Source of the DNA: Candidatus Obscuribacterales bacterium
GTDB lineage: Bacteria; Cyanobacteriota; Vampirovibrionia; Obscuribacterales; Obscuribacteraceae
Length of the DNA: 47,167 nt
Assembly: GCA_020050835.1 (NCBI GenBank)
Contig: JAGVKB010000057.1
Span: forward strand, 1-47,167
Direction of reading: 5' to 3'
In this document: positions 1-47,167 of the stretch, piece by piece
How positions within the stretch are numbered: position 1 is the stretch's first letter
Layout: each line of letters opens with the position of its first letter
The notes under the pieces: generated by a model
Databases searched by the model: none
What the model was told of the DNA's origin: nothing
The model's input: the letters and a program-made list of their open reading frames with translations, nothing else
Program-made: the position numbers and the translations under genes

Positions 1-381
1 AGTGCGGTAAAACTCGCCCAGGTCGTGGATTCTGAACGACCAGGGGCGTGATGTTTTTCCACCAGTTGCTTGCGCAACAAACCAATCTTTCGGCTTGTAC
101 TCGTCGATAAGCTCAATCAGAGCTCTTGCCAGTAACTGCGGTCCGCCCAATTCCAGCAGTCTTTCGACGGTTTGAAAGTTGCGCTCTCGCTTTCCTATCG
201 AGCCAGCCGTGTTGTATCTGACGCTTTTCTTGTAACAGTTATGTTTGCATGTGGTCGTTGCCACATCGCCGCACACTTTCTCGGGCGGTAGTGCAAATGA
301 CGGTCCGGCCTTACTGTTATCGGTTGCCTCCAGTCCGTACTTAAAAGAAGTAATTTCGGTTCTGTTCTTGAGCGTTTGCAT
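1..381 (-). CDS. GP88-like plasmid/phage protein, N-terminal part (runs off the left edge)
   Basis: An open frame runs on the minus strand from an ATG at 381 to the window edge (127 codons, no stop). The start is preceded by GGAGG at a good distance. A Cys-rich stretch near residues 37-51 (VCGD..TTTCKHNCYKKSVRY), followed by GKRERNFQTVERLL, resembles the N-terminal region of the phage/plasmid gp88 family, which carries CxxxC-Y and R-x-N motifs. The function of that family is not known to me. A 104-bp REP-doublet lies directly upstream. The true C-terminus is outside the window. The family assignment is from motif memory only. Confidence 0.55.
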   Translation of the reverse strand, partial: MQTLKNRTEITSFKYGLEATDNSKAGPSFALPPEKVCGDVATTTCKHNCYKKSVRYNTAGSIGKRERNFQTVERLLELGGPQLLARALIELIDEYKPKDWFVAQATGGKTSRPWSFRIHDLGEFYRT

Positions 382-417
382 TGTTTGTCCTCCATGCGTT
401 CCGCGCGGAGGCTCGCC

Positions 418-521
418 ACCGGCTTGGCTCTGCGGGTCAAGCCGTGCATGCAGGTAATCGATGGATCGAAATATTCTTTAGATTGGCCGGTTGGCTTGAC
501 GCGCGGTGGCGCCAAGCCGGT
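418..521. repeat. REP-doublet / MITE-like element, copy 1 (104 bp)
   Basis: The outer ends are ACCGGCTTGGC and GCCAAGCCGGT (11-bp perfect inverted repeat). Inside them lie GTCAAGCC and GGCTTGAC, so each end can fold on itself and the two ends can also pair with each other. The same 104-bp length recurs at 2444-2547 and 3002-3105. It sits between the GP88-like gene and the upstream terminator. Flanks differ from the other two copies, which points to a mobile unit. Confidence 0.85.
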
Positions 522-565
522 AGCATAAAGATCCGCGGGACGCAGGAGATCTCACAGTCATGAGC

Positions 566-600
566 AAAGAAAAAGTGGAGTGGATCAGATCCACCCCACT
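566..600 (-). terminator. Rho-independent terminator of the sigma-factor operon
   Basis: Read on the minus strand, AGTGGGGTGGATC and GATCCACTCCACT form a long stem (one mismatch pair) around a single-base loop, followed at once by TTTTTCTTT. It begins 18 bases past the stop of the zinc-ribbon gene. This is the clearest intrinsic terminator in the window and ends the minus-strand gene set that starts near 2.9 kb. Confidence 0.85.
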
Positions 601-618
601 CACAGTAGTGTTCTACTA

Positions 619-801
619 TTAGGCTTGCAGTGCCGGTTGTAGCAATTGATCGAGAATCAGAATGTCACAGAAATCGCAAAAGATTCTGATCGGTTCTGTG
701 GCAGGAATGCGCATAGACCGCATAGATTCATCGGCACAGCGTGGGCAGGCGACATAATCGCTTTCATGATCGACAAAGATGACTGTATCTTCTCTAGCCA
801 T
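619..801 (-). CDS. Small zinc-ribbon protein
   Basis: A 60-residue protein with two CxxC pairs: CPRC near residue 19 and CDFC near residue 42, the spacing of a small zinc ribbon. The ATG at 801 has GGGAGGA upstream and overlaps the end of the preceding gene by 8 bases, suggesting translational coupling. It is the last gene before a strong terminator. Similar orphan zinc-ribbon proteins are common on plasmids and phages; no partner or reaction can be named. Confidence 0.65.
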   Translation of the reverse strand: MAREDTVIFVDHESDYVACPRCADESMRSMRIPATEPIRIFCDFCDILILDQLLQPALQA

Positions 802-1186
802 TGCTGCGCGTCCTCCCGTTCGGTTTGGACGTTGCCCAGGACGATATCGTTACTCCAGTCAGGAGTTGATTGAGCGTCTGTGCAATCAACCGGGCAGCAC
901 TTTCTTCGACTATGGTCCAATCAACGTCCTTCGGTAAATGCGTTGGCTTGCCCTGCATCTGGCGGGTAATGTGCCAGAAGTAATTGACTTGCAGGAAGAG
1001 CTTCAGTATCAGTTGTGATTCCGGATGGAAGTAATTTGCCTTTGTAATCGCCTCGAATTCGTCTGGTGAAAGGATCTCCATGGGCAATTCCTTCCAATTG
1101 AGTTTTTCCGATTGCGGCTTGTCCTTTGTTTTGTCTGCCTGGGGCTTCGGTTTCGTTGATGTCTTACTGACAGCTTGCTTGGGCAT
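794..1186 (-). CDS. Hypothetical protein, lysine-rich N-terminus
   Basis: A 130-residue protein starting at an ATG with AAGGAG nine bases upstream. The first 30 residues are Lys/Pro/Thr-rich and probably disordered. The middle (about 36-105) is predicted helical and hydrophobic, with no motif I recognise. It sits between a DUF7007-like gene and a zinc-ribbon gene in one minus-strand run and overlaps the latter by 8 bases. The clean ribosome binding site and the coupling are the reasons to accept it as real. Function unknown. Confidence 0.6.
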   Translation of the reverse strand: MPKQAVSKTSTKPKPQADKTKDKPQSEKLNWKELPMEILSPDEFEAITKANYFHPESQLILKLFLQVNYFWHITRQMQGKPTHLPKDVDWTIVEESAARLIAQTLNQLLTGVTISSWATSKPNGRTRSNG

Positions 1187-1234
1187 GGTTATTCTCCTTT
1201 AGGTGTAATTGAGTTTCGGGAACCTGCATTCGCG

Positions 1235-1495
1235 CTAGCCCTTGAACCGATCTGCATACTCTGGGAAAGTGGCAAGTACGATCGCGGCGTCGCAGTCTTC
1301 TTCGTACCAACCCTTCATCCCGAGCTGTAAGAACGTGGATTGCCTCAGCTTGAGTGGCACGCGTGAGTTTTGCTCAGCGCTTAGATGGAAGCCACCGTGG
1401 CTGGCAGTTGAGTAGAAGACAATGCCTGGCGCGATTACTTCGCTAGTTTGGGCAGGTCCCCAGGGCGTTTCCGGCAGTTTCTTACTGTTGTTCAT
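1235..1495 (-). CDS. DUF7007-like protein
   Basis: An 86-residue protein. Its run PWGPAQ..EVIAPGIVFYST, then HGGFHLS, then GWYEEDCDAAIV, then FPEYAD, matches the pattern I associate with the DUF7007 family, found on plasmids and integrative elements and often close to conjugation or DNA-modification genes. The biochemical role is unknown. It ends 48 bases before the next gene and starts 35 bases after the sigma-factor stop, so co-transcription is likely. Confidence 0.7.
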   Translation of the reverse strand: MNNSKKLPETPWGPAQTSEVIAPGIVFYSTASHGGFHLSAEQNSRVPLKLRQSTFLQLGMKGWYEEDCDAAIVLATFPEYADRFKG

Positions 1496-1530
1496 GTTCT
1501 GATTCTCCGTTGTTGTGTGACGTAGAGGCT

Positions 1531-2061
1531 CTATCGGTAGGCTTCCAGCAAGGGCCGAGCCTTTTCTTTTGCATAGTGAATTCTGGACCGGACCGTACCC
1601 AAGGTCACGCCCTGGCGGTCTGCTATTTGGTAGTAGCTGTAACCGGCAACGCGCATCAGAAGCGCCATTCGTTGGTTATCCGGCAGCGTTGAGAGTATCT
1701 CCGGTAGACACTCTTGCAGATCTGAATTGAGCGCGTTCTCTTGCTTCACGGCAATGTCTAGTCGCGGTTGATCCGGATCGCTCCAGGAGTTCAGCTGAGC
1801 TGTTGCACGGAAATCCTCATGCAGCCGTCTTCGCCGCAAGTGCCGTAGAACATCAATGGATGCATTTTTCGTAGTGGCAAATACCCAACTAGGGACACTG
1901 CTGGTACGCAGTGCTTGTCTCTTAGCAGCGGTGACCAGCTTGACGAGCACTTCTTGAGTGAGATCCTCGATGTCAGAATGGTCATTCAGGTATCGGTGGG
2001 CGACCTGATGAATTAACGGAATAAGGCACGGTATAAGCTTGTCGAGCGGTTGACTGTCCAC
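1531..2061 (-). CDS. Sigma-70 family RNA polymerase sigma factor, ECF type
   Basis: A 176-residue protein with the two-domain layout of an ECF sigma factor. A sigma-2 region at about 15-80 includes DIEDLTQEVLVKL and the FATTKNASIDVLRH -10-contact helix. A sigma-4 region at about 115-170 includes LPDNQRMALLMRVAGYSY and the helix-turn-helix TLGTVRSRIHYAKEKAR. The start is GTG with AGGAG upstream. No anti-sigma gene is visible beside it. It probably directs transcription of some of the element's own genes, but no target promoter can be proposed from one window. Confidence 0.92.
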   Translation of the reverse strand: MDSQPLDKLIPCLIPLIHQVAHRYLNDHSDIEDLTQEVLVKLVTAAKRQALRTSSVPSWVFATTKNASIDVLRHLRRRRLHEDFRATAQLNSWSDPDQPRLDIAVKQENALNSDLQECLPEILSTLPDNQRMALLMRVAGYSYYQIADRQGVTLGTVRSRIHYAKEKARPLLEAYR

Positions 2062-2085
2062 TTCTTTTTCTCCTGCAATGGAAAG

Positions 2086-2114
2086 GCGGGCAGGTCATTT
2101 CTGTCCCTGCCCGC
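2086..2114. terminator. GC-rich hairpin between RHH gene and sigma-factor gene
   Basis: GCGGGCAGG and CCTGCCCGC form a perfect 9-bp stem with an 11-base loop. On the minus strand it follows the RHH stop by 22 bases and precedes the sigma-factor start by 25. Only CTTTCC follows the stem, so termination would be partial. It may act as an attenuator or RNA-stability element within the operon. Confidence 0.5.
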
Positions 2115-2136
2115 TCTCTTAGTCACTTACGGATGT

Positions 2137-2388
2137 TTAGCGAATTACCTCCCTGGAGTGCCAAGCTTGTTCGAGTTGCGTTCGGTCGGAAGCCACCAGC
2201 GCTACACCGGATGACTGTCTTGGTGCCATTGGCACACATGAGGCAACTTCTGTTGGACGAAAGCTAGCCACGTAGCGGCGCAACGCCTCTCGCATCAAGT
2301 CGCTTCGTGTCCTGTGCTCTGCTTCTGCAACATAGTCAACTTGAGCCAGTAGGGCTGGTGGTAGTGCGATCAAAACCTTCTTAGGCAT
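2137..2388 (-). CDS. Ribbon-helix-helix (CopG/MetJ-type) transcription regulator
   Basis: An 83-residue protein. KKVLIALPPALLAQVDYVAE, then RTRSDLMREALRRYV, is a textbook ribbon-helix-helix (RHH): a beta-strand followed by two helices with the conserved R(S/T)xxIxxAL-type turn. A longer frame exists upstream, but the ATG at 2388 follows AAAGGAGAT and begins the domain, so I use it. The C-terminal 35 residues are unmatched. Upstream lies a 104-bp REP-doublet inside the leader. Likely an autoregulator or plasmid copy/transfer regulator. Confidence 0.82.
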   Translation of the reverse strand: MPKKVLIALPPALLAQVDYVAEAEHRTRSDLMREALRRYVASFRPTEVASCVPMAPRQSSGVALVASDRTQLEQAWHSREVIR

Positions 2389-2443
2389 GTCGAAATCTCC
2401 TTTGCTGTAGCCGGCCACCCGCGCAGCCGTGCGCTCTCCCGAC

Positions 2444-2547
2444 ACCGGCTTGGCTCCGCGGGTCAAGCCCTATATGCAAGAGGTTGGATCTGATTTAGGC
2501 GCAGCTACTGTGCAGGCTGGCTTGACGCGAGGTGGCGCCGAGCCGGT
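2444..2547. repeat. REP-doublet / MITE-like element, copy 2 (104 bp)
   Basis: The ends and internal arms are as in copy 1 (ACCGGCTTGGC...GTCAAGCC and GGCTTGAC...GCCGAGCCGGT, with one change in the right arm). It is nearly identical to copy 3, and the similarity continues on both sides. Together the shared block is about 170 bp and includes the ribosome binding site of the gene downstream on the minus strand. Confidence 0.85.
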
Positions 2548-2652
2548 AGCATTAAGCGCACACGGCGGCGGCTTGTTTCATGGAAAGGACCTGGCGCTAC
2601 AATATCGGCACGGTATCATCACTTTGTAGAGGTAGCGCCGACTTTACTGCTG

Positions 2653-2949
2653 CTACTTATTCTCACGGATATACTCGCCCTCTTCATCGAGTAGGTCTAT
2701 AACTACGCCAAGTCGATCCAATTCAATCGGACTGTCGCAGCACAGACAGCGTAGAACGGCGTCATCTTCTTTATGTACTATGACTGTGAAGCTGGTGGCT
2801 ATAGACTCGGGGTCTCGGTGCATTTCCAGGGCCTGTTCTGCAGCATCCTGAGGGCAGGTTGCGTGAATGTCGTTCTCCCACACGACGCGGTATGGTTTTT
2901 CTCTGGTCTCGGGTGCTGGAAGTGCAACTGAAAAAACGTTGTTAGCCAT
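2653..2949 (-). CDS. Hypothetical plasmid-type protein
   Basis: A 98-residue protein from an ATG at 2949 that follows AAGGAGA. Longer upstream frames exist, but they read through the REP-doublet. YRVVWENDIHATCPQDAAEQAL near residues 20-41 looks like an alpha/beta segment seen in many small plasmid proteins that pair a valine-rich strand with an AAEQAL helix. A CLCC cluster lies near residue 68. No function assigned. It shares an almost identical 5' leader with the RHH gene, so the two are likely expressed alike. Confidence 0.62.
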   Translation of the reverse strand: MANNVFSVALPAPETREKPYRVVWENDIHATCPQDAAEQALEMHRDPESIATSFTVIVHKEDDAVLRCLCCDSPIELDRLGVVIDLLDEEGEYIRENK

Positions 2950-3001
2950 TTTGAAATCTCCTTGCTGTGCCGGCCACCACGCAGCCGTGCGCTTTCTCGA
3001 C

Positions 3002-3105
3002 ACCGGCTTGGCTCCGCGGGTCAAGCCGTACATGCAAGAGGTAGGAACTGATTTAGACGCAGCTACTGTGCAGGCTGGCTTGACGCGAGGTGGTGCCAAG
3101 CCGGT
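3002..3105. repeat. REP-doublet / MITE-like element, copy 3 (104 bp)
   Basis: Third copy of the 104-bp unit, with ACCGGCTTGGC at the left end and GCCAAGCCGGT at the right. It lies in the leader of the 98-residue hypothetical gene, about 50 bases upstream of its start. Confidence 0.85.
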
Positions 3106-3130
3106 AGCATTGAGCGCACACGGCTGTGAT

Positions 3131-3270
3131 TTGGCGCAATAAATTGCCGATTTTTTGGCGCGCTCTTTGGCAATTCCTGGCGAATTGTTTGGCAATTTCC
3201 CGCCCAGTAAGTTGTTCGAGGCCCGCGTTTTGCCAAATAAAGAACCAAACTTTGCCAAAGATTTCGCCAA
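3131..3270. promoter_or_regulatory. Cluster of TTGGC(A/G)-type repeats between divergent genes
   Basis: In 140 bases I count direct copies of TTGGCGCA/TTGGCAAT/TGGCGAAT-type octamers at 3131, 3155, 3167, 3178 and 3189. Inverted copies occur at 3143 (ATTGCCGA), 3230 and 3252 (TTGCCAAA), and 3263 (TTCGCCAA). It fills most of the gap between the minus-strand small genes and the plus-strand TonB_C gene. It may be an operator array or an iteron-like site; the binding protein is unknown. Confidence 0.5.
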
Positions 3271-3395
3271 GTTACAGGTCGGCGAACCTGGCGGACTCGC
3301 ACCCCTGCTGAGGAGGGGGCGTCCAGATTCAACCCAAAGGAATGCGATCATATGCCTCATGGGGGCGGACAACATGTCTTTGCAATAATGGTGTT

Positions 3396-5030
3396 ATGCG
3401 AATTCCCGTACTACTCCTTCTTGCACTAACCACTTTGCATCCACCAGCAGTGGGTGAAGAGTCCTCGGTAGCGAAAATGCGCAAAGATATTGCCGCGCTC
3501 AAGGCCGAGGTGGTTTCCTTGAAGACAGAGCTGGCCGCGCTCCGTGCGGCAAAATCTGCTGCCGGAATGATTACTCCAGGCAGAGCTATGGGCAATATTG
3601 CTCCTTACAAAAAACAGTTGTTGCAAAAACTGGCTCGAAATTGGAAGCCCTCACAGAGCAAGTCAGGGCTTGTCATGCTGATTATGATAGGTAGGACCGG
3701 AGAGTTAGTCAATTACACTGTTCAACAATCTAGTGGCGACGCAGCAATTGACGAACAGGCTCGGAAGCTCATTCAAACAAGCAGCTACGATCCGCTGCCC
3801 GCTTGGTACGCCGGCGATCGGCTCGAATTCAAAATTGCTTTCGACCAGCTTGAACAAATGCAGAATAGCTACGAGCCTCAGAAAAAATCGACATCGGCGG
3901 TGAAGAAAGTCCTGGATTGGAGCCAATTCTCTGGAAGCGCTGCATTGGTTTATGCCCAGGCCGCAAAGTATCCGCAACTTCTGGAGCAGTTGTTTTGCTA
4001 TTCGGGAGATGACGTGACGAATGGTCATACATGCTTGCTTGATTGCTACACAAGCGAGCATGCTGTATACGAGCATTTGTGCCAAGAAGAACTTCTATTT
4101 GCGGTGGAGCTTTACCGTAAAGGTACTTCGATTGGCAGAATTCAGCAACTGTACGATGAAAAATATTCCCGATATTATCCCTTTCAGGACGAGTCCAATG
4201 CGCTGAAGGACTACCGTGCAAAACGCAATCGCAGCCGAGAAGGTTTCCACAAACTGACTGGTAGACCGTCGATTGGAATGAATGGCAATAATTTGTCCAG
4301 GGCTTCAGCTGCTTCGAAAAACAACAACCACTATCAAATTGGGTTTGTTCAACCAAAGTTAGCAGAGTCTTTCGCCGAACGTGACTTTGAAGCAAAGAAG
4401 CGCATTTTTGCAATCAAATATCCGTGGCAAATGATTATCCCCTACGGCGATCACGCTCCTCCTTCCCTGTGGATGCAGGGTCAACAATCAGTTGGTCCTG
4501 TGAGTCAACCGGCGATACGGGCACCGATCATTGCGAAACCGGTCGAGCTGAAATGGAGACCAAAGCCGGGATTTTTCAAACCGTTATCGCAGATTACCCC
4601 GCCGAAGTTGTTCTGTAGCGAGAAGTATTTACTTGAGCGAAAGATGCATTCCGAAAGGACTTTAGAAGACTTCAGAAGGTTCATTGAAGATGACCGTTTA
4701 GATCCGGCGGCCAAAAAAGCATCCATTTTGCGGAGTATATTCTGGCCCTTCCCCGACTCCGAAGAGGCGTATTTACTCGTTGCGAAGGCAGGAATCACCA
4801 AAAAGGACATCGACAATAAAGTCGGAAAGTTCCCGGAATGGAATCGCTCCAATCTTATGCAAACCCTCGTGAACGGCATTGTCTATGAGTACACCAATGC
4901 CGATGAATCTGTGACGCACTGGACGCAAACAGAAACAGTCAGACACTACTTCGATTCGATGGACTCGAACAAAATCACTCTCGAAGATGTCGAACGGGTA
5001 TTGAAAACCAGACTAGATCACCCGCCCTAA
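3396..5030 (+). CDS. Exported protein with coiled coil and TonB C-terminal-like domain
   Basis: A 544-residue protein. I place the start at the ATG at 3396 because MRIPVLLLLALTTLHPP is a good signal peptide; the frame opens 18 codons earlier. A short coiled coil (about 25-55) is followed by a TonB_C-like domain at about 66-150 (PYKKQLLQKLARNWKP..., GRTGELVNYTVQQSSGDAAID). In this fold the pattern 'partner varies with GxVxxxxxxxSSGxxxxD' is typical. The remaining 390 residues are unmatched, with aromatic/proline-rich parts. TonB_C modules in exported proteins usually take part in envelope interactions. No TonB-dependent receptor or ExbBD gene is nearby. Confidence 0.75.
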   Translation: MRIPVLLLLALTTLHPPAVGEESSVAKMRKDIAALKAEVVSLKTELAALRAAKSAAGMITPGRAMGNIAPYKKQLLQKLARNWKPSQSKSGLVMLIMIGRTGELVNYTVQQSSGDAAIDEQARKLIQTSSYDPLPAWYAGDRLEFKIAFDQLEQMQNSYEPQKKSTSAVKKVLDWSQFSGSAALVYAQAAKYPQLLEQLFCYSGDDVTNGHTCLLDCYTSEHAVYEHLCQEELLFAVELYRKGTSIGRIQQLYDEKYSRYYPFQDESNALKDYRAKRNRSREGFHKLTGRPSIGMNGNNLSRASAASKNNNHYQIGFVQPKLAESFAERDFEAKKRIFAIKYPWQMIIPYGDHAPPSLWMQGQQSVGPVSQPAIRAPIIAKPVELKWRPKPGFFKPLSQITPPKLFCSEKYLLERKMHSERTLEDFRRFIEDDRLDPAAKKASILRSIFWPFPDSEEAYLLVAKAGITKKDIDNKVGKFPEWNRSNLMQTLVNGIVYEYTNADESVTHWTQTETVRHYFDSMDSNKITLEDVERVLKTRLDHPP

Positions 5031-5155
5031 AGCAATCGCGACTATCACATAACAGATCTTCTCAGCATCTCCACGAATGAAGCAATATGTGTCGTCGGGA
5101 ACCCCCATAAAATAGGGCCTGGTTGCTGGTTCATCAGCAGCTCTCTAAACAGTTT

Positions 5156-5692
5156 CTACTTGTACTCGCGATACTCGGCATCAGCTGCGCATTTGCCACA
5201 TTTCAGCTCGCCCATATTGATTCCTGTTAGCATGTCGGCGTTCTTTGTTTTGTGTTCGTAGCAGAAATAGAATGTCTTGGCCGCCGGGCGCTGACGTGTG
5301 TATTCATCGCGCTCTTCCTGACTCCGAATTCGCTTGATCTTGAACGGCTCTTTGAATTTCGCTTGATGCAAAGCCAGATACCGGGCGGTGTTTTGCTTCC
5401 AACTATGGTTGGCCGTTTCGCGCACGATTTCCCAGACGTGATCGTCTACATCGTTTAGGCTGAGATCTTCATGGATCAGATTTGAATGTACTTCGCTCAT
5501 TTCGTGCTCACTCAAAGCGGCAAAGTATTGTGGTCGTCGCCCGTCGTTCAAGTCCACGATTGCATCTGTAATAATCCGGCTTCTGATGGCATCATTGAGT
5601 ATGGACGTCTTGCTCCCAGGACCAACGAGGGACAAATACAAGTCCACATCAGTTTCCGCGTAAAACGAGAGCTGCCGTTTAGTAGTGACCAT
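5156..5692 (-). CDS. Hypothetical protein with RHH-like N-terminus and C-terminal Cys cluster
   Basis: A 178-residue protein. The first 40 residues (KRQLSFYAETDVDLYLSL, then SKTSILNDAIRSRI) could form a strand plus two helices like a ribbon-helix-helix domain. The C-terminus has CYEH near residue 143 and CGKCAADAEYR at the end, a probable zinc site. It lies directly behind the replication-protein gene on the same strand. The 40 bases before its start carry TAGTAC boxes spaced by exactly 10 bp, as expected for an RHH autorepressor. A copy-number or replication regulator is a reasonable inference. Confidence 0.6.
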   Translation of the reverse strand: MVTTKRQLSFYAETDVDLYLSLVGPGSKTSILNDAIRSRIITDAIVDLNDGRRPQYFAALSEHEMSEVHSNLIHEDLSLNDVDDHVWEIVRETANHSWKQNTARYLALHQAKFKEPFKIKRIRSQEERDEYTRQRPAAKTFYFCYEHKTKNADMLTGINMGELKCGKCAADAEYREYK

Positions 5693-5715
5693 AGCTTTGC
5701 CCCGATAGGTGTACT

Positions 5716-5745
5716 TAGTACATAATAGTACGAGGTAGTACTACC
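5716..5745. promoter_or_regulatory. TAGTAC operator array with 10-bp periodicity
   Basis: TAGTAC occurs at 5716, 5726 and 5736. The last is embedded in the perfect 12-bp palindrome GGTAGTACTACC (5734-5745). The exact one-helical-turn spacing, 24 bases upstream of the RHH-like gene start and overlapping the end of the replication gene, is the usual form of operators bound cooperatively by RHH repressors. Confidence 0.7.
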
Positions 5746-7537
5746 AGTCAAGTACCCTACCCTGTGCGGCTTTCAGTTCATTGCCCGGACAAAACGGGGG
5801 ATTAGAGGGATCATCAACATAATTAGGATCAAAGTTCAGAGAACCATCCGGCTCTGTGGACGGAACCAAAGTCAGTTTGCCGGAGCGAGCTTTTAACTCA
5901 GTGCGCAGCTTCCTGATGATGTCAGACAACCAAACCTCCATTTCCTCATCGGGACTGCGGGCAATCAGGGAAATCGAAAGCGCCAGGACCGCTTGGAGTT
6001 TAATCGTATCGGAATCCTCAAGAGGAACCGGTAGCATTCTCAGAACCTGCTGCTTCCACTCTTCGGCCGTTTCTTCCTTTCTTTTCTGACCATCTTTTGC
6101 TTTAGAACGTCTTTCACGCTCTGTCCGCATGCTGATCTCGTAGCAGATTCTTCGAGCTGCCAAGCGACCAGGCGGCATAAGATGCTCAAGAGAAGTGGTC
6201 GGGGGCTGGTTTTCTGATGAAACCGCCCCCACCCCAGCGTTATATTCGGGTGCAACGGTTTGCAAGCGGATCTCACGAATCTGCACCTGTGCCTGTTTCC
6301 AAAGATCCTCATGCTTCTGGAGGGTATGCTCTGAACACTTGGCCTGCGACTTTAGGTCGCGCATGCTGAATGGCTGGTGATTCTCTTTGAAGTATTCAAC
6401 GGCTTCTGTTATGCGCTTGCGTGCGTCCTGTTGTTGATTGGCGTTGTGTCTGATCCACTTAATAGGAGTAGTCGGTGTGTATCGCTGAAGCTCCGTGTCG
6501 CGCTTGTGTGGTGGCACCCAGCGAGTGGCACGTTCAACATGCGCAGCGGCCTCGCGCCGGCCGCGAGAGATATCCTTGCTATATCCATTATGTTTAGCGG
6601 CCAGGATCTCGGTGATGACCCACTCGCGTTCCTGGTGGCATCCATAACCAAGAGCATCGATTCCGCGACTTGGATCACCATAGAAGAGATAGTGTCCAAG
6701 GCAGAAGACTGCGTGTGCGCGTTGTGAGGGTCCTGTGAGCCCTTGTTCGTAGTAGTTGCGACCGCTCCACCAATCATCAGGATTTATGCCTGGTGGAACG
6801 ACAGTAAAGATGTCTTTGACCTGGGATAGGAAGTCGGATGATGGAGTTGATTGCTTGGACTTAAATGCATATACGTTGCTAGTTGTTTTAGATGTGATGA
6901 CTTGCTTGCGGGATGCCAACTCGGCGACATGTTTTTTGAGTATACGAAAATCCGTATAACTGTTGCTGCCGCTTTCGAGCTGGTCCAGGAACCATTCGAG
7001 TGCTCTGGTAGCCGACAACTCGTTTCTGTCGTGCTCGAGATCCAGGGTCCTCTGATCGAGCCAGCCCCAGCCAGGTTGCAAGGGCATGCGCAAGCCTTGC
7101 CCTAATGTTCCTTCACCGGGTGAGGGGAAGACTTCCAAGGTGCCTTTAGCGATTTCAAAACCATTGAGCTGCAGGAGTGCCACCAGTTGCTGCCTGAGAT
7201 CTGCTGAGGCAATTGGCTCATCGAAGAATATATACAGGTGCCAGCCTTCACTGTAACTGGAGCGATATACGACGGTTTCTTTGATGCCGGCGGCCGTGAA
7301 TGTTTCTCTTAGTTTTTCTATTGACTTGAGGTTGTGATATTGGCTGCGGTTGTCTATGTCGAGAACCGCGAACCTGCTGGATTTTCCGGCGCGGCAGCCA
7401 ATGAAGTACTTTGGATGGACGCACGCTGCTGCCTTGAGCATCTCGCTGTCGGTCAGTTTCCATTGCTCGTCTGCCGATAGCCAAGAGCCACCAGTGATGG
7501 GTTTGTATATGTACGCATAGCGGTGGAAAAGCGACAT
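5741..7537 (-). CDS. AEP-type primase/replication protein
   Basis: 598 residues from the first ATG. The N-terminal third carries archaeo-eukaryotic primase (AEP) motifs: FAVLDIDN at 57-63 (metal-binding DxD), YSEGWHLYIFFDEP at 95-108 (the sxH motif), and LEVFPS...GLRMPLQPG near 135-158 (third acidic motif). A middle region (DDWWSGRNYYEQGL, then a helical stretch to about 330) resembles the helical extension of plasmid primase-replicases. The C-terminal half is helical and unmatched. With the iterons at 8.4-8.7 kb it is the likely replication initiator/primase. Coding-like sequence continues 36 codons upstream of this ATG to a possible ATT start at 7645. Confidence 0.75.
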   Translation of the reverse strand: MSLFHRYAYIYKPITGGSWLSADEQWKLTDSEMLKAAACVHPKYFIGCRAGKSSRFAVLDIDNRSQYHNLKSIEKLRETFTAAGIKETVVYRSSYSEGWHLYIFFDEPIASADLRQQLVALLQLNGFEIAKGTLEVFPSPGEGTLGQGLRMPLQPGWGWLDQRTLDLEHDRNELSATRALEWFLDQLESGSNSYTDFRILKKHVAELASRKQVITSKTTSNVYAFKSKQSTPSSDFLSQVKDIFTVVPPGINPDDWWSGRNYYEQGLTGPSQRAHAVFCLGHYLFYGDPSRGIDALGYGCHQEREWVITEILAAKHNGYSKDISRGRREAAAHVERATRWVPPHKRDTELQRYTPTTPIKWIRHNANQQQDARKRITEAVEYFKENHQPFSMRDLKSQAKCSEHTLQKHEDLWKQAQVQIREIRLQTVAPEYNAGVGAVSSENQPPTTSLEHLMPPGRLAARRICYEISMRTERERRSKAKDGQKRKEETAEEWKQQVLRMLPVPLEDSDTIKLQAVLALSISLIARSPDEEMEVWLSDIIRKLRTELKARSGKLTLVPSTEPDGSLNFDPNYVDDPSNPPFCPGNELKAAQGRVLDW

Positions 7538-7815
7538 GAACTGGTCTGTGTACTGTTTCCAATCGCTGGGAAAGAATTTTTCCCGCGCAAATCTGTTCGG
7601 CTGCTGAGGACGCGCCTCAGTAGCCAGTGCTAATCCGGTCAGAATGATCCCTCATTTCTAATATGGGACGTGTTGACCTAACCGGATCTATCGCTTATTC
7701 TTTTGGCAAATCAGGAAATCTGCTTAGAAACCTGAAAGACAACTGAATACCGAGATCCGTAATTGGTCTCAACAAGGACATCACCGGCAAGTGGTGTCTC
7801 TTGTTTTATGGGCGC

Positions 7816-8109
7816 TTAGCGACGAGCGTCGCGTATGTCGAAGGTCACCTCCTTCTCTAATCTGTACAAGTACTTGACGAGGAGCTCAACGCTGAATTTG
7901 TCGATTCTCAGAGTCCGTATCTCTGAAATCCTCGGCTGTTTCACTCCAAGCTTTTCGGCCGCTTCCTTCTGCGACCAATTCTTTTTCTCCAGCTCCGCTT
8001 TGACTCTATGCAGGAGCTGGGTTCTTATTAATAGGGCCTCGCCATTGTCATCGGCGTATCCCATTTGATTGAAAAGTTGTCTGTAGCGCTTTAAGTCAAA
8101 GACGACCAT
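7816..8109 (-). CDS. XRE-family HTH protein, antitoxin-like
   Basis: A 97-residue protein. LLHRVKAELEKKNWSQKEAAE..LGVKQPRISEI at about 32-66 is a Cro/CI helix-turn-helix. The C-terminal RIDKFSVELLVKYLYRLEKEV is the tail typical of HigA-like antitoxins whose partner is a RelE/Gp49 toxin. No intact toxin is next to it. A 49-codon frame (8091-8240) overlaps its start as a toxin gene would, but matches no toxin I know. It may also be a free regulator of replication genes, given its position beside the origin region. Confidence 0.8.
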   Translation of the reverse strand: MVVFDLKRYRQLFNQMGYADDNGEALLIRTQLLHRVKAELEKKNWSQKEAAEKLGVKQPRISEIRTLRIDKFSVELLVKYLYRLEKEVTFDIRDARR

Positions 8110-8449
8110 GTAGTGCCCTTCAGCAGCTCCAAATAGTTCTTGCTTCTGGCACCTAATTCATACGCAATTGCGTATAAGTTGAGCTTCGGTGCAAGCTGTA
8201 TAACCGTCGGTGGCATGGGCTTCTTGCCAGCTGCGAGCATCCTTAGTAAGCGTTTATTCCCACTGAATGATGATCGGCGAGTCGCCGGTTATTTCAATTT
8301 GGAGTTTGCTGTTTTGCCTTTCTAGTGCAGCACCATATTTGGTGTTGATATGCAGTTTGGATCATCGGTGATCCTAAGGCCGATAGTAAAAATGATCAAG
8401 CTCTTTTTCGCTGAAACTGTGAGGCTTTCGCGACTTTGTCGTGAACGGT
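8110..8449. other. Gene-poor gap with short open frames only
   Basis: Between the XRE gene and the iterons I see no convincing gene. A minus-strand frame at 8091-8240 (49 residues, MLAAGKKPMPPTVIQL...) overlaps the XRE start. A second minus frame without ATG ends at about 8256 with LQIEITGDSPIIIQWE. They could be decayed pieces of a former toxin or regulator gene, but that is speculative. Confidence 0.35.
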
Positions 8450-8684
8450 CATGACAGAATATACAACGCATGTCCGGGCGGGTCAAGACATATCATGACA
8501 CGTATATGGCCGCCATCATGACAGATCAGATCAGATCGTGACAGACATGACACTCGCTCGAATGCCACACTGGGCGAGACGTTCAGCGTGGTGGCAAATA
8601 TTATCCGACTCTTGAACGGTTCGCCGGTGACATGACAGACATGACACGACTACACTCAGTGGCCGATAATGGTGTCATGACACC
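8450..8684. repeat. CATGACA iteron cluster, putative origin of replication
   Basis: Seven exact CATGACA copies start at 8450, 8494, 8517, 8546, 8631, 8640 and 8676. Variants are CGTGACA at 8537 and GGTGACA at 8627-8632 (partly overlapping). The last copy is the centre of the perfect 14-bp palindrome GGTGTCATGACACC (8671-8684). The cluster lies between the replication gene and the HTH/parA genes and is followed by an A-rich stretch. Iterons beside a rep gene are the usual form of plasmid origins. A regulator operator array is the alternative. Confidence 0.7.
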
Positions 8685-8894
8685 ACACTTGAAAACAAAC
8701 AAATCGTCGACAGGATAAGGCATTGCGACAACCACAAGAAGCAAAAACCACGGGGATATGCACACCGGATATGCCACCATGCTATTTAGTGCACCACTTC
8801 GATATGTCGCACCCGCGCCGACAAGAAATTTCTGGCACTACATTGGATTTATCCTTATAATGCTTACTGAGCAAATCCTTCCGGACGGACCGGT

Positions 8895-9623
8895 ATGTAC
8901 TCCAAGCAGGCAAACTCACTTCCTTTCGGTGCTACCCGCCCTTCGGGTGAAGCAGTGCGCCTGGCGGTTGGTGATGGAACTTGGATGTCGATTCAGCAAG
9001 CAACCATCGTTACCGGACTTACCGAACGGACGTTGCGGCGTCATATAAAAAAGGGATGGCTGAAGTATCGCCGGAATGGTAAGCGCACCAATTCGCCGCT
9101 CGAACTTTGGATAACACCGGACGTCAGCAAGTTTGTTGAGCACGAAGACTCCGATGACTCTGAAGTCGTTGAGATCTTTAATGCGGAGCCGGATGATACA
9201 TATGATGAGATCGTTGAGACCGGACCGGAAGCAACTCCTCAGAACCAACAAGCCCAGGAAGTCGATGGCTCTGCAAGAAGGCCAAGCGAGATAGAGAGCG
9301 TCTTGCAGTCGATTACCGGACAATTTCTACAGAGGCTTGACCAATCAAACGAAATGATTTTCCAGCTGCGCTCCGAACTTCAAGATAAGGATCGTCAGTT
9401 AAAGCTACTGCCAGATCTGCAGAAAGAAGCAAATGACAAGCAGCTCGCAGAGTTGAAGAGCATAGCCCTCGAAAAACAGATCGAGGAATTGAAGTTAGTA
9501 AATGAAAAGCTGCAGCTGGAAGCCGAAGCGGCCACCGAGAAGGCAAGACTCGCGCAACAGAAGCGTGGCTGGTGGTCCTGGCTGATGGGAAGCAATAATA
9601 GCTCGACAGAACCGACGACCTGA
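8895..9623 (+). CDS. HTH plus coiled-coil protein, KfrA-like in architecture
   Basis: 242 residues. MSIQQATIVTGLTERTLRRH (about 31-50) followed by KKGWLKYRRNG is a MerR/excisionase-like winged helix that reads as DNA-binding. An acidic linker (85-115) leads into a long predicted coiled coil (about 130-225), and the chain ends in the tryptophan-rich RGWWSWLMG. The order 'DNA-binding head, long helical tail' recalls plasmid KfrA proteins, though I see no sequence similarity. It sits between the iterons and parA, so a part in replication control or segregation is likely. The start is uncertain; an internal ATG at codon 31 is possible. Confidence 0.72.
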   Translation: MYSKQANSLPFGATRPSGEAVRLAVGDGTWMSIQQATIVTGLTERTLRRHIKKGWLKYRRNGKRTNSPLELWITPDVSKFVEHEDSDDSEVVEIFNAEPDDTYDEIVETGPEATPQNQQAQEVDGSARRPSEIESVLQSITGQFLQRLDQSNEMIFQLRSELQDKDRQLKLLPDLQKEANDKQLAELKSIALEKQIEELKLVNEKLQLEAEAATEKARLAQQKRGWWSWLMGSNNSSTEPTT

Positions 9624-9729
9624 TCAGTCGATCGGGAACGAATCGAGCCGAAGATATAGTCGATGAATATGCGGCGATTGCATAGTGGTGGCACTTGGCA
9701 CCACATGTAGTTTCGCTTATCATTCGTCT

Positions 9730-9779
9730 GGAAGTCTGAATGTTCAGTCAAGTTAGACTTCCGAGACTGCCAGACGTCC
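9730..9779. promoter_or_regulatory. Partition operator upstream of parA
   Basis: GGAAGTCT (9730-9737) and AGACTTCC (9755-9762) form a perfect 8-bp inverted repeat, followed by CCAGACGTCC at 9770-9779, 18 bases before the parA start. The AGAC/GTCT core recurs in the array downstream of the partition pair, as expected if the RHH partner binds both and autoregulates the operon. Confidence 0.65.
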
Positions 9780-9797
9780 AGACATCCGGAGAGAAGC

Positions 9798-10442
9798 ATG
9801 ATAATCACCGTGGCCAGTTTCAAAGGCGGAGTCGGTAAAACGACTACGGCGTTTCACATTGCTGCGTATCTCAATGAGCAAGCAAAAACCCTTCTGATCG
9901 ACGGAGACCCCAACAGATCCGTACTTGGATGGGCAGCCAGAGGCGAGCTGCCCTTTAAGGTCGTCGACGAAAGAAGTGCTGCTATGCATGCGCGTCAGTA
10001 CGACCACATCGTCATTGATACTGAGGCCCGGCCAGAATATGAGGACCTTAAGGCCTTGGCTGATGGCTGTGACCTGCTGATTCTGCCGACGACTCCAGAT
10101 GCGTTGGCCCTGGACGCATTAAAGCTAACCGTAGATGCGTTGAAGAAACTTGGGACAGCAAAATTCAAGATTCTATTGACCGTTGTTCCGCCGAGACCAG
10201 AGAAGGACGGGGAAGAAGCCAGAGAGGCTCTCGCGGAGGCCGGACTACCGGTGTTCAAGGCAGAGATAAGACGCTTTTCTGCGTACAAGAAGGCAGCACT
10301 GAGCGGTTTGCCGGTGCACAAGATCAAAGCATCAAATGCCAAAGAAGCTTGGGAAGATTACAAGGCGGTAGGAAAGGAGATTGTGGATGAGCAAGTACAG
10401 TTCGCTACTGCAAGCAAAGCAGGGGCAATCGCCCATATCTGA
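9798..10442 (+). CDS. parA: ParA-family partition ATPase
   Basis: 214 residues. The deviant Walker A KGGVGKTT is at 9-16, LLIDGDPNRS (Walker A' region) at about 32-41, and HIVIDTEARPE (Walker B) near 69-79. There is no N-terminal helix-turn-helix, so it is the short type Ib ParA that works with a small RHH partner. GGAGAG precedes the ATG. Its stop lies 53 bases inside the next gene's 5' end, so the pair is overlapped and coupled. It should position the replicon on the nucleoid. Confidence 0.93.
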   Translation: MIITVASFKGGVGKTTTAFHIAAYLNEQAKTLLIDGDPNRSVLGWAARGELPFKVVDERSAAMHARQYDHIVIDTEARPEYEDLKALADGCDLLILPTTPDALALDALKLTVDALKKLGTAKFKILLTVVPPRPEKDGEEAREALAEAGLPVFKAEIRRFSAYKKAALSGLPVHKIKASNAKEAWEDYKAVGKEIVDEQVQFATASKAGAIAHI

Positions 10443-10767
10443 AGAATCGAATGTAGAGGTAGAGCAGTCGATTCAAGCATCATCGCTAGAGTCAGCAGTG
10501 ACCACTGAGCCAGCCAAGGCAGTCCCTGAGCAGGTTGCACAAGTGCCGCCGGCGCCGCTTGTGGCGACTACTGCAAAGCTGATCAATATGGAGCCGCCGC
10601 GCGGGAAGAAGGGCCACCCTGATTACAATCAGGTGACTATCTATCTTAAGAAGCACACGCAGAACAGGGCAAAGATTGCAATGCTCCAGGCGCAGGAAGA
10701 GAGGGACTTTTCAGAACTCGTCGAAGATCTGCTAACAGACTGGCTTGCGACGAAAATGTCTTCGTGA
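10387..10767 (+). CDS. RHH partition partner (ParB/ParG-like)
   Basis: 126 residues from the ATG at 10387, with AAGGAGA upstream; a TTG six bases earlier is possible. The first 60 residues are Ser/Glu/Pro/Ala-rich and disordered-looking. The C-terminal part (PDYNQVTIYL, then AKIAMLQAQEERDFSELVED) fits a ribbon-helix-helix domain. This is the ParG/Omega layout: a flexible N-terminus that stimulates ParA and an RHH that binds the centromere. It overlaps parA by 56 bases, and AGACGTCT-type repeats lie on both sides of the pair. Confidence 0.75.
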   Translation: MSKYSSLLQAKQGQSPISEESNVEVEQSIQASSLESAVTTEPAKAVPEQVAQVPPAPLVATTAKLINMEPPRGKKGHPDYNQVTIYLKKHTQNRAKIAMLQAQEERDFSELVEDLLTDWLATKMSS

Positions 10768-10789
10768 AACTATCCGCACGGAGCGGACG

Positions 10790-11028
10790 GACGTCTAGCA
10801 ATCCAGACGTCTCGGCGTCAACTCTCACAAAAAAGATCACAGACTGCTGGCAGTTCGGCAGTCTAGACAGTTGGATATCGAGACCTTCCGCCCGCTCGAC
10901 CTTCAGCCGTCCCGACAGATAGACGTTCAAACTTTCCGCCCTTCAGACTGCTGGCTTACTGGACCGCCAGAAAGGACTTTGTCCAGACGTCTGTTCGTCT
11001 AGCAGTCCGCCTGTCTAGACTTTCCGCC
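10790..11028. repeat. Putative centromere-like repeat array downstream of par genes
   Basis: Recurring words: CCAGACGTCT at 10803 and 10983, CAGACTGCTGG at 10840 and 10944, the palindrome GTCTAGAC at 10861 and 11013, and ACTTTCCGCC at 10931 and 11019. No gene occupies this 410-base gap. The AGAC/GTCT core matches the operator before parA, so it is probably the partition site bound by the RHH protein. From 11029 to 11179 I see nothing beyond the leader of the next gene. Confidence 0.65.
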
Positions 11029-11179
11029 GCCCTCGCCGCTTAGCCTGCTAGATAATCACAGCCATAGGTCACAGCGACACGCTGCTTAATTGATATTATG
11101 GGATTAGGGTGATGCTGCGTATGCCCTCTAATTGAGGCAGGTGCGCCCATAAGCTACGTAAGCTGCAGAGGTAAGCCCC

Positions 11180-11635
11180 TTGGCGACAACGTCAATAATC
11201 CTAGTTGTTGAAGACAATTCGACTGAGCAATACATTCTCAAGCTGCTCATACAGAAGTTTGATTATGATGTACACGTAGTTGCATCCGGTGAAGAAGCGC
11301 TTGCCGCCTTGGGCTTGGCCAAGTACGCGGCCATCCTCATGGACATCAGTTTGCCTGGAATTGATGGCTATGAGTGCACCAAGCGCATAAGGCGGATGGA
11401 ATTGGAATCAGGCAGACGAACTCCGGTGATTGCGCTCACAGCAAGGACAGAAAATACTGCTCATGATGCTGCCAAGAAGGCAGGCATGGATGACTTCTTG
11501 AGCAAACCGTTCGAACCCGAAGAATTGCGCAAGACGTTGCTTCGGTACGTCTACGATCCCAGTCAACCTAATTTGAAAACGCTGTCACCATTGCCATCGG
11601 CAGACTCAGAACCGAGCAAGAAAGATATCCAGTAA
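11180..11635 (+). CDS. Stand-alone CheY-like response regulator
   Basis: 151 residues from a TTG start. The receiver domain fills about 5-125: acidic pair ED near 11-12, phosphoacceptor D55 in ILMDISLPG, T87 in IALTAR and K109 in FLSKPFEP. The last 25 residues are a Ser/Pro-rich tail with no output domain, so it must act by binding a partner. The receiver most resembles those of hybrid histidine kinases (MDISLPGIDGYE). No kinase gene is in the window; it is an orphan on this element. Confidence 0.9.
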   Translation: MATTSIILVVEDNSTEQYILKLLIQKFDYDVHVVASGEEALAALGLAKYAAILMDISLPGIDGYECTKRIRRMELESGRRTPVIALTARTENTAHDAAKKAGMDDFLSKPFEPEELRKTLLRYVYDPSQPNLKTLSPLPSADSEPSKKDIQ

Positions 11636-11708
11636 CTGCCTGAGGCTAGAAACGCTCGGGATAGGCACCAATGAGAGAGCGCAGCAGAAGCGATCGGATC
11701 TATAGGTT

Positions 11709-12266
11709 CTAATACTTCAACAAGTTTATTGCGCGGTGCTTATCCTCGGGATCAACTTGCAGGTACGCCTGGAGCTGCCCAAGGTTCGAGTGCCCGGATA
11801 TTTCTTGAATCGTGCGCAATGGAATGCCGGCCCTACTCATATAGGTGAGACAGGACCGGCGCATGGAGTGAGTAGAAGCACCTTCAAGTTTAAGGATGTC
11901 GAATGCCGTTGCCAGAATCTCATGAGCACGGGCGCGACTAAGATGCCCATCGACCGACTCGCTGGAAGGAAACAACCAGACGTCATTCCTTACGTCCTGC
12001 CTGTAGTCCTTCAATAGCTGGCGGAGCTTCGGGTGTACCGGGATGTCACTATATACGGTGTCCTTCTTCTTTAGCCGTTTGACTGTAAGCTGGTATCGAA
12101 CGCCATCGTCAGTGAAGACCTGATCTTGCTGCAAGCGAATGATTTCCCCAATGCGCATACCGGTATAGATGCCGAGACCAAAGAGAGCCTTATCCCGATC
12201 CGTCTCCAATATCTTGAAGACGGACTCGATCTCTTTGGAAGTCAGAATTTTTGCTTGGCCGGCCAT
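11709..12266 (-). CDS. Single-domain tyrosine recombinase/integrase
   Basis: 185 residues, only the catalytic domain of the family. The active-site set is visible: R38 in TGMRIGEI, a lysine near 66-68 in the beta-hairpin, H133 and R136 in THSMRRS, H159 in SGHSN, and Y168 in QAYLQVD. The N-terminal core-binding (SAM-like) domain of XerC/D-type enzymes is absent, as in some plasmid and transposon recombinases. The ATG is at 12266. Inverted repeats with the core TAGAC(G/A)AAA lie 12 and 129 bases upstream; the second has Xer-site geometry. Likely role: dimer resolution or integration. Confidence 0.9.
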   Translation of the reverse strand: MAGQAKILTSKEIESVFKILETDRDKALFGLGIYTGMRIGEIIRLQQDQVFTDDGVRYQLTVKRLKKKDTVYSDIPVHPKLRQLLKDYRQDVRNDVWLFPSSESVDGHLSRARAHEILATAFDILKLEGASTHSMRRSCLTYMSRAGIPLRTIQEISGHSNLGQLQAYLQVDPEDKHRAINLLKY

Positions 12267-12277
12267 GCTTGCAATGA

Positions 12278-12313
12278 GGTAGACGAAAAGTTAGTAAGTG
12301 ATCATTTCGTCTA
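12278..12313. promoter_or_regulatory. Inverted repeat immediately upstream of the recombinase gene
   Basis: TAGACGAAA (12280-12288) and TTTCGTCTA (12305-12313) are 9-bp inverted arms separated by 16 bases, just ahead of the recombinase start. The same motif with one substitution forms the 28-bp site at 12395. Probably a binding site of the recombinase itself, giving autoregulation or an accessory site. Confidence 0.6.
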
Positions 12314-12394
12314 TGTTAAAGCACTAACATTTTCTGGGCAAGCTTAAGAGCGACGAAAAAGGCTCATGGGGTATGGAACTAAGTATAGTGGCAG

Positions 12395-12422
12395 GGTAGA
12401 CAAAAGGCACATTTTGTCTACC
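12395..12422. other. 28-bp palindromic site with Xer/dif-type geometry
   Basis: GGTAGACAAAA, a six-base centre GGCACA, then TTTTGTCTACC: two perfect 11-bp inverted arms around 6 bp. The total of 28 bp and the 11/6/11 division are those of XerCD dif/cer core sites. It lies between the recombinase and the divergent ABC-3C genes. A repressor operator for the ABC-3C operon is the main alternative. Confidence 0.55.
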
Positions 12423-12497
12423 GCTATGACAACCCGTCAACTTGTCAACCTCGCCGTACTTTAAAATGATGGAGCGCTTTTTTTCGAGAGAGATCCT

Positions 12498-13601
12498 GTG
12501 AATCTGACCGACGTACCCGTGAACATTTTTTGGCCTGGTGGGAATAAACTCCTTCTTGATGGTCATCCCGGCGCACCGATAGCGCCCGAGAAGCGCTTAG
12601 GCATCATGTCGGCGGATGATTTTGAAATTCTTGTTTTGCAGTGGGCGCATTACTGCCTCAAGAAGACCTACGTTGATGTACGGCTGTTTGCCGGTGCCGG
12701 AGACAAAGGACGAGATGTCGTCGGCTACAAAGATCAGAAATCCGTTAGCCCCCGGCATTGGGATTTGTATCAATGCAAGCATTACGACAACAAGCTAATG
12801 CCCTCCAATATTTGGCTGGAACTCGGCAAACTCTGCTACTACTGCTTTACCGGCGATTATCCAACTGTGCCAGATGGCTTTTTCTTTGTCTCGCCGAAAG
12901 GATTCGGTCCTAGTCTTCAAGATCTCTTCCAAAAGCCCGAGGAGATGAAGAAACAATTGATTGAGAACTGGGAAAAGAAGTGTCAGGACGAGATAACCAC
13001 GGGCATCTCGATCTTGTTGGAAGGCGCTCTGAAACAGTTCATTGAACAGTTTGATTTCTCGATAGTCGATGGATTGGAGCCAACCAAGTTACTGGAGCAG
13101 TACAGCACCACACCTTTCTATGCTCAATATTTCGGCGGTAAGTTGAAACAACGTACAGCTGATCTCACGGTTCCAGCGGAAATTGACGAGCCGAAGGAGA
13201 CGCACTACGTGACGCAGTTGTATGAGGTATACACCGAGTCTGCGAGTAAAACAATCAAACATCATAGCGAGCTGAACGCGCTTCCCAAACTTCGGCGACA
13301 TTTTGATCAGTGCCGAAAGTTCTTTTATAAAGCTGAGTCACTGAAAGTGTTTGCTCGTGACAGCTATCCAGAGCACGCGCCTTTTGATGACTTGGTCGAG
13401 CAGATCAAGGACGGCGTTCAGCCGACGCTTTCCTCAACACACTCTGATAGCCTGACAAAAGTCAATGCGGTCTGCGACGCAGCGACTAAGGTTCAATTGG
13501 ATGCAAACATTCTTACTCCGCAGGCTCAGCCTGGCGATCGAATTGGAATATGCCATCACCTAGCAAACGACAAACAGATTACTTGGGTGGAGGGAAGCTA
13601 A
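12498..13601 (+). CDS. ABC-3C system restriction-endonuclease-like component
   Basis: 367 residues from a GTG start. The N-terminal block (PGAPIAPEKRLGIMSADDFE) precedes a PD-(D/E)XK-like nuclease core: GDKGRDVVGY near 69-78 supplies the acidic residue and DLYQCKHY near 89-96 the QxK. The remaining 270 residues are helical and unmatched. In ABC-three-component systems such a protein accompanies a small middle component and a DUF3732-type ATPase, which is the order found here. It is presumed to cut nucleic acid when the ATPase senses invasion. It ends directly at the next gene's TTG start. Confidence 0.8.
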   Translation: MNLTDVPVNIFWPGGNKLLLDGHPGAPIAPEKRLGIMSADDFEILVLQWAHYCLKKTYVDVRLFAGAGDKGRDVVGYKDQKSVSPRHWDLYQCKHYDNKLMPSNIWLELGKLCYYCFTGDYPTVPDGFFFVSPKGFGPSLQDLFQKPEEMKKQLIENWEKKCQDEITTGISILLEGALKQFIEQFDFSIVDGLEPTKLLEQYSTTPFYAQYFGGKLKQRTADLTVPAEIDEPKETHYVTQLYEVYTESASKTIKHHSELNALPKLRRHFDQCRKFFYKAESLKVFARDSYPEHAPFDDLVEQIKDGVQPTLSSTHSDSLTKVNAVCDAATKVQLDANILTPQAQPGDRIGICHHLANDKQITWVEGS

Positions 13602-14108
13602 TTGCCAGAAGTAACCCGCCAGACGCATCCATTTAATGGAGCCCTTGAGAGTGGATTGAGAACATTGTTTCTTCTGTCCGCCTTCTCAGGAATCGCGATG
13701 GGGCTGGAACAGCTGGTGTATTTTGACTATCTATTGGTGCATTCCGGCGATGTCGCGAACGGTCCAGTGAGCTTGCATGCAGCTGTGCCGCACAGGGGTG
13801 GCGAATGGATGACACGCCGGCAATACGTCGAGAAAGGCTTGGAAATTTTGGTTTCGAGGGAATTGGCGCTCAAGAGATTCACAACGGATGGTATCGTATA
13901 TAGTGCCAGTGAGTTGGCGACACCTTTGCTGGAATACTTCAACACCGAATACGCGTCTCTCTTGAAGGAACGCGCCGCGTGGATTAAAGCCAGGTTTGGT
14001 GAGTCTAGTGAACTGGATTTACGCAAGCTTCTCTCGGAAAATATGAGTGAGTGGGGAGCGGAATTCAAAAGGGAAGCGCTGATAAGAGGTATTCCTGGTG
14101 ACCGGTAA
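13602..14108 (+). CDS. ABC-3C system middle component
   Basis: 168 residues. It starts at a TTG immediately after the upstream stop and overlaps the ATPase gene by 11 bases, so it is translated only as part of this operon. It is a helical protein; LFLLSAFSGIAMGLEQLVYFDYLLV near the N-terminus and RRQYVEKGLEILVSRELALKRF look like a winged-helix-type packing. Identification rests mainly on size and position between the nuclease-like and DUF3732-like genes, the defining layout of ABC-3C. Confidence 0.75.
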   Translation: MPEVTRQTHPFNGALESGLRTLFLLSAFSGIAMGLEQLVYFDYLLVHSGDVANGPVSLHAAVPHRGGEWMTRRQYVEKGLEILVSRELALKRFTTDGIVYSASELATPLLEYFNTEYASLLKERAAWIKARFGESSELDLRKLLSENMSEWGAEFKREALIRGIPGDR

Positions 14109-16026
14109 ATATGGTATTCAGCTAAGCCGGTTGTGCGTGCGTGGTCAATCTGTTCCTGACGCCGAGTTGACATTTGAAAAGGGCTTGAATGTGGTGTTCG
14201 GAATTTCCAACACCGGCAAATCATACACACTGAAATGTATCGACTATATGTTCGGTGGTCAGAAACCGCCAAAGAGTATCAAGGAAGCTGCAAGTTATGA
14301 AACGTTGCTTTTGGAACTAGAAACGGCAACCGGTGAGTATGTAACGCTGCAGCGCAGTCTGAAAGGTGGAGATCTAAATCTATTCAGCTCGCCGATAAAT
14401 GAAATCACGGACGAAAGTTTTGTCGATTCGCTGTCGCAAAAACATGGATCAAAAGGTGAGAGCGTATCCGAGTACCTGATGAAGCTATGTGGGTTTCCTG
14501 CCAACGTTAAGGTCAAGAAAGATGAAAGCAATACATTGGCAACACTCTCAATGCGCGGCTTGATTCATTTTTTCTGCGTGAATGAGGGTGCCATCCAACT
14601 TGAAAATTCTCCTATCTACAATGATGTGATTACGGACAGAACGAAGAACCGAAGCATCCTCAATTATCTCCTTACCGGAATCAGCGATAACAGCCTAATA
14701 AAGAAGCCGAAGAAAGAAATAACCACTGCCCGTGTACAGGCAAAAGAGGAAGTCTTTCTTAACCTCATTGATGCTGCCAAATCAGAACTGCAGTCATACG
14801 AAGAACAACTCAAACAGTTGCCGACAGATCTAGATTTGGATAGAGAGATAGAACTGATTTCGTCAGCAGTCGAGACTTTTGGTCGAGAAATTGAATCGCA
14901 CATACAGAGCAAGCGGCAGATTGTAGAGACGTTGACCGAGTCGCGGTCGCGCATAATCGCCATAGAGGAATTGGTTGATCGTTTTTTGCTTTTGAAGCAG
15001 CACTATCTGTCAGATCTAAAACGGCTAGAGTTCATCAGCGAGGGTGAAGCTTTGCTCGGGCAACTACAGCCAAGCGTGTGTCAAACCTGCGGACAAACGC
15101 TATTGGAACCCGCCCATGTGCACAATGTTGAAGATCCAATGCCCCAAACGTCAATTCAGGAATCGTGCAATCTAGAGCGAAAAAAAATCGAATCTCAGCT
15201 TGCCGATCTTGAAAGTACATTTGTCAGCCTGAATGGCGAAAGCGACGAGTTGAAAGCCGAAAACAAAAAGGCGGAGCAAGAAATTGAGGGCCTAGATTCG
15301 GAGTTGGCGAATCAACTACGTCCTAAATGGAGCCGGCAAAAGGATAAGCTTCAATCACTAATGAACATTCGACGCATACAGGACTCACTCGACTCGACGA
15401 AAGAGCGATTGAAGTCGCTAACAGTTGCACTAGCTGCTGTTAAGAAGGCCGAAGCTGAAGAAACAAAAGTGACGAAGGAAGCAGCTGAGGAGAATGAGTC
15501 GCCTGAAACAGGGCTTCGCAAGACGGTCCAGGCGGCGCTACTAGAGTTGTGCCAAATTATTGAGGGAATATTGACAGAATGGAAATTCGCAACCGATCCG
15601 AGGGTGACATTTGACGAGGATAGCGAAGACATCGTAGTAGACGGGGTTCCTCGCCAGGACAATGGTAAGGGCACGAGAGCTTTGCTGTACTCTGCTTTTT
15701 CCTTAGGGCTCCTGGACTATTGCAAGCGGAATAATCGTCCACATCCAGGGTTTTTGATTCTCGATTCTCCTCTGACGACACTAAAGGAAGCAAAACCAGA
15801 GCCAGACAAGGCTCAGGAGATTGGCGAAGAGGTTCAACAGGCATTCTTTATGTCGTTAGCTAAACGAACTGATATTCAATGCGTCGTCTTGGAAAACAAA
15901 GAACCGCCGGATGATGTGAAGGCGCTTGCGAATGTTGTTGAGTTTACAAAACGAGTTGCACCAGGCGAGCGTTTTGGATTCTTTCCGGTACAACCAAACT
16001 TGTCTGAGGTAGTGCCGGCCGTGTGA
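14098..16026 (+). CDS. ABC-3C system SMC/Rad50-like ATPase with zinc-hook motif (DUF3732 type)
   Basis: 642 residues from GTG. Walker A GISNTGKS is at 35-42. Coiled-coil segments run about 205-315 and 355-460, divided by CQTCG (C328, C331), the position and form of a Rad50 zinc hook. The ABC signature region is near 523-538 (GKGTRALLYSAFSLGLL), and Walker B FLILDSPL is at 552-559, where a Ser takes the place of the usual Glu. These are features of the DUF3732 clade. It should be the sensor/motor of the three-gene system. GC and codon use look like the neighbours. Confidence 0.88.
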   Translation: MTGKYGIQLSRLCVRGQSVPDAELTFEKGLNVVFGISNTGKSYTLKCIDYMFGGQKPPKSIKEAASYETLLLELETATGEYVTLQRSLKGGDLNLFSSPINEITDESFVDSLSQKHGSKGESVSEYLMKLCGFPANVKVKKDESNTLATLSMRGLIHFFCVNEGAIQLENSPIYNDVITDRTKNRSILNYLLTGISDNSLIKKPKKEITTARVQAKEEVFLNLIDAAKSELQSYEEQLKQLPTDLDLDREIELISSAVETFGREIESHIQSKRQIVETLTESRSRIIAIEELVDRFLLLKQHYLSDLKRLEFISEGEALLGQLQPSVCQTCGQTLLEPAHVHNVEDPMPQTSIQESCNLERKKIESQLADLESTFVSLNGESDELKAENKKAEQEIEGLDSELANQLRPKWSRQKDKLQSLMNIRRIQDSLDSTKERLKSLTVALAAVKKAEAEETKVTKEAAEENESPETGLRKTVQAALLELCQIIEGILTEWKFATDPRVTFDEDSEDIVVDGVPRQDNGKGTRALLYSAFSLGLLDYCKRNNRPHPGFLILDSPLTTLKEAKPEPDKAQEIGEEVQQAFFMSLAKRTDIQCVVLENKEPPDDVKALANVVEFTKRVAPGERFGFFPVQPNLSEVVPAV

Positions 16027-16080
16027 TAGCAATAAATTCAGCAGGTATCGAGAGCGTGTGACTAATCGGGGCGACAGAGA

Positions 16081-17022
16081 ATGGATCAGGTTGAGTTCAA
16101 GATCTTTCATGGCAAAGGAAAGTTGCTCCAGCTTCTGATCGCGCTTCTATGCATGTCACTTTCTGCAGGTTTCGGACAATCCGCGTGCTTGGCGAAAGCT
16201 GTTCGTTCAAATGGCCAGTTACTTGGCGGAACCCTATTGGTCGTAATTCCCTGCTCGGAGGGCATGATCCTTGTGTCGGATCGTTTGGCCTCTTCTAAGA
16301 GCAGCAATCAGAAATTCGATACCTGTAAGTTGGTGCAGCTAAGCGGAAAGGGTGCAATTGGCTCCGTGAACGCTTGCGAAGTTGTCGCTTTTGCGGCGGG
16401 GAAACGACAAACTTTGTTTTCCGCCAGTGAAGTTGCTGCTAACTGTATTAAATCTCGGCGCATCGACCTTACCAAGGGCATAACAGCAGTTGATGCACAA
16501 TTCATCGCAAACACACTGGTCAGCTCATTCGACAAGGCCATAAAGGAGATCTCCGGAGAGAAGCTTATGCAGCGTATCCCGATAGATAAACTTCTATTCG
16601 GCAGCTTTGTGGTTCATTATGTCCCAGCGGAAAGGCAGTTCGAGATAATCGCGTTCAATGTCTATAGACCGGAAGCGCCGAAACGAACATTGCTTGAACG
16701 AAATCTGATCAGGACAACGCTTCCGGATGGCGCTTCAACCAGCGTACTGAAGTTCGCGCATGATCATCCGAAGAGTCACGTTGCTATCGCGCTGCAAGAT
16801 CCTTCTCCATGTAAAACTTGGCCTTTACGCACGTCACTGGAAGTGGGCGTGCAGATGATTTTGCTCGCGCACAAGGCCGAACCAAATAGTGTGGGTGATA
16901 CATTTGATGCGCTGCTTTTGCGTCCGAACATGAGCAGTACTTGGTTGTGCGAAAAAGCTAAGGACCTCAAGGCTTGCAAATACGCCGGTAATGGGATGAC
17001 CAACGGAAGATCCAATCGATAA
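16081..17022 (+). CDS. Exported protein with proteasome-beta/HslV-like Ntn-hydrolase core
   Basis: 313 residues. A hydrophobic segment at 14-33 (LLQLLIALLCMSLSAGF) is a signal peptide or anchor. After it, GG-T51 begins TLLVVIPCSEGMILVSDRLAS. T51, D67 (SDR) and K83 (TCKLV) are spaced 16 and 32 residues, exactly as Thr1, Asp17 and Lys33 of proteasome beta subunits and HslV, and the Gly before T51 is the normal autoprocessing point. The C-terminal 100 residues are unmatched. No chaperone ATPase is nearby. If real, an exported threonine hydrolase would be unusual. The assignment is from motif spacing only. Confidence 0.55.
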   Translation: MDQVEFKIFHGKGKLLQLLIALLCMSLSAGFGQSACLAKAVRSNGQLLGGTLLVVIPCSEGMILVSDRLASSKSSNQKFDTCKLVQLSGKGAIGSVNACEVVAFAAGKRQTLFSASEVAANCIKSRRIDLTKGITAVDAQFIANTLVSSFDKAIKEISGEKLMQRIPIDKLLFGSFVVHYVPAERQFEIIAFNVYRPEAPKRTLLERNLIRTTLPDGASTSVLKFAHDHPKSHVAIALQDPSPCKTWPLRTSLEVGVQMILLAHKAEPNSVGDTFDALLLRPNMSSTWLCEKAKDLKACKYAGNGMTNGRSNR

Positions 17023-17087
17023 CTGACTACGATAGCTTGGCCGAACTGAAAGAGTCCGAACTGGAAGACATTTAGTGGGGATTGATC

Positions 17088-17318
17088 ATGCCCGAACTTG
17101 TTGAAGATGAAATCAAGCGGTACGTTGAGACCGATGGCTCAAACTGTTTGTTTTGTGCCGGCGACAAACTTCACCTCGGCAAATTACGCGGCGGAACAGG
17201 CGTAACCTTTCGCGATATCACCTGCCTCGGCTGTGGTGAAACCTGGCGCGAGATCTTTCACTTGGCGGAAATTCAGTATCCAGCTCGTGCAGATTTTGCA
17301 GAGGTCGAACGACCTTAG
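17088..17318 (+). CDS. Small zinc-ribbon protein
   Basis: 76 residues from the ATG at 17088, with GGGG eight bases upstream; a TTG two codons earlier is less likely. CLFC near residue 21 and CLGCGETWREIFHLAEI near 46-62 make a CxxC...CxxC zinc ribbon with the WxExxxL tail common in small phage and plasmid proteins. It lies between the Ntn-hydrolase-like gene and a conserved hypothetical gene on the same strand. Function unknown. Confidence 0.65.
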   Translation: MPELVEDEIKRYVETDGSNCLFCAGDKLHLGKLRGGTGVTFRDITCLGCGETWREIFHLAEIQYPARADFAEVERP

Positions 17319-17347
17319 TGTCCACCAACGGTCGGGGAGCAACTCAC

Positions 17348-18055
17348 ATGAATTTGAGAATCGGTATCCTTATCATCGGATCGTTGTGGTGGCATCCGCA
17401 CAAAACGCGGGAGGACTGGCGAAACGACAGGCTGCGGAAGGACGATGCAGTTCCGGTTCGCGTTCCCATCCGCTACGGGCGACTCTCCAAGAGTAACACT
17501 TATACGATGGTTTTTTCGGCGTCGGCACTTCCTGGCTATGCGAAGGTCGTTCCATGTCGCACAAATGTTACCAGCGATCAGGATCTCTTTGAGGAAGCTA
17601 CCAACCTTTGGGCAGCAGAAGCGAAACTAAATTCCAATAATCAGATATCTGCGAGTTGGGGCTGTGTCGTGGTATGCGTCAATCCGCATCGCGCTATTCC
17701 GCCAGAAATCCTTGCTAGCTGGAAAACTCGTGTGTCTGAAGATCCTAATGTTCACGATCACTACGCCAAATTCACACATCCCGCCAACGAAGTGAATCTT
17801 GTCAGCGATTCTGGACTGCTCCAGATTGCATGGCCCAAAAGGACCGATGACACAGAACTAGACTTTGATTTGTTGCTAGCTACCGCCAACTATCCTTTCG
17901 AACCAGGAGCTCCATGTCCGTATCCAACTCCCAGAGAAATTGCAGGAGCCTGGCTAAAGTACCCAGAAGAAGTTACTTACTTCAACCGGAATTGTGCAGA
18001 TGGCTTTCGCACCTTCGAGGACGATGCGATAGTCCAAATACTTTCTCCGGTATAA
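17348..18055 (+). CDS. Conserved hypothetical protein, possibly cyclotransferase-like
   Basis: 235 residues from an ATG preceded by GGGGAG. The N-terminus LRIGILIIGSLWW, followed at about 40-60 by VRVPIRYGRLSKSNTYTMVFS, is a conserved pattern I have seen in bacterial hypothetical proteins. The hydrophobic strand ending in GSL is reminiscent of the substrate loop of gamma-glutamylcyclotransferase-fold proteins, but the catalytic Glu cannot be placed with confidence. It converges on the AbiE operon with only 29 bases between stops. Confidence 0.55.
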   Translation: MNLRIGILIIGSLWWHPHKTREDWRNDRLRKDDAVPVRVPIRYGRLSKSNTYTMVFSASALPGYAKVVPCRTNVTSDQDLFEEATNLWAAEAKLNSNNQISASWGCVVVCVNPHRAIPPEILASWKTRVSEDPNVHDHYAKFTHPANEVNLVSDSGLLQIAWPKRTDDTELDFDLLLATANYPFEPGAPCPYPTPREIAGAWLKYPEEVTYFNRNCADGFRTFEDDAIVQILSPV

Positions 18056-18084
18056 ATTGCTCGCTGTGTCCGCTGCAGAATCAC

Positions 18085-19041
18085 TTATGAGCCCGCTTTC
18101 GATGCCCGCCATAGAAGCGGCGGATCTTGCTTAATGTGTTCAGCCATGGCCGGGTCGTCTGTAAGCAGGCTCGGATCAATGTTTCCATCCTGTCTGAGCC
18201 GCTGTATGAACTCGGCTTCTTTGTCCGTTAGTGGAAAGAATGGACTGACAAACTTCTTGCATGTAGTAAGCAGTTCTTCTGCGTAAGCTATCGGCGATGA
18301 TATCGATTGCACAATTGATGTTTTCAGCACGGGGATCAATCTTTCTGCCAGCTCCTGGGCGCTGACAGTGATGTCGGCCGCCGTCACTGTCCGCCAGTCT
18401 TTTGGTTGTTTTGCGCCATAGATAACGTATGCCAGGCGCAAGTTTTGATCATCCGATGAGAGCAGTGTAGAAAGCTGCGCAATGTCGAACAGGTCGCGAC
18501 TGGCAGTGCGGGCAAGTAATGCAGCGAGTTTGCCGCCGGCCAGCTCGTAGAGCGAGATCACCGGCATATTTTTGGCAAGTTGCCCATCGAAGGCGCAAGA
18601 GTTTTTCCTTTCCGGCTCCCAGTAAGTGACGCGGTGAAGGTAGTTGATATCAACCTGCAAATTACCCCGGCCGCTAAAGAAGCTGTGATAAGTGGCCGTG
18701 TATTTCCTGCAGGCGTATTCGTCGGGAAGTTTGGCAAGCTGGAGCTGGAGCCGCTTGCACATAGCGTCCAGGACGCGCTCTATCTGATCCCTTTCTTTCT
18801 GCATCACTGCAGCGTCGAGCGATCCAATGTAATTGAGATCGATGTCGATCGACAATCGAGGCAAGTCAAAATAGAACAGGTTCAAGGCGGTGCCGCCTTT
18901 GAGCACAACACGATCCTTGAGGTAATCATCTTCTGCGATCATGCTCAACAAGTCGATCAGGTGCGATGCTTTTTCAAGCATGTCCTGCTTAAAGCCAGTG
19001 TCTGCAGCAAGATGTTCGATGCGCTCCTTACTTAGGCTCAC
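18085..19041 (-). CDS. abiEii: AbiEii/AbiGii-family nucleotidyltransferase toxin
   Basis: 318 residues. VVLKGGTALNLFY (45-57) and LSIDIDLNY (63-71) are the GG-T and DxD motifs of DNA-polymerase-beta-type nucleotidyltransferases, and GGKLAALLARTASRDLFDI holds the later conserved K and RD motifs of the AbiEii family. Family members block growth by nucleotidyl transfer, to tRNA in studied homologues. The GTG start overlaps the antitoxin stop by four bases, the standard AbiE arrangement. It serves both phage abortive infection and plasmid stability. Confidence 0.92.
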   Translation of the reverse strand: MSLSKERIEHLAADTGFKQDMLEKASHLIDLLSMIAEDDYLKDRVVLKGGTALNLFYFDLPRLSIDIDLNYIGSLDAAVMQKERDQIERVLDAMCKRLQLQLAKLPDEYACRKYTATYHSFFSGRGNLQVDINYLHRVTYWEPERKNSCAFDGQLAKNMPVISLYELAGGKLAALLARTASRDLFDIAQLSTLLSSDDQNLRLAYVIYGAKQPKDWRTVTAADITVSAQELAERLIPVLKTSIVQSISSPIAYAEELLTTCKKFVSPFFPLTDKEAEFIQRLRQDGNIDPSLLTDDPAMAEHIKQDPPLLWRASKAGS

Positions 19042-19838
19042 ATTGGTTCCTCCCAGGAGCGAGTCAGTACACTTTCCGGCACAATGAGATTCCAGCGCAG
19101 AACAAGCTTGCCTTCGCGTTTGGTGCGAAACATGTATCGAGGCGATTTCGGTTTGCGTTCAGCCAACTGCTCAAGTTTTTGCTCGGAAACCATCAGACGA
19201 TCTTGCTGCTGCTCAAGATAGAAACCGACTTTGGCGGTAGTGGTGGCATTGTCCAGGAGGATCAAGTATTTGATGATCTCGTCCATTTTTAGGTAACTGA
19301 TACCTGCCAATGAGCGCCAGACTTCCTCGATACCACCGGCAAGGTCAATGCGGTCGAAGCAATCGACAAGCGTTCGTTCAACTGCTGTGACAGCAACATA
19401 TTGCCCGCGATAGTCATGCATGTCGGTCGCGGCTGCTTCTTGTCCTCGCTTGAGTAACTTGCGTGGATGTTGAACGGGGCAGTAACTTACGCCCTGGAAG
19501 GAGAATGGCTTGCTGTCTTCGTGAGTGGTTAGAAATGTAATCTTCTGGGTGACAGTGTATGCCAGTCCCAAGAAGGACAGAGCCGAATGATAGCCAATGA
19601 TGGCATCAGGTGCCGCTTTGTGAGCGACCTGGTAGGGATCAACGATGAATTTGTCAGGCTCGATGCCCTCGGGCACCACGGCATAGAGACTGCGACGAAC
19701 ACGTATCAAGCGTCCGGCGGCGAGGTGATGCGCGAGCAGGGACTCATTGCCGCGCTTGCCCCGTTCTGTCCCAGCGGCGGCGAAATCTGCGGCCGTAAAC
19801 ACAGGATTACGGGCGAAAAACCAAGAGCTACTGTACAT
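19038..19838 (-). CDS. abiEi: AbiEi-family antitoxin / transcription regulator
   Basis: 266 residues from the ATG at 19838; a GTG five codons earlier also fits. The N-terminal winged helix (VFTAADFAAAG...LAAGRLIRVRRSLYAVV) is followed by the AbiEi C-terminal domain with YHSALSFLGLAYT and VERTLVDCFDR. AbiEi proteins repress their own operon through repeats in the promoter and neutralise AbiEii. Here the region over and ahead of the start contains a 46-bp near-direct repeat (19834-19879 and 19908-19953). Confidence 0.9.
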   Translation of the reverse strand: MYSSSWFFARNPVFTAADFAAAGTERGKRGNESLLAHHLAAGRLIRVRRSLYAVVPEGIEPDKFIVDPYQVAHKAAPDAIIGYHSALSFLGLAYTVTQKITFLTTHEDSKPFSFQGVSYCPVQHPRKLLKRGQEAAATDMHDYRGQYVAVTAVERTLVDCFDRIDLAGGIEEVWRSLAGISYLKMDEIIKYLILLDNATTTAKVGFYLEQQQDRLMVSEQKLEQLAERKPKSPRYMFRTKREGKLVLRWNLIVPESVLTRSWEEPM

Positions 19839-19953
19839 TGACCGGTTATACACCCTAATATACTGAGTGTTTTGACGGGTTTTGTCAAGTTTTCACCAAA
19901 CTGCCAATACATTGACCGGCAGAACCCTCGAAATACTTGCGTGTTTTGGCGGG
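19834..19953. promoter_or_regulatory. Duplicated AbiE leader/operator
   Basis: Two related 46-bp blocks, 19834-19879 and 19908-19953, both begin TACATTGACCGG and end GTGTTTTG(A/G)CGGG on the plus strand, 74 bp apart. The proximal block contains the abiEi start codon and the distal block a copy of it that is not followed by the gene. AbiEi-type regulators bind paired repeats at this place. Confidence 0.6.
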
Positions 19954-20007
19954 ACATGTCCAGTGCGGCGCCGAGCCAATGGCTAAGTTGCTTGCGCCTG
20001 TTTACAG

Positions 20008-20259
20008 TCAGTCTGGGGCCTGGTCCCCGCCCGGCCGCACTAAAATATACTTCGGGCAACGGAAAGACTCTGTCTTGCCTTGTGCCAGATCCGGCAACGT
20101 GGTGACTAGCCCGCAGGCTCTGCAGGTAACCTTCATGGTTACGTCGATCTGATCAGTCCAGTCATGCGGCTGATCGATGTTTTCCGGCCAGTTCTCCCAG
20201 TGTCCGCAGCCCACCACACCGAGCTTGCTATTACAGTCTTTGCAGACTCTCGCTGCCAT
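20008..20259 (-). CDS. Small zinc-ribbon protein
   Basis: 83 residues from the ATG at 20259; a TTG 51 bases upstream extends the frame but lacks a better binding site. CKDC near residue 6 and CRAC near 46, with a GCGH in between, give a zinc-binding fold. Cys residues are otherwise rare, which supports the reading. It lies upstream of AbiE on the same strand. No function can be named. Confidence 0.55.
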   Translation of the reverse strand: MAARVCKDCNSKLGVVGCGHWENWPENIDQPHDWTDQIDVTMKVTCRACGLVTTLPDLAQGKTESFRCPKYILVRPGGDQAPD

Positions 20260-20360
20260 GCACCAATCACCGAATCTAGAGTCCCCTATTTTATCTTGTT
20301 GGCTAGCCAATGAACATAGCTAGTCCAGCTCTCGGACTGTCTTTTGATTATGACTAGAGA

Positions 20361-20852
20361 TCAGTTGCTTCTGCCGGCAGTTTTTCTGAAGGTCCAGGGC
20401 GGCACCGTATCTGGTGCCTGCCAGAGTCCGCGGCGATTGCTTCTCGCTTCTTCCTCCAGCATCTGTAGATCCGCATCTTTACTGTATTTAGAGTATTGCC
20501 AGGCAAAACCTTGTTTGACGAGCTCGCGATTGAGTGAGTCACCATTTGGTAGTTTGACCTGGGCGATCGATCGGCGATACCGGTCTTGACCAACTGTATC
20601 GACCAGGACCGTCTTGCGAAAAACGAGTTGGGCTGTAAATTGCTTGGCGGCGGTGCCGTAAGCCTGCGTTTTCTCAGGGCAGTCAATTTCGGCGAGCCTG
20701 AGAGTTTCGGTCTGACCGTTGTGCAGAACCTTGATTGTGTCGCCATCAGCGATGCCTACCACCAGGGCGTCATAACTCTTCGCATGCGCGGCAGCGATAG
20801 TAAGACAGGCAGTAATCATCATTACAAGCGCGGATCTGAGTACTTTTTCCAT
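20361..20852 (-). CDS. Exported thermonuclease-family nuclease (SNase domain)
   Basis: 163 residues. A signal peptide spans about 1-24 (MMITACLTIAAAHAK). The staphylococcal-nuclease fold follows: VVGIADGDTIKV (31-42), LRLAEIDCPE with R52 and E60 eight residues apart as in SNase R35/E43, and DRYRRS near 90-95 for the second catalytic Arg. The C-terminus NRRGLWQAPDTVPPW is the typical end of the family. It should hydrolyse DNA or RNA outside the cytoplasm. It is complete. Confidence 0.92.
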   Translation of the reverse strand: MEKVLRSALVMMITACLTIAAAHAKSYDALVVGIADGDTIKVLHNGQTETLRLAEIDCPEKTQAYGTAAKQFTAQLVFRKTVLVDTVGQDRYRRSIAQVKLPNGDSLNRELVKQGFAWQYSKYSKDADLQMLEEEARSNRRGLWQAPDTVPPWTFRKTAGRSN

Positions 20853-20951
20853 CGCCTGACTACCTCGCCCTGCCTTCTATCCTTTATAACGAATGAGAGG
20901 CATAAAAAGTTCAATTCGGAATCCGGCTGCTGGCCGATGTGACTTCTGGCA

Positions 20952-21101
20952 GGCTTGACGCCGGGTTGGTGCGCGCTAGTCTGGACCGCCACCGCAGGCA
21001 GGTGGCGCCATCCATGATGATGAACCACCCAGACGCTCCCGGCGCCCCCGCCTGCGACGCCTGCGGTGAATGCGCGCGCCTTGGGGTCCCGGCGTCAAGC
21101 C
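20952..21101. repeat. Large imperfect inverted repeat, REP-like (type 2)
   Basis: The left end GGCTTGACGCCGGG and right end CCCGGCGTCAAGCC are perfect 14-bp inverted arms, each followed inward by further GC-rich complementary segments (GTGCGCGC against GCGCGCC). It shares the GGCTTGACGC core with the 104-bp elements but differs inside and is about 150 bp. It fills the gap between the SNase and the transposase-fusion genes. Confidence 0.7.
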
Positions 21102-21119
21102 CGTGATTTTCGGCAGATA

Positions 21120-22298
21120 CTACTCAAATAAAGCGCGTGTCTGATCGGTGATTAGACTGTGAAAAGCGATGTAGACATTCTTTTTCAGTCCGTCAGCAAG
21201 CTCTAGAACTTGGTCAAGAGTACATTCTTGAATCCAGTGTGATTCAAGATCAAGACGGACCTCCAAAGACGGGCCAACTGGCTCAATGGTATAGATGCAT
21301 CTGAGAAAGCGTGGATCGTCATCGTACATAAGGTCGGTCGAATGATTAGCCCGGATCAATCGTTTCGGAAAGGAATAGGAGAGATTTTGTTCTCGCATAA
21401 AGCGCGGTGGTATCACTCGCGGCGGCTCGTTGGGCAGCATGTGGAAATACTCTGTAAGTTCAACTTCTGCCGGCAGCGTGATCAAGTTGGAAAAAAGAAC
21501 AGCAACCTTAGTGATTTTTGCCTGATTGTAAGTGGCTTTGCAGGCATTCACAACATCAACAGCATACGGTCTGAAAGTTTCTTCCCAGGTCTCATAGTGA
21601 GCACTTGTCCAGAGAACTATCCCGCGTCCGTCAGCCATGACCCGGCAAAGACCATCACTTGTCCGCAACTCAGGCACTTCTCCATAGCCATATTCACTGT
21701 CTACTTCCTTTACTGGAAATGTCGATTTGAGATGGTTATGCATGATGTGCGCGGGAAAGACCGGCTGGCGCGAATCCGGTTCGAAGGCTTCGATTGTGAG
21801 CATCACTTCTTTCAGTGGCGATTTCGAGTAGTGATGAAAGTAAACTGATCGGGGAGAGTAGACGCTAATCCAACGATCGAGAGCATTGGCTATTTGCGTA
21901 GACTCAGCTTGTTTCTTGGCTCTGGCGGTGGCAGCGACCAGGTCAAAGAATTGACGAAGCTCCTGGTCGTTAGTAAGTCGTTGCTGCAGCTGCGCATATA
22001 GAGCGGAGTCCCACGTCTGATCCAAGTCATCCAACCCGATGAACCACCGGAAGAGAGCATTGAAGCGCAAGTGATCCGCGAAATGCTGATGGTCCGGCAA
22101 CCAATAAAAGGCTTGCAGGAGCGCTGCCCGCAGAGCTTGGTCCAGCGGCATCTCTGGTTCAGGCGTTCCCGCCGTTGAGAGCCTTGTCATCGTGTATTGA
22201 ACAGGCTCAGCCGTAAGGGCATGGAGCAACCGGAGCGGGTGGTGAGCCGGTATTTGCTGCTCAATGGGAGCCTGGGTAATGGATGGCTTATCGGTCAT
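21120..22298 (-). CDS. Fusion: IS5-type transposase N-terminal domain (DUF772-like) + TIGR04255-like domain
   Basis: 392 residues from the ATG at 22298, with GGAGAA upstream. Residues about 18-105 (HPLRLLHALT..., LDQALRAALLQAFYWLPDHQ, LRFNALFRWFIGL) follow the N-terminal region of IS5/IS1182-family transposases. The DDE catalytic domain is absent. Residues about 150-392 (KSPLKEVMLTIEAFEP..., then HIMHNHLKSTFP) look like the TIGR04255 family, conserved bacterial proteins of unknown role. The frame is intact and ends properly, so this is a chimeric gene rather than a broken IS. The DUF772 part may now serve as a DNA-binding domain. Confidence 0.68.
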   Translation of the reverse strand: MTDKPSITQAPIEQQIPAHHPLRLLHALTAEPVQYTMTRLSTAGTPEPEMPLDQALRAALLQAFYWLPDHQHFADHLRFNALFRWFIGLDDLDQTWDSALYAQLQQRLTNDQELRQFFDLVAATARAKKQAESTQIANALDRWISVYSPRSVYFHHYSKSPLKEVMLTIEAFEPDSRQPVFPAHIMHNHLKSTFPVKEVDSEYGYGEVPELRTSDGLCRVMADGRGIVLWTSAHYETWEETFRPYAVDVVNACKATYNQAKITKVAVLFSNLITLPAEVELTEYFHMLPNEPPRVIPPRFMREQNLSYSFPKRLIRANHSTDLMYDDDPRFLRCIYTIEPVGPSLEVRLDLESHWIQECTLDQVLELADGLKKNVYIAFHSLITDQTRALFE

Positions 22299-22377
22299 GG
22301 GCCTGGTTCTCCGGACATAAACCATTAAAGGTAGCGCCGGAAACCCTTAAAATTTCAACAGAAAGATTAAATCTGTT

Positions 22378-22405
22378 AGCTAAAAGAGCTGTTTTGGCTT
22401 ATGAT
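22378..22405 (+). promoter_or_regulatory. Operator and -10 box of the Phd/RelE operon
   Basis: AGCTAAAA and TTTTGGCT form an 8-bp inverted repeat with one mismatch (22378-22399), followed by TATGAT (22400-22405) as a likely -10 hexamer, 36 bases before the antitoxin ATG. Phd-type antitoxins bind such palindromes. Confidence 0.5.
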
Positions 22406-22440
22406 AGCTATATCGTTTAATGTTACTTGCGAGAAAAGCC

Positions 22441-22695
22441 ATGAAGACTGTTAGCTCAACTGAAATCAAGAATAGGCTGGGTCAGTACCTGGAAAGTGCC
22501 GTGGCTGAGCCTGTCGTTATAGAGAAGGCTGGCCGGCCGGTTGCCGTAGTGCTGAGCTATGGCGAGTACCAGCGGCTACAGCGCCTGGAGGACTCTTACT
22601 GGGCAGCTCGCTGTCGCCTGGCAGAGGAATCCGGCTGGGCGGGTCCTGAGGAGTCAATGAAGGCTCTTAAGGAGAGCGCCGGTGCCGAAGCTTAG
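22441..22695 (+). CDS. Phd/YefM-family antitoxin
   Basis: 84 residues from the ATG at 22441; an ATG 21 bases upstream adds residues not typical of the family. MKTVSSTEIKNRLGQYLESA, then VVIEKAGRPVAVVLSYGEYQRL, is the standard Phd/YefM DNA-binding fold. The C-terminal 35 residues would bind the toxin. It overlaps the toxin gene by 14 bases. Confidence 0.92.
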   Translation: MKTVSSTEIKNRLGQYLESAVAEPVVIEKAGRPVAVVLSYGEYQRLQRLEDSYWAARCRLAEESGWAGPEESMKALKESAGAEA

Positions 22696-22975
22696 TTTTA
22701 ACGGCACGAATGACGCCGTCGAGTTTCTCAGGAACCTTGAGCCTAAGCAGCATCGACAAGTCTCCAATAAAATCCTCGATCTAATGGATAACCCGCGGCC
22801 TCACGACAGCATTGATCTGAAGGGGGCAGCGGGTCATTTCCGTACTGATATTGGTGAGTTCAGAATCTGCTATCGCTTCGACGACAAGATGCTTTGGGTC
22901 GTTGAGATCGGGCGGCGAAATGACGACGACGTTTACGATACATTTAAGAGGCGAATGAAGCGGGGACGGAAGTAG
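22682..22975 (+). CDS. RelE/ParE-superfamily toxin
   Basis: 97 residues from a GTG inside the antitoxin gene. FLRNLEPKQHRQVSNKILDL, then DLKGAAGHFRTDIGEFRICY, then DDKMLWVVEIGRRNDDDVY, is the compact RelE pattern of two helices followed by a beta-sheet carrying GxFR-x-GxxRxxY. It is probably an mRNA interferase or, less likely, a gyrase inhibitor. It is the last plus-strand gene before the convergent DISARM block, 68 bases away. Confidence 0.9.
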   Translation: MPKLSFNGTNDAVEFLRNLEPKQHRQVSNKILDLMDNPRPHDSIDLKGAAGHFRTDIGEFRICYRFDDKMLWVVEIGRRNDDDVYDTFKRRMKRGRK

Positions 22976-23043
22976 GATCGTTGACGGGGCTACTCTCTTT
23001 CTGGTCGCGTATTTCAAATGTCGACCGAGCAAATTGAGGCAGG

Positions 23044-23835
23044 TTAAAGTAGTTGGCAAAACAGTTTTTCGGCCAGTAACGTTCCGAAATGTCTTGTCAC
23101 CCTCATTGCTATCGGGTTACTCCGCAACAGGAGACCAAGTTCAATATTGCGTTCCTGTGCAGCTTCGGTGAAATTAGCAGAAGAAATAAAGACTTCCTGG
23201 TTGTCTACCACCACGCATTTGGCATGTAAGCAAGCTTTGCTTTCGGGCGAAAGCTCTAAAGACTTTGGGAAATAGTAGACTTGCGGCACCGGCCTTTGTG
23301 GGGGCCATTGGTGTTGGAGAAAGCGGTGGCGAAACTTTTCGACCAAGGATTGTGCATCTGTTTGATCTCCATGCTGTCTTTGTATGTCTAAAAACAGCTG
23401 CACCTTGAGAGTCGACTTCTCTGCCATTCTGTCGGCAAGCGCTTGAAACACCCGCTGTCCCTGGTAGACTGCATAGCCGGCCACAAGCACTGAGGTGTTC
23501 GCTTTTGCAAATAATTCTCTTACAACTACGCTCGTATCCCGGTTTGAGACTGCACCTGCTTCTGGGCCAGTTGTGACAAAATCAACTAGCTCGTCAATGC
23601 ATTCGTGCTGTCGTCTGTCCTTTACTAAAACATCGAGAACATGAGCTATTTGTGTGCCATTAAATCCAAGAGAAGTCAGGGAGTTGAGGTCATCAGCAAT
23701 TGAAGCAGCCAGGGAAGAGTGGATGAGCCTTTGAACTACAAAAGCGGTAACTGGATTCTGAAGCCTACCGGAGCGTAATGCAGCGGCGAGTGCCTGAAGA
23801 TCTGAGTCAGAAAGTCGGATTATATGCTCGGTCAT
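23044..23835 (-). CDS. drmC: DISARM protein DrmC, phospholipase D-like
   Basis: 263 residues. A single HKD motif HAKCVVVDNQEVFISSANFT gives H204, K206, D211, with N221 and E232 completing the half-site, so an active PLD enzyme would need a dimer. The N-terminal 100 residues are helical and match the layout of DrmC. It overlaps drmB by four bases (ATGA) and ends the operon. In the studied class 2 system DrmC was dispensable for protection. Confidence 0.93.
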   Translation of the reverse strand: MTEHIIRLSDSDLQALAAALRSGRLQNPVTAFVVQRLIHSSLAASIADDLNSLTSLGFNGTQIAHVLDVLVKDRRQHECIDELVDFVTTGPEAGAVSNRDTSVVVRELFAKANTSVLVAGYAVYQGQRVFQALADRMAEKSTLKVQLFLDIQRQHGDQTDAQSLVEKFRHRFLQHQWPPQRPVPQVYYFPKSLELSPESKACLHAKCVVVDNQEVFISSANFTEAAQERNIELGLLLRSNPIAMRVTRHFGTLLAEKLFCQLL

Positions 23836-25643
23836 CTAGTAGGTCGAGGAAAGAACTCGATTCCACGATTTTCCAGCGTTGGGACAACTAACGCGCGATC
23901 CAAGTAATCGTTATGCTGTTCGCATGATGTTTCAGCGATTAGAACGCAACCATGACAGGCGGCCCCATGTAAGAAGCGTTTCTCGTGAGCATTTTCAGGT
24001 GCATGCTGAGCACATACAGGATCGTTTGAGCAGAGTTCACCAAGCTCCAGCGCAGACCGGACGTGCTGATGAATTCTGCGACCTACTTCAATTAGTCCAC
24101 CAAGAGTGCCCTCGGAGTCAGTCGATCCGGTATAAAGCAGGATGCCGTAACCAACATCCGGAAGCGCGTATATTCGTTCCTTAATCGAGCTAGCCGGGTA
24201 GCCACATTCCAGCGAAACGGAAGTAATCAGAAGATGCGCAAAGGAATGCAACAGGAGATACGGCAAACCGGGAAACTCTCTTCTGCTGTTGCTGTGTTCG
24301 TGGTGCCAGCGTGCGAAGCCATCTAGCAATTGTTGTCCACGGAGTTTGACGTCCGGTCGATTGATCCAAGCTTCGATAGCTTCTCGCTTGAACACTAGAA
24401 AGATTCCTTCGCCCTTGTTTTCAATCGCAGGTACCCAGGTGATCTCGGGCGCAAGATCTGCTCGTCGCACGCCGATTTCCAATTCGCCTTGGATGTCTGG
24501 CGCCGCCGCTTCAAAACGTGTAAATCCGACGAGGGCCATTACCTCACGGAGGCGGTGTACGAGAACGACACGCTCAATTGGAGCCATAACTTCGTTCTGC
24601 CATAAATCTGGAGGCAAGGCTCGGGCAAAGAAAGTTCCATCAGGACGATCTTCACCAATTTCTTCTTCAGCAGAAACAAGTGTTTCAAGTTCTGCCAGTT
24701 TCACCGATTTTGCAGGCCCACGTGAAGACGTTTTCCGAGCCTGGATTTCGGCGAAAACTTCTTCATCCGACAAGCCCTCAAGAGCCTTACTCACCCGAGG
24801 CTTTTTTCTTTCGTACTTAAGATCACCCAATTCTTCAACGACGCTCAAGAACTCCCAAATCAAATCAACGCGTTCCTTTACGGTGTGATCTCGCTCGGGA
24901 AGGGATATCACACTCATCATCTGAGAAAAATACGCGTTACTTGCTGTACGCACCAGCAGACGGCTAGGTTCACCACATGCTTCACGCGTCATAGGGCCGA
25001 GCCAGGGTCTCAAGCCGTTGCAAGTACCTAGAGCTCTATTCTGCAAATTCGCAGCCGCGACAAGACTGCGGGGTTGAGCGCCGCACTCGCAACGTATCCA
25101 ACTTTCGGAAAGATCGCCACTGGTTCCGCGTTCATCGAGCCAGATCTGCCGGCTGCAGTCGGAAGGTCCGGCATGTGCAAACACTCTCCAATCAATGTCG
25201 GCTATATGACCATTGCGACAAGCACGCACGAATCGTACCGGTACAACGGGCCGCTTCACTCGGTCATTATCTATGAACTTTCCCTTCGTGAGCCGTTTTC
25301 GGTGAACTAGCATTCGTGATCGAAGGGACGATTGCCCGCTGGTGTTTACATCTTGAGTCAAAAACCATTCAGGGAATTGCCATACTTTGATTCCAGTTCG
25401 CGGGGCAGTCGGGCTGTCTGGCTCCCTTGGCGGAGTCCGCAGGTAAATTGCCGGAACATCGAGCAAGCGGGCTATTTTTTCTGAGAGTCGAGGTTCGCTA
25501 ATCAAGTCGCCCATTGACCAGTCGTCGAGCCCAGCTACAAGTACGGCATTATTTGGGAGATCCATCATAGAACCTGGGCCAAAAGTAGTGACCAATTGAC
25601 TTTGACGAATCTGTCCGTGTGGTTTTGCGTTAGGTTTAGCCAT
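23832..25643 (-). CDS. drmB: DISARM protein DrmB (DUF1998)
   Basis: 603 residues. The N-terminus IRQSQLVTTFGPGSMMDL is characteristic of DrmB. The DUF1998 domain occupies about 450-590, with LLHSFAHLLI, GILLYTGSTDSEGTLGGL and a Cys cluster (CSNDPVCAQH...CHGCVLIAETSCE) expected to bind zinc. A second Cys/His group lies near 175-220. DrmB partners DrmA, and in the class 2 system the DrmA:DrmB complex binds DNA with a free 5' end. The stop/start of drmA and drmB share a base (TAATG). Confidence 0.95.
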   Translation of the reverse strand: MAKPNAKPHGQIRQSQLVTTFGPGSMMDLPNNAVLVAGLDDWSMGDLISEPRLSEKIARLLDVPAIYLRTPPREPDSPTAPRTGIKVWQFPEWFLTQDVNTSGQSSLRSRMLVHRKRLTKGKFIDNDRVKRPVVPVRFVRACRNGHIADIDWRVFAHAGPSDCSRQIWLDERGTSGDLSESWIRCECGAQPRSLVAAANLQNRALGTCNGLRPWLGPMTREACGEPSRLLVRTASNAYFSQMMSVISLPERDHTVKERVDLIWEFLSVVEELGDLKYERKKPRVSKALEGLSDEEVFAEIQARKTSSRGPAKSVKLAELETLVSAEEEIGEDRPDGTFFARALPPDLWQNEVMAPIERVVLVHRLREVMALVGFTRFEAAAPDIQGELEIGVRRADLAPEITWVPAIENKGEGIFLVFKREAIEAWINRPDVKLRGQQLLDGFARWHHEHSNSRREFPGLPYLLLHSFAHLLITSVSLECGYPASSIKERIYALPDVGYGILLYTGSTDSEGTLGGLIEVGRRIHQHVRSALELGELCSNDPVCAQHAPENAHEKRFLHGAACHGCVLIAETSCEQHNDYLDRALVVPTLENRGIEFFPRPTR

Positions 25644-28600
25644 TAGTCTTGATCCTCATCGTCAACTTCAATGCCGTCCATGTTTTTCATCCAGAGATTG
25701 ACGCTGGGCTCTACATCGCGCATCGACCTGTTTGCGCGAAACTTTCTGAAGCGAGGAGACTCATTCTGGAGGTCCGGATTTAAGAATTCATAGAGAAGTC
25801 TTCGTGCATTGCCCTGCTCAATTTGATATTGAAGAACACCGCCGATATTGGCTGTATCAGCAGCTATATGTGACCATTCGTCGAGCAGATCGAGCGATCT
25901 GTCTTTTACCCTAGCCTTCAGACGGGTCTTATCTGCGGGGCTTAGATCCGCATGGGATTCCGCACGGGATATAATCGCATCAATTGCAAAATTGAGTCTG
26001 CCACGCTCTGGCGTGATTTGATGAGCACCAAGAGCCGGTGTCATTGCATCATGGCCTTGGCGCACTAAACCTACAAGAGTGGCTGCCAGCGCCCTGTCCA
26101 ATGCCCGCGGTGAAAACGGAGTAACACTGGTCGCTTCTACGGAACGGTAAAATGTTTGATGATACGCTGCGAATCGCTCATAGTGCGATCGGTCTCTGGG
26201 TTTGTGAATATTCAAAATCGTAACTACGAATCCGGGCTTCTCGTGATTTCGTCCAACACGACTTGTCGCCTGGATGTATTCGGAGCTGGTTTTGGGCTGT
26301 CCAAAGGCGACCATCAAACCGAGTCTCGGAATGTCTAGACCAACAGAAATCATATTAGTGGCTATTGCGACATCCACATGATGATCCTTTTGATCAAAGG
26401 TCAACTCAAGGCGGCGTTTAGCCTCGGCGACTTTGTCGGTACTTATTCGACTTGTCAGCTCGACAACGTCGTAATGAATCTTGCGATCCTTGAATAGACC
26501 CTGTGCTTCATTAACGCGTTTTCGACTACCATAGCCCGATAGTCTGGTGCCAACTTCGTCCTCAATGAGTCGGCGAGCTCCACCCAACTCTCGCAGGCTG
26601 TTAAAGTAGCCAAGCAGGGTCATATACGGATCGGCCGCGTTATCGGGATCGTTTTTCTTTTGCAATGAATACAGTTTTTGTGCCGCACCTAAAAGAGCCA
26701 AATAGACGCGCATCATGATTACCTTAGGGCTTCTCCCCTGCGCTGTGATGCCTACGTATTGGCGTGCATGGCTGTGAGCCGTTGTGTGCGTTTCAGCAAA
26801 GAACGAGTCTCTTCTATCTGGTCCCGGTGGCGGGAAAATGTCGACAAGCCTGCGATTAAAGAGTGCGCGGATTTGACTTTCCGCCCGTCTAACCGTTGCG
26901 GTGGAAGCGACAATCTTCGCGCGGATGTTCTTCTCTCCAAGCTTGTGACTACACAGCTCGTCCAACGCAGTCTCGTAAAGGCCGACAATGGTACCCAAAG
27001 GTCCCGATATCAGGTGGAGCTCGTCCTGGATAATCAATTCAGGTGGCAGTAACTTTCCTGTTGGTAAAGGTTTGCCCATCATGGGTTCACAAGGTCCGTA
27101 GAATCCTTCGTCGTCGTACCTTTGAACGTGACCGAAGAATTTGCCGACCTCACCTGTCCAGGGAAGTGCGGCAAATTTGTCTACGGTGGCAACCATAAAG
27201 CATGGAAGCCGCCGGTAAAGCTGTTCGTCCACCGCGGCAATAGGAAGCGGTCTGTCCCTGAAAAAGTCGCAGGATCTATTGACACATGTTATTCGTAGTT
27301 CGGTTGGATAATCAGGGTTGGGGTAGAGATTGAAAGAAGTGTTTCGGAATTTCTCCCCACACCAAGGGCAGGCTTCCAGGGGTATTGGTGATGGTTTGCT
27401 ATCGTCACCCTTGTAAGCCCTGAGACGTGCCCGAGCAGAGTCTGGTGTAGTATCACCCTTTTCGCCAATGATATTCGGAGTGGCTGCCTTTCCCACCCAA
27501 AGACCGATTTCAAAAGGCCAGTTACCTAGTTTATCAACGTCTCGATTTCTCTCAAGCTCCAGCGCGCAAATGAGGGTGGAGGCTCGGCTTAACTGATCTA
27601 ACGTCAAGAGTCGCAGTGTATAGCGCATGAGAACGCTCAATCCGGCAGAGGCAATTCCGGGGTTCTTTAGACGTCTGAGAACAAGTGTGAATGCAGCCAA
27701 ACCAAGATATGCTTCGGTTTTGCCACCTCCCGTTGGGAAGAAAAGGAGATCTACGACTTCGCGTTCTTCACTCTCGGGCTCAGCAATTCCGACGAGATTC
27801 ATAAGAACAAACGCTAGCTGAAATGGTCTCCATTTGGGAGGGTCAATAGTGCTGGCATCTTTGCCGTTCATCGTACCGAATCTTCGGCGGGCAGCCATTG
27901 CCATTGCCAAATTTGCTATGCGAAAAGCGTCAAGCGCCATTGGATCAGCACCAAGTAGCTTGACTCCATTTCCAATACGTTTTGCAGCAAGCTCAGCACG
28001 ATGCAGTAGTTCTTGAGCAGTTTCTCGTTTTCTTTTTGACCAATTCGAACCTATCTGTTTTTTTTGCCCGGCAATCCAGTCCAGATAGTTCTTCTCAAAG
28101 GCGCCAAGATGCGCAGTTACTTCGCTTTGATCTTTTATTTTGGACAGAAGTTCCATCTCAAGCGTGACGCCTTCGATTGACGTTGGGGCTACTCTCTCAA
28201 CCTCAGCCTTAGGAATCCAACGAGTGCGCACATTCATACAGGCACCATCAACAGCCATAGCTTCGATGGCAATACCGTGGCCCACAGCGAATTCAAAAAC
28301 ATCCCGGTACTGGAGATCTGCTACGCGATCATCCCAGTCATTGCTCTCGAGGCATCGCAGGTCAGGGCGAGCCGCAAACGATCTTTCCGAAGCAATTTCA
28401 AGCTGTGCCTGAAACGCAAAGCCCTCGTCTTTCACTTCGTCTGGTGAAGGTGTTCTATTATTCACAAGAAAGATTGATACTGACTTGGTTCCAGGGACCA
28501 AGTGGTCTTCAAATGCATTAGTCGTCAATTGTTTGCCTGACACAACTATTGTGAGGCCAGCTGAATTTGGCACGTCATAAGTAAGCGGTTGCCCGTCCAG

Positions 28601-29086
28601 GGTTGACGGTAGCTGAACGTCTACTTGCTCCTCTCGTTGGATCCTTGTCCATGTAGTGGATGAAGCACCTTCTTCTGTACTATTCTCGTCACGCTTATAG
28701 TCGCCCCATCTGACGCTAACTTTCAGATCTCGCGTTTCTGGGGAAACTAGCACACTCAGGCCCATAGATGAAGGCAAATAACGAATGCGCGCCGCGGCCA
28801 CTTCAGGTGTATTTGCATCATCTGCACCTTGGGCATCTGTTACTTCATCAAGTTCATCAACGCTTTGCTCATCACCTTTCTGTTCTGGAGTTGCATCGAG
28901 GGGCACCAGAAATCCTGTCAGATACCACGTGGATGGGCGCTGATCCAGAACTTCGTTAAAATCTCCCGGTGATGCGGAGGTATGACCAGTAATTTCTCCC
29001 GGACCGATCAAATCAAGCTGGAGAGCGTCTGCTAGCTGCTCACGAACTTCTACGGGTGTCAATATAGTCTGCGTCATACTTTTCAT
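25643..29086 (-). CDS. drmA: DISARM helicase DrmA
   Basis: 1147 residues, the usual size for DrmA. A long N-terminal region (1-440) of the family precedes the helicase core: PTGGGKTEAY (Walker A at 451-460), a zinc-like insertion with CPWC (573-576) and CVNRSCDFF (601-609), DELH (688-691), STAT (728-731), then VGLDIPRLGLMVAFGQP and YIQATSRVGR (motifs V-VI, about 945-985). The ATG at 29086 follows AGGAT. It lies 15 bases behind drmMI. An A8 run on the coding strand (plus coordinates 28058-28065) is a possible slippage point but the frame is intact. Confidence 0.95.
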   Translation of the reverse strand: MKSMTQTILTPVEVREQLADALQLDLIGPGEITGHTSASPGDFNEVLDQRPSTWYLTGFLVPLDATPEQKGDEQSVDELDEVTDAQGADDANTPEVAAARIRYLPSSMGLSVLVSPETRDLKVSVRWGDYKRDENSTEEGASSTTWTRIQREEQVDVQLPSTLDGQPLTYDVPNSAGLTIVVSGKQLTTNAFEDHLVPGTKSVSIFLVNNRTPSPDEVKDEGFAFQAQLEIASERSFAARPDLRCLESNDWDDRVADLQYRDVFEFAVGHGIAIEAMAVDGACMNVRTRWIPKAEVERVAPTSIEGVTLEMELLSKIKDQSEVTAHLGAFEKNYLDWIAGQKKQIGSNWSKRKRETAQELLHRAELAAKRIGNGVKLLGADPMALDAFRIANLAMAMAARRRFGTMNGKDASTIDPPKWRPFQLAFVLMNLVGIAEPESEEREVVDLLFFPTGGGKTEAYLGLAAFTLVLRRLKNPGIASAGLSVLMRYTLRLLTLDQLSRASTLICALELERNRDVDKLGNWPFEIGLWVGKAATPNIIGEKGDTTPDSARARLRAYKGDDSKPSPIPLEACPWCGEKFRNTSFNLYPNPDYPTELRITCVNRSCDFFRDRPLPIAAVDEQLYRRLPCFMVATVDKFAALPWTGEVGKFFGHVQRYDDEGFYGPCEPMMGKPLPTGKLLPPELIIQDELHLISGPLGTIVGLYETALDELCSHKLGEKNIRAKIVASTATVRRAESQIRALFNRRLVDIFPPPGPDRRDSFFAETHTTAHSHARQYVGITAQGRSPKVIMMRVYLALLGAAQKLYSLQKKNDPDNAADPYMTLLGYFNSLRELGGARRLIEDEVGTRLSGYGSRKRVNEAQGLFKDRKIHYDVVELTSRISTDKVAEAKRRLELTFDQKDHHVDVAIATNMISVGLDIPRLGLMVAFGQPKTSSEYIQATSRVGRNHEKPGFVVTILNIHKPRDRSHYERFAAYHQTFYRSVEATSVTPFSPRALDRALAATLVGLVRQGHDAMTPALGAHQITPERGRLNFAIDAIISRAESHADLSPADKTRLKARVKDRSLDLLDEWSHIAADTANIGGVLQYQIEQGNARRLLYEFLNPDLQNESPRFRKFRANRSMRDVEPSVNLWMKNMDGIEVDDEDQD

Positions 29087-29101
29087 TTGCGATCATCCTA
29101 C

Positions 29102-32100
29102 TCATTCAATCTGCAATAACGTAAGTTGTTTGTCTGCCTCATCTTCGTCAGAAGTGTCGGCTGTCGGGGTTTGTTTCTTTGGTTTAGAAGATCTCTTCTT
29201 GCGTGTTGTCTTCGGACTTGACGATGATGGTCCTAAGAGATTTTCCTCATTGCCGCGGCGAATGTTCAGTTCAAGGAGTCGAGCGAATACTTCGTCTTTA
29301 ACTGCATCGCTCCATGCCCAGCGCCACGGCTTCCGACGAGTGCGTCTCGTTGGTGCCACTTCATCATCTTCTTCGTCATCATAGTCAAGGAAAAAATCGC
29401 AGGCGGGCATAATATCGCCCCATCCATAAGCGTCAAGGACGGCTTTATCCATCTTCTGATGAAGTTCACGAAGTTGCATAATTGGAGCCGAAGTATTGTT
29501 GGGATCATGAAAGCGGTTATAGGTTTTTGTTAATCCTTCATTGTTTTGTGTCATGAGCTGCTGCCGAAATTCGTAGTACTCTTGCCCGGCAACATTTAAA
29601 GCTTCATTTTCTTCAAAACCGATTGGGAAAGGAAAGGTTTCAAAACAGTCAGATGGGCCGTAGCGCATGTCGTCTTTGATTGAAGACGAGAAGAATCTTG
29701 CCCAGACCTCATGAATTCTAGACTGAAGAAGAGCAAAAGCAGAGTATGAATCGAAAGTAAAAACCACGGTCGATTCAGCAAAGACAGGACCTGTTTTTAC
29801 AAAAGCAAACGCACCTTGCTGACCATGTCTCGATAGCACCAACACACGGGAGAGGTCTTTGATGGCTTCGTGCAAGCCTGGTCGATCTCGGCACCATTGC
29901 CACCAATACTCCTTTAGCCTGCGTCCATCTGCTGTGTCATTCAATTCCATGCGTTCAGGCTTGACTCGTTCTTCGATTATCTGCATCAAGTCAGGCCATT
30001 CTCGTGCTCTGTCCTCAGTAAAAGGTGACAGATTTATTGCATACCTATGATGTGACTGGGTCGGGCTATTCAGCAGTTCCTCCCCGCCCAAATAGGGAAA
30101 TATTCGCTCTGCATTTCGTGGGTCTTTGGCGATTAGACGTTCCATTTCAGCCAAAGTATTAGCGGTACCACTCTGATCAGTATCGTCAAACGTGAAGCCC
30201 ATGCCGAGTAAAATGCTACCTTGATAGCTTTTGCCTTCATTGACTTTTAACTGTTTCGCATCATCATTTCCACCAGCATGATAGAGATAAGCAGTTATTG
30301 CAGGAACACTTCTTCCATCAAGGAGAAAAGGTGCTTCAAGATGTCCACGGTAAACGTGTGCAACACTGACGACTACGGCAGCATCGCCCGGCCACCTTAC
30401 GCGTTTGCGTGCGGAATATATGGTGCCTCCATTCGTACAAATCCATCTCAATCCGGTAGAACGGGTGTCGCCCTGACCAATAGTGTTTGTAGCAATGAGT
30501 CCGAACGCGCCATTCGATCTCAATAGCGCAAAGGCCCGTCGATAAAAGTGTGCCACCAGGTCGCTATTGCCATGCGATTCCTTATGCAAGGCTTTGAGCC
30601 AGTCAAGATATCCTTTGCGATTGCCGGCAATTAGAGTATTCTTGCCAGCAAATGGTGGATTGCCGACTATAGCATCGAAACCGCCGTTATCTCGATCGAA
30701 AACCTCTGGAAATTCGATCTCCCAATGAAATGGTTCAATTGGAAACGATCCTGAGCGCAATGCAATGATAGCGTCGGTCAAACTCTTGGTAGCACTAGTT
30801 TCCCCCTTAATGTCGTCAAGAGCAACTGAGACAAGTGCTAACTGATTGTTGCGTGTGTCGCTGCGGGATCGTTCTTTGTCGCCAGAGAAGAAGGCGGCAA
30901 CAATGCTATCGCCAACCATTCGAACAGGCTCTAAGGCCTTATCAGCATCCTGTAGCTTGACTTGCAACAATGGATAGAGGAACTTGTCAGGATTGTCCAA
31001 AATTTCCTTTCGAAATTTTGTTGCTGCTTGTACCGACTTCTTTATGCGTGTTTCGTCTATCGCACGTTGTCCCGTAGGCTGCCAATGGTATCGGATGATG
31101 TGATCCTTTGAAAGTCCAACAACTGAATCGCCGCATCTCAACGTGTGATCGAGAAAGGTGAAAGGGTGCTCTTTTGCAAGGGTCGCTAACCATAGCGAGA
31201 GCTTTGCCAGATTTACGGCCATGGGATTTCTATCAACCCCATACACACAGCGCTGTGCAACAAGTCGACGGGCATGTAAAATTTCGTCTTCGTCTACCGG
31301 AATGATCGGTATCGAATCATGAAAATTCCAAGCTCGTACCAACTCATCTCCCAGTTGTCGACAGCTTTCAACCAAGAAAGCGCCAGATCCCATGGCTGGA
31401 TCGCAGACCTTAATATCCAAAATCTGTTCTGGCGTTGGGTTGGGTCCAAGGGCTTCTACAATAGGCTTGAGAGTGGTTTTGACGATTGGTTCCGTCAAGG
31501 ACCTGGGGGTGTAGTGAGATCCGCTCTTCCGTCGTTCGTTCGAAGGCTGCAATATGATGTTGCCGCGTGGCACCGCGAACGGTGTAACGGATCTTGCAAT
31601 TTTCATTTCAAGTGCCGCCATCAAGTCTTGAACTGATTGAGCATCCTTCAGCGCGCGAGCTGGGACGCCTGATATCTTTTGATCGGTTAATTCGAGGAGC
31701 TTTTTTGCTCGATCACTTGGCTTAACCCGCAACAGAATTTCTAGATTTATTGTTGCTGGTGCGCCGTGCGGCTTCTTAGGTTTTATTGCTATTGAGGTTC
31801 CAGTAGCGACTTCAAGGGAGAATCCCATTATGGCTTCGTACACACTTCCAATTTGCTCGACATCGAGCGTGCGATAGCTGAGCCGCTCACTATCTAACAT
31901 CAGCAGGTTATTCAGGACACGAAACACTACTCCGTCAGGAACCTGAGGAATTGCGACGACCTGGAATTCAGTTGCAGAAGCACCTTCAAGAAAGGGGTAT
32001 ATGCTTGGATCGAATAGATGACCTTTGCGATCAGGAATTTGCAGATCACCGTGGGAACCACCCTCGAATACCATCCGAAACAAGGTAAGTAGCTGTGCCC

Positions 32101-33130
32101 ATGAACCGTATCGATGATCCATCGTGTCAGGATACCGACCTGCGTCCTCTCGCAGCCTTTCATACAACCTTGAAACAGAATAGTACTCACAATAAACTGA
32201 GGAATTGGATAACAGATTGCGGTCCTCTGCATACAAGATAAAGACGAGGCGCATAAGTACTGTCAGAAGTCCTGCATAAACCTGATTCGGATCCTTTTGT
32301 AAAACAGATTGAAGAAGCGCACCGCGAGCCTGGTCGTTCGCTGCCTGAAATCCGCGCAGAAGTTCAAATAAGGCTGCTAACACCTGTTCCGCCAGTTTGG
32401 TCGAAACCGTATTTTGATATCTTCGGCTATCAGAAAGGATTGCCGGTAATCGCTGATTCTCCTGTTGCTGCAGGAACAAGCTATCCGCAGAAAGCAACAG
32501 ATACAGTGCAGAAAGAATTGGCCTACCTGCGACAGAAATCATGTCTGATACAGAGAAGGTAATGTGTCCGCTGCTCTCGCCGCGAGGTGCATAAACTAGT
32601 CGAATCTGTTTAGAGTTGACCAGCAGCCCTATCGGTATCTCGGTTTCGCGAAGCAGTCGTTCAAACTTTGCTTGCGGGCTGGCATGCCATCCTTGCTTAG
32701 ATTCAACTGAGCTTTCATCGAACAAGGTTCCATTATCCAGAACCTGTATCAGAAGTTGCCATGGCGATTGTCCTTCCTTCGGCCTGAGCTCGGGCACAGC
32801 AAATGTTGGTTTCAGACATTCTTGGTATTCAGGTAAAAGAACCTCCAGCGACTTCAAGCCAGGATCTGGCGATGCTATTACTTCCACTAAGTCACTGGGC
32901 TGCCATTCAAGTACAGTACAAACAAACTGCCTGAAATCAATTATCCTTGGGATTGGCTCGTCATCGACATTCCTTTCCAAGCAAGAAAGGAACCTCTGCT
33001 GGACTGGTGCAACATTTCTGTTTATATACGCCTGAGCGTTCAATAAAGCAGGGACGGAGACGACGAGTCCAACAGGTTGAACAAAGCCGATCCATTCAAG
33101 ATGTGCCGCAGTTTGCGGATCGCGAGACAT
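29102..33130 (-). CDS. drmMI: DISARM N6-adenine DNA methyltransferase DrmMI
   Basis: 1342 residues. The frame opens at 33184, but I start at the ATG at 33130 because AGGAGT lies nine bases before it and this removes a 47-base overlap with drmD. The Eco57I/PglX-like architecture shows a large N-terminal region, motif I DPAMGSGAFL near 577-586, a second-half segment VYGVDRNPMAVNLAKLSLWL, and the catalytic NPPF at 824-827, diagnostic for N6-adenine methylation. The C-terminal 480 residues would recognise DNA. The last 60 residues are Lys/Ser/Asp-rich. It marks host DNA in class 1 DISARM. Confidence 0.95.
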   Translation of the reverse strand: MSRDPQTAAHLEWIGFVQPVGLVVSVPALLNAQAYINRNVAPVQQRFLSCLERNVDDEPIPRIIDFRQFVCTVLEWQPSDLVEVIASPDPGLKSLEVLLPEYQECLKPTFAVPELRPKEGQSPWQLLIQVLDNGTLFDESSVESKQGWHASPQAKFERLLRETEIPIGLLVNSKQIRLVYAPRGESSGHITFSVSDMISVAGRPILSALYLLLSADSLFLQQQENQRLPAILSDSRRYQNTVSTKLAEQVLAALFELLRGFQAANDQARGALLQSVLQKDPNQVYAGLLTVLMRLVFILYAEDRNLLSNSSVYCEYYSVSRLYERLREDAGRYPDTMDHRYGSWAQLLTLFRMVFEGGSHGDLQIPDRKGHLFDPSIYPFLEGASATEFQVVAIPQVPDGVVFRVLNNLLMLDSERLSYRTLDVEQIGSVYEAIMGFSLEVATGTSIAIKPKKPHGAPATINLEILLRVKPSDRAKKLLELTDQKISGVPARALKDAQSVQDLMAALEMKIARSVTPFAVPRGNIILQPSNERRKSGSHYTPRSLTEPIVKTTLKPIVEALGPNPTPEQILDIKVCDPAMGSGAFLVESCRQLGDELVRAWNFHDSIPIIPVDEDEILHARRLVAQRCVYGVDRNPMAVNLAKLSLWLATLAKEHPFTFLDHTLRCGDSVVGLSKDHIIRYHWQPTGQRAIDETRIKKSVQAATKFRKEILDNPDKFLYPLLQVKLQDADKALEPVRMVGDSIVAAFFSGDKERSRSDTRNNQLALVSVALDDIKGETSATKSLTDAIIALRSGSFPIEPFHWEIEFPEVFDRDNGGFDAIVGNPPFAGKNTLIAGNRKGYLDWLKALHKESHGNSDLVAHFYRRAFALLRSNGAFGLIATNTIGQGDTRSTGLRWICTNGGTIYSARKRVRWPGDAAVVVSVAHVYRGHLEAPFLLDGRSVPAITAYLYHAGGNDDAKQLKVNEGKSYQGSILLGMGFTFDDTDQSGTANTLAEMERLIAKDPRNAERIFPYLGGEELLNSPTQSHHRYAINLSPFTEDRAREWPDLMQIIEERVKPERMELNDTADGRRLKEYWWQWCRDRPGLHEAIKDLSRVLVLSRHGQQGAFAFVKTGPVFAESTVVFTFDSYSAFALLQSRIHEVWARFFSSSIKDDMRYGPSDCFETFPFPIGFEENEALNVAGQEYYEFRQQLMTQNNEGLTKTYNRFHDPNNTSAPIMQLRELHQKMDKAVLDAYGWGDIMPACDFFLDYDDEEDDEVAPTRRTRRKPWRWAWSDAVKDEVFARLLELNIRRGNEENLLGPSSSSPKTTRKKRSSKPKKQTPTADTSDEDEADKQLTLLQIE

Positions 33131-33137
33131 CCGTTTG

Positions 33138-36100
33138 TTACTCCTGTAATGCGGGAGAAAGGTAGACGAGTCCAACTGGTTCAATTCGCCGCGCCTTCAC
33201 TTCATACACTTGGCGAACTCTGTCCGGCTCGGTCAGTAATTCCTGTTCAAGGAAATCGAGGCGTTTGTCCCAATACTTTCTATTGGTCTCCAGCTGTTTG
33301 AACTCTTCATCGAGAAATTGGATCTTCAATTGAACAACATCCTTGTCATACTTGGCGATCGTTGTCCTGATGTGCTGCCTTTGGCTTTCCAGTATTTCGC
33401 GCATGGCCTTTGATTCGGCTTCAGCACGTCTACTCAGTTTTTCTTCCGCCTTTTGTGCATACTCATTTCCTCTTCCTTCGAGATGTTGGAGAAGTTCTTG
33501 TATGTCTTGAGGCGCGGCATTCCTATATTTCTCAGCGATCTCCCCGTCAATGCGTTTTCCATCGTCAAGCAGCGCGTCTTCGAGCATTTGCAATGTTTTC
33601 GTCTCTGCTTCCGTTGCGTAAGGCGAAAGCGGCTGTTTGCGATTCTCCGGTGCTGACCATCGAGCAGTAATTGGCACTAGTTCTTCATGTAATCTTGCTG
33701 CGGCATTACCATATAGACATAGACGCCCAATTAAGATGACTCTAGGAACGCCATCCTTAGTTTGTGCTAGACAAGCCCTAGATAGATCTCGATAAATAAA
33801 ACCCTGACAGTTGAATCGGCTTAATAGGCGTTGTACAACACGGTGCTCCAAATGCAGATGAACAACGCCATCATCTAGTTTGCTTGGCTCCTCGAACACG
33901 ACCGGCCTAACAACAGCTGTTCGTCTCCATTCCCACGGCTTTTCATCGCGTTTCTTCGGAGTGCGCAGTGTGTCTATCGTACCGGTCCAAGTAACATCCG
34001 CTCCTTCTCTTTCATCCAACGGGGGAAAGGTAAATTGGTCCAGATCACCTGGAGCATTACTTGCAGGGCAAATTTCTAAGGCTTTGGAACCCAGGAGTTC
34101 AAGTGCGCAAGAAATAGCCGAGCGAAACTGATCTTTGTTCAAGCCGATATTTTTTCTCGACTCATCCAGAAGCGTTTCTAGGTTCGCAATGTCAGAACGC
34201 AGCTCCTCTTTGCGCTTACGGGTGACGTCCAACTCTGCCTCAGTTGTTGTTCGTTTCTCGTTCTCGACACTTGCTGTGTCAATTTGTCGCTCTAAGTCGT
34301 TAATACTGTTTCTTCGTATACCATGCTCAAGCTTCTTGTGAAGATCAATTTCTACGACCTGTGACAAGCTGCCGAGTTCTTCCTTGATCGTCTCAGTTTT
34401 CCTGACCAAAGCCTTGAGGATTATGTCCTCCGGTCGTTGCGTATAGAGAAAGTAATGACAGAAAACTTCTGGCTCTGGTTGCAATTTTCGATCGATGCGT
34501 CCATTGCGCTGCTCCATTCTGGAAGGATTCCAGGGAACATCAAAGTGAAACAGGTTCCAACAATATGCTTGTAGATTGAGACCTTCCCGAGCCGCATCTG
34601 TGGCTAACAGTATCCTCACGGGATGCCTGTCGGGATCAGCATTGAAGGCCTTTTTTATTTCATCTCGATCCTTGGGAGGCGTTTGTCCGTGAAACACAGC
34701 AATTCTTTCGGATGCGTGATCGGATTTGGCAATAGCATTCTCAAGCTGTTGTTCGAGATAACGTCTAGTATCTTCGTACTCGGTAAAAATGATCGCCCGG
34801 GTTTTGTTCCATGGTGCCCCTTCATTGTCCAAGGAGCACATGTTCTTGTTGATCCAGGTAATTAGCGCTTTCACGCGAGCATCTGGTCTTCCCCGGCTGT
34901 CTTCGGCAATGGCGCTCATCTCATCAAGCAAAGCTTGTTCCCTCGCGAACAGCTTTGCTGCGTAATCATCATTTGCGCTGCCCATGGTCGCCATGGTTAC
35001 AATTTCTACCTGCTCGTCTTCTTCATTTTCCAATGCAAGATCTGGCGCATCCAGGCGCTCGTCGTTCGCGTCAATCGATTGCCCTATCAAGTCATATTTT
35101 GGCGGCAGTTCAGGTTTGCTTATCTTCTTCGCTTGTGATTGCTCCCATTGCTTTTTGACGGTCTTTCGGTGGACATGTAAGGTCCTCGCAAATGCTTCAA
35201 TCGACGACAGCAACCGCTGCTGGAGTCCAGATATAAGTAGGCTTGCCGCAGCTTGGACCTTTTTACTTTCAGAATTCAGTCGTTCTTCTCTGACTGCTCG
35301 ATATTGATCGAGCAGTCGAGGGAGTTTAAGTTCCGGCGAGTCTTCCGAGAGTCCGTCAATAGTTACTGGCTGAACGGTTCTCTTTGGTAGCCCCCCAACA
35401 ATTTCACGCAAGTCCTCTTTCAAACGCCGGACCAAGATTTTGTCTAGCATTTTCGGTTGGACTGGAACACCGCGACAAAAACGCTGCGGATCGAGCAGTT
35501 CCAACAAGGCTGAAAAGCTGTTGGAGTGCCCATTGTGAGGGGTGGCAGACAAGAATAGTCTGTGCTCGAAACGCGGAGCGAGATCTCGAATAGCTTTGGT
35601 TAGAAGCGAATCAACCGCATACTTTTGGCCGCTTGCGGGGGCAGCTGCGTGCGCCTCATCAAAAATGAACATACTCCCGCTTCGCAGTGTGCCAAGCCAG
35701 TCACGAAGGGAGCCTACATAGTTTTCGTCGATTAGCAGTCGATGCGAAATCAGAAACCGTGAATGCGTTGTCCAAGGGTTGATTCCAAAGCCTCTCTCCC
35801 TCCTGATTCTGCTCATATAATCACGATCGAGGATTTCAAATGTCAAACCGAATCGCGATTCAAGTTCTTCTTTCCATTGCAGCAGCATCGACGGGGGACA
35901 GGACACGACGATCTCTTTAACCTTTCGTCGTAGCAATAGTTCTCGTGCAATCAGCCCCGCTTCAATCGTCTTGCCGAGCCCTACGTCATCTGCGATAAAT
36001 AGATTGACTCTCGGAAGGAGAAGCGCCTTTTTTAGCGGTTCCAATTGATATGCATCTATTCTGATGCCGGAGCGAAATGGCGATTGAAAAAGTCTTGGGT

Positions 36101-36407
36101 CTGTTGAAGTGACACAATTCCAACGAAGGGTATTGAAAAATGCGGCGAACATTTTCGGTTGATCAAAACCGCGCTTGGCAATGCAGTCCCAGTCCTCGGC
36201 AGAAATTACCTGAGCATCAATTTCTCGTTCCCAAAGAACTTCGAGCGGTTGCCCTTGATTATCGTCATCAAGGCAAGATAGCTTGACGAGCGTGCTTTCG
36301 CCTTTTTTGGGTGGCGAAATAGTTTCTTCGACGAGGTAAAGCCGCTGGCGGACTCGAGCAATTTGGCCCGGCACTGGAATCGGCGCTGCCTGCAAAGTGA
36401 CAACCAT
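33138..36407 (-). CDS. drmD: DISARM SNF2-like helicase DrmD
   Basis: 1089 residues. IADDVGLGKTIEAGLIA holds Walker A (GLGKT, 143-147), FIFDEAH is at 247-253, LSATPHNGHSNSF is motif III, and FHFDVPWNPSRMEQRNGRIDR is the SNF2/RapA-type motif V-VI region near 640. A coiled coil (about 690-770) and a long charged helical C-terminus (about 950-1065) follow. Size and position directly before drmMI identify DrmD, the marker of class 1 DISARM. A 110-base gap with a TATAAT precedes its start, whereas downstream genes are nearly contiguous. Confidence 0.94.
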   Translation of the reverse strand: MVVTLQAAPIPVPGQIARVRQRLYLVEETISPPKKGESTLVKLSCLDDDNQGQPLEVLWEREIDAQVISAEDWDCIAKRGFDQPKMFAAFFNTLRWNCVTSTDPRLFQSPFRSGIRIDAYQLEPLKKALLLPRVNLFIADDVGLGKTIEAGLIARELLLRRKVKEIVVSCPPSMLLQWKEELESRFGLTFEILDRDYMSRIRRERGFGINPWTTHSRFLISHRLLIDENYVGSLRDWLGTLRSGSMFIFDEAHAAAPASGQKYAVDSLLTKAIRDLAPRFEHRLFLSATPHNGHSNSFSALLELLDPQRFCRGVPVQPKMLDKILVRRLKEDLREIVGGLPKRTVQPVTIDGLSEDSPELKLPRLLDQYRAVREERLNSESKKVQAAASLLISGLQQRLLSSIEAFARTLHVHRKTVKKQWEQSQAKKISKPELPPKYDLIGQSIDANDERLDAPDLALENEEDEQVEIVTMATMGSANDDYAAKLFAREQALLDEMSAIAEDSRGRPDARVKALITWINKNMCSLDNEGAPWNKTRAIIFTEYEDTRRYLEQQLENAIAKSDHASERIAVFHGQTPPKDRDEIKKAFNADPDRHPVRILLATDAAREGLNLQAYCWNLFHFDVPWNPSRMEQRNGRIDRKLQPEPEVFCHYFLYTQRPEDIILKALVRKTETIKEELGSLSQVVEIDLHKKLEHGIRRNSINDLERQIDTASVENEKRTTTEAELDVTRKRKEELRSDIANLETLLDESRKNIGLNKDQFRSAISCALELLGSKALEICPASNAPGDLDQFTFPPLDEREGADVTWTGTIDTLRTPKKRDEKPWEWRRTAVVRPVVFEEPSKLDDGVVHLHLEHRVVQRLLSRFNCQGFIYRDLSRACLAQTKDGVPRVILIGRLCLYGNAAARLHEELVPITARWSAPENRKQPLSPYATEAETKTLQMLEDALLDDGKRIDGEIAEKYRNAAPQDIQELLQHLEGRGNEYAQKAEEKLSRRAEAESKAMREILESQRQHIRTTIAKYDKDVVQLKIQFLDEEFKQLETNRKYWDKRLDFLEQELLTEPDRVRQVYEVKARRIEPVGLVYLSPALQE

Positions 36408-36429
36408 AGAAATACCGCCCCACTACTTG

Positions 36430-36469
36430 ACTTGTGCAAGTGCGTATGAGTTATGACGTTAAGATTATA
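36430..36469 (-). promoter_or_regulatory. Candidate internal promoter and palindrome ahead of drmD
   Basis: On the minus strand a perfect TATAAT (plus coordinates 36464-36469) lies 57 bases before the drmD ATG; no good -35 is visible at 16-18 bases. Between it and the start, ACTTG and CAAGT form a short palindrome (36430-36441). This gap is the only one above 20 bases in the seven-gene block, and could give the canonical DISARM genes separate transcription. Confidence 0.45.
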
Positions 36470-36517
36470 AACTCCTCAAGTCTTTACTGATCGTTTAGAG
36501 AATTGTGGTATGTGACA

Positions 36518-39500
36518 TTAGGGATTGCTGTCAAGAGCAGTGTCGGTTTCAAGGCGGAGAAGCTCTCTAAGTTCGTCATCGGTCATTAGTAACAACTGCA
36601 ATTCGTGTAAATGGTCATGCGTGAAGGTTATCTGGCAGAGCTTGCCGACGAGAAACAAATCGAAGCGATAGTACTGAAGACGCTGAGACAGATCGCAGTC
36701 TCGGATTTGCGTTACGAACGTTCTTAGTTTTACAGAAGGAAACCCGAATTCGTATTGAGCAGCATGTGTTGCACAGAGGCACAGTGAGTTTGCGCCACTT
36801 TCAATCCATTCGCCCACCTTCTTCGCCTTGATTATGTTATGTGATTGAAAGAATGGCCGTCCGCCGGCAGTCGGAAAGGAATCATTGCAAATTTGGCACT
36901 TTCCGTCGTACCAAGCCATGAGCGCCGCACGGACTCCACTATCAGGTTCTTTCCATACCTTACGGGACTTATGCTCGTAGCGCATGTATTCTGGTGGCTC
37001 GTTTGCTCGTGCATCGAGAATGTCTTGACCTTTGAGTATGGTGCGACGCTGAGGATTTCGAGTTGGCAGCGGTGGCGGCAAAGGACTATATTCACCGCCC
37101 TTTCTATCTCGCTTCTCGTTCAAATATTTTTCCACATCGGGTTGCATAGCACCCAAGTCGTGATCAGAAGCATCATTTCCATTTCCTGAATCTGGGCCTG
37201 AAATTGGTGGCATAGCTGGTGAACGCAACAATGGCTTGCCTGGTGGTGATACATCGGGTTCTTTGTCTGAGTCTTGGTCGGTATCCGGCTCGAAATAATG
37301 TGCATCCTCGGGCAAGTCGTGATCGTCACCAAGAGCTGTTGCGGTGGTGCCTTCAACACCATGCCTTGGTGCGGTAGTTCTTTTGACCACATCATAGCCC
37401 CAACGATGAAGAACCTGGCTCGCCTCTTCAAAATCTTCGGCATCCAAAAGCCGTTCGAGAGGAGCAACTATCGTGCAACTGTCAACTTCAGGATTCAAGA
37501 AAATTGCAATCTGATGCGCAAGATCGGTAACCGAGTAGTCTTTTTCGACAACAAACAATTTGGAGTTTTCGTCATCCAGAAAGGCAGTGGTGGGAAGTGG
37601 TTCTGAGACCGTAAGTCGTCTTGCCTTCTCCTTGTCACCCATGGGCAGGTATAGAGCTTCAAGAATGGAGTCAACTGCATAAACTGTTAGATCTTCAAAT
37701 AGCTCCTGTGAAAGGTGTATCTCACTTGTATGTCCAGCTTGTAGAACGACCTGCTTGATGAGGGGGCTCAATTCATTTAGCCAGAGTTCAAGTTCGTCGT
37801 AAGGGCGAGCGTTGCCTTGTATCTTTGGTTCACGGACGACAGCCTTACTAAGTGATCGAACTCCCAATAGGGAAAAGAATGATGCTGTGTGCTCTTCTTT
37901 CGGAATCAAGAATTGGTCAATCTGTCCGCCGATGAGCTGGATGTATTTCAATTTGTCCTTGAATAACAGATCTTTGGGTAGAAAGAGAAGGTTGTCTTTC
38001 TCGTTCGCAATTGTCTTGGCAGCTTTGAGGGGAGCCAGATCGAAAGGCTTCTGTCCACGGACAAATCTTGACGCCAACTCGGCATAACAGTAGCTAAGAA
38101 CCTCATTTGCTTGATCGTCAATCGGACGATTCTTAGATCCGAACTCGTCTGCAATGGAGAGAACAACGTCGCGAAAATCCATCGCGGTTGGATCTTCTTT
38201 GGCTCCCAGGTCATTCAGAAGAGTGTGATAGGGCTTGAATTTCTCATCTAGCGTTACTCGCCAACGTCCTAGTCTGTGCGATTTCCAAAGTAGTTCGGAC
38301 GGTTTTCGAAAGTTACCGTCAATAAAAATGCAGTGAGTGTCTTGCAACTCGCCGACGATATAGTCTCTGTCTGTGCTCATCTGACGCTGTAAGAACTTGT
38401 AGATATCGATGTGTGGCGTCTTATGCGTTTCTCGACAGTGAAGCAGATGGTTGATCACGAGGTCAACGGAAGGGTCGTCCTTGATGCCGAAAGCATCGCG
38501 TATCTCCTTTTTGAGAGCATCAGAGAATGCGACAAACTTGCCTTGGCTTTCGAAGAGTTTCGCGTTTGCTCTTGTGTAAAGATCGGTAGGTTTGTACCAG
38601 TTGCGGCGGTCGGACAATTCCGGGAGCCACCGTAACGAACGGAGCTTCCCTATTTCATTGCGATCTTCGATGCTTAAATCGGTATAGTTTTCAGCAAGGT
38701 ACTTGTATATTTTTTGAATCTGGCTAATAGATTCATCCGTTGGAGGTACAGCAACTAGGCTCATTATCCTGGCGCAGATATCGGAAATTCGAGGAGAGCT
38801 TTCAACGCCAAGGAGTTCCAAAAATGATCGAATATCATTCGACTTCCCTGTACCAGAAACCTTCACGTATTTAGCGAGAGGTCCAAGCATCTCTGCTACT
38901 TCTGGAGAATTGAAATACACTTGTCCTGGTCGGCGACGAACAGTATCGGTACAGGGAACAAGGCGACACTCTTCTAATGCCGTCATGATATCTCGTCGAT
39001 TTCTTATTTCCTCCATGCTGTCGGCCAACCATTCGATAACTTCGCGAAGTTGTTCATCCGGAATGTCTCGTTCGGTGTTGAGATATGGGCAAAGTTTCTT
39101 GGAGATAAGGAGAGACCAATCGATTTCTCTGGCACCCAGCTCGCGCCAAAAAATGAGAACTTCCTTGCTGATTCCGTCTGTCTTGACGACTTCGGCAAGA
39201 CCAAAAGGATCCTTGAATCTAATCGACGGTAGCATCAGATCGGGTAAAGGCAGGAAGGTATTGCCAGACGGATAGATTGGCAATTTAACAAGTGCCGCAT
39301 GCCATTGAAGATCGAGTTGTTCTGCGCGACGCGAGAACCAATAATGTAGGTCATTGATCTCAGTTCCTAGAGCAGAGAGATCATTCAAGACACGCTTTCC
39401 AGATGACTGAAAAGCATCGTGAAAGGCTCTGATCACGTCTGTTGGACTAAGGTCAGGAACTCGGTTGTAGATTTGGGATTCGTCTGCGAACATTTCATCA

Positions 39501-41125
39501 CGGTCGGCAAATGTGAGTTTGTCTGTGACCGGGGAGAAGAGTTTAAGAAGCTTCTTGTCGATGCGAAATAGCTTTCCGAGCTGTCTAATTCGTCCTGACG
39601 TCGAGATTCCAATAGGCATTGATAGGATGAGCTGCTGTGCCTGATTCTCTGACTTGCCTCGCCTGAAGATATGGTCTATTAGCTTGTACAGCTTCCTTCG
39701 TTGGCTCTTGTCGCTAATCCAAGCCGGTGAAGATTTGACTGGCATGTCGTTTTGAACAGGAGCTTTGCGGAAGGCATTGGCAATGTCCTCCAGATTTATC
39801 CGTTGCACGTCGAACTGTGTAAGCAGTGTTTCGTGCTTGCTCAGATCAGCGTGATTGACATGTATGGACAGCGAAGTCAACGCGTCGCTTGATTCGAGTT
39901 CAACTTTGTCGGAAACAAGTCTAATTTCCTCTGGGTAGAACCATTTGCCTTGTGATGAATACATGATCCTTGATTTCGGAGCATGCTCTTTTGCGTGAGT
40001 CCAAAAAACGGAGAGATGATTGTTACTCCTAGCAGCAAAGAGGTTCTCCAAAGAACGAAAGAAGAGGGTATGTCCGACCGCTGGGGCAAGAGTGCGCATT
40101 GAATCAGCAAAGAGATAGGCGGCAGCTTTTAAGGCTGCGTTGTTCCATTCAACCTTATGTTTGCTACCATCGAAATCGATATGCTTTCGATCCGGCACCG
40201 GAAAGAAGTCTGCATTAATGTGAAAGTTGAAGCCTGTGTGATGTTCGGTCGGGAGATACGAAAAAATGAGCCCATTGGTCTTCACGTCGTGGTCTGCATT
40301 GTAAGCAATGGTGACTTCAGTCGACTTCTTCGGCGGTATCATCGGATACTTTGTGCGTAATTGCTGGGCAACATCAGCAAATGATTTGCGCAGGATCAGC
40401 CACTTTTGTCGGTCTCCCTTTTCATTCTCGATTTCGAAGGTGGTCGAGCTCTGCCTGTGGCGTATGGCTGCTGCGATAAGCTGCCCCTTTGACAGAACCT
40501 CAATACGGTCGACATGTTTAACGAACAGGAGAATGTGTGGCAGTTCTTTAACAAGTTCTTCCTGGAAGGCCCTAATTTGATTTGGTGATAGTTTTGTCTG
40601 TTCCAACTCCTGGCGAAGGTGAGTGTCGTCGAAGACCCACGGCAGTGCGATCCTTGTGTGATCGCAATTCGGTAAAGCATGTGGACTCTTTTCTAGAACT
40701 TCGATTCGCTGGTGTTCGGGATTTTCTGGAATTAGCTTCCAGAGCACTTCTTGCGAATGAATCTCGGGAGTGTCAGTAAATCCATAAACAGAAATAAAGC
40801 CGATACCAAACGTTCCGATTGTGTCATCTTCATCCCGCTTACCAGCTGACGCCACGTCTCGCATTCGATGAAAGTCGCAAGGTACGCCTTTCTGTGTCTT
40901 GCGCGAGCATATCTTCGCACCTACGTCTGTGCACTTCTGAAAGACGGACGAATTGGACACTATCAGTCTATCCTTGGAGAAATCGAACTTTATCCATATT
41001 GCTTTAGCGTCATCTGCATTCTGAAGAAGTTCAGAACACATTGTGCGAAAACCATGCAGGCTCTGGAGTTGCGTCCGGAGAAAGTTCAGATAGTCCACAC
41101 CTTGAGATAGGAACTGGCGATTCAT
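36518..41125 (-). CDS. Giant GHKL (sacsin/MORC-like) ATPase with C-terminal HNH-like motif
   Basis: 1535 residues. The N-terminal Bergerat ATP-binding fold shows CSELLQNADDAKAIWIKF (N-box, 30-47) and DTIGTFGIGFISVY (G1 box, 101-114), the sacsin/Hsp90/MORC type. About 250-1200 is a long helical region without a recognised domain; an acidic/proline linker follows (about 1265-1375). The end carries CQIC (1410-1413), SHNII with H1429, N1446, then LCLCATHAAQYEFG with H1454: the order of an HNH nuclease zinc finger, lacking the usual double His. It overlaps the upstream helicase by ATGA and precedes drmD. It is not part of textbook DISARM. Nuclease activity is inferred only. Confidence 0.8.
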   Translation of the reverse strand: MNRQFLSQGVDYLNFLRTQLQSLHGFRTMCSELLQNADDAKAIWIKFDFSKDRLIVSNSSVFQKCTDVGAKICSRKTQKGVPCDFHRMRDVASAGKRDEDDTIGTFGIGFISVYGFTDTPEIHSQEVLWKLIPENPEHQRIEVLEKSPHALPNCDHTRIALPWVFDDTHLRQELEQTKLSPNQIRAFQEELVKELPHILLFVKHVDRIEVLSKGQLIAAAIRHRQSSTTFEIENEKGDRQKWLILRKSFADVAQQLRTKYPMIPPKKSTEVTIAYNADHDVKTNGLIFSYLPTEHHTGFNFHINADFFPVPDRKHIDFDGSKHKVEWNNAALKAAAYLFADSMRTLAPAVGHTLFFRSLENLFAARSNNHLSVFWTHAKEHAPKSRIMYSSQGKWFYPEEIRLVSDKVELESSDALTSLSIHVNHADLSKHETLLTQFDVQRINLEDIANAFRKAPVQNDMPVKSSPAWISDKSQRRKLYKLIDHIFRRGKSENQAQQLILSMPIGISTSGRIRQLGKLFRIDKKLLKLFSPVTDKLTFADRDEMFADESQIYNRVPDLSPTDVIRAFHDAFQSSGKRVLNDLSALGTEINDLHYWFSRRAEQLDLQWHAALVKLPIYPSGNTFLPLPDLMLPSIRFKDPFGLAEVVKTDGISKEVLIFWRELGAREIDWSLLISKKLCPYLNTERDIPDEQLREVIEWLADSMEEIRNRRDIMTALEECRLVPCTDTVRRRPGQVYFNSPEVAEMLGPLAKYVKVSGTGKSNDIRSFLELLGVESSPRISDICARIMSLVAVPPTDESISQIQKIYKYLAENYTDLSIEDRNEIGKLRSLRWLPELSDRRNWYKPTDLYTRANAKLFESQGKFVAFSDALKKEIRDAFGIKDDPSVDLVINHLLHCRETHKTPHIDIYKFLQRQMSTDRDYIVGELQDTHCIFIDGNFRKPSELLWKSHRLGRWRVTLDEKFKPYHTLLNDLGAKEDPTAMDFRDVVLSIADEFGSKNRPIDDQANEVLSYCYAELASRFVRGQKPFDLAPLKAAKTIANEKDNLLFLPKDLLFKDKLKYIQLIGGQIDQFLIPKEEHTASFFSLLGVRSLSKAVVREPKIQGNARPYDELELWLNELSPLIKQVVLQAGHTSEIHLSQELFEDLTVYAVDSILEALYLPMGDKEKARRLTVSEPLPTTAFLDDENSKLFVVEKDYSVTDLAHQIAIFLNPEVDSCTIVAPLERLLDAEDFEEASQVLHRWGYDVVKRTTAPRHGVEGTTATALGDDHDLPEDAHYFEPDTDQDSDKEPDVSPPGKPLLRSPAMPPISGPDSGNGNDASDHDLGAMQPDVEKYLNEKRDRKGGEYSPLPPPLPTRNPQRRTILKGQDILDARANEPPEYMRYEHKSRKVWKEPDSGVRAALMAWYDGKCQICNDSFPTAGGRPFFQSHNIIKAKKVGEWIESGANSLCLCATHAAQYEFGFPSVKLRTFVTQIRDCDLSQRLQYYRFDLFLVGKLCQITFTHDHLHELQLLLMTDDELRELLRLETDTALDSNP

Positions 41126-44100
41126 GATCTCACAACCTCAATGACGCCGGCAGCAATGCGCTTCGTCGTGATGTCGCATTGTGCTGTTTCGTCTAACTGT
41201 CGGAGTTTAGTGGAAAGCTCGCGTTCGATTCGAGACTGTTCAGATTCTTTCATTCGTTTGATTTTTGGCTCTTTCATCTGGGCAATTTCAGATTGCAATC
41301 GCTCTAATCTCCGGGAGAAGAAAGCAGAAATCGATGCACTGCGACGTGCGCGCACTAGTTCATTGACAGCAATCATTCGTTCAAGTTCTAGCCTTCGTCG
41401 ACTGTCCAAGTCTGCGTCAAGGCCATGTAGAGCAGACTCAATGTCTGTGCGGCTGGCGCCAGTGACATTGGCATTTGGGAGAAGACCGCCTATGTGGCTG
41501 ATGAGTCGTTTTGACATGTCGGGGACAATAACCTTCTTATCTATGTTCCAGGCGGCTCCGACCAATCGTGTCTCTCGATTAGCACATACGTATTGCCAAA
41601 GATCGCAAACGAAAATGTATCGTCCTGGCTCGACATCGTCTTTGGGTAGTAGAACGCTAGAGACCAAGAGCGCGTCTGAGCTTGTTTGCCAGTATTCAAC
41701 GGCGGCTCTGGCTAGCGGATGAACGGCAGTCACGAATGGCAAGCTCCGCTCGCGAACAGCGGTGTCTTGATCAAATGTCAGTGAAATTGATGGTTCTTCG
41801 GAGTCCAACCATCTTAGGAATGCTGAATCCTGTTGTGCGTAAAAAGTCTTGGTGTGGCCGTGCAGGAGTGTTGCGATTGAGGCTTTGCCTTGTTTATTCA
41901 CTTTGAGCTGCCAGATTTTTTCTTGGTCCTCAGTCAACGTGCCTTGAATTTCTTGAAGTGCAATGAAGAACCGAACCATGTGTTCGATATCGTGTGGACT
42001 GACAGTTCGACCGTCGGCCTGTAAGGCATCCAATTCTTCAAAAAGTAGTTGATCTAATCCAACTATGTTTTCTCGATCAGACTCAAGGCGTCTGTATTCC
42101 TCGGCAACACGTATTGCATTGTCGAGCAGTTGTTTAACACGAGCTTCTTGCTCGGCGTTCGTTAGATTGGGATCAACAGCGGTTTTTGTCAGTTCGGGAA
42201 CGAGATCGCCGAGAACCTCCTCTAGGTCGCCGAGAGTATGCCTAAAGATATCCAACCGCTCGTAACAGCGGTAGAAGATTCGATGATCAACTGTGCCTGG
42301 AGTAACAAAATTGAAGATGAGAACCTTCGGGCTCTTTTGACCGAAGCGGTCAATTCTTCCAATCCGTTGTTCCAGGCGCATCGGATTCCATGGAATGTCA
42401 TAATTTACGAGTCGGTCACAGAACTCATAGTCGAGTCCTTCGCATCCCACCTCTGACGAGAGCAGAATATCAATTGCGTTAGTATCATTTCGAGGCAGTC
42501 TGAACCTGGCACGAAGCTGGTCTCGGTCGAAGTCGGGAGTCTTGCCGGTGATGACTGCAACACGGTAGCCCTGGGCTGCTAGATTCTTTCGTAAGTATTC
42601 CAATGTGTGCAAGAAGAAGGAGAAGATCAGTAGCTTTCCAGGCTCGCCCTCCATGGTCGGTTTCGCAATTTTGCTGACGAGGGTATCTAGTTTCGGATCA
42701 TCTGCTGGTAATGCTGCCGCCAATGTTCTAATCTCATCCGCGAGCTCGACAAGGTTGTTGTCAAAATCGACTCCTTCATCGTCTTCGTCGAAACCATCTG
42801 AGACAGCAGACGTGATGAATCGGCCGGTGCGTAGGAATGAGTCTAGAAAACTAAGTAGAGCAGGTAAGCAGCTTGCGGCTTGGCGCTGCAACATGTCCGA
42901 TATCAGGGCGACGATTCGTGGATGATACTTCAGAAGTAGCAATTGTTTGCGGAACTCTATGATCTTGTCATAGAGCTGTTTTTGTTGTGGTGTGAATTCG
43001 ACCTCCACCGTTTTTGGATCGCGAACAGTGAATTCGCCAATATCTCGGCGTCTTGTTCGGTTGACTAAATGCGCAAGAGTATGGGTCTCTTCTAGATCTC
43101 TTAGGCATCTAATTCGCTCGTCAGCAGAGAGAGCAGAAACGCTGCTTGACTCTAATTTCTGGAGACAACTCGAAAAACGCGGATCTGGTTCTAAGATCCG
43201 TTTTCCCCAACTTGTAGCAATAGCCTTTCGGAGTGCTTCTGCAGCGGAGAGGGACCAATTTGCTGTCTGATCACCTGCACGAACATAACGCATGGCCTCA
43301 AGGATGTATGTATTTGGTTCGACCATTTCATAGAAGGTCGATTGATCAAGAAATTGGTCTGGACGCAGAAGGCTTAATAAGGAGAAGAGATTTACTGAAC
43401 CGACGTGGACAGGAGTTGCTGATAAAAATACGACTCCGTCTGCGTTGTCACAAAGATATCTGAGAAGGCGGTGTGAGCTGGTGGTTGTATTTCTGACATG
43501 GTGTGCTTCGTCGAGAATAACCAAGTCAAATTGTGGAGGCGGTGATAGATTTGCGAGCCCAATCATGTTTTTGGTACCGTCCAGATACTCCGTTTGACGA
43601 AACAATTCCAAGTTGACTATTGCGCGGCCGAATTGCTCTGGCCATTCGCCCTCAAGATGTGTTTCTTTAAGGCAATGCATCAAAGTATCTGCTGACAGGA
43701 CTGTGAAATTCTCGTCGAAGCGCCTTAGTTCAGCACGCCATTTGCTGGTAAGTGCTTTGGGGCAAAGAATGAGTACTCGTCGCAAGTTTCTTCGAGCATT
43801 CAACTCTTTAAGGATTAGTCCGGCTTCGATTGTTTTGCCAACTCCTACTTCGTCTGCTATGAGAATCCGGGGCTGGTCGGCGGCCAGAAACCGAAGAAGG
43901 GGCTTGAATTGAAAAGGAATGAATTTGATTCTGGCGGCATGGAGTGCATAAAGTGCGTCTGTTTGTGGATTTGATAGACGAGCACTCGTAAGCCTGGCTC
44001 TGAATTCCGGTGTCGTAAGCCATTGACGTTCAGCTAGCGCTCGGACTACAGCTTGTTCAGTGGACTCCTGAATGACTTGTATTAACTGATCTTCTGCGTA

Positions 44101-44235
44101 GACTGCAAAATCAGCATTTCCATGAAAAACTCGATATCGGCTTATCGAGCCGATCGGCGTTAAGATCTCCAGTACAGGGCCGACACGTTTACGGTCGGCG
44201 CGAAGAGCAACCAAATCTCCAACTTTGAATGCCAT
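41122..44235 (-). CDS. Second SNF2/RapA-type helicase, first gene of the extended DISARM operon
   Basis: 1037 residues. A small N-terminal beta-rich domain ([20 protein letters not shown]) is followed by [17 protein letters not shown] (Walker A 131-135), [10 protein letters not shown] (DEAH 242-245), [14 protein letters not shown] (motif III), and [23 protein letters not shown]-type motifs near 635-658. A charged coiled coil fills the last 150 residues. It differs from DrmD in its N-terminus, motif I (GVGKT against GLGKT) and RIGRIDR against RNGRIDR, so it is a distant paralogue, not a recent duplicate. The overlap with the GHKL gene implies joint function, perhaps as translocase and gated nuclease. 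Confidence 0.88.
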   Translation of the reverse strand: [1037 protein letters not shown]

Positions 44236-44403
44236 GAGGTTCCATCTTGTGGGGTGTTAACAATATTCCACATGGGCGCTACCAACATCTCTTGACAGCA
44301 GCATTGCAGGCGCGACTGCAAAATGCATGCAGTAAACAAGGAGTTGCTGATAATGCACGAATTGGCTCAGGGGAGACCAGAGCTATATTGGGGCGCCATC
44401 ATG
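44236..44403. other. Leader region of the seven-gene defence operon
   Basis: 168 bases between the J-like gene stop and the first helicase start, both on the minus strand. It must hold the operon promoter unless transcription reads through. I see no consensus -35/-10 pair, no clear terminator and only a weak GGAA before the ATG. Confidence 0.3.
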
Positions 44404-45219
44404 TCATTTCAGTTTGGCTGCACTTGTCGAGCAACTCTTTATGAAAAACTCCAGCACTTCCGTGTTCTTGACCCAGCCGGATGTGTGTCCAGGCTCGAAG
44501 ATGTTAATGGCGAATATGAACCGCTGCGGTAAGACGCCGTTCTGCAGCTCGTCGAACCAAATCCATCCCTTTGTCTTTGCATGATCTTCCAGAGGTGATT
44601 CCGGCTCGGGAAATGAAACCGGAATCGTTTTGCCATTCTGAATCGCATGGTCAAACTCGTAAGATTCGCAGTCATCCCCGTGCTGGAAGCCTTCTGTATC
44701 AATCATCTTGGCGGACGACATTGCGTTCAACGGATAGTCCCAGACATTCTGAAAGAGCAATTCGACCAAAGTGAAGCGTTTGATGTCGCCGCTGTATTTG
44801 CTTTTTAGCGGAACGTTTAGCAACAGCCGGCGAAATGTCAGCGCCATGTATTTGCCCTTCAACGTGAGATCGTTGATGCTATCGAAGGTTTCGAGCACCG
44901 GCGACTCGTCATCAAGTTTTCTTTTGCCGGTTGCCGACTCAATGAGTACTTCTGCTCCGGCCTGCCAATGTTCAGTCTTTGTTCGCTCCATCGTCGGCTC
45001 CGTTTGTTTCTTCTCTTGGGTCTCAGTTCTGGTGATATCGGTAGCGTCATAAGCGGCGGTCAGGAGCAGGCTTGCACGCATTACAAGGTCTTGAAGCTTT
45101 GCGTGGTGCTGTCGGTCCGGATCGAAAAACGCCGTGGCTTGCGCATAGCGGGTGGTAATAGTCTCCGGCGTTGCATCAGGTTCGAGTCCGAGCAACTGTA
45201 GTGCAGTGTCCTTGTTCAT
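44404..45219 (-). CDS. J-domain-like protein with degenerate HPD motif
   Basis: 271 residues from the ATG at 45219; the frame is open 110 codons further but that part looks non-coding. NKDTALQLLGLEPDATPETI, then TRYAQATAFFDPDRQHHAKL, has the shape of a J domain with DPD where DnaJ has HPD, so stimulation of DnaK is doubtful. From about 80 onward (LTLKGKYMALTFRRLLLNVP...) no domain is known to me. It lies directly upstream of the defence operon on the same strand, and divergently from a TPR gene. Confidence 0.62.
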   Translation of the reverse strand: MNKDTALQLLGLEPDATPETITTRYAQATAFFDPDRQHHAKLQDLVMRASLLLTAAYDATDITRTETQEKKQTEPTMERTKTEHWQAGAEVLIESATGKRKLDDESPVLETFDSINDLTLKGKYMALTFRRLLLNVPLKSKYSGDIKRFTLVELLFQNVWDYPLNAMSSAKMIDTEGFQHGDDCESYEFDHAIQNGKTIPVSFPEPESPLEDHAKTKGWIWFDELQNGVLPQRFIFAINIFEPGHTSGWVKNTEVLEFFIKSCSTSAAKLK

Positions 45220-45366
45220 CCTCTCGCGGGCTTCCTGGAAGTTATATGCCCATTGTAATTTGGGTGACTGCAGAATAGGCGCAGCGGGACGGGTTGCCAA
45301 CATGCAGGGACCCGGACTGCGGTCGGGCACAATGTATTGGGACGGAAGAGATTGCAGGTTGATGTC

Positions 45367-45939
45367 ATGCTCTTGACTCGTTATTTCATAGCAGTTGGAG
45401 TTTCCATGTTGTTGCTCGCGGGCGCCTGGGCGAAAGGCACAGGCGATCCGCTGGGCTTCCCTGGCGTCGGCAGCCGCACGGCCTGGGAAGAAGCTTGCAC
45501 GATCAATACACGCGCCACCCAAGAGATGCAGGACGGAAAAAACAAACAAGCGATCACTTTACTGAAGCAGGCGATAGCGAAGTATCCGCAGGAGACTGGC
45601 TTTTATGACAACCTGGGCCAGTGCTATCTTGCCACCGGCGACAGCAAGGCAGCAGAAGCGGCGTACAGGCAAGCGGTGCAACTGTCCGATAAGTACAGCG
45701 TCAAATATCCAGACTCTTACTTAAGCCTGGCGCGGCTTTGCGAGAAGCGGGGCGCCGTGAAAGAGGCGGACGGATTATACAAGAAAGCAACCAAGCTGAA
45801 TGATGCATCGCTAGAAGCATGGCAAGCATACGCTGTCTTTCTTGACTCGCAGCGACGACCGGAGAGTGTGTTCGCCAAAAAGAGAGCCGCAGAGCTTGAG
45901 CAGAGCCACAAGCAGTTTTTGAAACGGCTGGCTAAATGA
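45367..45939 (+). CDS. Exported TPR-repeat protein
   Basis: 190 residues from the ATG at 45367, chosen because MLLTRYFIAVGVSMLLLAGAW is a good signal peptide. Three TPR-type helix pairs follow: KNKQAITLLKQAIAKYPQ, NLGQCYLATGDSKAAEAAYR, and LARLCEKRGAVKEADGLYKK, with the usual G/A-Y-A spacing. It is a scaffold for protein contacts outside the cytoplasm. It is 18 bases ahead of a J-like membrane protein gene on the same strand. Confidence 0.82.
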   Translation: MLLTRYFIAVGVSMLLLAGAWAKGTGDPLGFPGVGSRTAWEEACTINTRATQEMQDGKNKQAITLLKQAIAKYPQETGFYDNLGQCYLATGDSKAAEAAYRQAVQLSDKYSVKYPDSYLSLARLCEKRGAVKEADGLYKKATKLNDASLEAWQAYAVFLDSQRRPESVFAKKRAAELEQSHKQFLKRLAK

Positions 45940-45957
45940 TCTTGATCGGAGGCGTCC

Positions 45958-46956
45958 GTGAATGAAACAGAAAAGACGGCCGCTTACGAGACACTCGGGC
46001 TAAAGCCGGGTGCGAGTGAGGCAGAGGTAAAGGCAGCATACAAGAAGCTGCTTGCGTTCTGGGCTGACGAAGGCGGCCTGAGCGCGCCGCTAAAGAAAAT
46101 CGCAGCCGACATGCGCGCAAAAATTGAACAAGCTCATACAGTTCTGACTTCTACCACCACCGGCACGAGCTCCGGTAGCACCACATCTGGTGGCACCGCT
46201 CCAGGGCCCCAGGGCGCTGGTTCCGGCAAAGGTAAAAACGATCCCTGGGCCTGGGTTTTTGGCATCTTGCTTGTGGTGGCTGGGTTGTTCTGGTACGACG
46301 AAGTTAAAACGGAACACGACAAAAACGAAAGAAACCAACGGGAGAAACAACAAGAGAAGCCGATAGAGACAAAGCCTATCGAGACAAAACCAGTGCCGTC
46401 AGCTCCCCCGGATTATGTGATTCCGTACCTGCACAATGGTGTCAAAGAGCGAGTAGTGAAATGGACAACCGAGGATCTAACAACACCTGGATCAACGCGG
46501 ATCGGCGTGCTTGGTTATGACAATCAAGATCGCCTGGTCAACTATCTGCAGTTCTACAGTCAGGAAAGTTCAAGCTCCTGGAGCTTCTACGATCAGTACG
46601 TAGTGAAAGTTTCCGACGACGGCTTGCAGGTCGGCGTCCAACATTTTCAACCGACGTGGCAATCGGGCTCGATTGTTTTCAAAGATCAACGAAACGTCTC
46701 TGAGGTCGGTGACGTGCTTGTGCAATCGACGGTTTACTACTACCACCTGAAGGGCAACAGGTACTTGCTTGATAGCGTGGTTGTATCAACGCCATTCACC
46801 GAGAACAAAGATGGCTTGCAAATAAAGCGCAGCTCCGACGATCAGATCTTGGAAGTGCTGAGGCAACCCAACGGCAACGTCATAAACATGGAGGCTAACC
46901 GCAGCTCCTTGCCTCACATGTTTGATCTCTGGCGCTTCTTTGGCCAGACACACTGA
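45958..46956 (+). CDS. Membrane protein with N-terminal J-like domain
   Basis: 332 residues from a GTG preceded by GGAGG. TAAYETLGLKPGASEAEVKA...YKKLLAFWADE (8-37) is a J-like segment without HPD, ending in KIEQAHTVL near 55-63. A Thr/Ser/Gly-rich linker (64-94) leads to a transmembrane helix at 97-113 (PWAWVFGILLVVAGLFW), then a Lys/Glu stalk and an exported domain (145-332) rich in Tyr/Trp with no known match. The J-like part would be cytoplasmic. It probably forms a pair with the upstream TPR protein. Confidence 0.75.
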   Translation: MNETEKTAAYETLGLKPGASEAEVKAAYKKLLAFWADEGGLSAPLKKIAADMRAKIEQAHTVLTSTTTGTSSGSTTSGGTAPGPQGAGSGKGKNDPWAWVFGILLVVAGLFWYDEVKTEHDKNERNQREKQQEKPIETKPIETKPVPSAPPDYVIPYLHNGVKERVVKWTTEDLTTPGSTRIGVLGYDNQDRLVNYLQFYSQESSSSWSFYDQYVVKVSDDGLQVGVQHFQPTWQSGSIVFKDQRNVSEVGDVLVQSTVYYYHLKGNRYLLDSVVVSTPFTENKDGLQIKRSSDDQILEVLRQPNGNVINMEANRSSLPHMFDLWRFFGQTH

Positions 46957-46982
46957 GTCCATGCAGGCCGCCTACAGGCCGC

Positions 46983-47131
46983 CCGCATTGATGCTGGGCT
47001 TGCGCCTGCTAGGCTTGCCGCCGGCAGCCTCGGGCGCGCCCTTCCTGGGAGCCGCTCCGGTTCTGTTATCGCGCCGCACGGCTGCAGCGGCTGCCGAATA
47101 GCGGGCGCAAGGGGTCCCAGCGTCAATGCGG
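46983..47131. repeat. Large imperfect inverted repeat, REP-like (type 3)
   Basis: The left end CCGCATTGATGCTGGG and right end CCCAGCGTCAATGCGG are 16-bp inverted arms with one mismatch, with CTTGCGCC/GGGCGCAAG further in. The inward word GGGGTCCC(A/G)GCGTCAA is shared with the element at 20952-21101, so the two are related. It follows the last gene; nothing else is seen up to the window end. Confidence 0.65.
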
Positions 47132-47167
47132 ATATCAAGGGATAGATAGCCGTACAATCATGGAGCG

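Follow-up and report, generated by a model that had tools for sequence, protein, structure and literature searches.

The window, that is, the whole stretch of 47,167 nucleotides analysed here, probably carries two autonomous defence systems side by side: a class 1 DISARM at positions 23044-36407 and a candidate SNF2-GHKL module at positions 36518-44235. A probability of about 0.6 is assigned to this reading. More tentatively, and at somewhat less than even odds, the SNF2-GHKL pair is regarded as an autonomous, widespread and unnamed candidate anti-phage system that is at present read as “DrmD” plus “Tiamat”, in which an inactivated McrA-type HNH domain would act as a modular coupler letting distant GHKL motors join one RapA-like translocase. 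If this is right, a two-gene system would be separated from DISARM and Tiamat, which profile libraries now confuse with the pair, and the choice of GHKL ATPase for a given DNA motor would rest with a single domain. It would also provide a case of a nuclease domain retained as a dead scaffold.

Organization of the locus

All seven minus-strand open reading frames (ORFs) reported in an earlier note on this DNA were recovered by an ORF check, each where it had been placed. The class 1 order DrmD-DrmMI-DrmA-DrmB-DrmC, which that note had read in five of them, is borne out by very high scores against NCBIfam and PADLOC models. The gene for the SNF2-like helicase, drmD (33138-36407, minus strand, as for all genes below), scores 1089 bits against NF038317 (cut-off 610). 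The adenine methyltransferase gene drmMI (29102-33184) scores 1300 bits with the PADLOC DrmMI model, and the motifs GSGAFL and NPPF are intact; its start is probably not the TTG at 33184 but an internal ATG at ~33130. It is followed by drmA (25643-29086), a YprA-family helicase of the short class 1 form (NF038325, 1179 bits, cut-off 950), by drmB (23832-25643), a DUF1998/MZB protein (NF038324, 571 bits, cut-off 240), and by drmC (23044-23835), a phospholipase D-family nuclease (NF038319, 180 bits, cut-off 133) with an intact HKD motif, HAKCVVVD. DISARM of the window is thus complete, all five of DrmA, DrmB, DrmC, DrmD and DrmMI being present in canonical order, with the NCBIfam-modelled ones above their cut-offs. 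The PADLOC scan, which covered nine proteins from the locus plus right flank and ten from the left flank, listed no hit to a DrmE model. Class 1 DISARM is defined by five genes without drmE, and the SNF2-GHKL pair falls outside that definition (PMC9252829).

The two further genes form a tight pair ahead of drmD, as had been noted, and this pair is conserved elsewhere. One encodes a SNF2/RapA-like dsDNA translocase of 1037 aa (41122-44235), assigned from Pfam SNF2-rel_dom and Helicase_C, from RapA as the best solved relative and from its position in a tree. The other encodes a GHKL/sacsin-type ATPase of 1535 aa (36518-41125), assigned from Pfam SACS, the PADLOC TmtA model, solved sacsin and a tree of the N-terminal part. 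At its C-terminus, residues ~1357-1518 (36570-37060) constitute a degenerate-HNH zinc domain of the McrA/TagI fold, recognized by a dedicated HMM, an EcoKMcrA profile and fold matches. The two genes overlap by 4 nt (ATGA, 41122-41125), and a gap of 110 bp (36408-36517) separates them from drmD. On the minus strand of this gap, neither a terminator nor a sigma-70 promoter was called by the scan; an exact TATAAT lies within it. Since the pair and DISARM share a strand, lie 110 bp apart and have no terminator found between them, their co-transcription is possible.

Relationship between the pair and DISARM

It had been proposed that, with the two extra genes, class 1 DISARM becomes a composite system, and this arrangement has to be weighed against two neighbouring systems. 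In such a seven-gene composite, the pair would add a second translocase and an ATPase acting in one pathway with DrmAB. The common strand and the short gap in which no terminator was called are in favour of it. Moreover, at one class 1 locus (L140) drmD and drmMI are separated by a second type of SNF2 gene and a gene of 491 aa, implying that DISARM operons accept SNF2 modules. Of the 386 genomes of the phylum, 22, that of the window included, have a DrmMI match with an E-value no higher than 1e-60, and the surroundings of drmD were read at 22 class 1 loci (18 genome and 4 plasmid loci). The SNF2-GHKL pair was present at none of these 22, 18 of which could be read for 2.4 kb or more upstream of drmD; 0/18 is still compatible with a pair rate of up to ~17%. 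Across everything searched, the pair stands beside drmD only here, an outcome that the earlier note had named as refuting its proposal, and the adjacent pair is what distinguishes the window from the other class 1 loci inspected.

The distribution of the pair outside DISARM also argues against a composite. A total of 84,980 GTDB species genomes were scanned with an alignment of the GHKL protein, and the best 80 loci were taken as a sample. A SNF2 orthologue adjoins the GHKL gene in 28 of these 80 loci and on three rhizobial plasmids, so that at least 28 genomes carry the pair. The order SNF2 then GHKL is kept in 30 of 31 pair loci. The hosts include Pseudomonadota, Actinomycetota, Bacillota, Cyanobacteriota, Chloroflexota, Myxococcota, Planctomycetota and others, and one more pair locus (L156) was found in the phylum of the window. 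The genus of the window is represented by its own genome alone. Outside the window, DISARM is missing from 31 of 32 pair loci (28 from GTDB, the three plasmids and L156). The lone exception is Nostoc sp. WHI (L079), in which the pair lies ~135 bp ahead of a long-form DrmA followed by DrmB. Given this locus, the pair may be linked to the DISARM core. The closest relatives of its DrmA-DrmB, at 69-71% identity (L183 and L184), have no pair in the stretch read, and a recurring SNF2-GHKL-DrmA-DrmB operon was rejected, as the Nostoc locus stands alone. With DISARM and the pair each complete without the other, a composite system is considered improbable, and the proposed extension of DISARM is not upheld by these counts. 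Two adjacent, independent systems account better for the pair recurring without DISARM and DISARM recurring without the pair.

Around the standalone pair, no additional gene turned up repeatedly. A search of phage records yielded no relative of the GHKL protein, and single-protein queries with GHKL and DrmMI, whose reach is close relatives, returned none in viral contigs. In a tree built by a quick method, the DrmD of a Calothrix plasmid nests among the DrmD proteins of the window's phylum, which suggests that a cyanobacterium is probably the host.

The SNF2 protein and the hybrid GHKL ATPase

The SNF2 protein of the pair retains the expected motifs, with Walker A (DEVGVGKT) at residue 128, DEAH at residue 242 and motif VI at residue 623. 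Its closest solved structure is RapA, which is also matched by the C-terminal 370 residues, both by profile and by fold (Foldseek E ~1e-8). No added nuclease was found in this C-terminal part by profile and fold comparison, and a MORC-like fold match there was set aside as weak and due to chance. A duplicated or second DrmD was likewise rejected, as the protein, at 365 bits, stays below the cut-off of 610 of the NCBIfam DrmD model and is well separated from DrmD in the tree. In that tree, also obtained by a quick method, it falls inside the SNF2 clade of the pair with 97-99% support, together with the proteins of L079, L061, L060/L067 and L156. It should be noted that its best PADLOC model, PDLC02623, is itself labelled “DrmD”. 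As true DrmD fits this model far less well than other SNF2 proteins do, counts resting on it may be inflated.

The GHKL protein matches Pfam SACS at E=1e-20, the search of solved structures yielded sacsin as its sole relative, and its best PADLOC family is TmtA/Tiamat (PDLC03969, 927 bits). The earlier description of a “GHKL-HNH protein” therefore needs qualification: the GHKL ATPase and the C-terminal HNH fold are real, but the ATPase is of the sacsin type and most catalytic residues of the HNH fold are gone. The protein consists of a Tiamat-type N-terminal and middle part (residues ~1-1320) followed by a pair-type C-terminal domain. In a tree built from the first 420 residues of the GHKL proteins, it is placed inside a clade of 31 solo GHKL proteins with 100/100 support, apart from the paired ones. 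Hence the window has a SNF2 gene of the pair clade directly upstream and a pair-type C-terminal domain, while its GHKL motor is not of the pair clade. Because the SNF2 and GHKL trees conflict, one gene has been exchanged or recombined. Judged from its sequence, the pair is a hybrid of a SNF2 protein of the pair family and a GHKL motor of the solo Tiamat clade. Most simply, the original motor would have given way to a Tiamat-type one and the C-terminal domain would have been retained, with the junction at about residues 1320-1357. Alternatively, an ancestral C-terminal domain may have been lost in the solo clades.

The C-terminal degenerate-HNH domain

An HMM was built from the last 160 residues of paired GHKL proteins, the window being left out of the build. 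The C-terminal domain of the window scores 101 bits against it (E=3.6e-31). The domain is found in every intact paired GHKL, the four paired ORFs without it being truncated, and in none of 50 further GHKL sequences without SNF2 in the HMM search. It was also detected in three further GHKL proteins, whose genes all start so close to the edge of a contig that the neighbour ahead of them falls outside it.

By profile comparison, the domain is a homologue of the HNH domains in EcoKMcrA (E=6.6e-8) and TagI. Its predicted model has a mean pLDDT of 87.7, and the best fold matches are again EcoKMcrA and TagI (Foldseek, VIA), with modest Z values of 8.7 and 6.8; the structure comparison took in the eligible loci, two plasmid sequences being left aside. 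The zinc ligands are kept in all 28 domain sequences, with three invariant Cys and a fourth position that is always C or H. The metal-binding His of McrA, which follows the fourth zinc ligand, is present in 0/28 sequences, and the general-base His in two; in the window, the corresponding residues are Asn1430 and Ala1455. Thus the fold and the structural zinc site of an active McrA/TagI-type HNH nuclease are there, and its catalytic and metal His are not.

These residues bear on a further alternative, in which the pair is an active nuclease system where ATP binding by the GHKL part gates the fused HNH domain and the SNF2 protein delivers it, as in McrA-type restriction. Homology to the EcoKMcrA and TagI domains would fit this explanation, as would the report of HNH nucleases in association with operons of MORC and SWI2/SNF2 proteins (Iyer et al. 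2008, PMC2292703). Against it, the metal His is replaced in every one of the 28 sequences, all but two of them have another residue in place of the general-base His as well, and Pfam finds no HNH in the window's domain. Because of these losses, an active nuclease is unlikely as far as the sequences tell, and the whole nuclease explanation is given little credence. The earlier idea of a second translocase plus an ATP-gated effector holds for the identities of the SNF2 translocase and the GHKL ATPase; the effector part is weakened, since the nuclease residues are mostly lost. Within the preferred reading of an independent two-gene module, the C-terminal domain is predicted to couple the ATPase to its SNF2 partner.

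Proposed mechanism

The RapA-like SNF2 protein would track along invading dsDNA, while the degenerate McrA-type HNH domain would serve as a zinc platform without catalytic activity, linking the GHKL ATPase with the translocase. MORC and MutL ATPases clamp or compact DNA. By analogy with them, an ATP-driven GHKL dimer might do the same; such a clamp is plausible but less likely than not. The clamp would then block replication or transcription, or recruit a nuclease supplied elsewhere; any DNA damage would come from another enzyme. If the choice of partner lies with the C-terminal domain, one GHKL motor could be exchanged for another, as appears to have happened in the window.

Comparison with known systems

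Tiamat, which we take to be a single gene without a helicase partner, is the closest named relative of the GHKL protein. The likeness lies in the GHKL/sacsin ATPase itself, with the TmtA profile match and the N-terminal part in the solo Tiamat-type clade. The solo relatives have no adjacent SNF2 gene of the pair family, and several plasmid ones are annotated DUF3883. The window protein differs from them by its pair-type degenerate HNH domain and by a SNF2 partner whose gene overlaps its own, so that the presumed single-gene organization does not apply.

Predicted restriction-modification-like systems combining GHKL ATPases with SF2 helicases, including SWI2/SNF2 with HNH, were described by Iyer et al. 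2008 (PMC2292703). The MORC/paraMORC operons of that work resemble the window in pairing a GHKL ATPase with a SWI2/SNF2 helicase, and some of them also include HNH domains. On the basis of their description they are tentatively set apart, the window GHKL being of the sacsin type and its HNH domain fused and mostly catalytically dead; a MORC-specific S5-domain motif, GhXhhpXXRhl, is given in the same paper (PMC2292703). ARMADA comprises a RapA-like helicase, a PglX-like methylase and a YprA-like helicase and covers relatives of DISARM (Bell et al. 2025, PMC12458937). These three protein types also occur in class 1 DISARM; the text of that paper contains neither GHKL nor Tiamat, and the window has DrmA, DrmB and DrmC of the DISARM type (PMC12458937). 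A suggested affiliation with the Hma sets did not withstand comparison. HmaA is a SNF2-like helicase and matches the window SNF2 at family level with 158 bits, below the best PADLOC model, and neither HmaB nor HmaC was among the listed hits; an Hma subtype, which would comprise HmaA, HmaB and HmaC, was rejected. In the openly readable literature, outside which the Tiamat-defining paper lies, no published system with exactly this SNF2-GHKL pair was found. The theme of GHKL with SF2 helicase is already known (PMC2292703), and this exact pair is apparently undescribed.

Genomic setting

A decayed or transient neighbour, or a housekeeping pair engaged in RapA-like transcription or repair, would agree with RapA being the closest solved structure to the SNF2 protein but is very unlikely given the long intact ORFs, the conserved motifs, the patchy spread (a close SNF2 homologue in 2 of 386 genomes of the phylum), the defence genes that neighbour the pair elsewhere and the copies on plasmids. 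The defence neighbours at other pair loci are varied and include QatA, IetS, LmuB, a restriction enzyme, PDC-S01 or PDC-S68, and DrmAB. This mixture suggests that the pair is a mobile defence module which has DISARM as its neighbour here by chance, in keeping with two autonomous systems placed side by side. The window itself is a crowded defence island. Besides DISARM and the SNF2-GHKL pair, it holds a Lamassu-type LmuA-LmuC-LmuB set (12498-16026) and AbiEi-AbiEii (18085-19853), together with a transposase-like gene (21120-22325) and a TOTE-type primase-domain gene (5741-7537).

Variants of the pair and related SNF2 genes

At locus L140 of another genome (L140:8305-12960), a class 1 DISARM is found in which a second SNF2 gene and an unknown gene of 491 aa are inserted between drmD and drmMI. 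The second SNF2 scores 1632 bits against PDLC02623, the PADLOC model labelled DrmD. Because the same SNF2 type is also present away from DISARM, in loci L190-L192 and in Leptolyngbya L023 (1027 bits against PDLC02623), adjoining a 491-like or a 744-like gene, it may form another separate module. The SNF2s of the pair loci, in which a GHKL ATPase gene is the partner, match PDLC02623 as well, at 338-452 bits, and DrmD calls resting on this model should therefore be treated with caution.

In Nostoc sp. WHI (L079:6851-18993), consecutive genes encode SNF2, GHKL, a long DrmA and DrmB, and no drmMI-like gene was detected within the locus. At three loci (L058, L059 and L096), two distinct GHKL genes of the paired type come after a single SNF2, and each of them carries the C-terminal degenerate-HNH domain. 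In the window GHKL, the last part of this domain includes histidine 1505 (about 36611-36613), which does not belong to the known HNH residues although it is invariant (28/28 aligned members). Two distant genomes have a RecD-like helicase of the PDC-S68 candidate family (L063:3151-6645 and L156:918-4565) immediately upstream of the pair.

Flanking genes in the window

To the right of the pair, two divergent genes, 44404-45549 (-) and 45958-46956 (+), gave sub-threshold DnaJ-domain matches. To the left of DISARM, a Lamassu-type set, LmuA-LmuC-LmuB (12498-16026, +; 351, 152 and 524 bits, respectively), contains the ABC-3C domains CTD6 and MC2, and an AbiEi-AbiEii toxin-antitoxin pair occupies 18085-19853 (-). 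A 598-aa protein (5741-7537, -) matches the TOTE archaeo-eukaryotic primase domain weakly, at 29.5 bits (cut-off 27).

Follow-up and report, generated by a model that had tools for sequence, protein, structure and literature searches.

P0001, a 1535-residue protein encoded at 36518-41125 (minus strand) of the window, i.e., the whole 47,167-nucleotide stretch of DNA analysed, is a sacsin-type GHKL ATPase with a degenerate HNH C-terminus, and its system combines a Tiamat-like body, a McrA-like dead domain, and a RapA-like helicase. Sequence comparison and structure prediction together show this architecture, the loss of the nuclease site, the retention of the zinc site, and the co-inheritance with a helicase. 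The explanation that we favour, with moderate confidence, is a helicase-GHKL defence module in which the dead HNH domain would couple the clamp to the helicase and/or to DNA, a coupling that we infer. Because the HNH fold is kept but the cutting residues are lost, the C-terminus of P0001 is probably a motor adaptor and not a pair of scissors.

The gene was delimited as an open reading frame and by profile matches. The first-pass annotation, made from the letters alone, gave its coordinates and length correctly; the 1535-residue frame fills the minus strand, and the plus strand of 36518-41125 has many stops. The gene starts with ATG and overlaps by 4 nt the stop codon of the upstream helicase gene (41122-44235). 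The GHKL nucleotide-binding domain (residues 14-134; 40724-41086, minus strand) was located using Pfam, the four-sequence alignment A1 and the solved sacsin structure. Both the N-box ELLQNADDA (E32...N36) and the G1 box GTFGIGF named by the annotation are present, and E32, N36, G104 and F106-F110 are invariant in A1. The assignment to the sacsin type also holds: the N-terminus is matched by Pfam SACS (E 1.1e-20), by the solved sacsin SR1 structure 5v47 (E 7.5e-10), and by the NCBIfam sacsin-like domain. By these sequence matches, the SR1/SACS ATP-binding domain is present and the N-terminus is a sacsin-type GHKL ATPase.

The PADLOC profile of TmtA (Tiamat), PDLC03969, spans residues 3-1306 of the 1535 (E 4.3e-279) and ends before the C-terminal finger. 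The fingerless relatives that were checked end in NOV_C/DUF3883 (L014 and others), NucS_C, an SF1 helicase, or an intact HNH; a NOV_C/DUF3883 C-terminus, as in the fingerless clade, was not found in P0001 by Pfam. L052, a relative of only 1052 aa, was modelled over its full length; the model has a mean pLDDT of 83.4, resembles Hsp90, MutL and sacsin structures, and contains a low-confidence linker preceding the finger.

The C-terminal 175 residues of P0001 (1361-1535; 36521-37045, minus strand) have, according to profile comparison and modelling, a McrA/TagI-type HNH (beta-beta-alpha) fold, with a match beyond chance. This assignment rests on four lines of evidence. A profile of 37 related C-termini compared with the PDB matched EcoKMcrA (6ghc, E 8.8e-10), TagI (6ghs, E 3e-4) and ScoMcrA (0.01). 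The AlphaFold2 model of this region, built with 33 sequences, has a pLDDT of 91.5 and places strands at 1427-1430 and 1447-1450, followed by a helix at 1452-1461. The top Foldseek match of the model is EcoKMcrA (probability 1.00); the top three rows are two chains of EcoKMcrA and TagI, and other HNH domains make up most of the high rows. In VIA-align, TagI scored Z 8.5 (103 residues, 3.4 A) and EcoKMcrA Z 6.9. The HNH-like far end proposed by the first-pass annotation, together with the comparison of a predicted structure to HNH folds that it had suggested, is thus borne out at the level of the fold. The zinc-finger core comprises residues 1406-1461 (36743-36910, minus strand) in the finger alignment. 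It is followed by a conserved beta-hairpin and helix, located by the same alignment and the AlphaFold2 model (residues 1484-1518; 36572-36676, minus strand), in which H1505 (window 36611-36613) is invariant in 37 of 37 fingers.

The fate of the active site is different from that of the fold. In the alignment to TagI and EcoKMcrA, N1446 corresponds to the HNH Asn, N1430 occupies the general-base (first His) position, and A1455 stands at the position of the second HNH His, a metal ligand. H1429 lies one residue ahead of the general-base position. H1454 completes the structural zinc site (CxxC...CxxC/H) as its fourth ligand, after C1410, C1413 and C1451. By this alignment, the first-pass annotation had the places of the CxxC (C1410/C1413), H1429, N1446 and H1454 right, and N1446 is indeed the HNH Asn; it erred in taking H1429 and H1454 for catalytic His. 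In TagI, according to the available text of PMC6212794, conservation and mutagenesis show the two His and the Asn to be indispensable, the Asn having no direct catalytic role. Conservation among related fingers also goes against a catalytic reading: His is found at position 1429 in P0001 alone (1/38), at the general-base position 1430 in 2/38 and at the second-His position 1455 in 1/38, and Asn at 1446 in 29/38. Homologues without the catalytic His are what the annotation itself had named as contrary to its proposal. The zinc ligands are kept: C1410 in 38/38, C1413 in 37/38, C1451 in 37/37, and position 1454 as Cys in 29 fingers and His in 8. The tetrad is whole in all 37 untruncated fingers, and the sole incomplete one (L089) ends at a contig end. 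The caveat of the annotation, a purely structural zinc finger, is supported. An active HNH in P0001 was rejected on the loss of catalytic residues in the 38-sequence alignment, and the finger is almost certainly not an active HNH nuclease; that N1446, with H1429 and E1459 of P0001 itself, might allow an unusual active site is only remotely conceivable.

The partner gene, identified as an open reading frame with profile matches, encodes a SNF2/RapA-type helicase of 1037 aa (P0002; 41122-44235, minus strand). Its family motifs are kept: Walker A GVGKT (131-135), DEAH (242-245), and motif VI (Q623-R630). P0002 resembles DrmD, in that its best PADLOC match is PDLC02623, a model labelled DrmD; it scores 365 bits versus the NCBIfam DrmD cut-off of 610, and the locus has a separate DrmD. 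A nuclease hidden in the helicase was considered and discarded, since no conserved catalytic set beyond H839-P840-L841 was noticed in the C-terminal third, which is a weak test.

We surveyed the pairing of finger and helicase in a sample that consisted of the best 80 of 319 matches from a contig profile scan with alignment A1, four named plasmid loci that carry the pair, and further fetched loci. Because the best 80 of 319 matches were taken, the frequencies hold for that sample only. GHKL proteins were evaluable (n = 69) if they were at least 800 aa long, were complete at the 3' end and had 3.3 kb or more of upstream sequence; a helicase was scored within 4 kb, and that of G024 was assigned by hand from the overlapping locus L008. 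The finger HMM threshold was 1e-5, and L007, with an intact HNH (E 9.8e-5), was thereby counted as fingerless. The 69 proteins, from the best 80 of 319 and the extra loci, divide into 32 with finger and helicase and 37 with neither, finger alone and helicase alone each being found in 0, a split that is not phylogenetically independent and that relies on a finger HMM built from 28 fingers of the same loci. Finger GHKL and helicase are the sole families common to all 31 pair loci, and the pair recurs in many phyla, in bacteria and in one archaeon. As a rule, the helicase is first and on the same strand; GHKL is first in L078, and the two genes are tail-to-tail (convergent) in G024. In 23 of 29 cases the first GHKL gene overlaps the helicase gene or is at most 10 nt away. 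Outside the training set, two of three finger proteins with context have a helicase (L105, L106), and outside the sample it accompanies 0/9 complete fingerless proteins (L094-L100, L103, L104); L101, with a helicase and an 813-aa GHKL ending near a contig end, was left out of these outside counts. P0001 and the helicase very probably work as a functional pair.

Several loci deserve separate mention. A viral contig (L102:7914-11123) carries a lone finger-type GHKL with no P0002-type helicase in the 19 kb examined, an exception to the pairing. This GHKL may be an orphaned defence gene, or it may act as a decoy of the bacterial pair. In L047, L048 and L083, a single helicase gene precedes two finger GHKL genes that differ from each other, which suggests GHKL heterodimers. 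A third conserved gene was sought and rejected: an upstream gene of 176-210 aa is found in only 8 of 31 loci, all of one alphaproteobacterial helicase clade (e.g., L011:11297-11827), and the one tested had no PADLOC match. A contig scan with P0001 alone gave no confirmed relative, a phylum sample of 386 genomes (E<=1e-30) gave nothing besides the window's own match, and an order-level sample had a match in 2/53, the window's own included.

Trees of the ATPase and helicase domains point to different histories. The GHKL-domain tree, which was built quickly and is weak at some branches, has 64 rows, namely 63 of the 69 evaluable proteins and L080; six, mostly near-copies and one fragment, were omitted by hand. 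In this tree, the ATPase bodies of the window and G024 are sisters (97*), within a group otherwise made up of 22 fingerless TmtA-type proteins (99*), and the starred branches force at least five changes of the finger-plus-helicase state. The independent-pairs count made on this tree, with one trait entered twice, is a number of contrasts and no statistical test. In the helicase tree, the helicase of the window clusters with those of Nostoc and Syntrophobacterales (96*), and that of G024, which is 65% identical to L051, with Phycisphaerales and other helicases; these are two different clades, whose helicases partner other GHKL types. Since the ATPase body of P0001 sits in a fingerless Tiamat clade, the finger and helicase look, on these trees, like a transferable module. 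Pairwise distances were compared for 24 pair loci, leaving out multi-GHKL loci and loci absent from the tree. Finger and helicase distances correlate with r 0.77 (partial r 0.61 after removing the body), and finger and own-body distances with r 0.68 (partial r 0.40); both correlations are significant, beyond 2000 permutations, and can be inflated by shared ancestry. These values fit a finger matched to the helicase in trans more than to the body in cis.

The pair adjoins a complete class 1 DISARM system at 23044-36407, which begins 110 nt downstream of P0001 in the same direction. All five genes are on the minus strand: drmD (33138-36407; P0003), the class 1 DISARM helicase (NCBIfam DISARM_DrmD 1089 bits, cut-off 610; PADLOC); drmMI, the adenine methylase (29102-33184; P0004; PADLOC); the helicase gene drmA (25643-29086; P0005) and drmB (23832-25643; P0006), both found by PADLOC and NCBIfam; and drmC, a PLD-type nuclease (23044-23835; P0007; PADLOC, Pfam, NCBIfam). 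No boundary between the pair and drmD emerged from scans for promoters and terminators: there are 3 promoter-like sites versus 8.9 expected, none of them between the two genes. In G024, the pair is near a class 1 DISARM, with the Lamassu genes LmuA, LmuC and LmuB (L009:6232-9895) in between; in Nostoc (L067), it is directly upstream of a class 2-type drmA-drmB, with a DrmMII-like methylase gene close by. Overall, DISARM is present in the examined flank of 3/31 pair loci versus 0/37 fingerless proteins (p 0.09, with unequal flanks and manually entered counts). The linkage between the pair and DISARM is a lead, not a proof.

These observations bear on several alternative explanations. The first-pass annotation had read P0001 as an ATP-gated DNA cutter, in which GHKL closure switches on cutting by the finger. 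The HNH fold is real (AlphaFold2, Foldseek, VIA-align), P0001 has N1446 and one His (H1429), a Halorubrum relative carries an intact HNH_2 on a sacsin-like GHKL, and a GHKL-gated nuclease, VcSduA, has been proposed in the available text of PMC12137116. However, the reading is unsupported for P0001 because the nuclease residues are lost across fingers, with N1430 and A1455 in place of the catalytic His that so few fingers retain, and Pfam (E<=0.1) finds no HNH domain in P0001; we consider it highly improbable. The Halorubrum plasmid protein (P0010, L007:7809-12494; Pfam 42.9 bits versus a cut-off of 21) has no P0002-type helicase within the 16.8 kb examined; because its HNH_2 is intact, a GHKL-HNH cutter may exist elsewhere, as its sequence suggests, and not in P0001. 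An ordinary Tiamat variant acting alone, with helicase and DISARM as mere island neighbours, would account for the TmtA match over residues 3-1306 (E 4e-279) and for the TmtA-type body clade, but not for a helicase that recurs with the finger in numerous phyla and three different gene orders, and the profile match ends before the finger; this appears quite unlikely.

An accessory role in DISARM, by which the pair, as part of an extended operon, would feed unwound DNA to DrmAB/DrmC, draws on the seven co-directional genes of the window (helicase, ATPase and five drm genes, never more than 110 nt apart) and on the similar proximity in G024, despite the intervening Lamassu, and upstream of drmA-drmB in Nostoc. 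With DISARM at 3/31 pair loci versus 0/37 (p 0.09), and most pairs standing alone, we regard it as unlikely. The dead HNH might instead read modified or distorted DNA as a target recognition device, without touching the helicase. Its descent from the modification-dependent nucleases EcoKMcrA and TagI is compatible with this possibility, as is the dead HNH of yeast Tcd enzymes, a likely inactive C-terminal domain described as relevant for tRNA binding in the available text of PMC13139853. Yet McrA and TagI enzymes read the modification by other domains (PMC6212794, available text), and DNA reading alone leaves the helicase link unexplained; such a finger is somewhat less improbable than a DISARM accessory, and still doubtful.

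The helicase-GHKL module, our preferred explanation, could work as follows. P0001 would form one half, the ATPase, of a module of two genes, in which a SNF2/RapA-type DNA translocase is followed by an Hsp90/sacsin-like GHKL protein. The GHKL protein would dimerise and close as an ATP-gated clamp, the dead HNH domain would serve as a non-cutting adaptor binding helicase and/or DNA, and the clamp would engage DNA where the helicase runs or stalls. Since the pair contains no recognised nuclease, we propose that interference would consist of a roadblock, the stripping of invader DNA, or its delivery to nucleases encoded in the island, here DrmC. An anti-phage role of the pair is likely, and there is an even chance that the finger acts as a helicase/DNA adaptor. 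More tentatively, at slightly below even, the pair may represent an immune system of two genes that is widespread. In it, a killed HNH, repurposed for docking, would link an Hsp90-like clamp ATPase with a SNF2/RapA translocase. Finger and helicase would make up an effector module that can be exchanged, that has taken the place of an in-cis nuclease on one or more Tiamat bodies, and that can combine with DISARM.

Comparison with known systems shows what is shared and what is particular. Tiamat is a single-gene system. A 2023 survey, in its available part, lists its mechanism as unknown. P0001 shares with TmtA the sacsin-type GHKL, the PADLOC profile and the body clade, but it has a dead HNH C-terminus, not the NOV_C/DUF3883 of checked fingerless relatives, and a helicase partner. 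With the HNH domains of EcoKMcrA and TagI, its finger shares the fold, the zinc-ligand spacing and the Asn; in contrast to them, it lacks both catalytic His and a recognised modified-base domain, and it is fused to a GHKL ATPase. A class 1 DISARM directly adjoins the pair, and P0002 resembles DrmD, but it falls short of the DrmD cut-off and DISARM has its own DrmD. In the available text of Iyer 2008 (PMC2292703), MORC/paraMORC operons in defence neighbourhoods place GHKL ATPases next to helicases of superfamily II, some of them SWI2/SNF2; the C-termini named there are RE-fold, TIR or uncharacterised, with neither a dead HNH finger nor a sacsin-type family. VcSduA (GHKL Shedu) has a GHKL domain and a C-terminal effector domain, as P0001 does, whereas its fused PD-(D/E)XK nuclease is active (PMC12137116, available text), and the nuclease fold of P0001 is dead, with the helicase a separate gene. 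In the available, mostly open-access, parts of the literature searched, the MORC/paraMORC operons with SWI2/SNF2 helicases and VcSduA are the nearest described systems, and the finger-GHKL/helicase pair is neither described nor named.

Defence islands repeatedly contain sacsin-like GHKL proteins, and one large GHKL class in which the nuclease is dead and the helicase partner constant makes the question of what GHKL gates testable: a helicase in trans here, a fused nuclease in others. It should be noted for annotation that the HNH-like C-terminus of this class does not denote a nuclease, and that the best PADLOC match of the partner helicase is labelled DrmD, yet it is not the DrmD of DISARM. 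The remainder of the island contains further genes of interest: a TOTE-type primase-like protein (5741-7537, minus strand), defence-type ABC-three-component CTD6 and AAA_23 proteins (12498-16026, plus strand), an AbiEi/AbiEii pair (18085-19853, minus strand), and an odd chimeric ORF with a DUF772 transposase N-terminal part followed by a TIGR04255 domain (21120-22325, minus strand). By the sacsin-like module, two genes at 44404-45549 (minus strand) and 45958-46956 (plus strand) have weak DnaJ-like matches, both below the cut-off (Pfam E 0.073 and 1.6e-4).
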